From a virus, in the IMG/VR virus record IMGVR_UViG_3300050821_001198, positions 62,001-126,000 of that record: a stretch of DNA of 64,000 bases; one strand, 5' to 3'. The notes under the pieces are model-generated. The model ran no database searches. It had not been told where the DNA came from and saw only the letters and a list, made by a program, of their open reading frames with translations. Positions 1 through 64,000 of this stretch are shown in pieces. Position 1 is the first letter of the stretch; each line of letters begins with the position of its first letter. The position numbers and the translations under genes were made by a program.

Positions 1-1908
1 AGTAACCTCGCAGGCACCACCGACGCACGCAAGCTCCTGGGTGGCCTCTGTGTGGTCCTCAAGCTCGATTGCGGTAAGAAGCGACCAGTCGATATCTGTC
101 GGCATAGTCTGAACAAATTGTTCATACTCGTCCTCGGTGATCTCCTGATAGGGTGCCTGCTGGTAGATGTGATCGGAGTGTGGCAGAAAGGATACCCCGC
201 TCATCTGATCCCAATGTCGGTACACGAAGTCACCCACAGCAAGCCACTCGCTCTCGCGAACAGTGATCGTCACGGACGGCTTGTGCTCGCACCAGTGCTC
301 GGCGTACATCAACCAGATCTCTAGCTGATCAATGGCCGACATCTGGCCACGGGTGATGAGCCCAGGCGGAGCCTTCATAGGCCACGAAAAGACCCACATG
401 GTATCCGGATGGTGGATCTCGTCCTCATAGGGCACTCCCTGCATCATTAGCAACTGACCTACAGGATCAGTCTTGTTGAGCCGGTTGGTGCGGATGTACC
501 AGTGACCGTGACCCGCGTGGATGCCCGAAGCGTAGGTCTGACATAGCTCTGACGTGTTTCCGCTTGGCTTGTTACAGGTGATCGCCGTGGCAGGGTTGAT
601 CCCTAGCTTAGCGGCCCATACGGCATTGGTCTCCACCGAGTGCTCCCGCAAGCGTCCGAGAAGACCCTTACATTCATCGGTCACTTGTGAAAGGATCGAG
701 TGTGCCATAACACCTGTCAGTGACACCCCTAGGAGACGCTCTTCCTCGCAGTTCTTCTTCCACTGAGCAGACAGGTAACGGAAGTCGGTGTACGTACTCT
801 GGATCGTACCCAGAATCGTCGCCAGTTCGACCTTACGCATCAGTTCGGCCTCGGTGTCACCCGGGCGAACGATTACCTCGGTGAGATTGCAGGTCTGACG
901 ATCCCGAAGAATGATCTCTGAACAGGGGTTGACTCCGAACTCATGATCGGGGTCACGACGACCGTACTTGGCCGCTTGCTTCTTGGCCGCTTCACGAGAG
1001 AAGATACCTCGCTCTCCGGACTTGGACTTGATGAGCGAGATCCACTCGTCTAGGAACCGTTCCATGGAAGGTTTCTCGGTCCATGCCGCCGAGTTATTGG
1101 CTAGCGCGTAGTGAGGATTCTCGATATCCCACCGACCACTCTTGGCCTCTCGCATGCGGTCATCGGAGGGATTCGACAGTGACAAAAGAGCGCTGCGACG
1201 GACGCCTCCGACAACTACGATATCACCGATCTTGCACATGATCCCGTGACACTCCAGAGACGTGAGCTTACGCCCCTGAGCCTCCTTGAAGATGGCCACG
1301 GTGTACCGAAACAACTCGTCAAGGGGAACGGGTCCAGAGGACCGCCCTCCCATGGTCTTGAGCCGCGCTCCAGCGGGACGTAGCTTGCTGAGATCCCATG
1401 AAGGGGTCCCGCCAGCGTACAGGGCTGCTAGGAGCCTACGAAACGCAGAAGCCCAGCCCTGCTTGGAATCCGCGACGACGATTACGTCATCGACGGGATA
1501 GAGAGTTGGTACTTCAGGAAGCTGGTTGACATACTGGCGTTCGACCGAGAAGCCAACACCTGTTCCGCACATGAGGACATACATGGCTTCGTCAAAGGCG
1601 TGGACCCGATTGATCGCCAGATAGGCGCAGTTGTAGCCAGCGATGTTGTCGCGGTCGAGAGCCGGACCCGCTGTCATGAGTGCTCGCATTGACGGCACTA
1701 GCTCCAGATTCAAGATGGCATTTCTGATCTGGTCGTACTCACCGTTGAGAGTGAATTCGTGTTTCTCGGACTGCCGCTGAATAGCTGACATGTAACGGTC
1801 AACGGTTTCCGTCCAGGTCTCGCGGCGCTTGAGGTCTTCGTTCCATCGCGCGTACTTCGTCTGATGGATTTGTTCTTGGTATGGCGTGGGGAGGCCGACT
1901 TGTGTCAC
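1..1908 (-). CDS. nrdJ: Class II (adenosylcobalamin-dependent) ribonucleoside-triphosphate reductase, C-terminal end cut by window edge
   Basis: Reduces ribonucleotides to deoxyribonucleotides for phage DNA synthesis. The frame is open from a GTG at 1908 to the window edge, 636 codons. Seen: an early Cys in YNCAYLAI, the active-site loop NPCSEI, a substrate-loop segment KPSGNTSE, and a C-terminal cysteine pair ACVGGAC at the very end. This C-terminal pair is the reducing pair of monomeric Lactobacillus leichmannii-type RTPR, so only a few residues are missing. Family knowledge: this enzyme class needs B12, works with or without oxygen and is common in actinophages. The GTG start is preceded by AGAAAGGG at good spacing. 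It is the first gene after a long structured leader and a TTGACA/TACAGT promoter. No intein is present. Family assignment is secure. Confidence 0.93.
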   Translation of the reverse strand, partial: MTQVGLPTPYQEQIHQTKYARWNEDLKRRETWTETVDRYMSAIQRQSEKHEFTLNGEYDQIRNAILNLELVPSMRALMTAGPALDRDNIAGYNCAYLAINRVHAFDEAMYVLMCGTGVGFSVERQYVNQLPEVPTLYPVDDVIVVADSKQGWASAFRRLLAALYAGGTPSWDLSKLRPAGARLKTMGGRSSGPVPLDELFRYTVAIFKEAQGRKLTSLECHGIMCKIGDIVVVGGVRRSALLSLSNPSDDRMREAKSGRWDIENPHYALANNSAAWTEKPSMERFLDEWISLIKSKSGERGIFSREAAKKQAAKYGRRDPDHEFGVNPCSEIILRDRQTCNLTEVIVRPGDTEAELMRKVELATILGTIQSTYTDFRYLSAQWKKNCEEERLLGVSLTGVMAHSILSQVTDECKGLLGRLREHSVETNAVWAAKLGINPATAITCNKPSGNTSELCQTYASGIHAGHGHWYIRTNRLNKTDPVGQLLMMQGVPYEDEIHHPDTMWVFSWPMKAPPGLITRGQMSAIDQLEIWLMYAEHWCEHKPSVTITVRESEWLAVGDFVYRHWDQMSGVSFLPHSDHIYQQAPYQEITEDEYEQFVQTMPTDIDWSLLTAIELEDHTEATQELACVGGACEVT

Positions 1909-2238
1909 TTGGCCCTTTCTATTCGGTTCAAAGCGTAACCGTTACCGGATAGCTAGACAGTACCAGAAAGGGGGAAGAACTGTGGCGTTCTAACACACAT
2001 TTCGCTACTTGCGTATCGAGACACTTAGATACATAACGCGCGGGCGCGTCTGACGTTCCGTTCACCCACTCAGACCCACATCCCACTGGCCATTTCTGGC
2101 AGGATGGCGTCGAGCTTGCCTGTATCTGCTCACTCCGTAAACCGGGGTTCCTCCCCGTAGGGGTTTTCACCGGCTCCGATAGGAGGCTTCAGGGTGCCAC
2201 TCTCGGCGTGCATATGTTTACCGTCATGCCTGACGAAC
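1909..2238 (-). ncRNA. Structured 5' leader of nrdJ, candidate riboswitch
   Basis: About 330 nt lie between the predicted transcription start (about 2238) and the nrdJ start codon. The leader holds several hairpins: GTCTGA/TCAGAC (2048-2053 with 2070-2075), GTATC/GATAC near 2008-2032, and a CCCC-TAC-GGGG-AGGAA-CCCC segment near 2143-2166 in which the G tract can pair with either C tract. Near its 3' end CCCUUUCU (1965-1972) is perfectly complementary to the nrdJ ribosome binding site AGAAAGGG (1913-1920). Because the enzyme needs B12, a cobalamin-type or the described nrdJ RNA motif is a reasonable guess. I could not match the canonical B12 box by eye, so the ligand is unknown. Confidence 0.6.
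1913..1972 (-). promoter_or_regulatory. nrdJ ribosome binding site and its complementary anti-SD segment
   Basis: AGAAAGGG (1913-1920, minus strand) lies 4 nt before the GTG start. CCCUUUCU at 1965-1972 pairs with all eight bases across a loop of about 44 nt. This is the expected layout of a translation-controlling expression platform. The pairing is read from the sequence; regulation is inferred. Confidence 0.6.
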
Positions 2239-2244
2239 CGAGTT

Positions 2245-2273
2245 ACTGTAACACAGCATTTTCACTGTGTCAA
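2245..2273 (-). promoter_or_regulatory. Promoter for nrdJ (TTGACA-N17-TACAGT)
   Basis: On the minus strand the -35 is TTGACA (2268-2273) and the -10 is TACAGT (2245-2250), with an optimal 17-bp spacer and a TGT just before the -10 (extended -10). The downstream AAC makes TACAGTAAC, repeated exactly in the promoter at 9390-9419. This is a strong match to vegetative sigma-70 promoters. Confidence 0.8.
2251..2270. promoter_or_regulatory. Inverted repeat in nrdJ promoter spacer, candidate operator
   Basis: ACACAG-N8-CTGTGT is a perfect 6-bp-arm inverted repeat of 20 bp. It fills most of the spacer, overlaps the -35 and abuts the -10. A repressor bound here would block RNA polymerase. It also lies upstream of the divergent gene at 2304, so it could control both directions. 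The binding protein is unknown. Confidence 0.55.
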
Positions 2274-2303
2274 ACGCACCGATAACGGGCGAAAGGAAAT
2301 TTC

Positions 2304-2543
2304 ATGCTCAAGCAACTCATTCAGGCTGCCCTTGTAGCCATCACTCAGTCCGAGTCCATCGTTGTGGGAGCCTTGCTGTCGGGCCTCGTCCTATTGGCGA
2401 AAGACCTCCACATTGTCGTCAATAAGGCGTCCCTAGCGGTCATTCTGACACCGCTTATCACCGCCATCATTGTCGAACTTGACAAGCAGGCTGGTGTCAG
2501 TGTCTCCGCCAGACGAGCCTCGAAGGGCTCTCTAGACCAGTAA
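2304..2543 (+). CDS. Small membrane protein with two hydrophobic segments
   Basis: 79 residues with ATG and a clear GAAAGGA ribosome binding site. Two hydrophobic stretches (about residues 18-35 and 37-58) suggest two membrane segments, followed by a short polar, basic tail. Holin-like proteins have this size and layout, but there is no adjacent endolysin and the first position of an early plus-strand region is unusual for a holin. Divergent from nrdJ. I do not recognise a specific family. Confidence 0.65.
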   Translation: MLKQLIQAALVAITQSESIVVGALLSGLVLLAKDLHIVVNKASLAVILTPLITAIIVELDKQAGVSVSARRASKGSLDQ

Positions 2544-2576
2544 TTCACAGGAGTCTCGGGACTATTCTCGGGGCTC

Positions 2577-2605
2577 TTGCGCTTTCATGATATCGGTGGT
2601 AAGGT
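2577..2605 (+). promoter_or_regulatory. Candidate leaderless promoter for the SWIM-finger gene
   Basis: TTGCGC (2577-2582), 17-bp spacer ending TGG, then TAAGGT (2600-2605). Six bases later comes the GTG start at 2612, so transcription should begin at the start codon. The -35 is weak. The geometry equals that of the promoters at 43489 and 50236, which supports it. Confidence 0.5.
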
Positions 2606-2611
2606 TTCACC

Positions 2612-2920
2612 GTGGATTTGAAAGTCAAACAGGTATGTCGTTCCTCCGAGGGCTGGCAGGCTGTCAAGGTCGAATCGTCTAGTGACCCTGATGTCACTTA
2701 CGTAGTGCTCGTGAATCCGTGGGGCGACCCACAGGAGAACATCTGCGACTGCAAGGGCTATCAGTATCGTGGCCACTGCTCTCATCAGACGAAGGCCGAG
2801 GAAAAGAACTGTGCGTGGAGCGCAAACGACTATCTAGCAGAGACCCAGACCCCGGAAGAAGAGCGTCTACAGCGCTGCCCCAAGTGCGGCGGCCCAACCA
2901 AATTGGAGTTGACCCTATGA
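2612..2920 (+). CDS. SWIM-type zinc finger protein with C-terminal zinc ribbon half
   Basis: 102 residues, GTG start. The middle holds CDCKGYQYRGHCSH, the CxC...CxH pattern of SWIM zinc fingers, which bind DNA or proteins. A CPKCGG knuckle lies near the C-terminus. The start fits a leaderless promoter 6 nt upstream. It overlaps the next gene by ATGA. The role is unknown; the zinc-binding pattern is clear. Confidence 0.75.
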   Translation: MDLKVKQVCRSSEGWQAVKVESSSDPDVTYVVLVNPWGDPQENICDCKGYQYRGHCSHQTKAEEKNCAWSANDYLAETQTPEEERLQRCPKCGGPTKLELTL

Positions 2921-3180
2921 CCCCGCAGACAATGCTCAAGCCAGAGGCTTACTTCCTCGATGGCGTTGTCGTAGCTCCCGTTGAAGCACTAATGGTGGGC
3001 GATCTTGTTAGGTTCGACCCGCGCGACACCGACTACCCGGTGGACTTCGTATTGGGAATTTCCCTGCGTAAAGGCACCTTTTACATGCCCTCGGTTGTCA
3101 CAGTGACACATGAGACCGGATCATGGTCGAAGGTGGTCGGGGAGCCCGTAGGGATCGCCGGACGGGACCTATATGTCTGA
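2917..3180 (+). CDS. Hypothetical protein (87 aa)
   Basis: 87 residues from ATG 2917, which overlaps the previous stop as ATGA. A longer open frame reaches back to 2719 but overlaps the SWIM gene, so the ATG with GGAG upstream is preferred. Mostly beta-prone, with a GDLVRFDP segment like those of small beta-barrel proteins. No family recognised. Overlaps the next gene by 8 nt. Confidence 0.65.
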   Translation: MTPQTMLKPEAYFLDGVVVAPVEALMVGDLVRFDPRDTDYPVDFVLGISLRKGTFYMPSVVTVTHETGSWSKVVGEPVGIAGRDLYV

Positions 3181-3769
3181 GGTTGACGAGCTTCTCTTCA
3201 TCACGACACAGCTAGGTGAATCCTACTTCGCCTGGAAGGAGGAAGAGAAGAACAAGGAGGCCGACCGTAAGGCGTTCTTCGAGCTAGCCATCGCGGCGAA
3301 CAAGGACGCCACCATGCGTACCAAGGTGGTTGAGATCAAGCTGGTCGGGTTCGCTCAGGACATCGATACTGCCACTGCTCGTGCGGAGCAGAAGCACCCT
3401 CGATTCATCGTCAAGGGAGTCCAGGAGACCTCGGCAGACGAAACATCTACAACCTACAAGGCTGTTCTCGAAGAAGATCCTCAATGGCTTGACTTCACCT
3501 ACATCAACAAACGCGACGGGAATGTGTACTGCCGCAAAGTCGAAGACGGTAAGATGCACGTTGACGGGGACCGCATGGAGGAAGAGGACCCAGAGCTTTT
3601 CAAGAGCGTCACTATGGAGACATGGGGTGGCGAGCATATCGTGATGCCGTTCCAGTTCATGGATGACGCCACGCTGAATCGGGTTCAGCCCTACATCTAT
3701 CAGGGTAAGCCGGTGGCGAAATTGTCACCCGTGCGAGCCGCTAAGCCAGAAGAACTAGAGGAAGCATGA
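3173..3769 (+). CDS. Hypothetical protein (198 aa)
   Basis: 198 residues, acidic and hydrophilic, with a charged N-terminal helix (WKEEEKNKEADRKAFFELA). No membrane segment, signal or catalytic motif is visible. Translationally coupled on both sides (8-nt overlap upstream, ATGA downstream), so it belongs to the replication-region operon. No family recognised. Confidence 0.7.
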   Translation: MSEVDELLFITTQLGESYFAWKEEEKNKEADRKAFFELAIAANKDATMRTKVVEIKLVGFAQDIDTATARAEQKHPRFIVKGVQETSADETSTTYKAVLEEDPQWLDFTYINKRDGNVYCRKVEDGKMHVDGDRMEEEDPELFKSVTMETWGGEHIVMPFQFMDDATLNRVQPYIYQGKPVAKLSPVRAAKPEELEEA

Positions 3770-4002
3770 CATCTCCCGCTCGTAGACTGAAGCGCCGACA
3801 GGGGAGGGATACCACTTACCGGCTCAAGAAGCTCGCCATGGTGCTCCCGAACTTCAACATCGTCCCTGACGCGCCCGTAGAGCCGGAAGTGCTCAAGCGG
3901 AGCGCGGGCGACTACACACCCCTTCCGAATAAGCGCAAGCAGAAGCGTAGGGCTGTCAGGGCCGCTCGCCGTGCCAGTAGAGGGTCCGTCCGTGGCTCCT
4001 AA
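3766..4002 (+). CDS. Small highly basic protein (78 aa)
   Basis: 78 residues rich in Arg and Lys. The C-terminus is almost entirely basic (KRKQKRRAVRAARRASRG), like a nucleic-acid-binding tail. ATGA overlap with the preceding gene. Expression is supported by coupling; the function is unknown. Confidence 0.6.
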   Translation: MTSPARRLKRRQGRDTTYRLKKLAMVLPNFNIVPDAPVEPEVLKRSAGDYTPLPNKRKQKRRAVRAARRASRGSVRGS

Positions 4003-4567
4003 TCGGATAACCCTAGTAGGAGCCCCCGGCGCTGGCAAGTCAGACCTGGCGAATGCTCTCTTTCCGCATCTAGTGGAGCGAGGGATGAACCCTCTCCGGA
4101 TCATCGACCACGTTCATGTGGATGTAGAGGAACGGTACGATCTGGCCGTTGGGATGGCCGGTGGTTACATCGCTGACATTGCTGTCGCCCTAGAAAGAAT
4201 CGGCCAGGAGCGGGCATATATCGCCCAGGGCATTGAGCATTTCATTGTATGTGGATCGCTTGCTGAGAACGCGATTCACACGGCGATCAACGCCGAGATC
4301 TCAGCCGACCAGTTCTCATACGGTGTGGCCCAGGTAGTGACCCCCTTGTACCCGCTCATCCGAATGTCCATGGGGATTCACCCTACCTATCTGGTACCGT
4401 ATCTAGACGACGAGATCCAATTCAACCGCGCCGTGGCGAGCCAAATGGCGCTAGGTCTAGAAGCTCTAGACATGGCCTACAAGGAACTTCCGGTGGGCCT
4501 CGACAACCAGGTGGAGTACATTATTGATGACCTTTTCGCAGACCAAGACGCTCAAACTCCCAACTAA
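3992..4567 (+). CDS. P-loop NTPase, kinase-like
   Basis: 191 residues. A Walker A motif GAPGAGKS lies near the N-terminus (about residues 11-18), with DHVHVDVEERYD shortly after. Size and motif position match small nucleotide or polynucleotide kinases, but the substrate cannot be told. GTG 3992 is chosen because AGAGGG precedes it; GTG 3971 is the alternative and gives 198 residues. The stop lies inside the start of the helicase loader gene. Confidence 0.65.
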   Translation: MAPNRITLVGAPGAGKSDLANALFPHLVERGMNPLRIIDHVHVDVEERYDLAVGMAGGYIADIAVALERIGQERAYIAQGIEHFIVCGSLAENAIHTAINAEISADQFSYGVAQVVTPLYPLIRMSMGIHPTYLVPYLDDEIQFNRAVASQMALGLEALDMAYKELPVGLDNQVEYIIDDLFADQDAQTPN

Positions 4568-5402
4568 GGAGGGTATCCTTACCCTCCCGATCCTGACAGA
4601 CGCCGAGTTTGATTGGGTCGAGCGAAACGCGGCCAAGCGTCTTGATCGTTGCCCTACATGTGACGGTAAGCGACTAGACGGAAGTGAGGCAGGGAAGATC
4701 CAAGCCTCGGATAATCACTACGGAGAGGTCAATGGTCAGTATCGCTACCTTGACCAGATTCACGAGTGCGACTGTCAGGCACAGATGGCTCTCTACCGCC
4801 ACTACACGGCCGCCGGAATCGGGGAGCAATACATGCGCCTCGACTGGACCGAGGACTACCACGGAGACACAGAGGCTAAGCGCTTCATCGACACCTACTG
4901 CGAGAAGTGGAAGAACGCTCGTCAAAACGGCATGGGGGTGACACTCTGGTCGGCCGAGGTTGGGACGGGCAAGACATTCGGGGCCACTCATATAGCCAAG
5001 TACCTAATCAAGCGTGGTCAGCGGGTTCGGCTAATTCACTTCGATGACATCGTGACCACGGCCATCGATGGGACCGTTGAAGAGATGGACGCCCTCCAGC
5101 GCATCCCGTTTCTGATCTTGGATGAGGTTTGGTATAACCCTCGCCAGAGTGAGGCACAGAAGGCCCTCTTTGGGGAACACTTCGAGCGTTTGATCCGGTA
5201 CCGAACCAACCGGAACGTACCGACAATCCTCACTACCAACTTCTCCCCGGAGCAGCTAGGCAAGCACTGGCCTCGCATCAATTCGCTCCTTGCAGCCAAG
5301 CAATTCGTGATCGAATTCCATGGCCAGGACTACCGTCTCGGCCAGTCAGTGATCGACAACAAAGAACTGTTCATGAACGACGAGGTAAGGCCCATCATAT
5401 GA
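4527..5402 (+). CDS. DnaC-like AAA+ helicase loader
   Basis: 291 residues. An N-terminal region has a zinc-binding pattern (CPTCDG at about 42, CDC at about 81), followed by an AAA+ core: Walker A AEVGTGKT at about 143-150, Walker B FLILDE at about 195-200, sensor TILTTNFS near 235. This matches DnaC/DnaI-type ATPases that load the replicative helicase. The DnaB-like helicase lies two genes downstream, which supports the role. ATG 4527 follows GGTGGAG. ATGA-type overlap with the next gene. Confidence 0.82.
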   Translation: MTFSQTKTLKLPTKEGILTLPILTDAEFDWVERNAAKRLDRCPTCDGKRLDGSEAGKIQASDNHYGEVNGQYRYLDQIHECDCQAQMALYRHYTAAGIGEQYMRLDWTEDYHGDTEAKRFIDTYCEKWKNARQNGMGVTLWSAEVGTGKTFGATHIAKYLIKRGQRVRLIHFDDIVTTAIDGTVEEMDALQRIPFLILDEVWYNPRQSEAQKALFGEHFERLIRYRTNRNVPTILTTNFSPEQLGKHWPRINSLLAAKQFVIEFHGQDYRLGQSVIDNKELFMNDEVRPII

Positions 5403-5770
5403 GCTTCGTAGACCCCAAAGACGAGCATCCAGACATCAAGAAGATCGACATTGCCGAGTTCCGCGAGAAGGGTTACCTTCACGAGTTGAATCGGCGCTTT
5501 CTCCACCCGCTAGGGCTCGCCCTGGCAATCGACGTGGACTCCAACGGTAAGGAGACGCTCGCCTACATCTGGGACTACCGGGAGGACCCGGAGGGGATTT
5601 ACTACGACGAGGATCTCCTTGACCCCGAAAAGACTGAGCATATCGAACAGATCTGGGATGCGCGTATGGCCGCTCGGATCGCAGCGCTTGGATACATGGT
5701 TCAGCCAGTGTGGACGGTCGGGTGCGGGTGCGCCAAGTGCGAGAAATGGGTCTGTGAGTGCGATGGTTGA
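5399..5770 (+). CDS. Conserved hypothetical phage protein with C-terminal Cys cluster
   Basis: 123 residues. The central part (YLHELNRRFLHPLG...YIWDYREDPEG) resembles a conserved uncharacterised protein common in actinophages. The C-terminus is Cys-rich (CGCAKCEKWVCECDG), a likely metal-binding tail. It lies between helicase loader and helicase and overlaps both neighbours, suggesting a link to replication. The resemblance is from memory. Confidence 0.65.
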   Translation: MSFVDPKDEHPDIKKIDIAEFREKGYLHELNRRFLHPLGLALAIDVDSNGKETLAYIWDYREDPEGIYYDEDLLDPEKTEHIEQIWDARMAARIAALGYMVQPVWTVGCGCAKCEKWVCECDG

Positions 5771-5999
5771 AGACCAGGACCCCAACCGTCGCAAGGCGGA
5801 GCAGTTTCACGCCGATCTCACCGAGGCACTGAGTTGTGTAGTTGACTATCAGCGCACACTTGCTACTGTGCTGAGAGCGTCGGACCCACATAGGCCGCGT
5901 ACTAACCCTCTGATGACGAAATACGGAGTTCCACTTGAGCCCCACCCTTACAACAACTGGCCCGGAGCAAATGGAAACGTCAGACTCATCAACGCTTGA
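5763..5999 (+). CDS. Hypothetical protein (78 aa)
   Basis: 78 residues from ATG 5763, within the end of the preceding gene; GTG 5754 is an alternative start. The N-terminal half looks helical (NRRKAEQFHADLTEALSCVV) and the C-terminus is Pro/Asn-rich. Its end overlaps the helicase start. No family recognised. Confidence 0.55.
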   Translation: MVEDQDPNRRKAEQFHADLTEALSCVVDYQRTLATVLRASDPHRPRTNPLMTKYGVPLEPHPYNNWPGANGNVRLINA

Positions 6000-8253
6000 G
6001 GGTCCGCTATCGCTAGACCTCGATGATGAGATCATCTTCCATCTTGCGATTCCTGAGTCGGTTGATGAGATGCGGAAGGAACAGATCGGCACTAAGCTGA
6101 TCTATGACAAGTTCACCCGCACCGTCTACGACTGGCAGATGCAGCATGTCAGGGATCATGGCAAGCCCGCGACTGCTCTCGTACTCGAAGACGAGTTCGA
6201 CGGCTCTCAGGAGGATCTACCGGCTCTACAGATCCTCAGACCCGAGACGGCCATTGGAGACCTGATCACGAGACTCCGTGAGCGCCATGTACGCAACGAA
6301 GGTAAGGCGTCCGCCAAGCGGATCTCCAACACGGTCGTAGAGGCCCCTCTAGAGGTTGCACGGGTCATGGTGAGCGAGGGCAAGCGCCTAGGTGAACTGA
6401 TCGCTCGGCGCGGGGAGCGGTTTGGCTCAGGAGACTTCACACGAGCCCTGAACATCTACGAGAAGGACAAGCTCGCCGGGGCGGGACCATCACTTGGATA
6501 CGCGGAGCTTGACGAGCACTTTTACGGCATGAAGGGGCTCACATTCCTAGTCGGCGCTCCTAAGACCTACAAGGCTCTGGCTCTTGATACCCCTATCCCG
6601 ACACCGACAGGGTGGACTCTAATGGGAGATCTTAGAGTCGGAGATTCTGTATTTGATGAAACCGGGAATGTATGTCGGGTTACTGCCCAAACAGAAGTAT
6701 TCACTGGACGACCGTGTTACAGAGTCGAGTTTTCGGATGGGACCCATGTCATCGCGGACAAGGATCACGAATGGGTGACTTTTCAGAAATCGAAAAGGGG
6801 TCGGTCTTCTATTTCTACAACCGAAGAGATTATTCAGACTCTTCGGAGACCCGATATAGGATCGAACCACTCGATTCCTGTATCGGGGGCGATTACATGT
6901 TCCGAATCACAGTTCAAGGTTTCTCCCTACGTACTAGGAGCCTGGTTAGGAGATGGAACATCAGAAGATGGAGCGATCACCACCGGCGACCCCGACATTC
7001 TCTGTGAAATCATGGATCACTTTCAAATCCGAAAATGGAAGTCTGCGAAACTCACCTATGGAGTACTAGGGCTAAGAGTGCGCTTGCGTGAGCTTGGGGT
7101 ACTTGGAAACAAGCATATACCCACCGCATATCTGAGAGGCAATTACTCTCAGCGTCTAGAACTTTTACAGGGTCTAATGGATACTGACGGGTCATGCACC
7201 GGCAAGGGAGAGTGTGTCTTTGTGACCACGAAGCCCGCCCTCCGAGACGGGATTCTTGAGTTGGTTAGGTCGCTTGGATTCAAACCTGTGGCTAATGAGT
7301 ATCGGGCCACTCTCTACGGTGAAGACTGTGGACCTAAGTGGCATGTGCGATTCAAGGCATATTCGGATACTCCAGTCTTCCGACTTCAGCGGAAGCTTCA
7401 AAACCAGGATGATCCGCCAAACAGGCAAACCAGATCTCAGACACGGCAGATTACAAACGTAGTGAGCGTCCCAAGTACTCCGGTCAAATGTATTGAGGTT
7501 GACTCGCTTAGCCACCTGTATCTAGCTGGTGAGGGAATGATCCCAACTCACAATAGCTGGATCACCACTAACGCCCTTATCCAGAACGTACTCCAGGGGC
7601 GTCACTGTTGGCTCTACTCGCTGGAGCTACCGGCGGTTGAGGCATACTGGCGTGTCATGTGTATGGCGGCCAACGTGCCGTACTGGAAGTACCTAAAGTC
7701 AGTGCTTATGCCAGCGGAGCTTGACCATCTCCACGCCATCGAGGGTGAACTGATGGAGATGGGCACGTTCAGCACAGAGAAGCCTCCGGTGGGCGAACGC
7801 TCGGTCGAAGCTATGACCGAGAAGGCCGCGTCAGGCGGTGCCGATGTCATCTTCATCGATCAGCTTCAGTATTGTGAGACGCAGGCGGGACGGTCTATCG
7901 GGTCACTCAACAACACGGGTGACTATTGGGAGGTCTGTGATGATTTCCGGGACTTCTCCGACAAGGTGCCACTCTGGATCGTTCACCAGTTCAACCGTTC
8001 CGTCATGAACAACAAGGACGGCATGCCCGAGGCTCAGCAGGGGAAGGGTTCGAGCGCCATTGAAGAAACAGCCACTCTGGAGCTTGGTCTTTGGGCTAAC
8101 AAAGAGCTACGAGCCTCGAATGTGCTCCAGGTGGGCACTCTGGCGTCCCGTAACTATGACCACCTAGAGTGGCATCTGGATGTGAACCTGAGCAATGGGT
8201 GCTCGTTTGATATGCGCGGGGTAGTGGACGACGAAGAGGACGAAGATGATTGA
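5971..8253 (+). CDS. dnaB: DnaB-like replicative helicase interrupted by an intein
   Basis: Precursor of 760 residues. The extein has a DnaB N-terminal-like helical region, then a RecA-fold ATPase. Its P-loop reads GAPKTYK-S after splicing, with Walker B IFIDQLQ further on. A 327-residue intein (residues 202-528) splits the P-loop between K and S, so the helicase is inactive until splicing. Unwinds DNA at the fork with the loader and primase encoded next to it. ATG 5971 follows GGAG; the longer frame from TTG 5935 is less likely. The stop overlaps the primase start. Confidence 0.88.
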   Translation: METSDSSTLEGPLSLDLDDEIIFHLAIPESVDEMRKEQIGTKLIYDKFTRTVYDWQMQHVRDHGKPATALVLEDEFDGSQEDLPALQILRPETAIGDLITRLRERHVRNEGKASAKRISNTVVEAPLEVARVMVSEGKRLGELIARRGERFGSGDFTRALNIYEKDKLAGAGPSLGYAELDEHFYGMKGLTFLVGAPKTYKALALDTPIPTPTGWTLMGDLRVGDSVFDETGNVCRVTAQTEVFTGRPCYRVEFSDGTHVIADKDHEWVTFQKSKRGRSSISTTEEIIQTLRRPDIGSNHSIPVSGAITCSESQFKVSPYVLGAWLGDGTSEDGAITTGDPDILCEIMDHFQIRKWKSAKLTYGVLGLRVRLRELGVLGNKHIPTAYLRGNYSQRLELLQGLMDTDGSCTGKGECVFVTTKPALRDGILELVRSLGFKPVANEYRATLYGEDCGPKWHVRFKAYSDTPVFRLQRKLQNQDDPPNRQTRSQTRQITNVVSVPSTPVKCIEVDSLSHLYLAGEGMIPTHNSWITTNALIQNVLQGRHCWLYSLELPAVEAYWRVMCMAANVPYWKYLKSVLMPAELDHLHAIEGELMEMGTFSTEKPPVGERSVEAMTEKAASGGADVIFIDQLQYCETQAGRSIGSLNNTGDYWEVCDDFRDFSDKVPLWIVHQFNRSVMNNKDGMPEAQQGKGSSAIEETATLELGLWANKELRASNVLQVGTLASRNYDHLEWHLDVNLSNGCSFDMRGVVDDEEDEDD
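6574..7554 (+). mobile_element. Class 3 intein with LAGLIDADG homing endonuclease domain
   Basis: 327 residues from Ala (ALALDTPIPTPTG) to the terminal His-Asn, followed by Ser. The first residue is Ala, so the usual N-terminal Cys/Ser nucleophile is missing. The class 3 WCT triad is present: Trp in block B (DHEW), Cys in block F (VKCIEVD), Thr in block G (IPTHN). Two dodecapeptide endonuclease motifs, LGAWLGDGT and LLQGLMDTDG, retain their acidic residues, so homing may be active. The segment looks AT-richer than its host gene by eye. Confidence 0.9.
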
Positions 8254-9277
8254 GTATGAGGACTTCGTTCACGACATCGACTACGAGCGGCTATACGACG
8301 CCCTAGACTTTGAGCCGCTTCGTCAGGACGGCGACGACAACGACATCGGTCAGTGCTTCGATCTACTAGGGCTCCACAAGAATGGAGATCGCACCGGGAA
8401 GTTCGTCTTCTACCGGGAAAGCGGGTTGGTGAGTTGTTACGTATGCGGGAGTTGCACCTTGCTCTCGTTCGTGGAGTCGATGTTCGACTATGACGAAGAT
8501 CAGGCAACACGCTGGCTATACCAATTCGCTGACGACGTAGAGCAGACAGACGAGTCGTTCCTGAACGAGATCGATGACATCCTGAAGGATCGGACACCTA
8601 AGAAGGTGATTCAGCCCCGCTTCGCCCCACAGATCCTAGACAGGTATCAGCCCTATAACGAATGGCCTGAGATTGCCGAGGTTTGGGCGGAGAACAAGGG
8701 GGTGTCGGCGGAAGTTGCAGACAAGTTCAAGCTGCGGTTCGGGCGCATCCGGACGATGACAGACGCTAAAGAGCCCTGGATAGGTGAGGCAATCATCATC
8801 CCGCACTTCTGGCGGGACAAGCTCGTGGGGTGGCAGCAGCGGTGGCTCTCGGACGACCGCCCCGAGGGGGTCGGAAAGTACAAGAGCACAGCAGATATCC
8901 CGCGCTATGACACCCTGTTCAACTACGACCGGGCCTGCGGAGAGGATATCCCGATCTTCATTGTCGAATCGCCGTCTACCGTACTCTGGCTCGCAAGCTG
9001 TGATGTTCCGGCGGTGGCTAGCTTTGGAGCAAAGATCACCCCGGCCCAAATGCGCCTACTCAGGCGTTTTCAGCAGGGAGTAGTGATCGCTCCCGACAAC
9101 GATGGACCGGGCAGGAATTTCGCCACTCTGATCAGTGAGTATCTGGAGCCGTTTGTGCCCGTGTACCAGTGTGATCCGGTTCAAATCAAGGGAATCAACG
9201 ACGGGTGTGACCTAGGGGATCTGGCTCCTAATATGGACGCACTGAGTCGTCACCTTGACACAATGTTCCGGGTCTAA
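8246..9277 (+). CDS. dnaG: DnaG-like DNA primase
   Basis: 343 residues, about half the size of bacterial DnaG. The N-terminus has a CHC2-like zinc site (Cys37, Cys64, Cys67, Cys70). A TOPRIM core follows: the conserved acidic IFIVESPSTV near 236 and the metal-binding APDNDGPG near 280. It lacks a clear C-terminal helicase-binding domain. Makes RNA primers for the DnaE polymerase. Eight-nt overlap with the helicase gene. Confidence 0.85.
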   Translation: MIEYEDFVHDIDYERLYDALDFEPLRQDGDDNDIGQCFDLLGLHKNGDRTGKFVFYRESGLVSCYVCGSCTLLSFVESMFDYDEDQATRWLYQFADDVEQTDESFLNEIDDILKDRTPKKVIQPRFAPQILDRYQPYNEWPEIAEVWAENKGVSAEVADKFKLRFGRIRTMTDAKEPWIGEAIIIPHFWRDKLVGWQQRWLSDDRPEGVGKYKSTADIPRYDTLFNYDRACGEDIPIFIVESPSTVLWLASCDVPAVASFGAKITPAQMRLLRRFQQGVVIAPDNDGPGRNFATLISEYLEPFVPVYQCDPVQIKGINDGCDLGDLAPNMDALSRHLDTMFRV

Positions 9278-9295
9278 CCGCTCAGATAACCCGCA

Positions 9296-9409
9296 ATGGC
9301 GTTCACCAAGTTCCAGAAGGTAGAGACTGTTACACCCCTCAAGCCGAAAGAGGCTGATGAGGCACGTAAGGTCGCTGCAACAAAGGCACTTGACAAGCCA
9401 GTGAAATAA
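9296..9409 (+). CDS. Possible small protein (37 aa)
   Basis: A 37-residue Lys/Glu-rich frame starting at ATG 9296 (MAFTKFQKVETVTPLKPKEA). It fits between primase and the next promoter, whose -35 overlaps its end. No good ribosome binding site is visible. Composition is protein-like, but the evidence is thin. Confidence 0.4.
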   Translation: MAFTKFQKVETVTPLKPKEADEARKVAATKALDKPVK

Positions 9410-9419
9410 GTGGTACAGT
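9390..9419 (+). promoter_or_regulatory. Promoter for the ssDNA-binding-like gene (TTGACA-N18-TACAGT)
   Basis: TTGACA (9390-9395), 18-bp spacer ending TGG, TACAGT (9414-9419) followed by AAC. The -35 and the 9-mer TACAGTAAC are identical to the nrdJ promoter, and both spacers contain CAGTGAAA. A strong vegetative-type promoter. Confidence 0.75.
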
Positions 9420-9428
9420 AACCACGTT

Positions 9429-9443
9429 GAGTCTACTAGACTC
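9429..9443. promoter_or_regulatory. Perfect palindrome at predicted transcription start
   Basis: GAGTCTA-C-TAGACTC, 7-bp arms, lying at about +3 to +17 of the transcript from the promoter at 9390. It could be an operator or a 5'-end hairpin. A second hairpin (AGCCC/GGGCT, 9452-9467) follows before the ribosome binding site CAGGAG. Confidence 0.5.
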
Positions 9444-9487
9444 GTGAAACAAGCCCTACCAGGGGCTATGAAACCAGGAGTAACACC

Positions 9488-10582
9488 ATGGCTGTAAAGC
9501 CAGAAGTGCGGAAGGGCCTTTCCGCCATCAAAGAGGCCGCAGAGCGCAAGGGCGGCGGAGACTTCAAGCCGTTCTGCCCCGAACTTCGTTGGAGCAGCGG
9601 GGAAGAGAAGAACATTCTCGTCCTTACTGACCTCTCGGAGCTTCAGGAGTACGCGATCCACGAGTGGATCAAGGTTGGTTCTCACACCAACAACGACGGG
9701 GAAGTGAAGCCGGATTACGACTTCTTCCTGTCGCGCAAGGACCCCTCCATCGGTGAGGCGTACGACGAGATCGAGAGCCGTCTGGGTAGCCAGCCGCGCC
9801 TTCGCTTCGTTGGCGTCGGCGTTGAGTTGGTCCCGATTACCGAGGCAGGCCGTGGTGGAAAGTCCACTATCGTCGGCTGGGAAGTCGCGACCGACACGTA
9901 CACCGCCAAGGATGAGGACGAGGAAGAGGTCGAGGTTGAGTACCCGTGTATCGGGATCATCTCACTGTCTAGCTCCAACTTCTGGGGCTGGCTCGGCAAC
10001 TTCCAGGAGAAGGCAGAGGTCACCGAGACCGTCATGTCAGTTACCCGTCAGGGCGGCGACAAGGACACTCGTTACGACTTCATCCCTCTCACGGGTCAGG
10101 AAGTGGACCTGTCAGCCATTGTGGAGCTAGCTGAGGGTCTTAGCTACATCCGCGAGACCGATGACTTCGATGATGTCATGGGCGAGGCTGAGAGCGCAGA
10201 GGACCCGGCGGATGGCGCAGCCATCATTGCCGATTACCTTCTCTCGACTCGCATCGCGGAGTTGAGCGACGGTGAGCGGTATCACGCCGTTGTTCCGACC
10301 ATCACTGAGCTTGAGTCCCGCTGGGGCAAGGGCAAAGGTGGCAAGGCAAAGGGTGGTCGGTCCGCTCGCAAGAGCGAGGACAAGCCGTCACGAGCCACAC
10401 GGAGCACGGCACGGTCATCCTCACGGTCCAAGAGGTCGGACGCCGAACCGGAGGCCGCCGCAGATGATGCGACCCCCGCAGAGGTTGACGCTCCGGAGAC
10501 GGATTCCGGAGCCGAGTCCGATGGGTTCAAGTCACTCCGTGAGCGTGCGCGTTCGCGGGCTGCTCGTGCCACTCAGGAGTAA
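9488..10582 (+). CDS. Probable phage single-stranded DNA-binding protein
   Basis: 364 residues. The body (about 1-240) is a mixed alpha/beta domain ending with an acidic stretch (DDFDDVMGEAESAED). The C-terminus is low-complexity: a Gly/Lys-rich basic stretch, a Ser/Arg segment and an acidic Ala/Glu/Asp region, then a basic end. The layout (core domain plus charged disordered tail) and the place between primase and RNase H suggest an ssDNA-binding role. No OB-fold motif can be proved by eye. Strong promoter and GGAG ribosome binding site imply high expression. Confidence 0.55.
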   Translation: MAVKPEVRKGLSAIKEAAERKGGGDFKPFCPELRWSSGEEKNILVLTDLSELQEYAIHEWIKVGSHTNNDGEVKPDYDFFLSRKDPSIGEAYDEIESRLGSQPRLRFVGVGVELVPITEAGRGGKSTIVGWEVATDTYTAKDEDEEEVEVEYPCIGIISLSSSNFWGWLGNFQEKAEVTETVMSVTRQGGDKDTRYDFIPLTGQEVDLSAIVELAEGLSYIRETDDFDDVMGEAESAEDPADGAAIIADYLLSTRIAELSDGERYHAVVPTITELESRWGKGKGGKAKGGRSARKSEDKPSRATRSTARSSSRSKRSDAEPEAAADDATPAEVDAPETDSGAESDGFKSLRERARSRAARATQE

Positions 10583-10839
10583 TGGCCCAACTGACTCCCG
10601 AGGCCATCAGGGAAGCCCAGGTTCGGATCAAGACGTTTATGAAGGTCCACAAGAGTTCCTCTCACGAGGAACGAACGGAGGCCATCACAATCGTTCTTGA
10701 TCACCTGGGTCTTTCCCAAGCGCTGAAAGACGAACTACTTGTCACTTTTGACAAGATCGGCCTGACACCGTATGGTTACGGTCAGGCTATGTATGGCGCG
10801 CTTGTCATCCTCTACGCATACGACTCCCTTGAGAACTGA
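10582..10839 (+). CDS. Hypothetical protein (85 aa)
   Basis: 85 residues, all-helical in appearance, without Cys. Its ATG overlaps the previous stop as TAATG, so it is coupled to the ssDNA-binding-like gene. No family recognised. Confidence 0.65.
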   Translation: MAQLTPEAIREAQVRIKTFMKVHKSSSHEERTEAITIVLDHLGLSQALKDELLVTFDKIGLTPYGYGQAMYGALVILYAYDSLEN

Positions 10840-11308
10840 AACAGACACTTTCGACCCTAGTCACGGTGTAATCGTCTTCACAGACGGAAGTGCCAGCGTC
10901 AAGAACCGTACAGGTGGGTGGGCATGGATAGCCCTCGATAGCGGGGACGGACGAATTGATGAGCGGGGCGGCGAGGAAGACACCACCATCGGTCGCATGG
11001 AACTTACGGCTGTCGTGATGGCGCTTGAGTCTCTAGCGGAGATGGAGGGCGTCGAGGACGTGCTGGTCGTAAGTGACTCAGCGTACGTAGTAGACGGGTT
11101 CAACGATAAGACCCGCGCACGGAACAAGAATGGTGACCTCTGGGGTTACCTGGAAACAGCCGCCGCCACGTTCCGTGTAATCGAGTTTGAGCACATCCAT
11201 GGCCATCAGAAGGGTGTAGAAGGCTACTGGAACAACTGTGCCGATAAAGCTGCTGTGGCCGCAAGGAAGGTCATAGTGGACAGTCAAGTCCAACCAAAGA
11301 AAGGGTGA
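10829..11308 (+). CDS. rnhA: Ribonuclease HI
   Basis: About 159 residues from TTG 10829, the start I favour because it gives a short overlap. ATG 10793 is an alternative. RNase H active-site motifs are all present: FTDGSA (first Asp), RMELTAVVMALE (Glu), VVSDSAYVVDG (Asp), and HIHGHQKG...NNCADKAA (His and last Asp). Removes RNA primers from RNA-DNA hybrids, fitting its place between primase and polymerase genes. Confidence 0.88.
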   Translation: MRTETDTFDPSHGVIVFTDGSASVKNRTGGWAWIALDSGDGRIDERGGEEDTTIGRMELTAVVMALESLAEMEGVEDVLVVSDSAYVVDGFNDKTRARNKNGDLWGYLETAAATFRVIEFEHIHGHQKGVEGYWNNCADKAAVAARKVIVDSQVQPKKG

Positions 11309-11310
11309 TC

Positions 11311-11523
11311 ATGGCTTCTAAGCCGACCACCTACAAGCAGCGAGTGCTCGCACTCCTGAAGCCGCGCCGCTGGACCTCTTCGTTCGACATTCAGGGTGTC
11401 GGCGGGCTCGACGGCCTCCGTCGTGTCCGAGAGCTTCGTGCGGACGGCTACGAGATCAAGCGGCGTCCCGACGCCACCGATCCGGGCCAGTACGAGTACC
11501 GACTGGTCTCGTCTCCCAAGTAG
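11311..11523 (+). CDS. Small winged-helix-like protein
   Basis: 70 residues, ATG 11311 with AAAGGG upstream. The sequence (RVLALLKPRRWTSSFDIQ...RRVRELRADGYEIKRR) reads like a short winged-helix domain: helix, turn, recognition helix, beta wing. Such small proteins are frequent in phages as DNA-binding regulators. Target unknown. Confidence 0.65.
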   Translation: MASKPTTYKQRVLALLKPRRWTSSFDIQGVGGLDGLRRVRELRADGYEIKRRPDATDPGQYEYRLVSSPK

Positions 11524-11528
11524 TACCT

Positions 11529-11546
11529 GAGCCGCCCCGGCGGCTC
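11529..11546 (+). terminator. GC hairpin, possible weak terminator
   Basis: GAGCCGCC-CC-GGCGGCTC, a perfect 8-bp inverted repeat 6 nt after the stop of the winged-helix gene. The downstream sequence (CAATCTTCT) is only weakly U-rich, so it may attenuate or stabilise the 3' end rather than terminate. Confidence 0.4.
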
Positions 11547-11569
11547 CAATCTTCTAGTAAGGCTCCCAA

Positions 11570-11617
11570 ATGGGTAAATGGCTTCACCGATTGACCGAGA
11601 AGGATATTGACGGGTAA
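11570..11617 (+). CDS. Possible 15-residue leader peptide before dnaE
   Basis: MGKWLHRLTEKDIDG from ATG 11570, with AAGG upstream and a stop overlapping the polymerase ATG as TAATG. It would couple translation into dnaE. Too short to judge by composition. Confidence 0.35.
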   Translation: MGKWLHRLTEKDIDG

Positions 11618-14600
11618 TGGACTTCTGCCCGCTTCACAATCATACACATTATAGTGCATTGGACGGTATCTCAACACCCCTTGAGATCGTCCAGCGCTGC
11701 CAGGAGATCGGTGTCGGAAGGGCCGGTATCACCGACCACGGAGTAGTGGCGGGTCATATCGAGTTCGACCGGGTAATGAGGCTCAACGGTCTCACTCCCG
11801 TCCTCGGTATGGAGGCTTACCATGGTCTCATCCCCGGTAAGCCCGCCTCGGTCAACAAGAAGGCGGTTCGCGACCAGAACCACTTTATCGTCCTGGCCCA
11901 GAATGACGAGGGTCTGAAGAACATCTGGCGGCTCTCTGACAAGGCGGCCGAGAACAGTCACTTCGTTCCCCGAATGACATGGGAGACGATGAAGACTTAC
12001 TCGGAGGGCGTCTACGCTACTTCGTCGTGCATCCAGGGCGTTCTCTCCGCTTCGATTCGGGGTAAGATCGACTACGACCCCTACGATGCCATCAATCAGT
12101 ACCTCGACTGCTACGGCGATAGGTTCTTCATTGAGATCCACGTCTATCCTGGCGAAGAGCACGAGGAACTAAACTGGAACCTAGTCAATGTGGCGACGGA
12201 GCGAGGGATCGGGCTCGTGTACGCTACAGATGCCCACTTCGCCTTCCCCAATCAGTACGACCTACACGACTTGTACGTTTGTATGCAGACCGGGGATGTC
12301 ATTTGGATGGACCCGAATGACCGGAAGATGTGGCATCCGCTCTCGCTCTACATCCAGGATGAGGCACAGATCCGGGAGTCACTCAACTACCTACCTGAGA
12401 GCGTCGTTGATGAGTGTCTGGCGAACAGCGCCCTGATCGCCAACGACTGCAACGCTACGCTTCCCGGCACAGAGCCCCACCTTCCTGTCTTCATCCCCGC
12501 ATCGTGCCCATACGTACAGGAAAAGGATAAAGGTCTCACCACACAGGAGCTTTTCGTTGAGTTGATCGCCCGAGGCATCGTGTACCGCTATGGCGAAGAT
12601 GCCTCTCCGGAAATCTGGGACCGTGCTGCCTATGAGGCCGGTGTCTTCTTGGATGCGGGTCTAGAGCACTACTTCCTCTACAATTGGGACATCGCTGAGA
12701 TGTGCGATGACAAGGGAATTCTCCGGGGTCCCGGACGAGGCTCTGCACCGGGTGCTGTTACCTCCTATGCGCTCGGTATCACCGACATTGATCCGATTCA
12801 CTACGATCTGTACTTCGAGCGTTTCTGGAACCCTGGACGAGCCAAGGGGTTCCCCGACATCGACTCTGACTACGCTCGTGCGAACCGCTCGAAGGTCCGT
12901 AAATACTCCGAGGAACGCCTGGGAATCGACAGGGTGTACTCCATCGGGACGGTCACCCGGCTCAAGCCTAAGACGGCTCTCGAACGGACCGCTAAGGCGT
13001 ACGCGATCAAGAACTCAGAGATTGACGGGATGAAGCGGATCGTTGATCAGGTACCAGACATCAACATCCTTGACGTTGACTCTATCGGTTGGGACCAAGA
13101 GACTGACCCCGGCGTATTTCAGGGGATCAACGACGATGGCACCCTGCGCTTCCAGACGAAGGAACACTATGTCATGGAGCATGTTGGGGACGAGATCGTA
13201 GAGTGGATCAACAAGCAGCCAGAGAACCGCCAGGACATCCTCTGGGCGTGGCTTGATGCTGTGAGCAATCTCTGCTCCCGAGTGTCAGGGTACGGCGTTC
13301 ACCCGTCAGGCGTGGTGCTCTCCGATTGTGTACTGGCCGACCGACTTCCGGCAATGTGGAACAGCAACGGCAAGATCAAGGTGACACAGTTCCCTATGGA
13401 TCAGGTTGACAAGCTGATGTTCCTCAAGAACGACTATCTAGGGCTTCGCAACCTTGACACCCTTGAAGAGTGGGAACGCCGGGTAGCCAAGGAGGGCATC
13501 AAGGTCAACTGGTCCGGATTGGAGCGCGAAGAGTACCCCGAGGACATGTGGAAGCTCATGGAGCGTGGCTACACAATGGGGCTCTTCCAGGTTGAGGACC
13601 ATTTCGGTGCTCGCAAGCTCTGCAAGGACATCAAGCCCCGGTGCGTTGAAGACTGCTCGCTCATCGTCGGGCTGAACAACCCTGGGCCGCAGCGCTCAGG
13701 AGCCGCAGAAGCCTACGTGCGGCGTCGTAACGGCCTCGAAGATCCGGCGGCTGAGCATCCCATCCTGGACGACATTCTGGCTGAGACGCTCGGCGTCATC
13801 ATCTACCAGGAGCAGATTATCAAGTTCGCCCAGAAGCTCGGTTACTCACCGGGTGACGCGGACGCCATCCGGAAGATGCTCGGTAAGAAGGACCCGCAGG
13901 CGATGCGTGACTTCCAGCGTGGAGAGGGCGCGTGGAAGGGGAAGGGGTACTTCAAGGCCACGGACGAGGCGGGCGTACCGAGGGCGACAGCGGAGTCACT
14001 GATCGCGAAGATCAACCTGTTCGCTCTATACTCGTTCAATAAGGCTCACTCCATGGCCTACGGGACGATGCTCTTCCGTACCCTGTTCGCGAAGTATTAC
14101 GCTCCTGCCGAGTTCTACATCTCCTGTATCAAGACGATCAATGACACTACCGAGGGCTCTAAGGACCCCAAGGCGGTGGAGAAGACCGCCATGTTGATTG
14201 GTGAGGCCCGACGCAAGGGGATTGAGATTCTTCCTCCGGACATCATGATGAGTCAGGCCGATATCGAGGTTGGTACAGACGGTAGGATCTATTTCGGGTT
14301 CACCAACATCAAGGGGATTGCGGCTAAGACAGCTAAACAGATCATCGCGCTCCGTGATGAGGTAGGAGAGGTCATCAGGACCCCCGGAGGCTATGCGGAC
14401 ACGATGGACGAGTTGCAGCTTTCGTGGGAGACCGAGAAGAAAGAGTCGAAGAAGGAGGGCCTGGACTTCAACATGAAGTCACCCCGCTCTAGACTCAATT
14501 CGGGCAAGGATGCCCTGTTGTACCAAGTGGGTTGCTTCACTCAGTACGAGCAGAGTGTACTCACAGACGCACAGCGGCAAATCGCTGAACGTGAACTTCT

Positions 14601-14940
14601 GGGAGTGGTCCTAACTGACACTTCCGGTCCGATTTACGCTCGGAACGCCGACTTACTAGATGCCTGTGACGATTGGGAGCAGTTTATCGAGGACCCTGAC
14701 ATTGACAGATCTCGACTTCCTGCTACTATCACAGGTATACGTGAGACGAAGGTGAGAAAGACTGGCAAGGCAATGGCGATCCTGACACTGGAATACGGTG
14801 GCTGGGCGTCGGAGTTTGCGATCTTCTCGCAAAAGTGGCCGTCGTACAAGGCCCTCCTGTCGGAGTATCAGACAGGAATCTTCGATGTACGTAAGAACGA
14901 CCGTGGACAATCGGTCGAGAAGGTAAAGCTGTTGAAATGA
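11617..14940 (+). CDS. dnaE: DNA polymerase III alpha subunit (DnaE type)
   Basis: 1107 residues, close to bacterial DnaE size. N-terminal PHP domain with HNHTHYS (7-13) and ITDHG near 40. C-family polymerase palm with PGRGSAPGA near 371 and catalytic PDIDSD near 413-418. Further motifs: YQEQIIKFAQKLGY and FNKAHSMAYG in the fingers region. The replicative polymerase of the phage, without a visible clamp or separate proofreading gene nearby. The stop overlaps recA as ATGA. Confidence 0.94.
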   Translation: MDFCPLHNHTHYSALDGISTPLEIVQRCQEIGVGRAGITDHGVVAGHIEFDRVMRLNGLTPVLGMEAYHGLIPGKPASVNKKAVRDQNHFIVLAQNDEGLKNIWRLSDKAAENSHFVPRMTWETMKTYSEGVYATSSCIQGVLSASIRGKIDYDPYDAINQYLDCYGDRFFIEIHVYPGEEHEELNWNLVNVATERGIGLVYATDAHFAFPNQYDLHDLYVCMQTGDVIWMDPNDRKMWHPLSLYIQDEAQIRESLNYLPESVVDECLANSALIANDCNATLPGTEPHLPVFIPASCPYVQEKDKGLTTQELFVELIARGIVYRYGEDASPEIWDRAAYEAGVFLDAGLEHYFLYNWDIAEMCDDKGILRGPGRGSAPGAVTSYALGITDIDPIHYDLYFERFWNPGRAKGFPDIDSDYARANRSKVRKYSEERLGIDRVYSIGTVTRLKPKTALERTAKAYAIKNSEIDGMKRIVDQVPDINILDVDSIGWDQETDPGVFQGINDDGTLRFQTKEHYVMEHVGDEIVEWINKQPENRQDILWAWLDAVSNLCSRVSGYGVHPSGVVLSDCVLADRLPAMWNSNGKIKVTQFPMDQVDKLMFLKNDYLGLRNLDTLEEWERRVAKEGIKVNWSGLEREEYPEDMWKLMERGYTMGLFQVEDHFGARKLCKDIKPRCVEDCSLIVGLNNPGPQRSGAAEAYVRRRNGLEDPAAEHPILDDILAETLGVIIYQEQIIKFAQKLGYSPGDADAIRKMLGKKDPQAMRDFQRGEGAWKGKGYFKATDEAGVPRATAESLIAKINLFALYSFNKAHSMAYGTMLFRTLFAKYYAPAEFYISCIKTINDTTEGSKDPKAVEKTAMLIGEARRKGIEILPPDIMMSQADIEVGTDGRIYFGFTNIKGIAAKTAKQIIALRDEVGEVIRTPGGYADTMDELQLSWETEKKESKKEGLDFNMKSPRSRLNSGKDALLYQVGCFTQYEQSVLTDAQRQIAERELLGVVLTDTSGPIYARNADLLDACDDWEQFIEDPDIDRSRLPATITGIRETKVRKTGKAMAILTLEYGGWASEFAIFSQKWPSYKALLSEYQTGIFDVRKNDRGQSVEKVKLLK

Positions 14941-16046
14941 ACAAAGATGTAAGAGAGGCACTCGAAGCAGAGCGCGCCCGAATGGAGAAGAAGTACGGTC
15001 ACAAGTCTGCCGACATCGGATCGACCCGTGTCAAGCAGAATGTGGTTTCGACGGGCATTCAAGCTCTCGACTACGCCCTAGGAATCGGCGGCTACCCTCG
15101 ACGGTACATGACGGAGATCTTTGGGCCGCCGGACGTAGGGAAGAGCAGTATCCTGGGGATCACCGCCATGGTGAATGCTCAGAATGAGGGGATGACACCG
15201 GGCATCATCGCTCTCGAACCAGGGTTCGACGCGGATTGGGCGGAGCGCCATGGCCTTGACACGGACGGGCTCCTGATCGGTCGGCCAGACGACGGCCACG
15301 CCGCCTTCGCGATGCTTTACGATTGGGTTATCGGGGACACGGTGGACTTCATCTTGTTCGATTCAATTGGGGCGGTCCTGCGCGAATCAGAGACCGACGA
15401 GAAGGCCACCGGACCCGCCGCTATGGGCCAAGCGGGACTCATTACCTGGGGTCTGAAGCGATGTGTCATGCCGCTCTGGAAGAAGAACAAGTGTCTTCTC
15501 CTAATCAACCAGGTTCGTGACGATCAGAAGAGCAAGATCTCCGGGCTACTCGATTCACCGGGCGGTCACGCTCTCAAGCACTCGTGCCCTATTCGGCTCC
15601 AAGTGAAGTTCGGCAAGGAACGGTGGTACGGTAAGGACCATGACGGCGACGAGTCGTACAGCTACACCAATGGCCAGAACATCGTGGTTGCCATCAAGCG
15701 AAACAAGATGTCCGAGGGCACTGGCAAACGTGCTCAGTTCGACTACTTCTATGAAGAGGTCGAAGGCCGACCGTTCGGGATTGACACAACGGCCGACATC
15801 CTCGCTACGGCTCTTCGTGCAGGAGTTATTGCACGAGCGGGAGCCAAGTATCGTCACCCGCTCTTTCCTCTCGCCAAGAGTGGGGAGAATCAGGTAGACG
15901 GCAAGGATGGTGTAGAGCAGTTCTTCAAGGACAATCCCCGGGCCGTGGAGACCATCCGCAACGAGATGATGACAGTCATGCGTGCGCGGCTCGAAGCAAA
16001 AGGATCAAGACCTGTAGAGAGCGACGACGTAGATGGCGAGGGCTAG
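14937..16046 (+). CDS. recA: RecA-like recombinase
   Basis: 369 residues. Walker A GPPDVGKSS (63-71), Walker B DFILFDSIGAV near 140, the LLINQVRDD segment and a GGHALKHS stretch that matches the RecA L2/ATP-cap region. Catalyses strand exchange during phage recombination and recombination-dependent replication. Coupled to dnaE by ATGA and followed by nuclease and resolvase genes. Confidence 0.9.
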   Translation: MNKDVREALEAERARMEKKYGHKSADIGSTRVKQNVVSTGIQALDYALGIGGYPRRYMTEIFGPPDVGKSSILGITAMVNAQNEGMTPGIIALEPGFDADWAERHGLDTDGLLIGRPDDGHAAFAMLYDWVIGDTVDFILFDSIGAVLRESETDEKATGPAAMGQAGLITWGLKRCVMPLWKKNKCLLLINQVRDDQKSKISGLLDSPGGHALKHSCPIRLQVKFGKERWYGKDHDGDESYSYTNGQNIVVAIKRNKMSEGTGKRAQFDYFYEEVEGRPFGIDTTADILATALRAGVIARAGAKYRHPLFPLAKSGENQVDGKDGVEQFFKDNPRAVETIRNEMMTVMRARLEAKGSRPVESDDVDGEG

Positions 16047-16383
16047 GGGTGAAAACAAGGATAGGTCACTTGTTCATGAGGAATGGATTGCTCGGCGCTA
16101 CGGCGGTCACCGTACGAGTAATTCCGGGGCGTCGGACCTCGATCCGGGAGATGTTCGGTGTCCAAACGACCTCTTTGAATGCAAGACCACCGGGTTTCCC
16201 GGCCACCCTTCTACTGCACCCCTACTACACGTCTTCACCAAGGTCGCGGACGAGGCATACGCCGCCGGTCTCGAACCGGCTGTAGCACTCCAATACTTCG
16301 ATCCCGACAATTTCCTAGCAAACGATGAGGGCTGGGTCAATCTAGTCGTCCGAACCGTGGAATACGATCTTGCCCATGGGTAA
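16033..16383 (+). CDS. PD-(D/E)XK nuclease, Holliday junction resolvase-like
   Basis: 116 residues. N-terminal Glu, then YGGHRTSNSGASDLDPGDV...LFECKTT, the Asp and ExK arrangement of small archaeal Hjc-type resolvases and related phage nucleases. Lies between recA and two further recombination nucleases. The nuclease fold is clear; junction specificity is inferred. Overlaps recA by 14 nt. Confidence 0.72.
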   Translation: MARARGENKDRSLVHEEWIARRYGGHRTSNSGASDLDPGDVRCPNDLFECKTTGFPGHPSTAPLLHVFTKVADEAYAAGLEPAVALQYFDPDNFLANDEGWVNLVVRTVEYDLAHG

Positions 16384-17248
16384 CTTCAAGGTCGCCGCCA
16401 CTAATCGAACGCTGATGCAGTCCCTCAACCTGGGGTATCGAGTCGCACCGGCCATCGACAACTGGCTGGACAATAATCCGGAGAAGGAGTGGGGCTTTCA
16501 CTTTGAGCCCAAGATCCCTGATGACGCTTGGCACCCTTCTGGGGATTGCACGCCTAGCGTTTACGATCTCTGGTTGAAGGCCACCGGAGCCGCTGTCAGG
16601 AAACCCCTCTCGGTTGGGCTCAAGAAGACGTTTGGGGTGGGCCATTACTACCATCAGTGGATTCAGTGGATTCTCAGGGACGAACTTCAGTGGTGCAAGC
16701 CCGAGGACGTGGAACGTCGTGGGGGCTCATGGTGGGGCGAGCGAGAGTTCCTTGAACACGCCGACTACGACAACCCGACACCGGCTCCGGAGAACGCCTG
16801 GGGGCTTTGGCCGGGGAAGATGTGTGATGACCGTCTGGAGGGGTATTTCAAGCCCTCTCCGTTCCACTGGTCAACCGGATCGGCCGATATCGCGCCACTT
16901 GTCTTGCCTGATGCGACCAATTTATTGTTCGACATCAAGTCAATAAGTGGTAGTGACGCTAAGTTTGACACCCCTCCTGCCCGCTATGTGGACAAGTGGG
17001 AATGTCAGGCGTGCATTTACCTGGACTGGTTCCCGGAGTGCGAAGAGGCTATCTTCTTTGGCGTCAGCAAGGAGAATCCGCATGGATTCAAGGAGTGGGT
17101 CTTCAAGCCCAACCCTCCGCTAGTGGAAGCCATCTACGAGAAGTGGCAGTTGGTAACGTTTCTGATCGATGAGGGGATCACGCCGGATGAGGAAGACGCT
17201 GACCTCTGGATTGATCTACCTCTACAGGGAATCGTATGCGCCTCCTAG
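16376..17248 (+). CDS. Cas4/RecB-like PD-(D/E)XK exonuclease
   Basis: 290 residues. The core STGSADIAPL...LLFDIKSIS has the GxxD and (D/E)xK nuclease signature, followed by YVDKWECQACIYLDWF, the QxxxY-type motif of the RecB nuclease family. Early Cys residues could form part of an iron-sulfur or zinc site, but the four-Cys set of Cas4 is not clear. Probably processes DNA ends for RecA. ATG 16376 chosen; overlaps both neighbours. Confidence 0.72.
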   Translation: MGNFKVAATNRTLMQSLNLGYRVAPAIDNWLDNNPEKEWGFHFEPKIPDDAWHPSGDCTPSVYDLWLKATGAAVRKPLSVGLKKTFGVGHYYHQWIQWILRDELQWCKPEDVERRGGSWWGEREFLEHADYDNPTPAPENAWGLWPGKMCDDRLEGYFKPSPFHWSTGSADIAPLVLPDATNLLFDIKSISGSDAKFDTPPARYVDKWECQACIYLDWFPECEEAIFFGVSKENPHGFKEWVFKPNPPLVEAIYEKWQLVTFLIDEGITPDEEDADLWIDLPLQGIVCAS

Positions 17249-17766
17249 CGATGGATACGGGTGCCAAGAGAATGGGCTGGAGTGTTCTCGACGCCTATGA
17301 GGATTTCACTGAGATCGGGTACATTGCCTCTGGTGTCATGGGGCTCGATAAGCCCGAGGACGAGCCTTGGCAGGATTATCGCCTGCGACTGATTCGTTAC
17401 TGGTCGATTGAGGGCGACCAACTACTCAGAACCTACTCGCCAACCCGATTCGCCAACGAAACGATGCCCGTCATCGGCGTCGGGAAGGCATCCGCCCAAT
17501 CAGTGCTTGCTAACGCGGCTCTGGCGTCCATGCAAACCGTGGTGAACATCCACGAGATTCCGATTACACAAGTAGCCGCCGTGTCTGTGAAGGCACGGAT
17601 AGGAGGGGGACGATCCGCCACGAAACCAAAGGTCCGTGACGGTGTAATCTCCCTCCTGCCCGAACTGGCCCGTCGCAAGTCCGATTGGACGAAAGCCGAC
17701 AAGTTCGATGAGCCCGATGCCATTGCGGTCGGGCTAGTAGCGCTGGGAGCCAGATGCCCACGCTAA
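17236..17766 (+). CDS. ruvC: RuvC-like Holliday junction resolvase
   Basis: 176 residues. RNase H-fold catalytic acids are visible: LLAMDTGAKRMGWSV (first Asp), FANETMPVIG (Glu), and FDEPDAIAVGL (two Asp) near the end. Size equals bacterial RuvC. Resolves four-way junctions formed by the phage recombinase. Overlaps neighbours on both sides. Confidence 0.85.
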   Translation: MRLLAMDTGAKRMGWSVLDAYEDFTEIGYIASGVMGLDKPEDEPWQDYRLRLIRYWSIEGDQLLRTYSPTRFANETMPVIGVGKASAQSVLANAALASMQTVVNIHEIPITQVAAVSVKARIGGGRSATKPKVRDGVISLLPELARRKSDWTKADKFDEPDAIAVGLVALGARCPR

Positions 17767-18293
17767 TGGACGCCGGAACGACAGGAAGTACATTGACGAC
17801 CACAGCGCAAGACCAATACGCGAGGGTGATGGAACGAGGTATCCGTCTCTTCAAGGAAAACTATACCCTCCCTACAGAGGAAACCCCGCCTCACCGGGTC
17901 CTCAAGGAGATCCTGAGGAACTACATCAGTTGGCGTGACCATCTGGCATCCAGGGGGTTCCAGGATGACGTGATCGAACACAGTTACTTCGTCGCTGACA
18001 ACTCAACCGACCCTCCGGGCATCCGTAAGGTCACCCTGTCGATCTCGTTCTCTGACCTCCAGAACTGCCTACTACCGCAGTCCAAGGGCGGTGTGCTGTC
18101 TGAGCGCAAGCGAGAGGCCCTTCTCTACAACATCGTCTTCGACTGGAAGCAGAAGGATGTCGCCGCGAAGATGGGAATTACCCCGGTATCGGTCGGTCAG
18201 TACGCCGATCTTGCGCTCCGTCAGCTAGCCAAGCTCTACTTCACCGAAGAGGACATGGCAACGAGCCAGTACGACTACGGGAGGACCAAGTAA
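17754..18293 (+). CDS. Sigma factor region 4-like helix-turn-helix protein
   Basis: 179 residues. The C-terminal third (LSERKREALLYNIV...QKDVAAKMGITPVSVGQYADLALRQLAK) matches sigma-70 region 4, the helix-turn-helix that reads -35 elements. The N-terminal part shows no region 2. It may be a degenerate sigma factor, a polymerase-binding regulator or simply an HTH protein. ATG 17754 has GGGAG at 5-nt spacing; ATG 17766 (TAATG overlap) is the alternative. Confidence 0.65.
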   Translation: MPTLMDAGTTGSTLTTTAQDQYARVMERGIRLFKENYTLPTEETPPHRVLKEILRNYISWRDHLASRGFQDDVIEHSYFVADNSTDPPGIRKVTLSISFSDLQNCLLPQSKGGVLSERKREALLYNIVFDWKQKDVAAKMGITPVSVGQYADLALRQLAKLYFTEEDMATSQYDYGRTK

Positions 18294-18805
18294 TGTCCAC
18301 TATGCGTAGACGATTCTGGAAGAAGGAAGACGCTCCCGAGTATATCGAGGGTCAGTCATATACGGCCCATCAGATCGAGCTAATGGCCGACGCAATCCTC
18401 AAGGCTGACTCCAAGCGAGAGATGTGTCGTCAGTGTGCAGGGCAGGGCGAGAAGACCGGCGAGAAGAAGATCGGGCCACAGTTCATGTACGACGAGGATG
18501 GAATCGTTCTCGGTCCTCTCCTGGACGGCGAGGGTCACCAGCTTGGTGTCGTCTTCTACGAGCTTATGTGCTCGAACGGACACACTTGGTTTGAGGGCGA
18601 AGGCAAGGCCAAGGGATTCAAGGGTGAGAACCCGGTCCTCCTAGAAGAGCACATCATCGCCCGCAAGCGGCGCGAGATTATGTGTGAGAACGGCACTCCA
18701 GACCCGAACATCGTGGCAGGGATGTACAACAAGACTCACCCTGATGGTCGCCGGGTGAACAGTCAAGAATCGCGAGAAACCCATGGCGCGAGCTTCTACT
18801 CCTAG
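18293..18805 (+). CDS. Hypothetical protein, paralogue of the protein at 56898
   Basis: 170 residues. A Cys pair CRQCAGQGEKTG near 45 resembles a zinc knuckle. The C-terminal 45 residues (REIMCENGTPD...THPDGRR) and a YTAHQIELMADAIL helix recur in the protein at 56898-57269, so the two are paralogues. TAATG overlap with the sigma-like gene. Function unknown. Confidence 0.7.
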   Translation: MSTMRRRFWKKEDAPEYIEGQSYTAHQIELMADAILKADSKREMCRQCAGQGEKTGEKKIGPQFMYDEDGIVLGPLLDGEGHQLGVVFYELMCSNGHTWFEGEGKAKGFKGENPVLLEEHIIARKRREIMCENGTPDPNIVAGMYNKTHPDGRRVNSQESRETHGASFYS

Positions 18806-18814
18806 GACTTCGAG

Positions 18815-19486
18815 ATGAACGAAGAGATCGAGGTAGACGGGTACTCTGACGGGGAGGACGAGTCCGCCCGCAAGAAGAACAGCCGACGTAAGAGTCGAGT
18901 GATTGCCGCTGGCACAGCCAGTGTCGAGCCGCCGTCGCTCTACTTCGACGGCCGCTGTCACTGTTGCATACACGAGTACCGGAAGACCATCGACAAGCTC
19001 TGCGTGACCTCCAACATCTCACCAACAGAGATCGCCCGTATGTTTGGGGTCAGTCGAGCCTCTGTGGTGAACCACGGGAAGAATCACCTTGACTACGCCG
19101 AGGCGTCCATTCGTCGTGTCATCGAAGCAGAGGCATCCGCCACCCAGGAGAACGTCGAGGATGGTGTTAGAGGTATCCTGGCACGCCGTGTCTTCCTCTC
19201 GTCGTACATCCAACGCACAATGGAGGCTCTCCTGAACAACGAATTGCCTCTATCGGGTAAGGAGGCAATGGCGGCGATCAACATGCTCACTCAGTACGAA
19301 GAGTCCGAGACCGTGGCACAGATGGCGGAGCTTCAGGACCAGTTTGACGCCTTCCAGCAGGCGATGAAAGAGATCGTACCTGCGGATGCGTGGTACGCTA
19401 TCGTTGCACGCACGGAAGAGATCTACAAGACAAGTGGCATGATGGCTAAGCTGAAGCAGATTACCGAGGGGCAGGATGGCGCATAA
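18815..19486 (+). CDS. Helix-turn-helix DNA-binding protein
   Basis: 223 residues: basic N-terminus (KKNSRRKSR), Cys cluster CHCC near 50, and a helix-turn-helix ISPTEIARMFGVSRASVVNHGKNHL near 70-95, then a long helical region. The layout resembles small terminase subunits and phage regulators. A terminase call is not supported, because no large subunit is nearby. Overlaps the helicase gene by 11 nt. Confidence 0.65.
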   Translation: MNEEIEVDGYSDGEDESARKKNSRRKSRVIAAGTASVEPPSLYFDGRCHCCIHEYRKTIDKLCVTSNISPTEIARMFGVSRASVVNHGKNHLDYAEASIRRVIEAEASATQENVEDGVRGILARRVFLSSYIQRTMEALLNNELPLSGKEAMAAINMLTQYEESETVAQMAELQDQFDAFQQAMKEIVPADAWYAIVARTEEIYKTSGMMAKLKQITEGQDGA

Positions 19487-21419
19487 TGTCCTCACCCCTG
19501 AGCTTGTTGAGGAAATATCAGCGAATGCCGCTGAGGACCGATGGTTGGTCCTTGATCAACACAAGTCTTATCCGGGATACTGGAAGGTTCAATGTGTCAG
19601 TCCCGACTACCTACTTGTGTTCTCGGACCTTATCGGTCCCCATCGGGTCATATCCCCGGCAGAACTCCCAGATCTGCTTGAGCTTGCAAGTAGAAGCGGT
19701 TACGAGGTTGCGTTCGGAGAGGACCCTCTCGGAATCCTATCCTCGTATGAGCACCTAAACGATCCTCCGGAAGTGACTATCAACAGTCACTTCGAGAATA
19801 CCGTCAACGGATTGCTGCCCTACCAGGTACAGGGCTACAACGCGCTCAAGGACGTAGAAGGTGCAGCGGCCCTCTGGACGACCGGCTCCGGGAAGACCGT
19901 TCTGGCAACCGCCCTGATCATGTACCACTTCATGAAGGGTCACTCGGACGCCTGTTTCTTTCTAGTCAAGGCCAACAACAAGATCAACACTCAGCGATGG
20001 CTCAAGCAGCTAGGGGACCTTGACTCCATTGTGATCGAGGGTACGAAGCCACAACGCGAGAAGCGATACCTCGAATTCTACGACGCACTCGATGATGGAC
20101 GCCACCCTATTGCCATCACGAACTACGAGAAGTTCCGTGACGACTTCTGCTGGTTCGAGAAGAGCAAGAAGGACATTTGGCTGCCCCGGCTGCATGAGTG
20201 GTGCGAGCCGATCTTCGACTCAAACCTGTTCTTGATCTGGGATGAGGCTCCCACGAAGCTCAAGAGCCGCGACAGCAAGCTCTACAAGGGCGTCTGCCGT
20301 TCGCTCTATGAGACAAACGCCCCGGCCGTGGATTGGACTAAGCGGCGCTCTCCCGGCCTCAGACAGCTTGTTTTGACGGCCACTCCCATCGAGATCGACC
20401 CGGAGGATTGGTTCAACGTCGAGCGGCTCATCAACGGGGGTAGAACATACGGCACTGTGACCGCCTTCCGAGACCGTTACGCTGCGGCCTATGACTACTT
20501 CAATGAGAACAAAGTCATCTTGTGGAAGGATCTCGATGACATCGCTCTCCGGGCCTCCGGGATCGTTCACCGAGTGGACAAGAGTCACCCCGACATCGCT
20601 GCTCAGTTCCCCAAGGTCGTGCAGGAGATCGTTGAGATCGATTGGGAGTGGAACGACTACCTGGCATACAAGAAGGTCATGAAGGAGCTACGCAAGGAGC
20701 TTGAGGAAGCGGAAGAGCAGAATATCACGGTGCTGGCCGCCATCGCCATCGGACAAATGCTCTGTGACGCTCCCGAGATGGTGCTCAACTCTGCCGCCGT
20801 CCGCGAGACGTGGGAAGCTCTAGGGCCGGATGTGCCTCCGGAGGGGTCTGCGACGGCCCTGGCGCTCTGTAGAGCCCTTGCGGGGTACAAGCTGACGAAC
20901 TCCCGCCACACTAAGATCCAGACCCTTAGAGAGCTTCTCACAGAGCGACACCCGACTGAAAAGTGCCTTGTCTACACGATCTACAACCAAGCGCTGCTGC
21001 CGATGATGTCGGACTGGCTGGACTTGTGGGGTGTCAGTCACGTAGTGTACTCCGGAACAAACGCTCAGAAACAGTATGCGGAGGATGTTTTCAAGTCTGA
21101 CCCCTCTATTCGCGTCTTCCTTTCATCTGACGCCGGATCGGACTCGCTAAACCTCGAAGTGGCATCAGTCGGGATCAACTACGATCTCCCCTGGAACTAC
21201 TCCCGGTACATGCAGAGGATAGGACGTAACGAGCGAGCCACATCCAATTTTGACACCGTGTACTGGTACGACCTACTTATGACTCACAGTGTTGAGATGC
21301 GGCGTCAGAAGCTCATCGGAACCAAGAAGGGCTATCACGAGGGACTGACGGGTCGTGCCAGCGCGGAGTCCAGGTCTTCGCGAATGAGCAGGCAGGACTT
21401 GCTTGATATCCTAGGCTGA
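19476..21419 (+). CDS. SNF2-type superfamily 2 helicase
   Basis: 647 residues. Helicase motifs in order: LLPYQVQGYNAL (Q/Ia region), WTTGSGKT (Walker A, near 133), LIWDEAP (DEAx box, near 253), LTATPIE (motif III), SSDAGSDSLNL (motif V) and QRIGRNER (motif VI). ATP-driven DNA translocase, probably in recombination or replication restart. Last plus-strand gene before the convergent minus-strand cassette. Confidence 0.86.
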   Translation: MAHNVLTPELVEEISANAAEDRWLVLDQHKSYPGYWKVQCVSPDYLLVFSDLIGPHRVISPAELPDLLELASRSGYEVAFGEDPLGILSSYEHLNDPPEVTINSHFENTVNGLLPYQVQGYNALKDVEGAAALWTTGSGKTVLATALIMYHFMKGHSDACFFLVKANNKINTQRWLKQLGDLDSIVIEGTKPQREKRYLEFYDALDDGRHPIAITNYEKFRDDFCWFEKSKKDIWLPRLHEWCEPIFDSNLFLIWDEAPTKLKSRDSKLYKGVCRSLYETNAPAVDWTKRRSPGLRQLVLTATPIEIDPEDWFNVERLINGGRTYGTVTAFRDRYAAAYDYFNENKVILWKDLDDIALRASGIVHRVDKSHPDIAAQFPKVVQEIVEIDWEWNDYLAYKKVMKELRKELEEAEEQNITVLAAIAIGQMLCDAPEMVLNSAAVRETWEALGPDVPPEGSATALALCRALAGYKLTNSRHTKIQTLRELLTERHPTEKCLVYTIYNQALLPMMSDWLDLWGVSHVVYSGTNAQKQYAEDVFKSDPSIRVFLSSDAGSDSLNLEVASVGINYDLPWNYSRYMQRIGRNERATSNFDTVYWYDLLMTHSVEMRRQKLIGTKKGYHEGLTGRASAESRSSRMSRQDLLDILG

Positions 21420-21578
21420 CATGCACTTCTCGCGCAATAGCGGGAGTCAGGGTCGCGTGGTCACGGGAGGAATCGGTAGGCGCTGGGGAAGGTGAACGCC
21501 GCCCAGGTAGGTGCTGACGAGCCCGGACGCGAGCACCGTCGTCCAGCGGGGACGGTCACGGCGCGGCCTCCGGAAGCA
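21420..21578. other. Convergent gap of about 160 bp
   Basis: Between the plus-strand helicase stop and the minus-strand lipoprotein stop. A GC hairpin around TCTCGC-GCAATA-GCGGGA (near 21427-21445) has no U-tract. Short minus-strand frames exist (a GTG at about 21559 behind GGAGG gives 32 residues), but none is convincing. GC-rich like the cassette to its right. Confidence 0.5.
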
Positions 21579-21674
21579 TCAGTACGCCCCCGCATTCCAC
21601 GCGCCGGTGGCGCCGCACCCGGCCAGCATCGGCAGCGTGCCGATGAGCAGAACGGTCAGGATCTTCCTAGTCAT
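21579..21674 (-). CDS. Tiny predicted lipoprotein (31 aa)
   Basis: ATG 21674 overlaps the upstream stop as ATGA. The product has a short basic start (MTRK), a hydrophobic stretch and the lipobox LAGC at residues 17-20, leaving a 12-residue mature peptide. Signal peptidase II processing is predicted. Lysis lipopeptides, o-spanins and superinfection-exclusion lipoproteins are all possible. Too short to be found by ordinary ORF cut-offs. Confidence 0.6.
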   Translation of the reverse strand: MTRKILTVLLIGTLPMLAGCGATGAWNAGAY

Positions 21675-22210
21675 TTCTCTTCCTCCGTTAGAGGCTTGCG
21701 CCATTCGGGCTCGGGCGCCTCGCCGCGTTTGAAAGCGGCGTACTGGTCCATCCGGCCGCCCTCAGAGGTGTCGCAGATCAGATAGCCGGACGCATGCTCT
21801 GTGCCGTGGACGAACCCGACCTTCCGCATCGCGTCGTCGGACGGAGCGTGCGGGACCGTGACAAACGTCGCGATCCCCCGCTCGCGGAAGTAACCGGGAA
21901 GCGTTGAGACGAGCTTTGTAAGCAGGCCGCCGTCGTTCGACTGGAGCCACTTGAACTCCAGCCAGTCGCCGTTGCGGACGATCTCGCACCAGTCGCCGTT
22001 CTCCCAGTGGAGACGGTAGAACCGGAACGGAGGGCGGTCGTCATGCTCGATCGACGCCGCACCGACCACCTCCAAGAGGCCGTCCGTGTCGATGTCCAGG
22101 ATGCCCGCGTCGCCTCGTGCGAGGAGTTCCTGCTTCGCGGCCTCTGCGATGAGCTGCGCGCGGATCGCCCATGCATCCTGCTTAGTGCTCTGACGCTTTA
22201 GAACGTCCAT
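21671..22210 (-). CDS. Hypothetical protein downstream of tail fibre (179 aa)
   Basis: 179 residues from ATG 22210, which overlaps the tail fibre stop by 13 nt. A longer open frame to 22543 is a shadow of the fibre's Gly-rich end. The C-terminal half (FVTVPHAPSDDAMRKVGFVHG...GYLICD) has the rhythm of a GNAT acetyltransferase, but the acetyl-CoA loop is not clear. Could be a fibre chaperone or modifier by position. Confidence 0.6.
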   Translation of the reverse strand: MDVLKRQSTKQDAWAIRAQLIAEAAKQELLARGDAGILDIDTDGLLEVVGAASIEHDDRPPFRFYRLHWENGDWCEIVRNGDWLEFKWLQSNDGGLLTKLVSTLPGYFRERGIATFVTVPHAPSDDAMRKVGFVHGTEHASGYLICDTSEGGRMDQYAAFKRGEAPEPEWRKPLTEEEK

Positions 22211-25200
22211 ATCACCACCAGGACTCCGTTGCCACCATTGCCGCCCACGCCCGAACTCTGGCCCGTGCGCGTGCCACCACCACCCCCGCCGCCGCCGCCG
22301 TAGGAGCCGCCAGAACCGCCAGCGAAGCCGCCTGTTAGGCCACCACCGCCGCCGCCACCACCGGAGCCGCCCATCGCAGAGTTCGTAGCGGCCGTGGACG
22401 CGCCACCGGCCCCCACCGCGCCCGAGCCGCCGGATGCCTGCGCGAGCGCGCCACCCGAGCCCGAGCCGCCATTTCCGCCCGCTGTCGCAGCGTTCGCTGA
22501 CGTGCATCCGCCCCCTGCAGCGCCCGCACCGGTCATGCTCCACTCCGCCTGGAACGCGGTCGGGGACGCACCGGCCGCACCAGCGGCTTGACCGGCGGGA
22601 CCGAACATCGTGGTGCCACCGCCCTGCGAGGTCGTGCCCGAACCCCCGGCGGCCGTCAGATACGAGCCGAAGCTCGTGGGGTTGCCGTACTTCGGTGCGT
22701 TCCCCGCGCCGCTCGTAACGCTCGCGCCACCCGTGCCGCTCGTCCCGACCGTTCCCGCGATCGTCGCGGTGAGATCAGACGCCAGGAACTCGCCCACTGA
22801 ATAGCCACCCGCGCCACCACCCGCGCCGCCGGATGCGGCGGTGCTCGTGGCTGCGCAAGAACCAGACGTGCCCCCGCATCCCGAGCCGATCTCGTACACG
22901 TAGGCCGACTTCGCGCCCCCGGGCTTCGTGATCGTGCCGTTCGAGGTGAGCACCTGGTACTCAAGGCCGTTCGTGTTCACGGTCGGGTCGGCTGCACGAA
23001 TACGCATCTTTGACCCGCCGGTGATATTGATCGCCGTGATGTACCCAAGGCCACCGAGGCGCTCGATGATCAGCTCTCCGCCGATCGTGTTGTTCGCGTC
23101 GAGTACCGGATTCGTAACCGGTGCCCACGCCCAGAACCCGTCCTCAAGGAAATGCGTGCCACGCACGCTAATCGGAGGATTAGACCCGATGCTCGCAAAC
23201 GACTTCAGGCCATTCACCGGATCCCAGCCGGAGTAGACGTACTGGTAAGAGTTCGCGGTGATGTACGGGATCGTGATGCCCACCTGACCCGCACCGCCGT
23301 TCGGGTCCTGGAAGCTATAGATCGCCCCGACGCCGAAGGCGTTACCCGTCCAGGTGCAGTTCGCTCCGAGTACGATGCCGACGACGGTTCCATCGAAATC
23401 GACGTTGTACGCACGCGAGGTGCCGTTGTTGTCGCCGTATGGCATCCGCCACGCGAAGTTGCAGTTGTTCGTCGGCAGGATGCCCTCGGTACCGTAGGTG
23501 CCGCCAGACGCCAACCCTGCCGTGTGAACATTGTTGTGGCCGCTCGGGACCGCCTCGACACAGAGAGCCAGATCGACGCCGCCCATATTCGCGTTCTCGG
23601 GCATCCACACGGTGAGGTTGTTGAAGTGGAACGCACACGAGATCGGGAACGCCGAGAGGTCGGACGGGTACGGCATCGTCGCGCCGCCAATCACCGACGG
23701 GACACCGAAGCTACTGCTGTACCCCGGCCCCGGGCAGAGCGCCAGAATGCCAGCGCCCGGGGGCATGTCCCAGTCAAGGGCGATATTCGGGCTCTCGGGG
23801 AGCGGGATCAGCGCATAGCCCCCCTGAGACGTCGAGAACGTGCCACCGTTGGCACCAACGCCGTAGAGCTTGTTCGCGAACTGCGCCTTATAGCCAGCGC
23901 CGCACGCTGCGCTCAGGTTCAAGAGTGCCGCAGCATCGTCGGTCGAGAACCAGCCATTACAGTTCGTCGAGATCGTCGTTGAAGCGTTCACCGACAGCGT
24001 GACCGTTCCAGCCGACGCACCATTGCCAGGGACCCCGGTGATCTGCGCGAACAGTCCCGCGCCCATCGTCGTGACAGCCGATCCGGACGGCAGCGTGACC
24101 GGCACGTTCCCCAAATGGTTGACGGTGATGTTGCCGTTTGACGCCGCTGCCGATACCAGAGCGAACGGGATGCCGTTCGCTCCACTGGACACGATTACCC
24201 ACGCGCCCGAAAGCGGGATCGCGGCGCCAGAAGTGCGCGAGATCGTGGTCGGGTTCGTACCCGAGGTGATCTGCGCGCTCGTCGTCCCGAGCGACGTGGA
24301 CGCACCCGCCCCACGAACATAGATGTACTGGCCGATCTTCGCCTGCGACGCCTTCGAGGTGGTCAACACGTTCGATCCGGCCTGGATCGCGCCGTCGGAG
24401 AACATCACCCCGTCACCCACCGCCCCGAACTGGTCCGGGGTCAGTGTGGATCCACGCGCGACAAGCGCCCAGTTCGTCCCATCCGCCCCGAAAGTCGAGC
24501 CGGAGGTGAAGGCGGACTGCGCCGCGTACAGGAGCCCGTTGACGAGAACGAACTGACCCTTCAGGTAGTTCACGCCAGAGGCCCAAGTGAGCGACGTGTT
24601 CTGAGCGGCCGGGAGGCGGGCGGTCGCATCGAGCGTCGCGACGCCGCTTGCGGCGGCCCTCTGTGTCAGCGGGATCAGCGTAGCCTCAGCAGCGAGCGCT
24701 CGCGTCCTCTCGACAGCCACCGCAGAGTCCGCGTAGCCAGTGGTCGCGATCTTCGTGGAGTCATCGAGCGCCGCCGCTGTCGGCGCTGTCGGCGTCCCCG
24801 TGAACGCTGGCGAGGCGAGCCGCGCCAGCGTAGCCGAATCAGACAGATCGGTGCTGGCCGCGTTCAAGCCCGGGTTCGGGTATGAGCCCGATAGCTTCCC
24901 GCCAGCAGCGCCGGACGGTGGCCCGCCAACCTCCCAGTCCACGCCATCCGTGGCCGACGAGCGCGCCGTGAGCACATAGCCATCCGTGCCGACCGGCAGC
25001 CTCGCGCGGACGCCGTTCGACGCGCCCACGATCATGTCGCCCTTCGCCTGGACCAGTTCGTCCTGAGCCCCGCTTACCACCGAATTCGGCAGGTTAGCAA
25101 TGTCGGTGGCGTACTTCAACGAACTCCAGGCCGTCGCGCCGTCCCCGATCTTTTGTTTCCCCGTATCGGTTTCGAGGGCGGGTTCGCCAAGGGCTAGAAC

Positions 25201-25263
25201 GGGGTCATCAGATGTCCAGTTGGCAGCCGTATCCCGGCGGATTTGAAAGGTGACCAGGGTCAT
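22198..25263 (-). CDS. Tail fibre / receptor-binding protein with glycine-rich C-terminus
   Basis: 1021 residues. N-terminus RRDTAANWTSDDPVLALGEPALETDTGKQKIG segment (about 8-40) is a common phage tail-fibre attachment module. Then a fibre region with ASPAFTGTPTAPT, a large beta-rich middle, and a C-terminal about 220 residues dominated by Gly runs, ending GVLVVIWTF. Glycine-rich tips of this type form polyglycine II sandwiches in known phage adhesins. Strongly GC-rich, and CTAG, common in flanking genes, was not seen inside it between about 21,670 and 25,193. Likely acquired horizontally; determines host range. Confidence 0.82.
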   Translation of the reverse strand: MTLVTFQIRRDTAANWTSDDPVLALGEPALETDTGKQKIGDGATAWSSLKYATDIANLPNSVVSGAQDELVQAKGDMIVGASNGVRARLPVGTDGYVLTARSSATDGVDWEVGGPPSGAAGGKLSGSYPNPGLNAASTDLSDSATLARLASPAFTGTPTAPTAAALDDSTKIATTGYADSAVAVERTRALAAEATLIPLTQRAAASGVATLDATARLPAAQNTSLTWASGVNYLKGQFVLVNGLLYAAQSAFTSGSTFGADGTNWALVARGSTLTPDQFGAVGDGVMFSDGAIQAGSNVLTTSKASQAKIGQYIYVRGAGASTSLGTTSAQITSGTNPTTISRTSGAAIPLSGAWVIVSSGANGIPFALVSAAASNGNITVNHLGNVPVTLPSGSAVTTMGAGLFAQITGVPGNGASAGTVTLSVNASTTISTNCNGWFSTDDAAALLNLSAACGAGYKAQFANKLYGVGANGGTFSTSQGGYALIPLPESPNIALDWDMPPGAGILALCPGPGYSSSFGVPSVIGGATMPYPSDLSAFPISCAFHFNNLTVWMPENANMGGVDLALCVEAVPSGHNNVHTAGLASGGTYGTEGILPTNNCNFAWRMPYGDNNGTSRAYNVDFDGTVVGIVLGANCTWTGNAFGVGAIYSFQDPNGGAGQVGITIPYITANSYQYVYSGWDPVNGLKSFASIGSNPPISVRGTHFLEDGFWAWAPVTNPVLDANNTIGGELIIERLGGLGYITAINITGGSKMRIRAADPTVNTNGLEYQVLTSNGTITKPGGAKSAYVYEIGSGCGGTSGSCAATSTAASGGAGGGAGGYSVGEFLASDLTATIAGTVGTSGTGGASVTSGAGNAPKYGNPTSFGSYLTAAGGSGTTSQGGGTTMFGPAGQAAGAAGASPTAFQAEWSMTGAGAAGGGCTSANAATAGGNGGSGSGGALAQASGGSGAVGAGGASTAATNSAMGGSGGGGGGGGLTGGFAGGSGGSYGGGGGGGGGTRTGQSSGVGGNGGNGVLVVIWTF

Positions 25264-25286
25264 CAAGGATTACTTGGGCGCGTGAC

Positions 25287-25700
25287 TCAAGAGACTAGGT
25301 ACAACTGGTGGCCGACGCTATACGTGTTGCCTAGGTCATCGGTGATCACGAGGCTAGCGCGGGCCTGATAGTTCGCTACGAGATAGGTGTGAGTTACCGT
25401 ATCTGTTCCAGTCTGATACACTGTCCCGTCCCCCATTGCCCACTCGTAGTTCACGACTGATCGATTGGGTGCCAGGGTTACAGCCGCCGTGAAGGTGATA
25501 ACAGTGCTGATGGCGGTCTCATTGACTGTGACTGTAGTTTCACCTATAGTGATGGGTGTCGCTGTAAAAGGAGTCCACGAGAAGTCCAACGTCATCGGGG
25601 GAATCCCGGGGCCGGGTTTGTTGATCGTATCTCCTATCTCGCTGGCCTGGGCGGACGAGAAGGCGTGAATAGGGAGCGGATCGGCTTGGTATATGGTCAT
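25287..25700 (-). CDS. Small virion protein with PKD domain
   Basis: 137 residues. The C-terminal half (VVNYEWAMGDGTVY...VTHTYLVAN) is a PKD-type beta-sandwich, recognised by W.(M/F)GDG and HTY. PKD domains on virions are thought to bind surface carbohydrates weakly. TAATG overlap with the next upstream gene, which ends in a second PKD domain. Confidence 0.72.
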   Translation of the reverse strand: MTIYQADPLPIHAFSSAQASEIGDTINKPGPGIPPMTLDFSWTPFTATPITIGETTVTVNETAISTVITFTAAVTLAPNRSVVNYEWAMGDGTVYQTGTDTVTHTYLVANYQARASLVITDDLGNTYSVGHQLYLVS

Positions 25701-26491
25701 TACGCTGTCACCGTATGAGTTACTGAACCGCGACGACCATTTTGATCGGTTACGGTGAGCGTGATGTCGTGGTCTCCTGAGCCGTATACAAACGATTTCT
25801 CGATGATAGGACCATACCCGTAAGTCCCGTCATCAAAGGCCCAGCTATAAGAGGCAATACGAGCCGGTCCGGAGGACGTTTCTGCATTGCATGTGAAAAT
25901 GGGGTTGCTGGGGACCCCACAATCGTAAGACCAGTTGTATGCCGATGTATTCCCGTAAGGAACGTTGCCATCAGATAGAATCGCCCCGGGGTAGAGATCT
26001 TCGGCCGAAAGTGCTGTCCAGAATCCGGCGGCCAGAGTGTGTGGAAGTGAAGTGGCCCCAAAGGTACTTGTAACCACCCCGCTGTCTGCGTCAAAAGTCA
26101 TAGTGATCTCGGTAGGATCAACGGGTGCGGTAACAGTCAACGAGTCAAAGAAGTTTAGGCCACCCGGAGCGTATCCGAACACCTGAAGGTTATTGGGTTC
26201 CTGGGCCGAGAACGACGCGAACAGACCGTACGTGAATGTAGAGTCCGAGATCGTGGCCACATAGATGCCGTAGGCGTAACCTCCCGGAGTCCATCCTAGG
26301 TTCACTGTAAACGGGGGATTCTGACTGATCCGTTGATCGGTCCACTGCAATGCCCCCGTGGTGCTAGTCGAGAGGATCGCTAGATCATTTGCAGAGACCG
26401 AGAAGTCCGTTCCCTCCACGCCTGCCTGTATGGTGTATGTGGAATCGCTGAAGTAGTCATGCGTGAATGTATCGGACCAAGTTGTGGGCAT
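25700..26491 (-). CDS. Tail-associated protein, lectin-like N-terminus and PKD domain
   Basis: 263 residues. The N-terminal about 170 residues look like a concanavalin-type beta-sandwich (alternating short beta strands, few charged residues). The C-terminus (IASYSWAFDDGTYGYG...) is PKD. Probably a surface adhesin part of the tail or baseplate. Coupled by one-base TAATG overlaps on both sides. Confidence 0.65.
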   Translation of the reverse strand: MPTTWSDTFTHDYFSDSTYTIQAGVEGTDFSVSANDLAILSTSTTGALQWTDQRISQNPPFTVNLGWTPGGYAYGIYVATISDSTFTYGLFASFSAQEPNNLQVFGYAPGGLNFFDSLTVTAPVDPTEITMTFDADSGVVTSTFGATSLPHTLAAGFWTALSAEDLYPGAILSDGNVPYGNTSAYNWSYDCGVPSNPIFTCNAETSSGPARIASYSWAFDDGTYGYGPIIEKSFVYGSGDHDITLTVTDQNGRRGSVTHTVTA

Positions 26492-28734
26492 TAGCTTTCA
26501 ACCGTGAATGCGGCTGTCGGACCCTCCCCGTCCAGTAGGGCTTCATCAGACCACACGAAACGACCCGGAGAGGCGTACTTAGGAATGATCTGAAGGGCAT
26601 TGATCTCGGCTTCCGGGAACATCTGCACGCCCGATACCTGAAGACTCGTGCCGCGTGTGTTCGCGACGGTTCCATCGTAGACCCCGTTGATGAAGTCAAA
26701 CGGAACCCAATCGAGACCGTCATCATCCCAGAGATCCGGACCGTCACTACGCATCTTCCAACGGAAGGCACGAGCGGTCACTGTAAGGTTGTTGATGACC
26801 CAGACGTTCGAGTGCGATCCCGGCTGGAGGAACAGGAGATTGTAGAACCCTGTGATGTCGCCACGATCTTGGTACGGGAGAGCGAGCGATGTAGCCACCT
26901 GTAGACGGTAGTGCTGCCAGTGACCGGCGTTGATCAGGGGGAGCGGGAGCGGCACGATGTTGTGGGTATCACTCAGCAAGAAGATTTGGAGGGCGGACGT
27001 ACCTGTCGGGTATAGAAGATCGAATTCGATAACAAGGTTGTCCCAATCGTAGACCCAGAAGGGAGTTGTCTGTGCTCCGCTGTGGGGCTGCGAACTGACG
27101 CTTGCAACCTGGAACCCGTTAGGCTGAAGAGTGACAGATCCGCCGAACGGACCATCGACCACCTGGGCGGCCTCTACCACGTCCGGACTCGACTCCACAA
27201 ATAGCTGAGCGCCGACAACGGGTGTCATCGACTGCATCGCGGTCGAGAGGTACTCGCCGTAGTTCGCGTACCGGCTGTTGATACTCACGAGGCTCGCGTC
27301 ACCGTCTACTAGCTGAGCGTACCATCCGATCCGTCCACGGCGATTGTGTAGGAGGGCGGGATCGTCAATCTCGGTTGTATCGAAGACAACGGTGTCGAAA
27401 TCGATGTTCCCGAATCCGTCTGACGGGTAGATGATGCACCGGACGGAGGTACCGACAAGCTCTGTGAAGACGACATAGTAGGTGTCGGAGTTCAATGTCG
27501 GGGCGAAGGAATAGAAGTCGCCGCCTTTGTTCTGCATCGTCAGCGATGCGGGACTTGTTCCCCAAGTTACCTCGATCTCGAAGTAGTCTTCAGAGTTTGA
27601 GACGGGTCGCGAGTCCATTTGCGCCATCGTGCGCCCGTCCAGGGTCATCATCGAATCAACGTCTAGTCCGCCCACGGTCTCAGGACCCAAGAGCATGGAA
27701 GACGACGAGAAGTCTGGTTGTACGTTCCCATCGAGCACGGACATTGCGGTACCGTCTAGGTCGGCCATAGTGGACGCACTGGACGCGGTAGCCCTGTAGT
27801 ACATGTTGATCGTGTTAGTGCCCTGTGTCATCGAGCCCGTGTAGAAGAACGTAGTGTGACGTATGTCGATAGGGTTGCTTGTGCCCGGAAGGGTCCGAAA
27901 CAGGATCGGGAAATCGGTCTCGTCCGAGGGTGGCGTTGTAGAAGTGGGGAAGTCCACGCTGGGACCGGACGTATTGAGGGAGCCGTCTCGTGTGACTGTA
28001 CGCTTGAGCATGTTGCGACGTGTGTCGAGATCTACAGGAGCAACCTTCCACGTTGCCGAAAAGACCCTGATTGCCATGCAACGGAATGTGCAGCTTGCGG
28101 TTGCCGCGATACGGAGCCGGACACCCGTGACGTTCGTCAAATCGATTCCGGTGAAGCTCGTACGAGGAAGCCGGATCTCAGAGTTTCCCGCCACCGGGCT
28201 CGTGAGGCTGTCTGAGAACGGAACGGAGGCAATTGTGCCGCCGAAGCTACCCGCCGGGTCGGACGTGAGATCAATGAAGCAACTAGCGAGCGTGAGATCC
28301 CCGAGAGGGAGTGCAGGGCACGCTAGGGATACGAAGGCTGAGTTGTCAAAGCCCGTTAGGATGTCTACCGGAGACGACACCGAGACGGTCGTAGTGGTGC
28401 CGGATGTGCAGGTAAGCTGGATACCAGACTGGTTCTGACGATCCGACTGAGGCCCGACCGTACCCTCTGTCCAGTGTTCGCCCTCATAGACAGTGGTGAA
28501 GTCGCTATCAAGCTCCATCATTGTGTACGAGTCGAGCCCGCTCACCGAGAAGAGATCAAGATCGTACATCGTCGCCCCTGTAGTGAGATCGTCCTGCATG
28601 AACGTCCGTAGATCTACGTGGCGCTGAAAGGGAATCTGTGCCTGCTGGTTTACGTCCTGGCAGGTTGAGGGCTGATAGCTCCCGTCCGGAGTCAGGAAGC
28701 TTTCGATCAGTGAATCGGCGGGCTGAAGCATCAT
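26491..28734 (-). CDS. Minor tail protein with LDG-type mini-repeats
   Basis: 747 residues, beta-rich, Ser/Thr-rich. Short repeats with M..LD(G/S) recur, e.g. TMADLDGTAMSVLDG, SMMTLDGRTMAQMDS and TMYDLDLFSVSGLD. The C-terminal half has lectin-like stretches. No catalytic motif. By position a baseplate or tail-tip accessory protein. Confidence 0.65.
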   Translation of the reverse strand: MMLQPADSLIESFLTPDGSYQPSTCQDVNQQAQIPFQRHVDLRTFMQDDLTTGATMYDLDLFSVSGLDSYTMMELDSDFTTVYEGEHWTEGTVGPQSDRQNQSGIQLTCTSGTTTTVSVSSPVDILTGFDNSAFVSLACPALPLGDLTLASCFIDLTSDPAGSFGGTIASVPFSDSLTSPVAGNSEIRLPRTSFTGIDLTNVTGVRLRIAATASCTFRCMAIRVFSATWKVAPVDLDTRRNMLKRTVTRDGSLNTSGPSVDFPTSTTPPSDETDFPILFRTLPGTSNPIDIRHTTFFYTGSMTQGTNTINMYYRATASSASTMADLDGTAMSVLDGNVQPDFSSSSMLLGPETVGGLDVDSMMTLDGRTMAQMDSRPVSNSEDYFEIEVTWGTSPASLTMQNKGGDFYSFAPTLNSDTYYVVFTELVGTSVRCIIYPSDGFGNIDFDTVVFDTTEIDDPALLHNRRGRIGWYAQLVDGDASLVSINSRYANYGEYLSTAMQSMTPVVGAQLFVESSPDVVEAAQVVDGPFGGSVTLQPNGFQVASVSSQPHSGAQTTPFWVYDWDNLVIEFDLLYPTGTSALQIFLLSDTHNIVPLPLPLINAGHWQHYRLQVATSLALPYQDRGDITGFYNLLFLQPGSHSNVWVINNLTVTARAFRWKMRSDGPDLWDDDGLDWVPFDFINGVYDGTVANTRGTSLQVSGVQMFPEAEINALQIIPKYASPGRFVWSDEALLDGEGPTAAFTVES

Positions 28735-28753
28735 TGGTTATTTGACCGCTGTC

Positions 28754-30484
28754 TTACGTGATCTGGTTGAACCCGTCGCCAAAGACCTCCCAATAGACGG
28801 GGGTATCTCGTGGAATGTTGTAGTTGTCGCGCAAGAAGGCAAGCTCGCGAACGCCAGCGAAGTAAGCCCGGTCATTGGTGAACTTAGCCGTTGCCTTACG
28901 ATAGGTGTGGCGGCACGTCGCGAAGAAGTACATGTCGGGCTGCTGCTTCTGCTGCATGAGCGGGTCTCGCAGTCGGGAAGACGTATAGGGAGCCAGGGGA
29001 ATGTAACTTGGCCGGATGCGCTCCTGCGGGTAGGCTTGCAGGGTGGATAGAGCCGCTGTCGCCTGCGATGCGATTTGACCTAGCAGCGAGTTGTTGTTCG
29101 AGAGGTCCGTGGGCTGTAGTGAGAAGGGTAGGAGGGCGGTTGAGATGTTCTGAAGAGTGGTCTGGTCAACCTGGGATAGATCCTGGGTAAGCTGCTCCTG
29201 AAACTCAAGCTGTTGCTGAACCTGGATCGACACTGGAAGCTCGGGACCAGTGTCAATGCCGTCTAGGGTGTACGAATAGGCGTAATCCAGGAGATCGAAG
29301 ACAACGTTGGTCGCCGGACTAATCAAGTAGTCTTCTGAGATCCTGCTAGCCTCGTACTGAGCCAGGAAGTAGGTCAGCACCCACGAAGGGAAGCGCTGAT
29401 ACTGTACCGGCTGAACCACCTTAGTCCGGTACTGCTGTGACTGGAGGTTGGTCATCTCGATCTTGAAGAACTTGGCAGTGGCGGGCCGTGGAAGATAGTA
29501 GGTGTCACGCTTCCTGGCGGTGTACACCATAGGCACGCGGGTCCAGAGCTTGCTATCCCAATCGCTGGCATCGATGGCGGGATCTCCGTCCGACGAGTAG
29601 TACACATTGAAGGTCATGTTCGGCGTGATTGGGTCGAGCAGAATCGAGTCCACCACTACCGGCTCTCCATCCTGTGACATGTCAGCGTACAGTGCCTCTA
29701 TGGCGAACTTGGAGGGGTTTGGGCGTGACATCCACTGGATGTTCGGGTCTCCATCTACCGGGTTGACCGCTTCGACTGCCTTTGGGATGACGACGGCACG
29801 GAACTGGTTGCCCAGGATATCCGTTCCGCTGTCAGCGGAGAGAGCGGATACCCGAAAATTCATACTGACCTCGTTGCCGTCGTCGGTGAAGATTCCGGTT
29901 CCATCGGAGTTGGCATACGCACAGACATTGAAGCTTGCAAGGGGGTTAGGAGCAACATAGAAGAGAGCGCTGATCCCGGCGGAGAAAACAGTCCAAAGGC
30001 GAAACCGATCATTCAACCAAGCGGGATCAATCGTGATAGGAGTAGGAGCCGTCATCTGCGCCCAAATAAATGATCCGACATAGGGTACCTGCTCAAGTGT
30101 ATTCTGCGTCAAGTTGTCCCAGGACCCCTGGCTATTTAGGTGGTCAATACCCCACAGCGCCGTGACATTCAGATCGGTGGCCTGCATCATCAATTGGATA
30201 CCTGACAGAGCCGGGATCTCGGGGGTTGAATCGGGACCGCGCTCGTAATCCACTGGTAGAAAGAAGTCCTGGTAGATTGCTTCCGCGTAAATCGTCCCAA
30301 AGTCCGCAATCTCAGCGTTGCCTCCGTCGAGTACGGTTCCGCCGTCACCGTCAAGAATAAGAAGTCCTGAGCTTGATGCGTCTCCGCCGTCGTAATTGAG
30401 CAACGAGGAACCCGGCACAATTGACCCCGATGAAAGCGCGTTCTGGTTGATGACGAGGCCGCTATATTTGGTGGTTACTGACAT
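28754..30484 (-). CDS. Minor tail / baseplate protein
   Basis: 576 residues. Near residue 40 it carries LLILDGDGGTVLDGG, the same LDG repeat style as the next downstream gene. The C-terminal part (about 360-480) is rich in Gln/Leu helices, the rest beta-rich. No enzyme motif seen. Found between the baseplate J-like region and the adhesins. Confidence 0.6.
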   Translation of the reverse strand: MSVTTKYSGLVINQNALSSGSIVPGSSLLNYDGGDASSSGLLILDGDGGTVLDGGNAEIADFGTIYAEAIYQDFFLPVDYERGPDSTPEIPALSGIQLMMQATDLNVTALWGIDHLNSQGSWDNLTQNTLEQVPYVGSFIWAQMTAPTPITIDPAWLNDRFRLWTVFSAGISALFYVAPNPLASFNVCAYANSDGTGIFTDDGNEVSMNFRVSALSADSGTDILGNQFRAVVIPKAVEAVNPVDGDPNIQWMSRPNPSKFAIEALYADMSQDGEPVVVDSILLDPITPNMTFNVYYSSDGDPAIDASDWDSKLWTRVPMVYTARKRDTYYLPRPATAKFFKIEMTNLQSQQYRTKVVQPVQYQRFPSWVLTYFLAQYEASRISEDYLISPATNVVFDLLDYAYSYTLDGIDTGPELPVSIQVQQQLEFQEQLTQDLSQVDQTTLQNISTALLPFSLQPTDLSNNNSLLGQIASQATAALSTLQAYPQERIRPSYIPLAPYTSSRLRDPLMQQKQQPDMYFFATCRHTYRKATAKFTNDRAYFAGVRELAFLRDNYNIPRDTPVYWEVFGDGFNQIT

Positions 30485-30488
30485 CTGA

Positions 30489-32996
30489 CTACCCTACAAT
30501 CCGGCCCAGACGAAGGTTCTGGACGTTGCATGTCCACGGGAGCCCACCGAACTGCGGTGGCGCAAGTCCCCGGGTGAACGTTATCAGCACGTATCGCGTA
30601 TAGATCACGTCGTTGATACCGTCTGCGAAGTTGAACTCCGATGTGTACCAAAGTGACTGCTGATCGGTGGTGTAGGAGATGAAGTCATCATACGTCAGAA
30701 GCGGGTTCGGGGTAACCGCCTGCCAGTCGAAGTATCCCGCCTGGTCCATCGTGTCATACTGGATGGTGATACCGAACGGCTTACGTGCGATCTCGAAGTC
30801 GATGTAGTTGATCGCCTGGGGAGATCCGAAGTCGATGAGTAGTGTCTCCGCGCCCTCCGTGGCCGCCATCGAGGACCAGAAGTTGGAGGGCGGGTTCACC
30901 GCCTGAACGCCTCCAACCGCTGTTACGTAGTCGAACGGATAGATACCGTCGATCATTGCCACCGGGGACCCGCTATCGGGTAGTGCGACTTGCTGGATAT
31001 AGAGGTCCACCGACCCGCTCGCGTTCGGAGCTAGCGCCTGCGAAGCAGCCCATACCTCGGTCGGGTCGGTCTGCTGCCCAAGGAACGGGAACAGTGCGCT
31101 CTCCATCTGGTTGAACTGACCAACCAGAGTGGTGGATGCCGTAGTGGTGACAGGATTGTGGAAGCCCTGATAGTCGTGCTGCGGATCGTTCGCTAGGCGG
31201 GGTGCCTGTTCCTCCACTCCCGCTACGATCCAGTGGTACTGATCGACGGGCGGCCAATTGACGCTGGAGAGCCCAGACACATAGCGGAGCACCTGATTCT
31301 GCTGGGTGGTGGCGTAGATGTTGCCCCATGGCTGGTTCTGACGAATCGAAGTGAATGGATGGACGGTGGGAATCGTTGTGACTGAGCGAATTCGATCTAG
31401 TGCAATCTGAAGTGAGTAAAGGTCTGCGGGAGCGATAGCTACGATCTCTTGGTCGCCATTGACAAGTCCCGTCCCGGTGGTGATCTCGAACGCCTCATCC
31501 GTGAAGTACGGCGAGATGACACTGATCTGGTTGATTGTGCTATCGTTGGCCAGCGTATTTGTGAAGGTGAACACCCACGGCTCAATGACCGTGACTCCGC
31601 CAACGACAGAGGCTCCGCCTGTCACAGATAGGTTTCCGTCACCGACACTTGGCAGGGCGTTCATGTAGTCGGCTACCGTGAAGCAATCCGCGTAGATGGC
31701 GGGGGCTACCGTCATGGGGCTGGACGGCCCATTGAAGATCCAGATACCGTCTTGATCCGATGATGTCTGGAAGGCCAGACGCACGTACTGTCCGGAGGTC
31801 ACGGTGACGCCTCCGAACGTTGCTGTTCCGGGGCTGGCCGTGTTGATGTTGACCGTGGCTGTAGCCGCTACGACGGCGGCGGGGTTTAGAGTGAACCAGC
31901 GGCTTGCTCCCGGTCCCGGAGCCACGGGAGGGGTAGAGGGAGGGTAAGCGCCCTGAGGCCCGCTAGCGGGGTTCGTGTAGGTCTCATACGGCGCATACCA
32001 GCCGTTGAAGTAAAGAGCGAAGATCGGCTGGGTGACCCCGCCCAATCCAGCGGCGAGGCCAATGTCGGCGTATGTCGTCTCTCCGACCACCTGAGCTACG
32101 AAACAGGCGCTCCCCGATTCGCCGCCGGGGGCGGTTGCTCGATACAAGCGGTAGCTCAGGGCACCTACGACGGAGTTCCATGAGAGAGTGGCTGTATCGG
32201 CGGTCGATGTGATGTCAACTGTGATTTCGTTAGACGGGAATGTCTCACCGCCTGGCATTACAGCCGCGACTACGTAGTAGTAATCGCCTGTCGAGGCCCA
32301 TGATCCACCGGAGCCGGTGATAACGGCTGCGAGATCCGTGGGACCAAGGTCGGGCCAGTTCAAGGTGATAGTCTGAACCTGGGTGTTACTGATCTCGTTG
32401 TTCGGCAGAATCACCAACTCTTCGGTCGAAGTTGTCTGGCCGTAGTTGTACAGGCCGAGAGGATCGTCTGAGTGCTGATCGAACAGGTACTTGTACTGCT
32501 CCACGACCTGGACGCCGCGACCAACCCCGGAACGTGCGACCAGTTCGAGTCCAGCGGGCGAGTTACCTAGACGAACACCGTGCAGGAAGTCAATTGCCCT
32601 GTTACGATAGCTGGCGTCCTGTGAGATAAGTGTCTCCCACTCGTCTGCTGTGAGCATGCCGGTGGCGTCACTCGCGGGGAACTCAGAGAGAATGCGGCCG
32701 AACGAGAAGGGATCTCCGTAGAAGGCGTCGAGATCCGAGTTATTGATCCCGTGCTCTTCATAAATCAGGCGTGCTTGGAGGTAGTCCTGCTGGACAAGTG
32801 CGACACCGGCCGGACCCAGGACCGTGTAGAGCAGCTTGACCAAGTGGCTGCTGAGCCCCTTGTGGTAGATCGAATCAGGGAAGATCTCAAGGGCCGACTC
32901 TAGCTTGTCGGAACCCTGAAGCGGCTCAACTACAGCAGTCTGATCAACCGTCTGTGTGAGTGTAGGGAGAGGGAGTTGAGTCAGCGAGGTAGCCAT
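30489..32996 (-). CDS. Minor tail protein with Fn3-like domain
   Basis: 835 residues. N-terminal about 200 residues are helical and resemble baseplate connector proteins. A fibronectin-III/Ig-like domain follows (YYYVVAAVMPGGETFPSNEI...ALSYRLYRAT), clearly related to domains in the sheath (45103) and baseplate J protein (33000). The C-terminus has beta-sandwich segments. Lies directly downstream of the baseplate J gene. Confidence 0.65.
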   Translation of the reverse strand: MATSLTQLPLPTLTQTVDQTAVVEPLQGSDKLESALEIFPDSIYHKGLSSHLVKLLYTVLGPAGVALVQQDYLQARLIYEEHGINNSDLDAFYGDPFSFGRILSEFPASDATGMLTADEWETLISQDASYRNRAIDFLHGVRLGNSPAGLELVARSGVGRGVQVVEQYKYLFDQHSDDPLGLYNYGQTTSTEELVILPNNEISNTQVQTITLNWPDLGPTDLAAVITGSGGSWASTGDYYYVVAAVMPGGETFPSNEITVDITSTADTATLSWNSVVGALSYRLYRATAPGGESGSACFVAQVVGETTYADIGLAAGLGGVTQPIFALYFNGWYAPYETYTNPASGPQGAYPPSTPPVAPGPGASRWFTLNPAAVVAATATVNINTASPGTATFGGVTVTSGQYVRLAFQTSSDQDGIWIFNGPSSPMTVAPAIYADCFTVADYMNALPSVGDGNLSVTGGASVVGGVTVIEPWVFTFTNTLANDSTINQISVISPYFTDEAFEITTGTGLVNGDQEIVAIAPADLYSLQIALDRIRSVTTIPTVHPFTSIRQNQPWGNIYATTQQNQVLRYVSGLSSVNWPPVDQYHWIVAGVEEQAPRLANDPQHDYQGFHNPVTTTASTTLVGQFNQMESALFPFLGQQTDPTEVWAASQALAPNASGSVDLYIQQVALPDSGSPVAMIDGIYPFDYVTAVGGVQAVNPPSNFWSSMAATEGAETLLIDFGSPQAINYIDFEIARKPFGITIQYDTMDQAGYFDWQAVTPNPLLTYDDFISYTTDQQSLWYTSEFNFADGINDVIYTRYVLITFTRGLAPPQFGGLPWTCNVQNLRLGRIVG

Positions 32997-32999
32997 CGC

Positions 33000-35705
33000 T
33001 TACCTCAGCCAAGTATCCTGGGCGCGTGGCCGGATGATCAAGCCGGGAAGCGTATCCGTTGCAAGCTGTCCAGTGGGTAGGGAGGGAAGCTGACTGTCGA
33101 GTAGGAAGAAGTCGTTGTTGATCGAGTAAGGGCCGCCGATTAGGCTAGGAGTACAGGTCAACACGTCTGTCTGGAACCCGTCAGAACTGAATGTGAAGAT
33201 GAAGGGGTCCTCAGGAGTTCCGGTTCCGGACGTGTAAGTGGCCCCAATCCCTGCGATGGCGAGGTATAGGTCTAGCTCGAAAGCCATGAAGGCGGTATCG
33301 GTGGAGTATCCAATCGGGAGTGTTGTTAGGTCGCCCAGGGAGAGGGTGAATGTTCCACCGACCGGCGAGCCCACAAAGTAGCCCTGCTGGATCTCAGGAG
33401 TGCTAGAGGTACCGAGAACCACCCGATCAAGCTGCATGGTGCGGAGCGGGTTTCCATTGATGTCACAGACCGTGATCTCGTCAAGCGTGTCATCGACATC
33501 GCGAGACCACCGGACATTCGAGATGCCCTGGACATTATGGATGATGTTGAGTAGGGTGGACATCTGGATCGTGGCACCGAAATACTGTCCAGTGAGGTAG
33601 GTTTGTAGGGCCGCCTGAATGGCTCCGTTCACTACGCTGACGCTCGATCCCGGGGTATACATGACGGTCACATCGAGTTTGTAATACTGCGTCACAGACT
33701 GGTGCCCGAGAACATCGGTGGTTGACTGCTTGACACCTTCTAGGGCCGTCTGGAGATCAACGATGTTCTTGTCGTATACGTAGCCGTCCACCTGGACTGT
33801 GGGACCGGGGTTCAACGTTATTGAAGGTGCGGAGCCCACCGGGGGAGATCCAGCGGCAGCAGTCAGGTTCCATTCAATGCCGTCTCGCGCTCGGACGGTG
33901 CCGCCAATCGAGTCAACCTCCTGAACAGCGTAGTAGTGAATACCCAAGTAGTAGGTGTATCCGCCAGCCGTGATTGTCTCTGGAAGGCTAATCAGGGGAG
34001 CCCAGAAGACCGGCATGAAGAGGTTACCGATGACGGGTCGATGCTCTGGCTCCCCGACGCGCCGGTAGTTCTCGATGTAGAGAGGGGAGAGCGGATTTGA
34101 GTTGAACAGGGTCGCGCCGATATGCGGGACCCCGAGGGTGGCGCTTGCGGTTGTGGGGTTTTCGCCGTCAACGAACACATCCACGCAGTTTGTGATGTTC
34201 CGAGTGTAATCGTTCCGAGACTCGCTCGACGTGTAGCTGTGCTCGAACAGGACAACATCTCCCGGACGCGCCGCTTGCACCGTTCCGTCGTTGCCGGTGT
34301 AGACATTGAGGAAGGAGATATTAGGCTGGAAGGGCGAGTCGAGCGGGTTCGGCTGATCGGTGTTGATCGTAGCCGTGTTGGTTGCCGGTACAGCGCCCGC
34401 GACCGGAGGATAGCCAACATCTGTAAAGGTCAGAGTATCGGGGTCAAAGATGATACCAACGAGCGAGGGCGAAATGGTCTCGTCCCCGGTAACCGTGGCT
34501 CTATAGACGCGGTAGCCAATGGCATCGAAGACGGGGTTCCAGGTAAGGATGGCTGAGCCGTTTGCCGCCACTGTTGACGTGACCTCTTCAGGAGAGTTTG
34601 TCTCGCCTGCTGCGGTGTAGGCGGTCACCATCCAGAAGAAGGTGCCTCCCGCAACGAAGTCATCTACGCCGCCACCAGCGACCGGAGTGACACCTACCCC
34701 GGTTGGGGATGCGATCTGATTCTCCGACTCAGCCGTGTAGAGACGGTAGGCGTCTCCGTGATTCTTGATAGCGGCTAGGGTGTTGAACACGTAGTCGATA
34801 CCAGGCTGGTAGAAGATCTGCTGCACAACGCTGTCGCTTACAAATGTCGCAAGCTCAGTCCAGATGTACTTGGAGTAGGGGATTGTTGACAGGCCGGTCG
34901 TCCATGTGCCGGGGCGGCCGGGGTTCCCCGAGGGACCACCGGGTAGGGAGACCTGTGTTCCCGTACCATCGCTAACCGACTCATACTGCGAGTCATCGAC
35001 CGCCGGGACCTGTAGATACTCCTGGTACCGTGAGATCGGACCGATGCAGTTGGCCTTGGCCACGTTCGCCGTCTGTAGTGCGGTGGCTAGGTACTGGTCG
35101 GTGGTGCCGCTGACATTGCGGAAGACCTGATTCTGGAAACGCGCCTTGAGGGCCGCATCGGTCTCTATATCGTTCCCGCCGGATGTCGCCAAGGCGTTGG
35201 TGATTCCGGTGATCCCGATGATCTGACCGTTCCCTACGAAGGCGTTGATGGCTCCAGCCGCAACCTCTCCAAGCGCCCCCGCAACTTCGCAGCGCACGGG
35301 CACGTCAACAGAGGGATCTCCAACATCGATGAGTGCGCCTGCGGCGGTGTCGAAAACAACGGGGGTGCCACTGTTCTGTGCGAGAAGCTGCGTGTTGTAC
35401 GGGACGGCGATAGCGAATGCGACAGGAGCCTCGATACTGAAGGTCACCGTGCCGACAGCGTATGTGCCACCCTGACGAGCGAACCCAAACAGCCCGACGA
35501 AGGCGTCGAGATCAGAGCCGACCTTGCCAGAGTAGTTGAGAGCGTTTGATAGGGCACTGAGGTCGATGGAGGCGTTCGCAAGGGCGGATGCCACCGTATC
35601 GATGATCTTGCGCTCAGGAGTCCCTACGAAGGCCGAGACAGACGGGTCCAATAGCTGAAGCTGCTGAACCATCAGCGTTGACCACTGTTGCTGGGTGAGT
35701 GCCAT
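33000..35705 (-). CDS. Baseplate J-like protein with inserted Fn3-like domain
   Basis: 901 residues. The N-terminal part shows the baseplate J / gp47 signature: GSDLDAFVGLFGFAR, a beta segment with VPVRCEVAGALGEVAAGAIN, and ETDAALKARFQNQVF. A Fn3-like insert (GETNSPEEVTST...AIGYRVYRAT) interrupts the family-typical region near residue 345-445. The C-terminus resumes with a J-like beta region. Forms baseplate wedges in contractile tails, so supports myovirus morphology. Confidence 0.85.
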   Translation of the reverse strand: MALTQQQWSTLMVQQLQLLDPSVSAFVGTPERKIIDTVASALANASIDLSALSNALNYSGKVGSDLDAFVGLFGFARQGGTYAVGTVTFSIEAPVAFAIAVPYNTQLLAQNSGTPVVFDTAAGALIDVGDPSVDVPVRCEVAGALGEVAAGAINAFVGNGQIIGITGITNALATSGGNDIETDAALKARFQNQVFRNVSGTTDQYLATALQTANVAKANCIGPISRYQEYLQVPAVDDSQYESVSDGTGTQVSLPGGPSGNPGRPGTWTTGLSTIPYSKYIWTELATFVSDSVVQQIFYQPGIDYVFNTLAAIKNHGDAYRLYTAESENQIASPTGVGVTPVAGGGVDDFVAGGTFFWMVTAYTAAGETNSPEEVTSTVAANGSAILTWNPVFDAIGYRVYRATVTGDETISPSLVGIIFDPDTLTFTDVGYPPVAGAVPATNTATINTDQPNPLDSPFQPNISFLNVYTGNDGTVQAARPGDVVLFEHSYTSSESRNDYTRNITNCVDVFVDGENPTTASATLGVPHIGATLFNSNPLSPLYIENYRRVGEPEHRPVIGNLFMPVFWAPLISLPETITAGGYTYYLGIHYYAVQEVDSIGGTVRARDGIEWNLTAAAGSPPVGSAPSITLNPGPTVQVDGYVYDKNIVDLQTALEGVKQSTTDVLGHQSVTQYYKLDVTVMYTPGSSVSVVNGAIQAALQTYLTGQYFGATIQMSTLLNIIHNVQGISNVRWSRDVDDTLDEITVCDINGNPLRTMQLDRVVLGTSSTPEIQQGYFVGSPVGGTFTLSLGDLTTLPIGYSTDTAFMAFELDLYLAIAGIGATYTSGTGTPEDPFIFTFSSDGFQTDVLTCTPSLIGGPYSINNDFFLLDSQLPSLPTGQLATDTLPGLIIRPRAQDTWLR

Positions 35706-36178
35706 TACGAAGACGCCTGGGGAAGCGGGATGTTGAGGGTGACCGACGTGTTGTTACCCGTCGTGATCCCTATGATTACGCTTAGCGTGTCAAGGGTTGA
35801 TTGCATCGTGAAGCTATCAACGGAGAGAAGTACCTCTCCACGGCTGAAGGTGGTCTTCCCGTAGAGAGCGATATCGCTCTTGGCGCGTGCAAGCTGCATG
35901 TTCTGATAGGCGAGAAGAATACGCTGAAGCTCACCCTGCACGCGAGACTGCGCGATAGTGTTGTTGTTCACGCCGATCATACTCGGAATGACTGTTCCGG
36001 ACCCATCGACGCCTCCGTTCAAGATCGACCCGTAGTCCGGATGGTTCGGGTCGGTGCCTAGACGTTCGAGGATGTAGCATGTAAGATCCTGGATAAGCTT
36101 GTCCTCGCCAGTGACGATGGTGTAGTCGGACCCAGACAGGGCAAGGTCACCGTTCTGAATTGCGAGGCTCCAGGTCAT
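35705..36178 (-). CDS. Baseplate wedge protein, gpW/gp25-like
   Basis: 157 residues from ATG 36178. The pattern GEDKLIQDLTCYILERLGTDPNHPDYGS matches the gp25 fold, in which the start of the wedge meets the tube or sheath. Next to the J-like gene, as in most contractile tails and related injection machines. One-base overlap with the J gene. Confidence 0.78.
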   Translation of the reverse strand: MTWSLAIQNGDLALSGSDYTIVTGEDKLIQDLTCYILERLGTDPNHPDYGSILNGGVDGSGTVIPSMIGVNNNTIAQSRVQGELQRILLAYQNMQLARAKSDIALYGKTTFSRGEVLLSVDSFTMQSTLDTLSVIIGITTGNNTSVTLNIPLPQASS

Positions 36179-36226
36179 CACGGATTACCACAGAGCAGGC
36201 GATCAGAAATGTTGCTAGTGGTCTTG

Positions 36227-36649
36227 CTAGGATGTTGTATTGTCCTCGATGATGCCCGCATCGGCAAGCTGTGTTAGGAGACTCAGCAGGGCTTCGCCGC
36301 CCGATCTAGACCCTGTGATCACAAGCGGCAGTTCCACCTTGGAGTCCACTACATAGTCGCCATCACGCAGGCGGACGTTGATGGCGTTTAGGCGTCCGTC
36401 ACCGAGAGGAATCTGCTCGACCGAGTGATCTTCAATGGGGCTGTCGATCCGACCTTGCAGGTACCAAGTGTTAGCCTTGCTCTCGACCATCCAGTTCTCT
36501 CCAACCTGCGGCCATACGAAGAAGTCGGGCACTTCTAGAACGGCGATTGGGACGGCGGTGTTATCCTTGAGCATACCCTGCATCTTCCGGTTGGGGCGAT
36601 CAACCGAGATGATCCTTACCATCCGGCGGACGTTAGGTCTCGTCTTCAT
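36227..36649 (-). CDS. Possible baseplate spike / gpV-like OB-fold protein
   Basis: 140 residues. The beta-rich segment (MQGMLKDNTAVPIAVLEVPDFFVWPQVGENWMVE) fits the OB-fold start of baseplate spike proteins. It lacks a long repeat needle. Position between the hub and gp25 genes supports the spike call. ATGA overlap with the hub gene. Confidence 0.55.
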   Translation of the reverse strand: MKTRPNVRRMVRIISVDRPNRKMQGMLKDNTAVPIAVLEVPDFFVWPQVGENWMVESKANTWYLQGRIDSPIEDHSVEQIPLGDGRLNAINVRLRDGDYVVDSKVELPLVITGSRSGGEALLSLLTQLADAGIIEDNTTS

Positions 36650-39501
36650 TTCTTCTGCCCTCCCCGCGCCTTGCTGGTCGAGGCGGGTGTCGTAGGACCG
36701 GCCAGTGTTGTTACGGTGATCAAGTCGTTGCGGATCAGACCCTTCGAAACACCGACGTTATCCGTCACTCCCGCCATGACAGATGGTGCCTCAAGCTGGG
36801 CATCGGTAGTGAACCCTGAGATGTAGTCGAAGTTGTGCGTCACCGAGTCAACGTACACCTGGAAACCGTGATCGCTAAGCTCGATTCGACCGCCAGGGTA
36901 CATCTCTGGCATGAAGGTGAAGCTGAAGTTGGTCTGGAACTGCCGTGCCCACATCAACTGGAATGTCTGGAAGGCCATGAACGCCTCGAACTGAGGATTG
37001 CGAATGAAGGAGGCGTCCTCATTGATGTAGGGACGAGCACCGTACTTCTTGAGGAAGTTGATCGCGTCAATCTTGCCTGTAAGCTGGGCGTTAGCGCCTG
37101 TTCCGAGGTTCACGAATCCCGACTCGAACGCCTCGAAGATAGTCATGACGCCACCTGACATGATCTCATTTATTAGCTCCGAGTCCGTGCCCTGACCGAA
37201 CGACCCGATAGTGTCACCGACAACGTATACGTGCGTGGCCAAAGCATCGTCGGATAGCTGAATCTGACCACTGATGATCTCGATGTCGGGAACCGACCAG
37301 TAGGCACCCGGATTCCCGTCCATCTTGGCGAACTCACCGAAATAGTCCGGGAAGAACGCGAAGAACGTGCCATCTGGCAACGACTGGAAGTCCCGCAGTG
37401 ATGCCCCTGTGACCTGTTGTACGAAGGGGAAGATAGGAGTGCAGTTCATGAGGCTCTTCTCGCCCACTAGTAGCGCCGCCGCCTCCTGATTGGCTAAGCC
37501 CGGAAGCGCAAGGCTCACGGCGAAGGCTGCGGCGGTAGCGGCATCGGCAACGCCGCCAGTAGAACCCGGAGACCCTGACGCTCCAGAACCGCTACTCCCT
37601 GTGAGTGTTGCCTGACCCGAAAGGGACCCGTTCACTTTGCCATCGGTGGTCAGAGACCCGTTACCCGCGTACGAAGCGTCTCCTGCCCCCGGGTCGTCAG
37701 CGGTGTTCACCCCAAGGCTACGAAGGAACCGGGCAAAGCGAATACCCTCAGCCGTGGGACCGGCGTTATTGTATGGAACGTGGCTTGTGGCGTAGTACAG
37801 CGTGTTACCGTCAGCGACTGCATAACCGATTTCGATACCGGCACCGGCTGTCACAGCGATGGCTTGACCGACGCTGATCGTGTCGCCGGTTGAGACGGTG
37901 GTCGTGATACCCTCCGCCATATAGACAATTGCGCCCTGGTTAGGACCATCGGTAAGCTGATACCACATGAAGCCGCCTGGAGCCAAGCCGCCTGGGCCGC
38001 CGCCTGGGTTGGGTCCCCAGCCCGGAAGCGACGTGCCGAGAACCTTGCCGTTGCCGATAGCAAGGATGTTCTGGCCCATGGTGCCGAAAGTGAAGTCAAC
38101 GCCCTGATCTGTACGGGTGTAGGGGCCGGTCGTGCTGGCGTTGCATTGGCTGAATGGGGAGACGTAAGTGCCTGTTACACCGCTAGGCTGGTTCTTGCCC
38201 TTCTTAGTGGTCGTAGTCGAAGTAGGGTTGCCAGTCTGTGGTGTTGTTGATGCCCCGCTGGACGACGCGAACTGGTTGATGTACGATTGGGATGTGGCAA
38301 GCGCGTTCGACCACTGATCGCAATAGCGCGGGTTGTTGCCGCAGTTTACCCCCTGCGTGGACATCGCCCACTGCTGGATGTCGCTTGTAATTCCGGGTTG
38401 CGCCTTAGCCCACCCCGCTGCCGCTGCACAGAAGGCATTGCATGACAGTCCAAGGTCGTGCGTGTCCGCAACTGTGTACCCGCCCGTTGCCCACGGACCA
38501 TAGGCGTAGCAGCCTCCCGGCTGGCACTGGAACCAGCCGGTGTACTTACTGCCCGGAGTGTCAACGTCGGTAAAGCTTGTCTCGATGTACATGGTCGCGA
38601 GGACCATCAAGAGCGGCACGTTGTACTTGGCCGCGATTGGTTCAACGTGCTGGACGATCTGCTTGGCTCCCGCTACCGGCCCCGAAGCTGTCCCTCCGCC
38701 CGCCCCAGCGGTCGATCCACCGCCGCTTCCGGAGCCATAGGACCCAACTCCTAGGGCGGTCTGGAGGAAGGTCTGAAGCTCAGTGTCAGCGAGACTGTTG
38801 TCCTGCTGGATGATCTTGTAGATCGCGTTCACCGACTGGACGATGTTTGAGGGCAGGCCCTCAATCAGAATCTCGTCGTCATCCCAATTCCCGATGTCAT
38901 GGAGAAGGCCGTACACGAGATTCGCGACAGACCCATCGTTCAGGTTGTAGTTGTTCTTCTGAGTGAGCGCAGAGGTAGCCGCTCCCTGGTTGGTGACACT
39001 GCCGGTCTGGGCGTTGGCGATCCATCCGTATTGTGCGAGCCACTTGATGATCGCGGTGAGTCCGGGGTCCCAATAGGTGTACAGAAGGCGCTTCAACGTG
39101 CAAGAGCCGGTGAGCGTTACAGCGCCGGGGTAAAGCTGGAGGTAGGGTGACGAATCGAGGAATCCGGTGAACAACTGAATCGGGCGGTTCTTGAACCGGC
39201 TACCCCAGATCGTGATAGTGTCCATCGGGTGGAAGACCGGCTCAAACGGGTTCTGAAGGATCTGTGGCATTGCCGGAATCTGTGACTCGTAGAGGGGTGC
39301 CGTGGCCGGGTCGGGCTGTGTCCAGATCCGGTAGGGATTCCGTAGGGTCAGGGTGAACGTGCTAGCCGCTTTAGTGACACGATTGACTGAACCGGACGAG
39401 ATGAAGTCGGATAGATCGATATAACTATCCGGACTCTTCTTGCGAGTGGCGTCCGTCTTGATGTAAGCGTAGACCTTGGGGCTATACACCAATCGTTGCA
39501 T
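36646..39501 (-). CDS. Tail hub protein with lytic transglycosylase and degenerate M23 domains
   Basis: 951 residues. N-terminal about 230 and C-terminal about 300 residues look like split gp27/gpD-type hub domains. Between them: a Gly/Ser linker, a lytic transglycosylase-like domain (about 280-410, MYIETSF with the putative catalytic Glu and GWFQC), and an M23 LytM-like domain (about 445-590, QGVDFTFGTMGQNILAIGNGKV). The M23 zinc ligands are not conserved: the first His position is Asp and the HxH is absent. Strong ribosome binding site GGAAGGAGAG. Confidence 0.7.
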   Translation of the reverse strand: MQRLVYSPKVYAYIKTDATRKKSPDSYIDLSDFISSGSVNRVTKAASTFTLTLRNPYRIWTQPDPATAPLYESQIPAMPQILQNPFEPVFHPMDTITIWGSRFKNRPIQLFTGFLDSSPYLQLYPGAVTLTGSCTLKRLLYTYWDPGLTAIIKWLAQYGWIANAQTGSVTNQGAATSALTQKNNYNLNDGSVANLVYGLLHDIGNWDDDEILIEGLPSNIVQSVNAIYKIIQQDNSLADTELQTFLQTALGVGSYGSGSGGGSTAGAGGGTASGPVAGAKQIVQHVEPIAAKYNVPLLMVLATMYIETSFTDVDTPGSKYTGWFQCQPGGCYAYGPWATGGYTVADTHDLGLSCNAFCAAAAGWAKAQPGITSDIQQWAMSTQGVNCGNNPRYCDQWSNALATSQSYINQFASSSGASTTPQTGNPTSTTTTKKGKNQPSGVTGTYVSPFSQCNASTTGPYTRTDQGVDFTFGTMGQNILAIGNGKVLGTSLPGWGPNPGGGPGGLAPGGFMWYQLTDGPNQGAIVYMAEGITTTVSTGDTISVGQAIAVTAGAGIEIGYAVADGNTLYYATSHVPYNNAGPTAEGIRFARFLRSLGVNTADDPGAGDASYAGNGSLTTDGKVNGSLSGQATLTGSSGSGASGSPGSTGGVADAATAAAFAVSLALPGLANQEAAALLVGEKSLMNCTPIFPFVQQVTGASLRDFQSLPDGTFFAFFPDYFGEFAKMDGNPGAYWSVPDIEIISGQIQLSDDALATHVYVVGDTIGSFGQGTDSELINEIMSGGVMTIFEAFESGFVNLGTGANAQLTGKIDAINFLKKYGARPYINEDASFIRNPQFEAFMAFQTFQLMWARQFQTNFSFTFMPEMYPGGRIELSDHGFQVYVDSVTHNFDYISGFTTDAQLEAPSVMAGVTDNVGVSKGLIRNDLITVTTLAGPTTPASTSKARGGQKK

Positions 39502-39576
39502 GCGTCTCTCCTTCCGTACCCTCCGGGGCTAGCTTGATACGCTCTAGAGTGGATTTTCTTGGGCCTCGGCGTTGCA

Positions 39577-40377
39577 TTAGAAGAGGTTGCTCAGATCTCC
39601 GACGAGCGAACTAACCACCTTGTTGACCGCAGCGCCGACACCTGTGGCGGCCGATGATCCCTTAGACTTTGACTTGGTGGTGGACACGACTACACTCTGG
39701 AACATCTGATTGATGTTCTGTAGGGGAATTGAGACCTGGTTGTCCTTCAGACCAAGCCATGAGATTACCTGGACGATGACGAAATCAAAGGTGTACTCGT
39801 ACGCCGTCACGAACCTGTCCGCACCGAACTCGAAGCTATCGATGTAGCCCACCACGTCGATCATGCCGTGGGGACCCTTGTGGCCACCCGCCGGTAGGTT
39901 GTTCTGCCACCCGTTACCGTATGAGCCCTGGGCGCTTCCTCCGCCGACGAGGGGGTAGATGGTCGTTCCTACGGCCGTGCCCGGAAGGGTGAGTCGGATG
40001 GCTTCCTTACCACTGTCGGTGGCGTCTCGAACCGCCGTGATGTGACTCTGACGAATGAACGTCGAGAGGCGGTTACGCTCGAAGTTGTTAGGCGTCTGAC
40101 CGGCAAAGATGAGAGTAGGTACACCGAGGTTGTGTGGATACCAATCGCGCACAAGCGGTCCCTGCACGAACGTCCCGTCTAGGGTGAAGTTAGACTGCAC
40201 GTTGTAGATCCAGAGACCATTGACGAAGGTAGAAGTTTCCAGGAGAGCGTTCGCGCCGTTGGCTAGCTGGCCGCCAATGTCTGCTGGCATGTTCGGAGAG
40301 GCGACACCGACCCCGCTCGTGATAGGCTGGAATCCGGTCGTGCCCTGCACTGTGTCTGGGACCCATGACGCTGGCAT
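39577..40377 (-). CDS. Tail/baseplate protein (266 aa)
   Basis: 266 residues from ATG 40377, which overlaps the upstream stop as TAATG; the longer open frame to 40515 is a shadow. Mixed beta structure with a central IDVVGYIDSFEFGADRF segment like tube- or hub-associated LysM-free baseplate proteins, and a Gly/Ser/Lys C-terminal linker. No recognised family. Confidence 0.65.
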   Translation of the reverse strand: MPASWVPDTVQGTTGFQPITSGVGVASPNMPADIGGQLANGANALLETSTFVNGLWIYNVQSNFTLDGTFVQGPLVRDWYPHNLGVPTLIFAGQTPNNFERNRLSTFIRQSHITAVRDATDSGKEAIRLTLPGTAVGTTIYPLVGGGSAQGSYGNGWQNNLPAGGHKGPHGMIDVVGYIDSFEFGADRFVTAYEYTFDFVIVQVISWLGLKDNQVSIPLQNINQMFQSVVVSTTKSKSKGSSAATGVGAAVNKVVSSLVGDLSNLF

Positions 40378-41162
40378 TACTTCTTCGCCTTGATCTTGCC
40401 GGTCCCGGCGTTCTGAGTCGCAGGCTTTGCCACGTTGCTCGGATTTACCGCCTGACCGTTGTTGAACTGTGAGGGCTGAGCCCCTAGAAAGGACGAGTAG
40501 TCTCCGCCGCTCCAAGCTTGTACGATCTTCGAGAACTGGTTGCCGAGATCCTTGGACACCGAGTCCTGGAGGGTCTTGATCTGAGCCGGGGTAACCTTGC
40601 CTTGGAAGGGCGACGTGAAGGGGCTCTGGCTTGGATCGGGGTACTTGAGCGATACGCCGTCCTGGATCTTCTGAAAGGCGACAGCATCCGCTCCAGCGCC
40701 CGCGAGGATGTCGTCTAGGGACATACCTGTTCCGATCTGTTCAACGACCTTCCCGGCGATCTGCCACGTAGGGGCGGCGGTATCTCTGTCGAGCATGTAA
40801 CCTGGTAGGTTCTGCAACTGGAAGCCGACAATCCAGTTACGCTCCGGGTAGGTCATTGTGATGTAACGCTCTGTGTAAGTGACAGTTCCTTTGCCGCCCT
40901 GCGAGGCGCGCTGCATATACATCAGAAACCAGCGATAGATGTCCTCCATGCCGGGATTCCCGTAGTCTCCGGTCAACTGGCGCTCGCACGAGCCTTGGAC
41001 CGTCAGAGTGTCAACAAAACACGATAGGATCTGGACAACCTCGCCTCCGTACGTCGGGTAGCGTTGAGTGTTGAGCCCGTAGGTCCAATTGATGTTGTCT
41101 GCGCCCGTCTGGACGAAGAGATCCTCAGTGATGAAGTCGTGGTGAAACTGGAGGACTGGCAT
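40377..41162 (-). CDS. Tail/baseplate protein (261 aa)
   Basis: 261 residues from ATG 41162, overlapping the tape measure stop as TAATG. The N-terminal half is beta-rich with aromatic residues; the C-terminal half is low-complexity with Pro/Ser/Gln and a basic end (GKIKAKK). Position between tape measure and hub suggests a tail-tip or baseplate component. Not recognised. Confidence 0.65.
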   Translation of the reverse strand: MPVLQFHHDFITEDLFVQTGADNINWTYGLNTQRYPTYGGEVVQILSCFVDTLTVQGSCERQLTGDYGNPGMEDIYRWFLMYMQRASQGGKGTVTYTERYITMTYPERNWIVGFQLQNLPGYMLDRDTAAPTWQIAGKVVEQIGTGMSLDDILAGAGADAVAFQKIQDGVSLKYPDPSQSPFTSPFQGKVTPAQIKTLQDSVSKDLGNQFSKIVQAWSGGDYSSFLGAQPSQFNNGQAVNPSNVAKPATQNAGTGKIKAKK

Positions 41163-43462
41163 TACCCACCGTACGATCCAGCGGCCGTGGTCGCCTGAAT
41201 GGCGCTGGCACCACTGCTGAAAGCGAGCGATGGGTCGGGGAGAGAGGCAGCCGGAGTATTGGTGGCCTGGGCACCGCTGTTGGCGATGTCCTTCCATGAC
41301 ATACCCGTCTTCATCTGGAACCACCGTTGGGCCGCCGGGGAAAGGTCGATTACTCCGCCGCCAAGACCGCTGTTGATGGTGTTCCCGCTGTTCTGGTTCT
41401 TCATCCACTGCTCGATCCGAGACGGGATGTCGTTCGGATTGGTCGGGTTCTTGCCGGTGCCAAAGATCTTCGTCCACTCACTACCATTGATCCCGGCCTT
41501 ATGCGCCTCACTGTAGAGCGGAGCCAGTGCAGACCGGATGGCGTGATACTGAAGGTCTTGGTTAGTGATCCCTTGGAGCGCCGTGCCCTGAAGGTGGCTT
41601 GGGTTGAGCCCCATCTTCTTGGCTTCCTCCTTTAGCATGTTGGCGTTCTGGATTGACTTGACATCCTGTGCTACGGATTGCGCTCCCTGAGCGAGATTAG
41701 CCTGGGCTGTGATCTTCGAGGCACCCTCTGTGCGAAGGGACTTGATCTGCTGCGCTGTGATGCCACCACCGATTAGCTGGGCTGCAAGCTGGTCTGCCTG
41801 TTCGCGGGCAATGGCTGGAGCGTCACCCGCTGCGAGGCGCTGCTTGTAGAACATATTGCTCATGTTCGTCGCCTGAGTGGCCAGAGCGCCCGCCTGCTGG
41901 CCTGCGGACAGGAAGTTGGTCATACCGGGTAGGATGTTGTTCTGGGCCGCCAGAGGGCCTGCCACGAGCGGAGAGGCCATAGCTCCCTGGAGGGTGACAG
42001 CCGACATTCCGGTGGCAGTCTGGATTGCGATACCGTTGATGAGACCCTGTGTGAAGTTCGATCCCTGACTCTTAGCCGTCTCAGCGAACTGAGTAAGCGC
42101 CTGGTTAGACGCATCGACTGCTAGGTTAGCCGCCTGAGCGGCGGTCGGTAGAGCCTTCAGTACCTCTGTGAAATCCTGAAGTGACGATGACCCGTAACGA
42201 ATCATCTGATCGATCATCGGGGCCACTGTGGTTGTAGATCCGATAGCTCCGCCACCGTATTGGCCGCTGGCTTGAAGCTGGCCCCACATCCCGGCGGCGT
42301 TGTTCATCGTGCTCCCTGACCAACCTAGTGACTGGAGGCTGTTCTGAGCCTGGCGCATCCAACTAGACGAGCCACCCGGACTCAAACCGTAAGCTAATGC
42401 CTGTTCGGAGTTATTTACCGCCTGCCGACCGGCGGGGCTGATTCCACCGCCGCCTAGGAAGCCCGATCCGCCGATTCCGTTGCTAAAGATGTCGAGAGGG
42501 TTCAGGTTCGGCATAGTGAAGCCGGGGATACGGACTCCGAGGCCGCCGATACCAAGCGTCGTGCCGCCCTGAGCGAGTCCCATCGAGGTACCTTGACCGA
42601 TAGCCGTGTAGGGGTTCAGTGGAATCCCGGTCGTCTGAGTGAATGCCGCTGAGTACGGGGCTAGCTGAGAGAGCTTGCCAAGACCACTGCTGGCCGTGTT
42701 GAGAAGTCCGCTGACGGCTCCCGGTGCGCCTTGGATCATGTTGGCAAGCGCATTGCCGCCCGACTTGATCAGGCCAGACACACCACCGCTTGGGTTGTAG
42801 ATGTTAGAGCCAGCCATATTGCCGCCGCCCCCGATCCCATAGAGCGCCTGTGAGAACTGATTGGCCCCCGCTCGAACCCCACTCGCGATGGCGCTAGAGG
42901 CACTGGACACCGCGTTCGACCGCGCGGCCATTCCGCCGAGTCCGGTTACGTGCTGAAGCTGTCGCAAGATGTCTTGAGAGTTGAACTCACCGATACGCGG
43001 GATGTAGATGTCGTCCTCGTTGGCCGACCCGCCACCCTGGCCCTGGCGTACTCCGGTGCCGTGTGTACGAGCGCCGAATCCGGGACGTGATGTTCGAGGT
43101 CCGGGCGGAGAACTGTCAAGATCAGAGTCTTCTTTGATCCCGGTATCGGGGCGACTGGCGGAGTCGATGTTCGAGCTTGGTGCGGCCGGGGCGGGCGGCG
43201 GCGTTGACGCCTGACTGAATGCTCCTGCTGCTGTCGAACCGACACTAGGGACCACCTGGCCGAGAGCGACTAGGATCTCCTTGTTCTGTTCAACGATAGA
43301 CCTTAGCGAGCCGCTGAGACCGCCAACCTGTTCGGTGAACGCCTTGAGTACGTCACGCGAGTCACTGCCGAGAAGGCTAAGTGAAATGTCGATCTGGCCT
43401 GGATGTTGCGGACCCTGACCGAGTAGTGACATCTGGTTGGGGTTGGGTGGCTGTGCTGGCAT
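41162..43462 (-). CDS. Tape measure protein
   Basis: 766 residues. Long Ala/Gln/Gly/Ser-rich sequence with helical stretches, hydrophobic patches (GGGGNMAGSNIYNPSGGVSG, MGLAQGGTTLGIGGLG) and a Pro-rich disordered N-terminal region. Gene order (tail chaperones upstream, hub downstream) fits. Length sets tail length in the family; 766 residues would imply a moderately short tail by the usual rule. Confidence 0.72.
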   Translation of the reverse strand: MPAQPPNPNQMSLLGQGPQHPGQIDISLSLLGSDSRDVLKAFTEQVGGLSGSLRSIVEQNKEILVALGQVVPSVGSTAAGAFSQASTPPPAPAAPSSNIDSASRPDTGIKEDSDLDSSPPGPRTSRPGFGARTHGTGVRQGQGGGSANEDDIYIPRIGEFNSQDILRQLQHVTGLGGMAARSNAVSSASSAIASGVRAGANQFSQALYGIGGGGNMAGSNIYNPSGGVSGLIKSGGNALANMIQGAPGAVSGLLNTASSGLGKLSQLAPYSAAFTQTTGIPLNPYTAIGQGTSMGLAQGGTTLGIGGLGVRIPGFTMPNLNPLDIFSNGIGGSGFLGGGGISPAGRQAVNNSEQALAYGLSPGGSSSWMRQAQNSLQSLGWSGSTMNNAAGMWGQLQASGQYGGGAIGSTTTVAPMIDQMIRYGSSSLQDFTEVLKALPTAAQAANLAVDASNQALTQFAETAKSQGSNFTQGLINGIAIQTATGMSAVTLQGAMASPLVAGPLAAQNNILPGMTNFLSAGQQAGALATQATNMSNMFYKQRLAAGDAPAIAREQADQLAAQLIGGGITAQQIKSLRTEGASKITAQANLAQGAQSVAQDVKSIQNANMLKEEAKKMGLNPSHLQGTALQGITNQDLQYHAIRSALAPLYSEAHKAGINGSEWTKIFGTGKNPTNPNDIPSRIEQWMKNQNSGNTINSGLGGGVIDLSPAAQRWFQMKTGMSWKDIANSGAQATNTPAASLPDPSLAFSSGASAIQATTAAGSYGG

Positions 43463-43488
43463 CCTGTACGTTACCTGCGAGCTACCAC

Positions 43489-43517
43489 TTGACTTAGAGC
43501 GGTGCCAATGCTATACT
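43489..43517 (+). promoter_or_regulatory. Leaderless extended -10 promoter of the membrane protein gene
   Basis: TTGACT (43489-43494), 17-bp spacer ending TGC, TATACT (43512-43517). The ATG at 43524 begins 6 bp after the -10, so the predicted start site is the A of the start codon. Confidence 0.75.
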
Positions 43518-43523
43518 CCTAGC

Positions 43524-43742
43524 ATGATCTTCGTAAACCTACTTATCTTCCTCGCCGTGGTAGGAGGTAGCTGGTGGCTCGTCCGAGGGCTCATCCGAGG
43601 GATTCGGAATCCGAAACCCTGTCGGCCCAAGACAACCGTCTGGAACGCCGGATGGTCAAACCCCCTACCCAATCTGCACTACGACGAACAGATGGAAGAG
43701 TACGAGCGCCTGATGGAGCGGTGGCGGGCTAATCGTCGCTAA
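43524..43742 (+). CDS. Small single-pass membrane protein, lone plus-strand gene in the tail operon
   Basis: 72 residues. One N-terminal membrane helix (FVNLLIFLAVVGGSWWLVRGLI), basic RGIRNPK after it (positive-inside), then a polar C-terminal tail ending in helical EEYERLMERWRANRR. Antisense orientation, own promoter and leaderless start mark it as a moron-like gene. Superinfection exclusion proteins have this size and form, but the function is unknown. Its end overlaps the convergent chaperone gene by 14 nt. Confidence 0.72.
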   Translation: MIFVNLLIFLAVVGGSWWLVRGLIRGIRNPKPCRPKTTVWNAGWSNPLPNLHYDEQMEEYERLMERWRANRR

Positions 43743-43977
43743 TGTCTTCCGGCATCGAGCTATGGAACTCCGCAATGAGCTTCTGTAGATCGGACTCGCT
43801 CTGCGGGTGGTAGAAGTCATCCTCGTTCATCCCGGTTTCGATTCGGTCGAAGCTCGAATCACCGTATAGCTGATCGAAGAGGGTCCAGTTGCTTGCGAGC
43901 AGTTGACCCTTGAACTGATCCTCGGCATCCTCGTGGTGCTTCTTGTCTTCGCGGATGATCGCGAAACTCAAGAGCAT
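43729..43977 (-). CDS. Second tail assembly chaperone frame
   Basis: 82 residues if started at ATG 43977, whose ATG overlaps the upstream stop as TAATG. The frame stays open back to at least 44121 and beyond, lying -1 relative to the upstream gene, so it may instead be reached by ribosomal frameshifting, as in lambda G/GT. Acidic and helical. No canonical slippery heptamer was found by eye in the overlap. Confidence 0.6.
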   Translation of the reverse strand: MLLSFAIIREDKKHHEDAEDQFKGQLLASNWTLFDQLYGDSSFDRIETGMNEDDFYHPQSESDLQKLIAEFHSSMPEDISDD

Positions 43978-44516
43978 TAGGTGGATGGCATTGAGCCCGT
44001 CAGAAGTTCCCGAATGTCCTCGGTAGGTCTCGGAAAGTCTACCGCTGCGGACAAGGAGTCGGGCGAGATTGGCGAGTCCGTCCGACTCCTTGGCGATAAA
44101 TCCCGCATCGCCTCGATACACGCAAGCTGGCGAGCCCGCAGAAGCTCGTACTCCTTGAACAGATGCTCGATGACTGGCTTGTACCAGTTCTCCGTCACGT
44201 ACGCGAACCGAGAATCGGCAAACGCCCTGGCGCTCGGTCCGATCTTCTCACAGAAGTCCTCGAAGTGATCAATGTGGGTTAGGCTCAGAGCCACCGTAGC
44301 CGCCGCTAGGCAGAGAACCTGACCAAAGGATTCCTGGTACTCCTTGACGATCCGGTAGACCTGTAGCTCTTCCTGTGCCTTTAGAGTGCGTAGCCCGAAC
44401 GAGTGACCGCACCATTCGACAGTAGTGTCAAGATGTCCAAGGACGATGAGTCCTTCTAGGTCGTTTTGTACCTCTTCCGGGAACGCATCAAACGGTCCCG
44501 CACTTGACTGATTCAT
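43977..44516 (-). CDS. Tail assembly chaperone
   Basis: 179 residues, mostly helical up to about 145, then a Pro/Ser-rich end. Lies between tail tube and tape measure genes, the fixed place for tail assembly chaperones. Paired with an overlapping -1 frame downstream. Would bind the tape measure protein during tail assembly and be absent from the virion. Confidence 0.68.
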   Translation of the reverse strand: MNQSSAGPFDAFPEEVQNDLEGLIVLGHLDTTVEWCGHSFGLRTLKAQEELQVYRIVKEYQESFGQVLCLAAATVALSLTHIDHFEDFCEKIGPSARAFADSRFAYVTENWYKPVIEHLFKEYELLRARQLACIEAMRDLSPRSRTDSPISPDSLSAAVDFPRPTEDIRELLTGSMPST

Positions 44517-44530
44517 GTTGCTCGCTTTGA

Positions 44531-45097
44531 CTAGGAGGAAGTGCGCTTATAGTGCGTGTAGTTGACCGTGATTTGCTTGTAAATCTGCATCGTCCCGATG
44601 GAGACGGTCTCGCCGTCCTGGTAGTTCGAGATGACGCAGTTGAAGTAGTTTTCCTGGTACTGCCCCTGATTCGAGCCAGCGGGCGGATAGACGTACTTTG
44701 TGACCTGAATCGGCTGGGTGTAAGCTGACACAGCATTGAAGATGTCTGCCAGGTCCGTCGCGTTGTTCTGGTCGTTGTTGCCGGATGTGATCGGACTGTT
44801 ACCGTTGGCGGCCTTACCCTTGATCGCGGTAGCGAGCGACTGTAGCTCTTCCCAGACGGAGAGCCCGTAAAGCTCCACGATCTCAAGGACGAGCGTGCCC
44901 ATGCCGATGGCGTTCGGAGTAATGACAGCTAGGGGGCGTCGTGCATCAAGTGGCTGGATGGCCACTGCATCCGCCACAGGGGCGGGAGAAGTGTGAGCAA
45001 GCTGGTTGCAGTGGGCGATCAGCTTGCCGTCCCAATAGAAGACGGTGAACTTGGAACCCGCAACGCGGAACTGTGACGCTGGAACGTTAGATGCCAT
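44531..45097 (-). CDS. Tail tube protein
   Basis: 188 residues, directly after the sheath gene. Beta-rich with a central helix (SVWEELQSLATAIKG), the typical fold outline of contractile tail tubes. No sequence signature is recognised; the call rests on size and gene order (sheath, tube, chaperone, tape measure). Confidence 0.7.
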   Translation of the reverse strand: MASNVPASQFRVAGSKFTVFYWDGKLIAHCNQLAHTSPAPVADAVAIQPLDARRPLAVITPNAIGMGTLVLEIVELYGLSVWEELQSLATAIKGKAANGNSPITSGNNDQNNATDLADIFNAVSAYTQPIQVTKYVYPPAGSNQGQYQENYFNCVISNYQDGETVSIGTMQIYKQITVNYTHYKRTSS

Positions 45098-45102
45098 CTA
45101 GA

Positions 45103-47013
45103 TTACCCGGCCGTTACCGTTGAAGTATTGGCTGTCCCGGCGGCCATGTTGACCGCGAAGGAAAGCTGGATGTAGTCGATTGGGAAGTTCGGAGTGAAGT
45201 TGAACGACACGGCCACAGTGGTCGGGTTGTTGGACACGACGATTGCCGCCACACTGTCATAGCTCGCGATGTCGCCCGCGCCCTGTAGGGCTTCAAGGAC
45301 GGCGATTACCGCCGACTCAACGTAGGTGCCGGGGTCTTGCCCCGGAGGAACGGTCTTGCCGATGATCTGCCCCTGGAGGGTCTCGATCATGCTCGTGATC
45401 ATGAAGAACTTGGAGCGAACCACCGAAAGCTCACGACGAGCGTAGGTAGAGTTATCAAGGGTGATCGCGTGGCGGATCTGAACCGACTGAGTGTTGATCG
45501 GCTGAGTAACAACCAGCATGCCCGCCTGTGCGTCGGCCTGAAGGTCAGCCTTGGTGCGCTTGGGCACATCAGCGATGCCGAGAATGCCCGGGATAGTATC
45601 GAGGTTGATCGTGTCCGAGATTGATCCGGAGTTGAGCAGTCCGGCGATGGCTGCCGCGACGTACTGGCCGCCAATCTGACCGACGACATTGCTGACCGGG
45701 AAGGCATAGTTGAAGGTGGTGGAGTTGACAAGTACCATGCTTTGTGACATGGCGTTGGCGTAACGACTCTGGAGGGTGGCGGCGTGGACACGCATGGTGG
45801 CCTTGTCCGGGTATGACGGTGACCCGGCCGCCTCTTGTGACCCGTCCTCGCCAGCGATAGCCTGAATCCAGACATCATTGTTCTGCTGGATGTTGAGGAA
45901 GTCTTCGACGGCCTCTAGGATGGCGAGCATCCCTAGGTTGTTGAGGTTCGCTGACTGACCGATGACCGGGACAATGAGATCAACGTTGACCTGATCCTGT
46001 AGGGCGGTAAGAGTCTGCTCCCACGCCGTGCTGGCGGTATTGGCGTCGGTCGTAGATGGCTGACCCTTGGTCGAATCCGGGTCAGCCGGGTCGGCCAGGG
46101 TGAAGAGCGGAGCAATGAAGATCTGCTGTGCGCCTGCGCCGAACGCTAGAAGGGCAGCAAAGCTTACGGGAGTCTCAACGCCTGTACCAAGGGCGTTCGT
46201 CGCTGGACCATACTGGTTCTCCACATCAGAGAGATTGGTGTAGAGAGCGGCATCGAAGTACCCGGCAGTGGTGTACTGGTAGGTGACGAACACAGTGCCC
46301 GTCTGGGGGATACGGGAAGATGAAGTGCGCTGAATACCAAGGTTGTCCGATGAGACTGTGTAGTCCTCTTCTGCTCCCTCTTGGTACGGATTCGATGCCG
46401 TGAAGTTCGGGTTGGTTGCGTCGAAGACCTCAACCACTGAGACGAGAGAGGCTCCGGGGTTGGCGGCTAGGGTTGGTAGGTCAACCTCAACACCTGTGCC
46501 CGGGAGGGCGGCCGTGTTACTGACCGGGGGTGTGGCGAGGGTGCCATGCGGGATGCCCGTGTCGAGGAAGGTTGTTCCGTATGCGGTGAAGTAGACGTTC
46601 TCGGAGTCTGTGACCGTGCCACGGTAAACGCGGTATGAAACGGCCCCGACCGATGCGGTCCAGGAGATGGTGACGCTAGAAGTATCGTTGTCTGAGACAG
46701 TGGTGGCGTTGACCTCGCTCGACGCGATGGTCTCGCCCGCCGCGTTGACTGCGGTGACGACGTAGAAGTATTCGACTGTGCCGGACGATGACCCTAGAAC
46801 GCCGCCCGTGTTATGTAGGACGGCTGCGGGACTAGCCGGGGCCGCAACGTGGCCGCCAGGACCGTCATCGAAGGTGAGGATGTCGGTGACCTCAATGTAG
46901 CCCTGCGAGAGTCCTACAAGCGCGATGTTCTCGACGCCCGCGAGTTCTGCGGTCACGGCCGAGTTTGTAGTCTCAGCAACCTGGATTCCGGGATCAACGT
47001 AAGGAATGGCCAT
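45103..47013 (-). CDS. Tail sheath protein with inserted Fn3-like domain
   Basis: 636 residues. N-terminal MAIPYVDPGIQVAETTNSAV and C-terminal elements (SMIETLQGQIIGKTVPPG, a final domain with PNFPIDYIQLSFAVNM) are typical of contractile sheaths. Residues about 75-175 hold a Fn3-like domain (YFYVVTAVNAAGETIASSEV...AVSYRVYRGT), which is not part of the core sheath and probably decorates its outside. Proves the contractile tail. Confidence 0.88.
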   Translation of the reverse strand: MAIPYVDPGIQVAETTNSAVTAELAGVENIALVGLSQGYIEVTDILTFDDGPGGHVAAPASPAAVLHNTGGVLGSSSGTVEYFYVVTAVNAAGETIASSEVNATTVSDNDTSSVTISWTASVGAVSYRVYRGTVTDSENVYFTAYGTTFLDTGIPHGTLATPPVSNTAALPGTGVEVDLPTLAANPGASLVSVVEVFDATNPNFTASNPYQEGAEEDYTVSSDNLGIQRTSSSRIPQTGTVFVTYQYTTAGYFDAALYTNLSDVENQYGPATNALGTGVETPVSFAALLAFGAGAQQIFIAPLFTLADPADPDSTKGQPSTTDANTASTAWEQTLTALQDQVNVDLIVPVIGQSANLNNLGMLAILEAVEDFLNIQQNNDVWIQAIAGEDGSQEAAGSPSYPDKATMRVHAATLQSRYANAMSQSMVLVNSTTFNYAFPVSNVVGQIGGQYVAAAIAGLLNSGSISDTINLDTIPGILGIADVPKRTKADLQADAQAGMLVVTQPINTQSVQIRHAITLDNSTYARRELSVVRSKFFMITSMIETLQGQIIGKTVPPGQDPGTYVESAVIAVLEALQGAGDIASYDSVAAIVVSNNPTTVAVSFNFTPNFPIDYIQLSFAVNMAAGTANTSTVTAG

Positions 47014-47051
47014 CGTCGTAAGTTACTCAGTCGCGGAGATTGAAAACAAGG

Positions 47052-47750
47052 TTAGGAACTTGGCGGGATGACGATTGCTCCATCCGGGTCTTCGAGGTCT
47101 GGAACAGGGTCGCCCTCGATCTCACTGTATGGGTAGAGCAACACCTTCTCGATGGCTGCTGTGAGGGGTGCTAGGTTCGGGAGACTCGTGAATTCGCCCA
47201 GGATGTTAGTCCGATAGGTAGTCTTGAAGAGCAGTTCGTTCTCAGCATTCCAGGGCGCGGGTACCGTGACATTCCCGAACGGAGTTAGCTCGTCACTGTT
47301 GATGTTCACGAAGTTGTAGTTGCGGTAAGGGTACACGTCGGCTAGGTCCCCATACACACGGTCGAAGAATTCACCCATCCAACTACCTAGAGACCCCGAT
47401 GTGATCAGGGTGACCAGCGACCCGGCCATGCGATCACGACTCAGGGGGTCCATCGTCTGGATCTCGAATTCGATATCACCCTCGTAGTAGTAGTGCTCGA
47501 ACGCTTGAATCTCGCCATTGATGGTGAGGGTATCCTTGTTACCGACACCAGAGTTCTTGATGTCGCGGCCGTAGTACCTCACGATCATAAGGGGGTACTT
47601 GACCTCATCGGTCGTGTATTCGTAGATGACCATTGTCTGGGCGATTGCAGGATCGGGATGCTGGGCGTACGCACGCCGCAGACCATCGATCATGGTCGCG
47701 TAGAGAAAGCTGGGATAGGGGATCGACTGATCCGGGAAGAGCTTGGCCAT
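47052..47750 (-). CDS. Head-tail connector or tail terminator-like protein
   Basis: 232 residues with several beta strands and an amphipathic N-terminal helix (MIDGLRRAYAQHPDP). The central IEFEIQTMDPLSRDRMAGSLVTLI recalls the tail terminator fold. Upstream of the sheath gene, where terminators commonly lie. TAATG overlap upstream. Confidence 0.55.
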   Translation of the reverse strand: MAKLFPDQSIPYPSFLYATMIDGLRRAYAQHPDPAIAQTMVIYEYTTDEVKYPLMIVRYYGRDIKNSGVGNKDTLTINGEIQAFEHYYYEGDIEFEIQTMDPLSRDRMAGSLVTLITSGSLGSWMGEFFDRVYGDLADVYPYRNYNFVNINSDELTPFGNVTVPAPWNAENELLFKTTYRTNILGEFTSLPNLAPLTAAIEKVLLYPYSEIEGDPVPDLEDPDGAIVIPPSS

Positions 47751-48097
47751 TAGAGGCCGCCGATGTAGCTAGTGCCGTCTTTGATACCGGCCATGATCAG
47801 AGAGACGAAGAGATCTTGGTTCTGGACGAGTGACACCTGAACGGCTGTCTGGGCCACCTGTCTCATCTGCTGATCGATCTGGAAGACTTCCTCGGGCGGC
47901 AATCCTGTCAAGATCCCGGGATCGTACGTCAGTGTCAGGTATTCGTCACTTGACAGGCTGTTGGCTTCCCGAAAGGGAGCACCCGCTGCTCTAGCGCGAG
48001 CCGGAAGAACACCGGCCCGCTCGCTATTGGCGATGTCGGCTGCGTCCCGCAGGATCTTGTCGATGCACTTATGGGGCGGCTGGAGGAACCTGGACAT
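47750..48097 (-). CDS. Hypothetical connector-region protein (115 aa)
   Basis: 115 residues. A helical N-terminus (IDKILRDAADIANSERAG), a middle YDPGILTGLPPEEVF and a helical C-terminus. One-base overlaps with both neighbours. Possibly a connector or neck component by position only. Confidence 0.6.
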   Translation of the reverse strand: MSRFLQPPHKCIDKILRDAADIANSERAGVLPARARAAGAPFREANSLSSDEYLTLTYDPGILTGLPPEEVFQIDQQMRQVAQTAVQVSLVQNQDLFVSLIMAGIKDGTSYIGGL

Positions 48098-48951
48098 TAG
48101 CGGTCGATCTCCACGTCGTAGGCGGTGTGGCCGTAGGGGAGGCGGTTCTCGGCGGAGATCTGATTCAGGACATAAGCGTTACCTGTCGGGGTGTACACCG
48201 GGGTCGCACCGGCACCGGGGGAGCTACCGTCGTCATTACCTGTCGGGATACGTCTCGCAACGCCTCTATCTCTCCGACCCTTCTTGTCATTGCCTCGGAC
48301 CGTAATAGGCTGCATCGAACGACACTCGTACCGCTCATGCGCCTGAACGATGTTGCCGCCATTGTCCATGTCGATTGAGACAAGTAGGTCGCCATCGTTC
48401 ATGATTGGGAACCACGGACAGATGATCTGGGGCTGCATGACTCGCATGATCGAACCGCTCGCATCGACCTTGAGGTAATCGAGGGGTGAGTCGGGCTGGA
48501 TGCAGTAGACGATCCATCCCGGGCCGTAGCCGCGATACAGGGGAGCGGGAGTCCATCCGGCACCGGGGTTTGTGGCAAACTGTTGGATGTTCCCCTCGGC
48601 ATCGTAATACTCGTTTGGCGAGATTGCCTGGCTCACGAAGCTAACACCATGAGAGATGGTGTCGAAACGCCCTGAACGCCCGTAGATGTCACTGAATGCC
48701 GGGGACGCCTGAGCGATCCCTAGTTGCACATCGACCGGGCTGTATTTGTGCTTCCAAAGGAACGGTGTCCCGACACGCCGAAAAGCGTCATAAACCCAGC
48801 GGCGGCGGCGAGCTACCTGCTTGGGAATCCCCGGCTCACCGATGTATTTGGCGGCGTAGTTGAGACCCTGCGGAGTAGTGGTGACGACGAAGGCATTGCC
48901 TGTCGCTGTTGACTCGCTCTGACTAACCCCGGAACCGGCGTAATTAGTCAT
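48097..48951 (-). CDS. Head-tail connector-region protein (284 aa)
   Basis: 284 residues. The N-terminal half has a basic patch (KQVARRRRWVYDAFRRVG); the middle is beta-rich with WIVYCIQPDSPLDYL and ICPWFPIMNDGDLLVSI. No catalytic motif. Probably virion neck; not recognised by family. Confidence 0.6.
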   Translation of the reverse strand: MTNYAGSGVSQSESTATGNAFVVTTTPQGLNYAAKYIGEPGIPKQVARRRRWVYDAFRRVGTPFLWKHKYSPVDVQLGIAQASPAFSDIYGRSGRFDTISHGVSFVSQAISPNEYYDAEGNIQQFATNPGAGWTPAPLYRGYGPGWIVYCIQPDSPLDYLKVDASGSIMRVMQPQIICPWFPIMNDGDLLVSIDMDNGGNIVQAHERYECRSMQPITVRGNDKKGRRDRGVARRIPTGNDDGSSPGAGATPVYTPTGNAYVLNQISAENRLPYGHTAYDVEIDR

Positions 48952-48954
48952 GGG

Positions 48955-49371
48955 TTAGTCCATTGTCAACTGGATGGACGAACTTGAGAAGTCGAGGGAG
49001 TCGCCAGAGTTGATCGTGCGCGGAGTGTTGAGGTAGCCCCACCAGATCTGATTGCCGCCGCTAGGGAGGTCCAGGAGCGAAAAGCCGGTGACGATACCCC
49101 AAGCGGCGGTGGCACCACCAGAGGCCGGAAACGCGACCGCTGTGATATTCGTGGAAACGGCGGGAGATCCAGAGGCTTCCGTGAAGTACATGGACTGACG
49201 AAGATAGGCACCCCCGGAGACCTCGGTCCCGGCAGTAGTGTCAGTCGGGGCAACCGTATACAGTGCAAGCCATAGAGAGGAAGGGACGTTCGTGCCTCCG
49301 TTGCCGGTGCTAGCGTTGAGCAGGAGTTGCTCTCCGTACTGTGTAAGTGATCCGATTGAAGGGAGGGGCAT
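48955..49371 (-). CDS. Conserved phage structural protein (138 aa)
   Basis: 138 residues, a compact beta protein with LWLALYTVAPTDTTAGTEV, AYLRQSMYFTEASGSP and IWWGYLNTPRTINSGD. This arrangement occurs in an uncharacterised phage structural family I recall from many tailed phages. Likely a virion surface or connector piece. Confidence 0.65.
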   Translation of the reverse strand: MPLPSIGSLTQYGEQLLLNASTGNGGTNVPSSLWLALYTVAPTDTTAGTEVSGGAYLRQSMYFTEASGSPAVSTNITAVAFPASGGATAAWGIVTGFSLLDLPSGGNQIWWGYLNTPRTINSGDSLDFSSSSIQLTMD

Positions 49372-50214
49372 TTAGTAGTAACCTCGTCCTAGGTTAGCTG
49401 AGCGCAGAGGGGCTCCAATGAGCCTCCCGGCCTTGTTAGAGACCAGACCCTTGCTGTGACCCAGGCCCAAGAACTGGCGCTTGAAGAGGGCGACCCACCG
49501 CATGTAACGCTGCATCTCTACCTCGTAGATTTGAAGCCAGCGGGTCATGTAGTCGCGGCGATCCTCGTAAGTCACCTGGCCACCGAGTAGCGAGGGTTGC
49601 TCGACATAGGAGGTAACAAGGTGGAGAATCACGGCTAGGAAGGTACCCTGCACCAAGAGCGGCATGTTGGCTGTTGCCCGGCCGCCTGTGATGAAGTACG
49701 TCTCAGAGAGGTTGGTCGGGGGGTTCTGCTGATTGATGTCAAAGAGCGCCTCCGCGATGAAGGTCGGCATCTTGTCCTTGTTGAAGAAGTTGAGTGTCAT
49801 GTCACGGAGCCAAGGTCCCTCGTCCTCAGCGTCAAAGCAATCCTCGATCCTGGCCCAGACAGCCCTACCGATGATCTCGTCATCAGTGGGAGTCGGCGGG
49901 TTGAACGGGTCGATAACCTCGAAGGTACAGCGGCTCGACTTGATTTGGCCGCTGGCGTAGGTGAATGTGGCGATTGCCTTGTAGACCCCAATCAGGGTTG
50001 ACGTGTTCGTGTACCTGGTGTAACCTGTACCGTCAGCGATGATCGTCCCGGCCTGCGATGTTGTAGCACCGGACGGGTCCTGAATAGTGAAAGTGACCGT
50101 CGCAAGATCGTCCTGAGGAACGGGCGCGTCGAAATCGTCGTAGAGATAGGCGTTGATCTCGGCGGTGTCACCGAGATTCACGTAGCGGACTTCAAGATCC
50201 CAAGCAACAGTCAT
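49372..50214 (-). CDS. Ig-like domain plus head-tail connector-like protein
   Basis: 280 residues. Residues about 1-100 look like an Ig/Big-type beta-sandwich (VTFTIQDPSGATTSQAGTI...YTNTSTLIGVYKAIATFTY). The rest is helical (DDEIIGRAVWARIEDCFDAEDEGPWL), resembling small head-tail connector folds. First minus-strand gene upstream of the plus-strand protease island. Confidence 0.6.
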   Translation of the reverse strand: MTVAWDLEVRYVNLGDTAEINAYLYDDFDAPVPQDDLATVTFTIQDPSGATTSQAGTIIADGTGYTRYTNTSTLIGVYKAIATFTYASGQIKSSRCTFEVIDPFNPPTPTDDEIIGRAVWARIEDCFDAEDEGPWLRDMTLNFFNKDKMPTFIAEALFDINQQNPPTNLSETYFITGGRATANMPLLVQGTFLAVILHLVTSYVEQPSLLGGQVTYEDRRDYMTRWLQIYEVEMQRYMRWVALFKRQFLGLGHSKGLVSNKAGRLIGAPLRSANLGRGYY

Positions 50215-50235
50215 CGTCGCTGATTACCGGGGCGC

Positions 50236-50264
50236 TTGACGGCTGAATCCGGGGGTGCTAGGAT
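50236..50264 (+). promoter_or_regulatory. Leaderless extended -10 promoter of the FtsH-like gene
   Basis: TTGACG (50236-50241), 17-bp spacer ending TGC, TAGGAT (50259-50264), then 6 bp and the ATG at 50271. Same geometry as at 43489. Confidence 0.72.
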
Positions 50265-50270
50265 CGCTTC

Positions 50271-51908
50271 ATGGCATCCATTCTCTTCTCCGGGAGCAAC
50301 TGTCCCGATTGCGGACATCCCGGAGTAGAGGCAGATTGTCCGATCTGCGAGTGGTCGGTCATGGACGAGTGCCAGCCCTACTCTCTAACCGCTCCGGAGT
50401 ACGTAGGACCCGATCCGGGCGTAGACGAAGACCTGACGCCTGAGAGCCTCGTGGTTCGCCGCGAAGTCTTCTTTCGTGAGGGCTCACCATTCGCTCCCGT
50501 CAACACCGAGGATATCGTCGGGATCGATAGGGTCCTCGAAGACCTCGATGAAGTAGTCCATTGGCTTCAGAATCCAGAGCGTTACGCGGAACTGAACGCA
50601 CGATGCGAGCCCGGGATCATCCTTGCTGGGCCTCCTGGGACCGGAAAGACCATGACGGCTCGGTGGATTGCGACCGAGAGCAAGGCGCACTTCATCAATA
50701 TGCGCGAGTGGCCTCGCACGAAGCTTGAGATGACGGCCGAAGACATCGCGGCCCTCTATGAGTGTGCTCGGGCGTTCTGTCGCGAGACGGGCAAGCCGGT
50801 CATTCTGTTCTGCGACGAGTTTGAGGGATATGCTCGGGCTCGCTTTAGCGACGGCATCACTCCGACCCAGACGGGCCTAATCGAACAGTTCCTTGAGGAA
50901 CTCAGTGGTATCAAGGGGAACAACTACGGGCTGCTCACAGTGGGCTGCACGAATCACCTTGAGAACATCGACAGCGCCCTGAAGCGCGATGGGCGAATGG
51001 GTCTGCACTACTACTTCAGTGCTCCTGACCGGCCCGGTAAGTCACTTCTCCTTCAGCACTATCTCAAGGAGTACAACGTCGGTGACATCGACTATGACAA
51101 TCTGTCGTACTTCTTTGAGTCGGACGATCACGCTGCGGTGATCGAAGAGGCGTGCATGAAGGCTTGGAGAAACGCCTGTCGCCACGCCATCAAGGCGGGG
51201 ACCAAGCTCCCGGTGTTGGGAGAGCAGGATCTCATCAAGGTCTTCATTAGGCACTTGGTTGGGCCTCCACCAACCTTCATGGATCGCAGCGCCGACGACA
51301 TCCTCCAGACGGCTATCCACGAAGTTGGTCACGCACTTGCCGCTTTGCTCAATGACATCCCCCTGCGCCTGATTACCGTACAGGCGGGGAAGATGAGCCT
51401 GGGACGTACGATCTTTGCAGGGGTTCGCGAACACGTTGCCACGGTCGGAGAACTCAGGGCACACATTCGCCTCATGTACGGCTCCATTGCCGCCGAGAAG
51501 CTCTGTGGGATCGAGGATCACGTTGGCCCCAACGGAGATCGAACAAGCGCCACTGCTTTGGCTCATCAACTTGTGGACGATATGGCCGAGGGCGGCAACA
51601 CGGGGCTCGTCTCCTTCAAGTCCCTTGGTGGCGGGCGGAACAACTTAGGGGCGGGGATCGGGCAGGCCGTCTCTCACCGCCTTCTGGACGGCGCTGACGA
51701 AGACGTGCAGAAGATCCTTATCACGGAATACATCGCGTCCGTACGCGATATGAGAGGGATTGGGGCGAATGAGGACGAGTCTCGTGGCATCGTTGAGACC
51801 TTGGCTAAAATCCTTGTCGAGCGGGTCACCATGACCGGACCGGAGTTTCGTGCGGAAGTTGACAAACTCGGCGTCCGTCTGGTACGGTCCCAACCGGATG
51901 TCTACTGA
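50271..51908 (+). CDS. FtsH-like AAA+ zinc metalloprotease (family M41), soluble, with N-terminal zinc ribbon
   Basis: 545 residues. N-terminal zinc ribbon (Cys 11, 14, 23, 26) where FtsH has membrane helices; no hydrophobic segment is present. AAA+ core: GPPGTGKT near 120, ILFCDEFEG near 178, GCTNHLENID sensor, KRDGRMG with arginine finger. Peptidase domain: HEVGH at 350-354 and a third zinc ligand candidate Asp423 in NGDRTSAT. All catalytic residues are intact. Would unfold and degrade proteins in the cytoplasm; targets unknown. Plus-strand island in the structural operon. Confidence 0.88.
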   Translation: MASILFSGSNCPDCGHPGVEADCPICEWSVMDECQPYSLTAPEYVGPDPGVDEDLTPESLVVRREVFFREGSPFAPVNTEDIVGIDRVLEDLDEVVHWLQNPERYAELNARCEPGIILAGPPGTGKTMTARWIATESKAHFINMREWPRTKLEMTAEDIAALYECARAFCRETGKPVILFCDEFEGYARARFSDGITPTQTGLIEQFLEELSGIKGNNYGLLTVGCTNHLENIDSALKRDGRMGLHYYFSAPDRPGKSLLLQHYLKEYNVGDIDYDNLSYFFESDDHAAVIEEACMKAWRNACRHAIKAGTKLPVLGEQDLIKVFIRHLVGPPPTFMDRSADDILQTAIHEVGHALAALLNDIPLRLITVQAGKMSLGRTIFAGVREHVATVGELRAHIRLMYGSIAAEKLCGIEDHVGPNGDRTSATALAHQLVDDMAEGGNTGLVSFKSLGGGRNNLGAGIGQAVSHRLLDGADEDVQKILITEYIASVRDMRGIGANEDESRGIVETLAKILVERVTMTGPEFRAEVDKLGVRLVRSQPDVY

Positions 51909-52632
51909 GAAGCCCACCCTCGTCGTAGGGGATACACACGGCCATATAGATCGTCTCGCCGCCCTACTCCGACAGGAGGGAATCACGAATGACAAGGGTG
52001 ATCGAATTGACTTCGAGACCCGCGTCATTCACATTGGCGACATCATCGACGGTCGTATGAGCACCGTTGGTAGAGACAGGAGCATTCTGGAGGCGGCCAC
52101 AGATCGTCAGTGGATTGACGATCTCATCTGGGGGAACCACGAGCGAGGCTTGTTCGACCCGAATCGCCATGGGTTCAAAGGCATGCTCATAAGCCCGGAG
52201 ACGAAGATCCTGTTGAATCGGCTTGAGCGTAGAGGGCAGACCCACTATGCGCTGGCAGTCCACGACTTTCTTCTGACCCATGCTGGCCTCGGTGCGTATT
52301 GGGATAGTCAGGTCCCCGACGAACTAGAGGATGTCGTTACCATTCTCAACGGTCTGGACGGATACAACGCTGGCGTTCTTCATGCCGTGTCGTACCTCCG
52401 TCAAGGGTCACATCCGGCGGGCGGTATCATCTGGCGTGACGACAGCGAGCCGATCTCGGGCAAGTTCAATCAGGTCTACGGTCATACGGCGGACCCAGAC
52501 GCGCTGCACCGACTGCACGAGACAGACGGCAAGGTCGCTTACAAGATCGACATTGGGAAGAAGCACCCCGCTCTGGGCGGGATCTGGCTGCCTTCGCACA
52601 AGCTAGTGAAGATCGACTTGAGCGTGAGCTAG
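51898..52632 (+). CDS. Calcineurin-like metallophosphoesterase (PPP-type)
   Basis: 244 residues from ATG 51898, overlapping the protease end by 11 nt, so co-transcribed. All metal-site motifs are present in order: VVGDTHGH, HIGDIID, WGNHER, LLTHAGL and YGHTA. Resembles phage serine/threonine-type phosphatases such as lambda PP. Could dephosphorylate proteins or nucleotides. Convergent overlap with the next minus-strand gene. Confidence 0.85.
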   Translation: MSTEKPTLVVGDTHGHIDRLAALLRQEGITNDKGDRIDFETRVIHIGDIIDGRMSTVGRDRSILEAATDRQWIDDLIWGNHERGLFDPNRHGFKGMLISPETKILLNRLERRGQTHYALAVHDFLLTHAGLGAYWDSQVPDELEDVVTILNGLDGYNAGVLHAVSYLRQGSHPAGGIIWRDDSEPISGKFNQVYGHTADPDALHRLHETDGKVAYKIDIGKKHPALGGIWLPSHKLVKIDLSVS

Positions 52633-52986
52633 GCTCTCCGCCGGGGCACCCGGAACGTGATGAGGGTTAGAGATCTCCCACGTCTTGACCCCTTGCTTCC
52701 CTTCCTTCACCCCAGCGATGCTCTCGGCATTGGCGATCTCTGCTACATGAGCGCCTACCTGCTTGATGTGTGAATCGGAGATCGGGTGATCATCCGTCAT
52801 CACCACGACCGCACGGTGGAATGAAGGCTCCCCGCCCTGGGTTACAGGACGGGGAGGTTCAATATGGATGACAGACCGGGGTAGGGTCTGCTGGAGGTAG
52901 TGAAGAACGTGCTCGGAGATGTTCTTGAGCATGTTCCCTTGGCCATCATGCGTTGGGACGTAGAGGGTGTACTTGGCTTGGGCCAC
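52603..52986 (-). CDS. Hypothetical protein (127 aa)
   Basis: 127 residues from GTG 52986, 16 nt after the upstream stop. The longer frame to 53076 would overlap the upstream gene heavily. Sequence (AQAKYTLYVPTHDGQGNML...AVVVMTDDHPISDSHIK) looks like a small alpha/beta domain. Its last 30 nt overlap the convergent phosphatase gene. Role unknown, head-region position. Confidence 0.6.
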   Translation of the reverse strand: MAQAKYTLYVPTHDGQGNMLKNISEHVLHYLQQTLPRSVIHIEPPRPVTQGGEPSFHRAVVVMTDDHPISDSHIKQVGAHVAEIANAESIAGVKEGKQGVKTWEISNPHHVPGAPAESLAHAQVDLH

Positions 52987-53002
52987 GCCTATTAGGTAGA
53001 GC

Positions 53003-53350
53003 TTACGTCGTGCTTCCAGTGTGAAGCTGGAACGTCCGCACCTTGCTTGAATCCTGAGGCTCGCCACAAGCTCCACAGGTCCAACTACCGTTGGCCTTCA
53101 TAAGCACGGTCTCATGCTTACATTCCTGCGGATCGGATGACTCAAATACCCACTCACGAGTGGACGCTGGCCGGGGCGGAGCCTTGCAATCAACTACGCG
53201 CTCGATGTCGGTACCCTCTGCCCAACCCGGCTGAAGCCGGGTTCCAAGTCGATACACGTACTCAGTGTCAAGCAGTTCTCGTAGCTCTGACACGCCGCTC
53301 TCGATTCGTTTGAGGGCCGCGACAATCTGGGGGTTAGTCGTCGGAGGCAT
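53003..53350 (-). CDS. Hypothetical protein with zinc-finger-like C-terminus (115 aa)
   Basis: 115 residues from ATG 53350 (17-nt overlap upstream). A helical N-terminus (NPQIVAALKRIESGVSELRELLD) and a C-terminal metal-binding pattern (ECKHET...WTCGACGEP). Not recognised. Confidence 0.6.
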   Translation of the reverse strand: MPPTTNPQIVAALKRIESGVSELRELLDTEYVYRLGTRLQPGWAEGTDIERVVDCKAPPRPASTREWVFESSDPQECKHETVLMKANGSWTCGACGEPQDSSKVRTFQLHTGSTT

Positions 53351-53894
53351 CCGTATCACCCATCGGCACGGCCCGCCCGCTATGAGCGAACGTCGCCTTG
53401 TTGGTGTGACCAAAGTTACGCGGACCAATGGTCACAGATCGAATACCGCTCTTGCGTACCCGGTCAGAGATCTCTTGCGCGTGCTCCGCCATGATCTCTT
53501 CGAGCCCTAGGTGAAGGGCAAGTCCCCGACGCTGCTCCTGATTGAGCTTCTGAACCATCTCGGTGAGGCCGACACTCGGGAAGATACCCATCGTGTTGCC
53601 TCCGCGAGAAGCCAGTCCTGAGTAACGAACTGATCCGTTGCTCTCTTCGCCTGGCCAGAAGAGCATTTCGTCATCTCGGTCGCTCCATGTCTCGTCATCG
53701 GGGGTGATGACTGGAGGGAGCGGCTCGCGAGGACTCACCGGACCGTTGAAGAGTCTGGCGATCTTCTCTTCAGGCGTCTCCGGAATGGCAGACTCGGGTG
53801 CCGAGACCTCCGGGTAGATGTCTGTACCCAGGGTCTCGATGTAGTCGGCTGCCTTAGCGACGATGCTATGCAACTGGCGGAGTCGGGTTCGCAT
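53334..53894 (-). CDS. Hypothetical head-region protein (186 aa)
   Basis: 186 residues, acidic and Pro-rich in the first half, with a helical segment GLTEMVQKLNQEQRRGLALHLGLEEIMAEHAQEI behind it (shown in parts; residues about 110-143). Overlaps the Ala-rich gene by 29 nt. No family recognised. Confidence 0.58.
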   Translation of the reverse strand: MRTRLRQLHSIVAKAADYIETLGTDIYPEVSAPESAIPETPEEKIARLFNGPVSPREPLPPVITPDDETWSDRDDEMLFWPGEESNGSVRYSGLASRGGNTMGIFPSVGLTEMVQKLNQEQRRGLALHLGLEEIMAEHAQEISDRVRKSGIRSVTIGPRNFGHTNKATFAHSGRAVPMGDTDASDD

Positions 53895-54426
53895 CCTCAG
53901 TCACATCCTCTTGGTTCGCTTCTGGTTCGCTAGTGGTTTCCTCTGCGGCGGGCTCGGTCTCATCGACGGGCTCGGTTGGCTCATCGACCGGCTGCTCGGG
54001 CTCGGTCTCCTGGACGGGCTCGGGCTCTGCCTGAGCCTCTTCCGCTGGCTTCTCGGCTGCGGCTTCCTCGGCCGCCTTAGCTGCGGCCTCTGCCGCCTCG
54101 GCGTCCTCTCGGGCAACCCTTTCGGCCTCTTCAGCCGCCTTCGCGTCTGCCTCAGCCTGCGCCTCGGCCTCTGCGGCAGCCTGTGCCGCCGCCTCCGCTG
54201 CTGCCTGCTCCTGGGCTACTCGGGCCGCTTCAGCCGCCTGAGCGGCCTCCTGCTCGGCCTGAGCACGCGCTGCGGCCTCTGCCGCCTCTAGGTCTCGTTG
54301 CTCCTGCTCGTTGATAGCAGAGATCTGGGCCTCTGCTGCCTCACGCTGGTTTGCGGCGTTCGCCATGATGGCGGCGGTTGCCTCACCGACGCCTAGGCCG
54401 ATGAAGTCTGCGATTGTCTTAGGCAT
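53866..54426 (-). CDS. Ala/Glu-rich coiled-coil protein
   Basis: 186 residues. After a short N-terminus (PKTIADFIGLGVGEATAAIM), about 100 residues are nearly only Ala, Glu, Gln and Arg, typical of a long coiled coil or extended helix, then a Pro/Glu-rich disordered tail. Could act as a scaffold or spacer in head assembly. The underlying DNA is a low-complexity GCC/GCT repeat. Overlaps neighbours on both sides. Confidence 0.62.
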   Translation of the reverse strand: MPKTIADFIGLGVGEATAAIMANAANQREAAEAQISAINEQEQRDLEAAEAAARAQAEQEAAQAAEAARVAQEQAAAEAAAQAAAEAEAQAEADAKAAEEAERVAREDAEAAEAAAKAAEEAAAEKPAEEAQAEPEPVQETEPEQPVDEPTEPVDETEPAAEETTSEPEANQEDVTEDANPTPPVA

Positions 54427-55288
54427 TGTCTGCTCCTGTGACGGGTTGAATTGGGGTCCGGGTGGACGGGTCTATTACGGCGGTCGTCTCGACTGAGAAC
54501 GACTTGGGGGTCTTGAAACCTGCTAGAGCGGCACCGGGACCCTCTTCAGATTTGTGAGTACGGACGTACTCTGCGGAGATGCGCTCGGCCTCTTCCTTGG
54601 AACGGAGTCCTTGAGAGGTAGGGTGATCCTGGGTGCCGGGAAGCACAGAACGTCGGGGCGCTGCGATCTCCTGTACCTCGGCCGCGTTCGGCTGCTTCCG
54701 CACGACGACTGTCTTGTGCTCCTGGGTCGAGCCGCTACCAACGTCCACAACCTCACCAACGGTGATGCTGCGCTTGGCGAGACTCTCCTGGACGGTGACT
54801 GCCGTCTCGTACCGCTCGCCCGTTTCTGTGCGGAGGATGTCGGCCGCCGCATGAACGCGCTGCTGGTTCGTTGACTGCTGGTACATGGCGTACCCGGCAT
54901 CCTCGGCAGCCAGGGGCTCGAAGAGCGTCCCAACGTTGTTGGAGTAGTCGGTTGAGGCTAGCTCGGTGGCACTGAGCTTGGCGATGTCGCCACGCTGGCC
55001 ACGGGGCTGGAGAGTGATCGACCGTGACTTGTCACGCTCTTCGTCTCTGATCCGGACACGCACCACGACACCGTGAATGTTCCGAATGTGGTCGAGCACT
55101 ACTGGCTCGGGTTGAAGAACTGGCACCTGGCCACCGAGTAGCACTGGCACCATCTCTTCGATGGCTCGGGCTGCGGTCGCCTCGGCTTCCGCTTGTGCCT
55201 CGCGTCGGGCGAGGTAGTCGAGAGCGATATTGAGACCTCTCTCGGTCTTGTACGTCTTGTTGGGAAGACGCGGGTCAGTGAATGACAT
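54419..55288 (-). CDS. Hypothetical head-region protein (289 aa)
   Basis: 289 residues. N-terminal helix with Ala/Glu/Arg (DYLARREAQAEAEATAARAIEEM), a beta domain (VVVRVRIRDEERDKSRSITL), then mixed charged sequence. First gene of its minus-strand block. ATG 55288 has AAGGA upstream. No catalytic motif or family recognised. Confidence 0.6.
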   Translation of the reverse strand: MSFTDPRLPNKTYKTERGLNIALDYLARREAQAEAEATAARAIEEMVPVLLGGQVPVLQPEPVVLDHIRNIHGVVVRVRIRDEERDKSRSITLQPRGQRGDIAKLSATELASTDYSNNVGTLFEPLAAEDAGYAMYQQSTNQQRVHAAADILRTETGERYETAVTVQESLAKRSITVGEVVDVGSGSTQEHKTVVVRKQPNAAEVQEIAAPRRSVLPGTQDHPTSQGLRSKEEAERISAEYVRTHKSEEGPGAALAGFKTPKSFSVETTAVIDPSTRTPIQPVTGADNA

Positions 55289-55366
55289 GTGGGTGTGAGT
55301 TCCTTATCCGTATGGTCACTTCGACTTTACCCTTTCGGGCGCATTACTCGTCGCTTACCAGCGGGC

Positions 55367-55395
55367 TTGACCTCAGAAGATAGGGCTGCTATGGT
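55367..55395 (+). promoter_or_regulatory. Extended -10 promoter of the glycosyltransferase island
   Basis: TTGACC (55367-55372), 17-bp spacer ending TGC, TATGGT (55390-55395); the ATG at 55404 lies 8 bp after the -10, giving a 5' leader of only 1-2 nt or none. Confidence 0.7.
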
Positions 55396-55403
55396 AGACG
55401 AAC

Positions 55404-55622
55404 ATGGTGACAGATGCGGAACAAGCCTGGTTGGCTGGAATTCTAGAAGGATGGAGGCTCTCCCGGTCGGACGACATCATCGGATTCCTAACGCTCGTCT
55501 TGGCTCACCTGGGCGAGCGACGAACCGAACAAGCTAACCAAGCTGTCGCTGTGGCGCGTGCGAGCACACGCTCGACAGACTCGCCTTCCACCGACAGACA
55601 GGCGAGGTACCGGAACAAATGA
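55404..55622 (+). CDS. Small hypothetical protein (72 aa)
   Basis: 72 residues. Helical N-terminal half (EQAWLAGILEGWRLSRSDDIIGFLTLVLAHLG in parts), polar Arg/Ser/Thr C-terminus. First gene of a six-gene plus-strand island, with a leaderless-type start. ATGA overlap with the glycosyltransferase. Unknown. Confidence 0.6.
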   Translation: MVTDAEQAWLAGILEGWRLSRSDDIIGFLTLVLAHLGERRTEQANQAVAVARASTRSTDSPSTDRQARYRNK

Positions 55623-56413
55623 AGTTAGAGGCCGTTATGGTGTCAGTGAACTATGGAGACTTCCTAGCTCACACGCTACCCCTAAACAAGTATCACTTTG
55701 ACCGCCTAGTGGTGGTTACAACCCCGGAGGACGAAGAGACCCAGCTTCTATGTACCTACCACCACGTCAAGTGTGTGCAGACGGACGCATTCAACGTGCA
55801 GGGCGGCGAGTTTCGTAAGGGTGCCGGTATCAACGTGGGGCTTCGGGAGCTATCCATGGACGGGTGGGTCGTCCATGTAGACGCCGACATCTGTCTGCCT
55901 CCCCAGACTCGTCAGATCCTTGATCAGACAAACCTCAACGATCAGATGATCTACGGGATCGACCGTTTCAACATGGTCGGTTACGACGAATGGGACCGTC
56001 ATATGCGGAAGCCCAAGATGATCAACGAGTGTTCGGTGTATGTTCATCCGAATCGCTACCCTCTTGCCACACGCTTCATGTCCCCCGAATTCGGCGGCTA
56101 TCTTCCAATCGGTTTCTTCCAGATGTGGAATCCTAAGGGCTCGGGGATCACCTTTTATCCGGCCTGTCACACCAACGCCGGTCGTACCGATATGTTGATG
56201 GCGGGCAACTGGCCTAGATCCCTTCGCGGCTTTCTCCCTGAGATCATCGGCTTCCACCTAGAGTCCGAAAAGGCCGCTCAGGGTGTCAATTGGGGCGGGA
56301 GAAAGACTCCCCGTTTCGAGTGTCGTAAGTGGTGGCATCACTGGTGTCACCGTAGACACAGACGGAAACATCCTGTACCATTTCCTCCGAACCCCTATTC
56401 AAAGGACGCCTAA
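55619..56413 (+). CDS. GT-A type glycosyltransferase
   Basis: 264 residues. N-terminal YHFDRLVVVTTPED and a central HVDADICLPP carrying the DxD metal/sugar-nucleotide motif, typical of family 2-like GT-A enzymes. The C-terminus is rich in His, Arg and Lys (KWWHHWCHRRHRRKH). May glycosylate virion proteins, DNA or host surface structures. Followed after one base by the deaminase. Confidence 0.72.
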   Translation: MKLEAVMVSVNYGDFLAHTLPLNKYHFDRLVVVTTPEDEETQLLCTYHHVKCVQTDAFNVQGGEFRKGAGINVGLRELSMDGWVVHVDADICLPPQTRQILDQTNLNDQMIYGIDRFNMVGYDEWDRHMRKPKMINECSVYVHPNRYPLATRFMSPEFGGYLPIGFFQMWNPKGSGITFYPACHTNAGRTDMLMAGNWPRSLRGFLPEIIGFHLESEKAAQGVNWGGRKTPRFECRKWWHHWCHRRHRRKHPVPFPPNPYSKDA

Positions 56414-56860
56414 ATGGCCGATTGGGACACAAGATTTATCGAGATGGCGGCGCTGGTGGCGTCGTGGAGTAAGGACCCTAGTACACAATGTGGCGCGGTC
56501 ATCGTGCGTCCGGACCGGAGTGTCGCCAGCGTTGGCTTCAACGGGTTCGCTAAGGGATGCAGTGACGCTCCTGAGTTCTACGAGAACCGCGAACTGAAGT
56601 ACGAGCGTGTCGTTCACGCGGAGGTAAACGCAATCCTCCTGGCTCGTGAGCCGCTGGCCGGGTACACGATCTACACCTACCCGCCCGGGTGGGGTCCCTC
56701 ATGCGCTCGCTGCTCGTCTCACATTATCCAGTCTGGAATCACTCGCGTTGTCCACTATCAGGACACGTCAGAGTTTGCGGCACGCTGGAAGGACTCGGCT
56801 GAGATCGGCCTAGCGATGTACGCCGAGGCGGGTGTCGAGGTTGTTCACCTTGCCGCCTAG
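56414..56860 (+). CDS. dCMP deaminase-like zinc enzyme
   Basis: 148 residues. Cytidine/deoxycytidylate deaminase motifs: HAEVNAI (His ligand and catalytic Glu) and GPSCARC (two Cys ligands). Also KDPSTQCGAVIV and GFNGFAKGC as in dCMP deaminases. Feeds dUMP for dTTP synthesis together with ribonucleotide reductase. Coupled to the glycosyltransferase. Confidence 0.85.
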   Translation: MADWDTRFIEMAALVASWSKDPSTQCGAVIVRPDRSVASVGFNGFAKGCSDAPEFYENRELKYERVVHAEVNAILLAREPLAGYTIYTYPPGWGPSCARCSSHIIQSGITRVVHYQDTSEFAARWKDSAEIGLAMYAEAGVEVVHLAA

Positions 56861-56897
56861 AACGACAACCGGCATTCTCCGGGGTGGCGGCGGCCGG

Positions 56898-57269
56898 ATG
56901 TTTCGCCGCAAAGCCAGCGTGGTTCGAGGCGACCCTACTCAGCACTTCCCGATCAACGTTCACATCTCTGATGGGTGGGGGCTGAAGAACCTGGTTCCCG
57001 CCTTCGATCCGAACGTTGACTACACACAGCACGAGTTACATCTCATGGCGGAGAAGATCTTGATCGAAGATCCCAAACCGCCATGGGAAGAGCCCGTGTT
57101 CCTGCCCGTGTCCGCCCTCCTGGGGCGGCTCAGGAAGGAGATCTACTGCGGTGCCGGAACTCCCGATGCGGCGCTCATGGAGGGTCTCTACTGGCGTACA
57201 CATCCGGACGGCCGAGGCTGGCATACTCCGGAGGAAATGAAGGAACGATCCGAGGGGTTCTACAAATGA
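56898..57269 (+). CDS. Hypothetical protein, paralogue of the protein at 18293
   Basis: 123 residues from ATG 56898 (GTG 56832 is an alternative start, 145 residues). YTQHELHLMAEKIL and the C-terminal KEIYCGAGTPDAALMEGLYW...THPDGRG...GFYK match the protein at 18293 but lack its N-terminal zinc knuckle. Unknown function. Confidence 0.65.
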   Translation: MFRRKASVVRGDPTQHFPINVHISDGWGLKNLVPAFDPNVDYTQHELHLMAEKILIEDPKPPWEEPVFLPVSALLGRLRKEIYCGAGTPDAALMEGLYWRTHPDGRGWHTPEEMKERSEGFYK

Positions 57270-57463
57270 GCAGGAAGTACGACACCAAACGGGAGTTACT
57301 AGCAGCGGCGCTGCATTCGATCAGTTCCCAGATGAGCTATGAAGACCATCCGGGAGATCCCACGGGCGACGCTTCCTGTGAGTACGCCGACGACCATCTG
57401 CTAGACGCGGCCAGAGCCTACGTAGAGACACATGCGCCGCTACCACGAGGCTGGGGCGACTAA
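57266..57463 (+). CDS. Small hypothetical protein (65 aa)
   Basis: 65 residues from ATG 57266 (ATGA overlap). Helical start (KRELLAAALHSISSQM), acidic middle, ends PLPRGWGD. The longer open frame upstream to 57083 is a shadow. Followed by a TAATG-coupled gene. Confidence 0.6.
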   Translation: MSRKYDTKRELLAAALHSISSQMSYEDHPGDPTGDASCEYADDHLLDAARAYVETHAPLPRGWGD

Positions 57464-57696
57464 TGGGCTATCTACGGCGTCACTGTACCGCTATCTTCAG
57501 GTGTGGAATGCCCATGTCTGACACAGACGGTAACTACTACGAGGTTGGAGCGGCCCGTGTGCTTGATTGGGGAATCAGCGAGTCATGGTCGGGAGGCGGC
57601 TGGGTCCGTCTTGAGGGACACGGGAAAATGGCGCTAGCCGGTATCCTTGAGATGAGCGACCATTATCTCACCACCGCCCAGCGCTGGGGTAAGTAG
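57463..57696 (+). CDS. Small hypothetical protein (77 aa)
   Basis: 77 residues from ATG 57463 (TAATG). Contains Trp/Gly-rich WGISESWSGGGWVRLEG. Last gene of the plus-strand island, ending just before a bidirectional terminator. No family recognised. Confidence 0.6.
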   Translation: MGYLRRHCTAIFRCGMPMSDTDGNYYEVGAARVLDWGISESWSGGGWVRLEGHGKMALAGILEMSDHYLTTAQRWGK

Positions 57697-57697
57697 A

Positions 57698-57723
57698 AAA
57701 GGCCGCCCGTCAAGGCGGCCTTT
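57698..57723. terminator. Bidirectional intrinsic terminator
   Basis: AAA-GGCCGCC-CGTCAA-GGCGGCC-TTT: 7-bp GC stem flanked by A and T runs on both sides, between the convergent ends of the plus-strand island and the capsid gene. Should stop transcription in both directions. Confidence 0.85.
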
Positions 57724-57742
57724 CCTGGAACTTCTGTCCGGC

Positions 57743-58807
57743 TTAGTTGAGACCCGTGAGGCTCAGCTTCGACGGAGCGACTGCGCTGTTCGACTTGAGG
57801 ATTCGGGAGATCGCTCGGGGATTTAGCACAATCATGCCAACGAGTTCGTCCATGACCCAGCCCTTGTAGAACTGCTCCACGAGATGGTTCTCTTCAACGT
57901 CGAGCGAGTACATCACCGGGAAGACGCCGACGAACTCGGGCTCAGAGCAGAGGAAGATCTCACCCTGTGGGATGATGATGCTCTTCTGGATCTGGAACTC
58001 ACCGAACTTCGTGATCGTCCCGCCTGCGAATACCTCGTCCTTGAACCGGAAGCCGGTCACGTTGAGGTCCCACGAGTACAGGTCACGGATGTCCGCCGGG
58101 TGGGCGAGCACGCGCTTGGCCTCTAGCTGGTTGACTTCGATCTGCACGACGGCGTTGTAGAAGTCCACCGGCTCTAGGGGGTTACCTGAACCAATGAGGA
58201 TCGTCTGCTCCGGACCCTCTGACGCCTGTGTCAGAGAAGCGTTGCCGACGTTCTGGCCACCTGTTGCGCCTGTACCGGGAGTTCCGGCCTCACGCTGTGT
58301 GGCGAGATCCGTAATCGCACCCTCGAAGAGTAGGACCAGACGTGCGTCCTCCTGCTTCTGGATGGCCTGACGTGACTCGTCCTGTGCATACTCCACAGCG
58401 TTGACACGCAGGTAGTACAGGTCTTCCTTCTTGATCCGTGGGAACGTGGCCACACGGAACAACTGCGGGAATGCCTGCTTACCCTCGAACGGGGTAATCT
58501 GGATCTCTGAATCGGTCTGGTTGAGGATGTACGCCACACCTAGGTCGTCTAGGATGTCGTACGGCATGAGCGGACCGCGCTCCAGGGTGTCCTCCACGAG
58601 CACGTTGCGAACAATGCCCTCGTAGCGTAGACGGATCTGGATTGGACCGATCATTCCCTGACCGATTCGACGCATCGCATTCTGCTTGTCAGCAAGAATC
58701 GCCTCAAGGCGCTTGGCCTTCGATGCTTTGTTCAGCTTGGGAAGCTTCGAGAGCTTCTCTTCGTAGTCACCGGAGGCGACTGCCTTACGGCCTGTAAGTT
58801 CTAGCAT
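57743..58807 (-). CDS. Major capsid protein (HK97 fold)
   Basis: 354 residues, of the right size for an HK97-fold shell protein. A helical, Lys-rich N-terminus (about 1-50), then mixed alpha/beta with a loop region (ATDLATQREAGTPGTGATGG in part) and C-terminal MYSLDVEENHLVEQFYKGW. Located directly after a small head protein and near the maturation protease. Similar capsid proteins occur in Bxz1- and SPO1-like phages, from memory. Ends at the bidirectional terminator. Confidence 0.78.
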   Translation of the reverse strand: MLELTGRKAVASGDYEEKLSKLPKLNKASKAKRLEAILADKQNAMRRIGQGMIGPIQIRLRYEGIVRNVLVEDTLERGPLMPYDILDDLGVAYILNQTDSEIQITPFEGKQAFPQLFRVATFPRIKKEDLYYLRVNAVEYAQDESRQAIQKQEDARLVLLFEGAITDLATQREAGTPGTGATGGQNVGNASLTQASEGPEQTILIGSGNPLEPVDFYNAVVQIEVNQLEAKRVLAHPADIRDLYSWDLNVTGFRFKDEVFAGGTITKFGEFQIQKSIIIPQGEIFLCSEPEFVGVFPVMYSLDVEENHLVEQFYKGWVMDELVGMIVLNPRAISRILKSNSAVAPSKLSLTGLN

Positions 58808-58824
58808 TTCTGTCAGTACCTTTC

Positions 58825-59406
58825 TTAGACCAGTAGCCGGACGCGGATGACCTGAGCCGAATCACGCGAGACAAGCTGCGCGACAGGGATCTGGGTTGTG
58901 ACGGACGTGAGCGCACCCAGGCGACCATCGACACACGCATACAGGAGCACGGGGTTACCGGGCGTTGCAGCGGCAGCGGCGGAGGCTAGGTTGGCGACGT
59001 TCGACGTGCTCACGGTGCCGTCATTGAAGGCGGGTGCGAGCAGGGTGTAGACCGAACCAAATCCGTTCCATACACCGATATGTGCCTCGTCGCCTAGCTC
59101 ATCGAGGTTACCCCCGACAAAGTTGGCAAGCAGCCCGAACGGGGTCTCGACTGGCGAGGTCCCACCCGTGGCTAGCTGGAACACGTCATCGGTGGTGTTG
59201 CTGGTGTAGTCATGAACCATGACCTGACCGGGAACGAGTCCACCCTGGTACGTGAAGGCACCGTTGTAAGGAGACGTAAAGGTCGATCCTGAGGCTCCCA
59301 GCGAAGAATCCAGAGAACCTGCGTACGGCTGCGCGCGGAACTGGTTATAGTTCACACGAATCGTGCGCTTCTGGAACTTGTTTGAGAGAAATCGGAGTCG
59401 AAGCAT
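58825..59406 (-). CDS. Probable capsid decoration or stabilisation protein
   Basis: 193 residues, beta-rich, with Gly/Ser/Thr/Ala content; VNYNQFRAQPYAGSLD near the N-terminus and AQLVSRDSAQVIRVRLLV at the end. Transcribed just before the capsid gene, after a terminator, so the two form one unit. Function inferred from position. Ribosome binding site AGGAAG before ATG 59406. Confidence 0.58.
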   Translation of the reverse strand: MLRLRFLSNKFQKRTIRVNYNQFRAQPYAGSLDSSLGASGSTFTSPYNGAFTYQGGLVPGQVMVHDYTSNTTDDVFQLATGGTSPVETPFGLLANFVGGNLDELGDEAHIGVWNGFGSVYTLLAPAFNDGTVSTSNVANLASAAAAATPGNPVLLYACVDGRLGALTSVTTQIPVAQLVSRDSAQVIRVRLLV

Positions 59407-59563
59407 TTATCTTCCTAGTTCGATTGACAAAGCACGGTGCTGTGTCATCTATTCCAGCAATGCGACGGCCGATTGAAGTTAGTAGTCACCCCGGAAAAAT
59501 TGAGAGACCCATCTCTGGGTCCCTCAGTGGACTGCGGTTACTAGCAAAAGCTAGTAGAGGTTC
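59407..59563 (-). other. Intergenic control region between protease and capsid unit
   Basis: Contains the terminator at 59493-59525 and a tail of about 85 bp before the decoration gene. A promoter is expected in those 85 bp because the upstream transcript should end at the terminator, but no clear -35/-10 pair was found by eye. Confidence 0.5.
59493..59525 (-). terminator. Intrinsic terminator downstream of the protease gene
   Basis: On the minus strand GAGGGACCC-AGAGAT-GGGTCTCTC followed by AATTTTT: a 9-bp stem with one mismatch and a U-tract. Separates the maturation protease transcript from the capsid unit. Confidence 0.78.
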
Positions 59564-62500
59564 TTACATGAACGTTGCGGCGTCATCCTCGCCCGGGAGC
59601 TTCACGTCGTACGGGTTCTCCGCACTGTTCGGCTCCACCTGGCTAGCGGTCTTCGCCTGAGCAAAGCTCGGGACGCGAGATGCGACCTTTGCCTGCTTGC
59701 CGAGACCGGCTGTCTTGATGCGTGCCACATACTCCATGCCGATCTTGCAGGCGATGGGGTCCTGACCCTCTAGCTCAGCGATGCGGACGAACTTGTCTTC
59801 CTCGGTGAGTAGACCGGCCTTGACCTCTGCGTCCGCTAGCTTGAAGGCTGCGTACATGTGGGCGCTGGAACCTTTGGTGACTCCACCCTCTGACGGGTAG
59901 ACCTCACTTGGGGTAACAGGGTCCTGCTGCTTGTTGACACCATTGCCGTCTGTCCCGCTCCATGTCTTGGTCGGGCCTGAGTTATTGCTCGGGCTCGTGA
60001 CATGATCGAGCACGTCAACGCGCTCGTCTGCCTTGAACGACGGATCGATGGGCTCGTTGCCCTGCTGTGCCCCGCCACCGGCTAGGCCACCGTCGTCCTT
60101 GGGGAAGACGCCATCGTCGTGGGACTTCTTGACACCCTGGTCAGAGGCGGGCCATGGCTCGTCAGTGACAGGGGACTGCTGTCCGAGGGAGTCGCCGTAT
60201 CCGTCGTTCCAAGTCCGCGTCGGGCCTGAGCCGTCAGTGGTCTTGTCCGAATTGAATCCGGCGTCGTCCGGACCGCTTGAGTCCGGTAGGGTCTCGTGAC
60301 TATCGGCGGCGACATCGCTGTCCACTCCACCGTGGTCGAGAACATTCACCTGGCTGTCAGCCTTTGATGCCTGTTCGTTTGAAGCTTCATCGACCCCACC
60401 CGTGCCCGTTACATCGACCTGAGTCTTGGGCTTAGCGGCGTCAGGAGCTTGTGCTGTAGCGTCAGCGGTCTTATCCATTGGTTCTCCTGTGTTAGTTATA
60501 GCCCCCGCAACAGCAATAAAGTCTGCTGCGGTGCGAACGGATGAGGTAACAGCGGTAGCCTGATCCGAAAGGATCTTCTCATCAGGCTCATTCGTGGCGG
60601 GCTTCGAGCCAGAACGGATCGGCACTTCAACAGTGTTGATCCTTCCTGCTTCGACTGAGCGCCACCTTGAGGCCATATCACCTGTTACATGTGAGACTGG
60701 CCCAAGATTCTGGGTACGTGTTGGTGGCGGAGTTGGAGGATTGGTCTGATCCTGTAGCTCCGACTGCTCCTTAGGGATGGCTGGAGGCTGCACGGGCGCA
60801 TCCTCACCATGGAGGCGATTCTGCACGTTCTCGTGCGCCTTTTCGATGTCTGGATTACCCATTCCCTCTGGAGGACGAACGGTGTGACAGACATCGCACT
60901 CTTCGCCATCCATCTCTGCGCCGCATGTGGGGCAAGTGATAGGGGCCTGAAGTGTATCGATTGGCGAAGGTGCCGACTCAAGGTCAAACTGAGGAATCTG
61001 ACCCATGGCGTCCGCGACCTTCTGAGCGGTCTTGGCGATTACTTCCTTCTTGAGACCGCTCTGAGTGAGGAAGTTGCGAAGGGCGTCTGTGTCACCGGAA
61101 GCCTTAGCTCGGGCGAATGCCTTGGTGAGAATGAAGTCACGCTTCTCTGGGTCGTTGATCCACGCCCATGGGATCTTGGGATCGGCCACGGCGCTGGGAG
61201 CCTCGTCTAGCTCGGCCTGGATGTCTTCGACACCCTCTGCCTCCTTACGGGCTCCCTGGTGAACGGGACCGAGATCAGCGGGCCTATCAACTAGGCCCCA
61301 CGGCGATCCATCAAGGTTGATGTTCGGCTCGTTCTGGTAGTAGGGCTCGTCAGTATCATCGGGGCCGATCTGAGCAGGGGCATGAGCGCCATCCCCGCCC
61401 GTCTGAATCTGCTTGCCATCGATGACCCCGCAGTTCTGACAGAATCCGGACCCGTTGTTCGTGGAGTATTCAGCGTTGTGATCGCCACAGTGAGGGCACG
61501 GTACTTTTAGTACGGCCGCCGTATGTGCGACAGGCATCCCGAACTGACCGCCACCAGCGGGCTCAGTCATAGCCGGGTCCCCGCTCTGCCCGCCAGCCTG
61601 AGTGCCCATGGGAATGTAACCGAGGCCACGGCACTCCGGACACAATCCGCCTTGGAAGACCTTGGCACCGTGACACATGGGACACACTTCCGATCCGGCT
61701 GGCGGATTGTTGGCGTTGGGGTCGGTGGCCATACCCGGATCGGGCGGCGCGATACCCATATCCGCCTCCTTCTCGACTGACGCACGGATCTCACGGGTGA
61801 GAGCGGTCTCGTCGGCAGGATCGAACACGGCCGAAATCTCAAAGAACTGAACGCCCTCGCAAAACTCATAGGAACGCTTAGAGGTCTTGCGGCCGGTCTT
61901 GGGGTCATGGTAGTCCCAATGAGCACCCTTCATGGCGATGTGCTTGCAGAACTCGTCGGGAGAGGTTGCCACGTTGGCACAGTGAGAGCACACTGAGCGC
62001 TCCACGTTGGCTCCCATGGAGAACCCGTCGATTCCCCGGCTTGAGTCCTGAGACCCATCGATGATCGCCTGAGCAAGCTTGGGGAAGCTCTTGGCGTCAA
62101 CCTCTAGAAGTAGCTCAACCCACGTTGCGGGTTTGAAGGAAGGATGACAGTCGGCCGTCTTGTAGTACGGATCGTCCGTCTGGGGCTCGACATGGAGGCG
62201 GGCATCAACGATTACCCCGCGAGCCCGTTGCGGGTTAGAGTTGTTGTGGTCAACGAAGATTGGCTTCCCTAGGAAGCTAGAGAAGCCGTAACGATTGTCC
62301 TCGGACGCCTCAACGGTGAACCCATTGCCAGACGCGAGACGGCTGTCACCGATGATTGAATGATCACCCGCAAGCTCGACTGAAGGCCAAGCGTCGTGGT
62401 TCTTGTTCACTCGCGAACTAATCGCCCGGATACGCGCATAGAGGTAACCATCCTCTGTCCGGTAGTCCTCGTACGAAGACACGAGATCCAGGTTGGCCGT

Positions 62501-62575
62501 CTTCTGTTGGGTCGCAGATCCCTTGAGATCTAGAATCTCCTGAACTTCGACCGTGGCGTAGCGAGTGAATCCCAT
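59564..62575 (-). CDS. Capsid maturation protease with zinc ribbons and long scaffold-like tail
   Basis: 1003 residues from ATG 62575 (TTG 62581 possible). N-terminal about 270 residues look like the herpes/HK97-type serine protease: FVDHNNS (catalytic His) and DGFSMGAN (catalytic Ser). Four zinc-binding Cys clusters follow: CSHC...C, CPMCHG...CPECRG, CPHC...CQNCG, CPTCG...CDVC. The last half is acidic, disordered and partly duplicated (residues 743-818 and 853-901), with a helical end. Very large for this enzyme; the tail may serve as scaffold. Confidence 0.72.
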   Translation of the reverse strand: MGFTRYATVEVQEILDLKGSATQQKTANLDLVSSYEDYRTEDGYLYARIRAISSRVNKNHDAWPSVELAGDHSIIGDSRLASGNGFTVEASEDNRYGFSSFLGKPIFVDHNNSNPQRARGVIVDARLHVEPQTDDPYYKTADCHPSFKPATWVELLLEVDAKSFPKLAQAIIDGSQDSSRGIDGFSMGANVERSVCSHCANVATSPDEFCKHIAMKGAHWDYHDPKTGRKTSKRSYEFCEGVQFFEISAVFDPADETALTREIRASVEKEADMGIAPPDPGMATDPNANNPPAGSEVCPMCHGAKVFQGGLCPECRGLGYIPMGTQAGGQSGDPAMTEPAGGGQFGMPVAHTAAVLKVPCPHCGDHNAEYSTNNGSGFCQNCGVIDGKQIQTGGDGAHAPAQIGPDDTDEPYYQNEPNINLDGSPWGLVDRPADLGPVHQGARKEAEGVEDIQAELDEAPSAVADPKIPWAWINDPEKRDFILTKAFARAKASGDTDALRNFLTQSGLKKEVIAKTAQKVADAMGQIPQFDLESAPSPIDTLQAPITCPTCGAEMDGEECDVCHTVRPPEGMGNPDIEKAHENVQNRLHGEDAPVQPPAIPKEQSELQDQTNPPTPPPTRTQNLGPVSHVTGDMASRWRSVEAGRINTVEVPIRSGSKPATNEPDEKILSDQATAVTSSVRTAADFIAVAGAITNTGEPMDKTADATAQAPDAAKPKTQVDVTGTGGVDEASNEQASKADSQVNVLDHGGVDSDVAADSHETLPDSSGPDDAGFNSDKTTDGSGPTRTWNDGYGDSLGQQSPVTDEPWPASDQGVKKSHDDGVFPKDDGGLAGGGAQQGNEPIDPSFKADERVDVLDHVTSPSNNSGPTKTWSGTDGNGVNKQQDPVTPSEVYPSEGGVTKGSSAHMYAAFKLADAEVKAGLLTEEDKFVRIAELEGQDPIACKIGMEYVARIKTAGLGKQAKVASRVPSFAQAKTASQVEPNSAENPYDVKLPGEDDAATFM
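59870..60349 (-). repeat. Imperfect internal duplication in the protease tail
   Basis: Two related units: V(N/D)VLDH, then SGPT(R/K)TW, then QQ.PVT.E..P....GV.K. The first copy carries extra sequence. The order of all three motifs is the same in both copies. Confidence 0.55.
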
Positions 62576-62615
62576 TGTCAAATTTTATCTGGGCGCTCCC
62601 AGATGGAGATGAGTG

Positions 62616-63524
62616 CTAACTCGTCGGAGCGGTGCCGACAAGTGAGATGAACTTCTCTAGGTCGGCGTCGTTGTAACCCTGGAGCGTGTCCCCTGTGACC
62701 TCGTTGTATCGCTCTGGCGTAATGTAGGCCCAAGCCTCGTCGCAGTAGGTCTGGATGAACTGGTTGGTCATCATCTGACGCTTCCCCCAGGTAACACATG
62801 TCCATGCGCTAGAAACGGGGTGTCCGACGAGCGGGATGTAGTGGCCGCCTTCAATCTGAGCGCCGTTGACCACCGACCAGATCTGTCCAGCATTGAACTG
62901 ATCCATAGCGGACCCAGGGAAGTTGATCCCGATGCCGACGCACTCGAAGAGCCAAAGAGCTTCCCAGAGATCTTGTAGGTTGGTCGGTTCGAGAGCGACG
63001 TAGACACCGACCTTGTGCGTCTGCCCAGAGGCATCCAGAAGCCCCTTGGTGGCACGCCACTGTAGAACGTCCCGGACCTGTGACCCCTGATCATTAGAGG
63101 CGCTGAGATCCTGTGCGCTCTTGAGCCCTAGATATTCTGCATACTGATTGGCGATGTTCAGGCATGTGAACTTGGCTACGGTGCGCCCGCCGTTCTTGTC
63201 AGTAGTCATTGTCTCGTGTCCGGGACCCGACCAAGCGCAACATCCGACACCGTTGTAGGCGTACCACGATGAAGGGATCGTATTGTCATCGCAAGGACCA
63301 TTCGCGTACATCCCCCAACCGGGCCACACTCCGCCGGGGAACTCGGTACCGTAGCCGCCATGAGGGTTAGGGATGCTCGGAAGCGCTGCGTCGTCGCGAA
63401 TCTCGCAGATGCTCTTGGCCTTCTGATGGATAGCGGAGCTATCCTGCTTGAGATTCGTCCAGCGGATGTCGCGGTTGTCGTAGGTAGCCGGGAGCTTACC
63501 TAGCTTGTAAATGAAGTCACTCAC
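62616..63524 (-). CDS. Papain-like cysteine peptidase family protein
   Basis: 302 residues, GTG start directly after the upstream stop. Starts PATYDNRDIRW, then NGVGCCAWSGPGHETM (candidate catalytic Cys), FPGSAMDQFNAGQIW, EGGHYIPLVGHP (candidate His) and VTWGKRQMMTNQF (candidate Asn/Asp region). The pattern matches a papain-like (C1A) family I recall from phages and actinobacterial prophages. May be a virion-associated protease or a non-catalytic structural fold. Between portal-side genes and the maturation protease. Confidence 0.7.
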   Translation of the reverse strand: MSDFIYKLGKLPATYDNRDIRWTNLKQDSSAIHQKAKSICEIRDDAALPSIPNPHGGYGTEFPGGVWPGWGMYANGPCDDNTIPSSWYAYNGVGCCAWSGPGHETMTTDKNGGRTVAKFTCLNIANQYAEYLGLKSAQDLSASNDQGSQVRDVLQWRATKGLLDASGQTHKVGVYVALEPTNLQDLWEALWLFECVGIGINFPGSAMDQFNAGQIWSVVNGAQIEGGHYIPLVGHPVSSAWTCVTWGKRQMMTNQFIQTYCDEAWAYITPERYNEVTGDTLQGYNDADLEKFISLVGTAPTS

Positions 63525-63719
63525 TTACATTCCAGCTTCCGTGATGTCTGCGCGAAGATCGTCCGCCAGATCAGCTTGTAGGTCGTAAGTCAACGACTTG
63601 AAGGTGCTCTTGATCGCACGCTCCTGTTGGGCCGGTAGACCCCAAGACTCGATCATCCCAAGCATACGCCCACGAAGGTTGTCCATGCCCTTATCGAGCC
63701 GTGTGACAGACCTGGGCAT
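63525..63719 (-). CDS. Small helical head-region protein (64 aa)
   Basis: 64 residues, all-helical, with a conserved-looking centre (MIESWGLPAQQERAIKSTFK). ATG overlaps the upstream stop as TAATG and the GTG of the next gene follows directly. No family recognised. Confidence 0.62.
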   Translation of the reverse strand: MPRSVTRLDKGMDNLRGRMLGMIESWGLPAQQERAIKSTFKSLTYDLQADLADDLRADITEAGM

Positions 63720-64000
63720 TACGCCCTCGTAAGTTCAGCAACGAAGGTACCATCGTCCTGTGGGACAAGCTGGGTGACCTTGTAGCCGCGAGGGCTGAAC
63801 TCTGCCGTAAGCTCGGTGTGTGCCTCTAGGGCGGTCATACCGACTGAACTCTGAAGTTGGAACGTGTCCTTTGTACCGGCTGACACAGAGCTAGGCGTCT
63901 GTGATCCCTGCATACCTGCTGAGCCCGGACCCGGCGGCATACCGGGGGGCGCTGAGGTAGTGGGGGCACCGCCGGGAAGTCCTGCGTTGCCACCGGCCGA
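63719..64000 (-). CDS. C-terminal end of a larger protein, cut by window edge
   Basis: The frame is open to the window edge, so ATG 63940 is probably internal. The visible 94 residues are Gly/Pro/Ala-rich (low complexity) for the first half, then a small beta domain (YKVTQLVPQDDGTFVAELTRA). Upstream of the maturation protease block, a portal protein tail is one possibility, but nothing seen proves it. Confidence 0.5.
   Translation of the reverse strand, partial: SAGGNAGLPGGAPTTSAPPGMPPGPGSAGMQGSQTPSSVSAGTKDTFQLQSSVGMTALEAHTELTAEFSPRGYKVTQLVPQDDGTFVAELTRA

What the first reader, a model, noticed from the sequence alone, without database searches (positions are those of the whole stretch)
2577..55404. 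A family of leaderless promoters heading isolated transcription units
At 2577, 43489, 50236 and 55367 a TTGNNN-N17-(TGN)TANNNT promoter ends 6 bp (three cases) or 8 bp (one) before the start codon, so mRNAs should start at ATG/GTG. None of these starts has a clear ribosome binding site, unlike most other genes here. Actinobacteria translate leaderless mRNAs efficiently. Four independent units with the same geometry are unlikely by chance. Such genes could be expressed from host machinery at any time, including in a lysogenic or carrier state.
Basis: partly seen in the sequence, partly recalled or inferred. Interest (0 to 1): 0.7.

Follow-up and report, generated by a model that had tools for sequence, protein, structure and literature searches.

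The report
Leaderless promoters in an actinobacterial phage
Four genes in this large phage, and about fifteen more elsewhere in its genome, carry a bacterial-type promoter so close to the start codon that their messenger RNAs should begin at the start codon itself, a known way of expressing genes in Actinobacteria that this group of environmental phages uses unusually often.

Summary
All four TTG-N17-TGN-TANNNT boxes are where stated, 6, 6, 6 and 8 bp before GTG/ATG. The strict geometry occurs 4 times in the window against 0.07 expected. They belong to a genome-wide set: in the 128-kb virus record, 35 strong promoter cores occur against 2-10 for altered patterns, and 15 sit 6-8 bp before an open frame (about 1 expected). 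In 21 related IMG/VR records the fixed geometry occurs 97 times, its reversed control 7 times. Best single test: orthologs of the 2612 gene in 15 relatives keep TANNNT 6-8 bp before the same start codon in 14 of 16 cases (1.05 expected). The mechanism is most likely host sigma-A/extended -10 transcription giving leaderless mRNAs.

Corrections: only three units are isolated, counter-strand, moron-like inserts; 2612 leads the rightward replication block. Lack of a ribosome binding site is clean only at 43524 and 55404. Lysogeny is not supported (no integrase or resolvase). No transcript data exist.

Leaderless phage promoters, one heading a counter-strand gene in a structural operon, were already predicted in Cluster O mycobacteriophages, so these are new members of a known kind. 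Sampled cultured cousins (E3, LRRHood, Stormageddon) hardly use the arrangement.

The parts
2577..2611 (+). Leaderless promoter: TTGCGC (2577-2582), 17-bp spacer ending TGG, TAAGGT (2600-2605), 6 bp to the start
   Evidence: conserved -10/start spacing in relatives
2612..2920 (+). Head gene, 102 aa, GTG start, cysteine/histidine-rich small zinc-finger-like protein (CDC...CSHQ and CPKCGG motifs)
   Evidence: alignment; orthologs in 15 of 24 related records
43489..43523 (+). Leaderless promoter: TTGACT, 17 bp ending TGC, TATACT (43512-43517), 6 bp to the start
43524..43742 (+). Isolated gene, 72 aa, hydrophobic N-terminus (likely membrane protein), between leftward structural genes
   Evidence: no convincing homolog
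50236..50270 (+). Leaderless promoter: TTGACG, 17 bp ending TGC, TAGGAT (50259-50264), 6 bp to the start; SD-like AGGA overlaps the -10
50271..51908 (+). AAA+ / peptidase M41 (FtsH-like) protease, 545 aa, with Walker A GPPGTGKT, HEVGH and an N-terminal CxxC/CxxC pair
51859..51897 (+). Second promoter-like site inside the end of the FtsH-like gene: TTGACA, 18 bp ending TGG, TACGGT, 9 bp to ATG 51898
51898..52632 (+). Phosphatase-like gene (weak metallophosphoesterase match), 244 aa; homolog in L024/L025 is itself headed by a leaderless promoter
55367..55403 (+). Leaderless or near-leaderless promoter: TTGACC, 17 bp ending TGC, TATGGT (55390-55395), 8 bp to the start
55404..57696 (+). Counter-strand unit: 72-aa head gene, glycosyltransferase-like protein (weak), dCMP deaminase (56414-56860), small proteins
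57698..57723 (.). Bidirectional terminator-like hairpin between the 55404 unit and the convergent major capsid gene
   Evidence: -20.8 and -26.1 kcal/mol, z -3.9 and -4.7

Best explanation
The four sites are promoters read by the host's housekeeping RNA polymerase (sigma-A type, extended -10). They start transcription at or within about two bases of the start codon, so the mRNAs have no leader or an extremely short one and are translated by the leaderless route that Actinobacteria use efficiently. They are part of a genome-wide set of roughly 15-20 such promoters in this phage. The set heads small left-arm genes, the gene that leads the replication block (2612) and counter-strand, moron-like units inserted among the leftward structural genes. 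A promoter fused to its start codon makes a short self-sufficient head that lets a gene be expressed wherever it lands, without a ribosome binding site and outside the late structural programme. Shown here: the sequence geometry, its excess over chance, its conservation. Inferred: the start point of transcription, use of sigma-A, translation without a leader, independence of the late programme.
For: Window: 4 strict matches against 0.067 expected. Whole record: TTGAC-N16-18-TANNNT occurs 35 times, altered patterns 2-10, and the distance from -10 to an RTG that opens a frame peaks sharply at 6-8 bp (15 against 1.2 background). Twenty-one related records: 97 matches against 7 for the reversed pattern. 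Ortholog test at 2612: TANNNT 6-8 bp before the same start codon in 14 of 16 phages, with TGN in 12 of 16; composition-preserving shuffles give 1.05 (maximum 6) and 0.06 (maximum 3). Homologs of 56832 in L024, L039, L040, L081, L083 have TATACT-7-RTG; the 51898 homolog in L024/L025 has a leaderless head. The base before the start codon is a pyrimidine in 14 of 19 strong sites and never A, which fits a transcription start at the purine. No sigma-70 region 2 in the phage. Mycobacterial transcripts are nearly one quarter leaderless and a 5'-terminal RTG is necessary and sufficient (PMC4633059); a TANNNT signal about 12 bp upstream of the start marks leaderless genes, over 20% of genes in Actinobacteria (PMC3160421).
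Against: No transcript 5' ends are available. At 2612 and 50271 an SD-like tetramer overlaps the -10, so a longer SD-led transcript is not excluded by sequence; conservation speaks against this at 2612, nothing decides at 50271. At 55404 the 8-bp spacing predicts a leader of 1-2 bases unless initiation shifts. The only FtsH-like homolog close enough to compare (G007) has no such promoter and lies inside an operon. The host is not identified.
Confidence: 0.85

Rival explanations
1. The genes are read from longer transcripts that start upstream, and the SD-like tetramers close to the start codon (AAGG at 2612, AGGA at 50271) serve as ribosome binding sites; the promoter resemblance is coincidental.
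For: Duplex energies -6.4 and -9.7 at 2612 and 50271.
Against: Does not apply to 43524 and 55404. At 2612 relatives keep TGN-TANNNT with changing middle bases (TAAATT, TATTGT, TATGCT, TACAAT), which keeps a -10 but not an SD. Upstream genes at 43524, 50271 and 55404 run the other way.
Confidence: 0.1
2. The promoters have very short leaders (1-5 bases) rather than strictly none, and initiation relies on other features.
For: 8-bp spacing at 55404; 10-bp at the G004 ortholog of 2612; 9-bp at 51898.
Against: Most sites sit at 6-7 bp, the spacing expected for a start at the first base of the codon. This is a variation of the same mechanism rather than a different one.
Confidence: 0.2
3. Chance matches in AT-richer counter-strand gaps.
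For: The window is 58% G+C and the -35 at 2612 is weak (TTGCGC).
Against: Expected 0.067 for four observed; genome-wide and clade-wide excess with a peak at one spacing; conservation at 2612.
Confidence: 0.02

Closest known systems
Predicted leaderless SigA promoters PL1, PR2 and PL2 of Cluster O mycobacteriophages (Corndog group; PMC4351075)
   Same: SigA-like promoter with +1 predicted at the first base of the start codon; PL2 heads a counter-strand gene inside the virion structural operon.
   Different: Different phage lineage; three such promoters named per genome there, about 15-20 here, and conserved across a clade of environmental phages.
Leaderless genes of Mycobacterium and other Actinobacteria (PMC4633059; PMC3160421)
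   Same: TANNNT about 12 bp upstream of the start, RTG start, no SD in the transcript.
   Different: Cellular genes mapped by RNA-seq and ribosome profiling; here phage genes, by sequence only.
Adephagia (Cluster K) gene 90 predicted leaderless transcript (PMC11373665)
   Same: A phage gene with a promoter predicted to give a leaderless transcript.
   Different: A single gene, in a HicA/B-like toxin-antitoxin region of a temperate siphovirus.
Phage morons (autonomous inserted gene units; general knowledge)
   Same: The 55404 unit has its own promoter, opposite orientation and a terminator-like hairpin, and is not conserved between relatives that keep the neighbouring structural genes.
   Different: No terminator found at the ends of the 43524 and 50271 units; expression from a prophage not shown.

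Membership tests
Leaderless gene (actinobacterial type) | -10 (TANNNT) about 6-8 bp before the start codon | tested here: met
   excess over chance
Leaderless gene (actinobacterial type) | Start codon ATG or GTG | tested here: met
   GTG at 2612; ATG at 43524, 50271, 55404
Leaderless gene (actinobacterial type) | Transcript 5' end at the start codon | not testable with these tools
   no RNA data
Leaderless gene (actinobacterial type) | No SD in the mRNA | tested here: inconclusive
   clean at 43524 and 55404; SD-like tetramer within the -10 at 2612 and 50271, which would lie outside a leaderless mRNA
Sigma-A/sigma-70 promoter | TTGACA-like -35, 16-18 bp spacer, TATAAT-like -10 | tested here: met
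   43489, 50236, 55367 score 9-10 of 12; 2577 has a weak -35 with an extended -10
Phage moron | Own promoter, inserted between genes that are adjacent in relatives, own terminator, expressed from a prophage | tested here: inconclusive
   promoter met for three units; variable presence met; terminator met only for the 55404 unit; prophage expression not testable and no integrase in the record

The most novel reading that the evidence does not exclude
A clade of large environmental actinobacterial myoviruses related to Bxz1/E3 expresses many of its non-virion genes one by one from promoter-plus-start-codon cassettes that give leaderless mRNAs, a trait that the sampled cultured relatives hardly share. 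In one member (G015) a near-identical 38-bp cassette has been copied in front of about ten unrelated neighbouring genes.
Probability: 0.5. Interest if true: 0.6.

Novelty: new member of a known kind. Interest (0 to 1): 0.42.

Why it matters
It gives exact start codons and testable transcription starts for otherwise unassigned genes in an uncultured phage group. It separates a host-polymerase-readable gene set from the virion genes. It also shows that promoter and start codon can travel together as a short self-sufficient head for genes inserted against the direction of the structural operon. Start codons of such genes are easily mis-called by annotation tools that rely on ribosome binding sites.

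Tried and rejected
Chance was rejected by resampling, altered-pattern and reversed-pattern controls. A search for close FtsH-like relatives in viral contigs found none. Homologs of the 43524 gene were not found (best E 0.012 in one record), so its promoter could not be tested by conservation; the 55404 gene had no hit in the capsid-flank loci and was not searched further. A lysogeny reading was tested through integrase and resolvase families and not supported. Attachment-site repeats at the edges of the Solirubrobacter element were sought and not found. Shared spacer motifs among this phage's own promoters were looked for by eye and none is evident, unlike in G015 and G002. The counts for relatives come from stretches partly chosen because they held hits; the unbiased figures are those and the within-stretch distance profile.

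Full report
WHAT THE WINDOW IS. The window is positions 62001-126000 of a 128,248-bp virus record. Its major capsid protein (57743-58807, minus strand) is 51-53% identical to those of Rhodococcus phages Finch and E3 and of Bxz1-like mycobacteriophages, and up to about 80% identical to many uncultured IMG/VR contigs. One close relative lies in a 602-kb contig of the actinobacterium Solirubrobacter. An actinobacterial host is therefore likely, though not shown for this virus. The left arm holds rIIA/rIIB-like, Dda-like helicase and anti-restriction genes, then terminase and portal. The plus strand from 4.5 to 21 kb holds helicase loader, DnaB-like helicase, primase, DNA polymerase and UvsX-like recombinase. 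The minus strand from about 22 to 64 kb holds virion genes, including tail sheath, capsid and a probable maturation protease.

THE OBSERVATION. All four sites read as stated. Each is a TTG hexamer, 17 bp that end in TGN, TANNNT, and 6, 6, 6 or 8 bp before GTG/ATG. They are the only strict matches in the window, all on the plus strand, and each opens a frame of at least 70 codons. Markov resampling gives 0.067 such matches per window (0.027 with frames of 60 codons or more). An independent sigma-70 scan of 43-58.5 kb ranks 43489, 50236 and 55367 among its six hits, the only three of them with TG before the -10.

A GENOME-WIDE SET. Over the whole record, TTGAC-N16-18-TANNNT occurs 35 times, while patterns with a scrambled -35, altered -10 or wrong spacing occur 2-10 times. 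The distance from -10 to an ATG/GTG that opens a frame of 25 codons or more peaks at 6-8 bp: 15 sites against 1.2 expected from other distances. Many left-arm sites are closer to consensus than those in the window, for example TTGACA-N17-TATAAT-7-ATG at record position 11346. They head small genes of unknown function and a glycosyltransferase. In 21 related records the fixed geometry occurs 97 times and its reversed control 7 times. In the cultured cousins E3, LRRHood and Stormageddon there is almost no such signal, although leaderless genes are common in Mycobacterium.

CONSERVATION. The 2612 protein has orthologs in 15 of 24 related records, 36-54% identical, with invariant cysteines and histidines and the same start position in those aligned. 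TANNNT stands 6-8 bp before the start codon in 14 of 16 phages and TGN-TANNNT in 12 of 16; shuffles give 1.05 and 0.06. Apart from two closely similar pairs, the upstream sequences are at most 44% identical position by position. The -35 is conserved only in part, so the extended -10 and its spacing to the start are what is kept. Two further cases: relatives of 56832 have TATACT-7-RTG when they head a unit, while in this window that gene lies inside an operon without a promoter; and the 51898 homolog in L024/L025 has its own leaderless head while in L038/L080 it is operon-internal. The promoter thus follows head position. Among promoter hits around the capsid in relatives, 32 of 36 are on the strand opposite to the capsid gene (p 2e-6, or 2e-4 after an approximate removal of near-duplicates).

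WHAT THE UNITS ARE. The unit at 55404-57696 (small head gene, glycosyltransferase-like, dCMP deaminase and small genes) ends in a strong hairpin that can terminate transcription both ways before the convergent capsid gene. The unit at 50271-52632 encodes an AAA+/M41 (FtsH-like) protease and a phosphatase-like protein. The unit at 43524-43742 encodes a small, probably membrane, protein. None of these three head genes is conserved where the neighbouring structural genes are, apart from one FtsH-like homolog at the same junction in L050. They behave like morons. The 2612 gene is different: a conserved gene that leads the replication block.

HOW IT WORKS. With the last T of the -10 six or seven bases before the start codon, initiation at the usual place begins the mRNA at the first base of the codon. 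The preceding base is a pyrimidine in 14 of 19 strong sites, as expected for a purine start. Actinobacterial ribosomes initiate on a 5'-terminal RTG (PMC4633059), and TANNNT about 12 bp upstream of the start is the published mark of leaderless genes (PMC3160421). The phage shows no sigma-70 region 2, so the host factor is the likely reader. These steps are inferred, not measured.

LIMITS. There are no RNA data. At 50271 an AGGA within the -10 leaves an SD-led transcript possible. Persistence as a lysogen is not supported for this phage.

NOVELTY. Leaderless SigA promoters in phages, including one heading a counter-strand gene in a structural operon, were predicted for Cluster O mycobacteriophages (PMC4351075). 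What is added here is the number per genome, the clade-wide conservation and, in relative G015, about ten copies of one promoter-plus-ATG cassette before unrelated genes.

Noticed in passing
L098 (G015:40001-60000), record positions about 50.1-57.2 kb, minus strand: About ten consecutive unrelated small genes are each headed by a near-identical 38-bp leaderless promoter cassette (TTGACATCYGACCCGAAAGGTAGTAGTCT-N6-ATG).
   Followed up: partly
G002 record (one search hits): Several leaderless promoters share a TTAGGTC/ATAGGCTATACT motif in the spacer and -10, suggesting a common regulator or copied promoter.
   Followed up: no
window 50271-51908: Phage-encoded FtsH-like AAA+/M41 protease with intact Walker A and HEVGH motifs and an N-terminal CxxC pair where cellular FtsH has membrane segments; closest relative found is 47-48% identical, in the Solirubrobacter element.
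   Followed up: partly
L091/L092/L093 (Solirubrobacter contig 223-376 kb): A relative of this phage group lies inside a 602-kb bacterial contig, with a tyrosine integrase about 2.5 kb beyond the IMG/VR boundary; no att repeat found. Possible prophage of a Bxz1-like myovirus.
   Followed up: partly
window 51859-51897: Near-consensus promoter inside the 3' end of the FtsH-like gene, 9 bp before the phosphatase-like gene.
   Followed up: partly
record position 16667 (left arm, minus): A strong promoter stands before a very short frame that overlaps the leader of the rIIB-like gene; possible leaderless upstream peptide.
   Followed up: no
record positions 54158-54565: LAGLIDADG-endonuclease-like ORF (weak) on the plus strand with a leaderless-type promoter in the terminase/portal region.
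   Followed up: no
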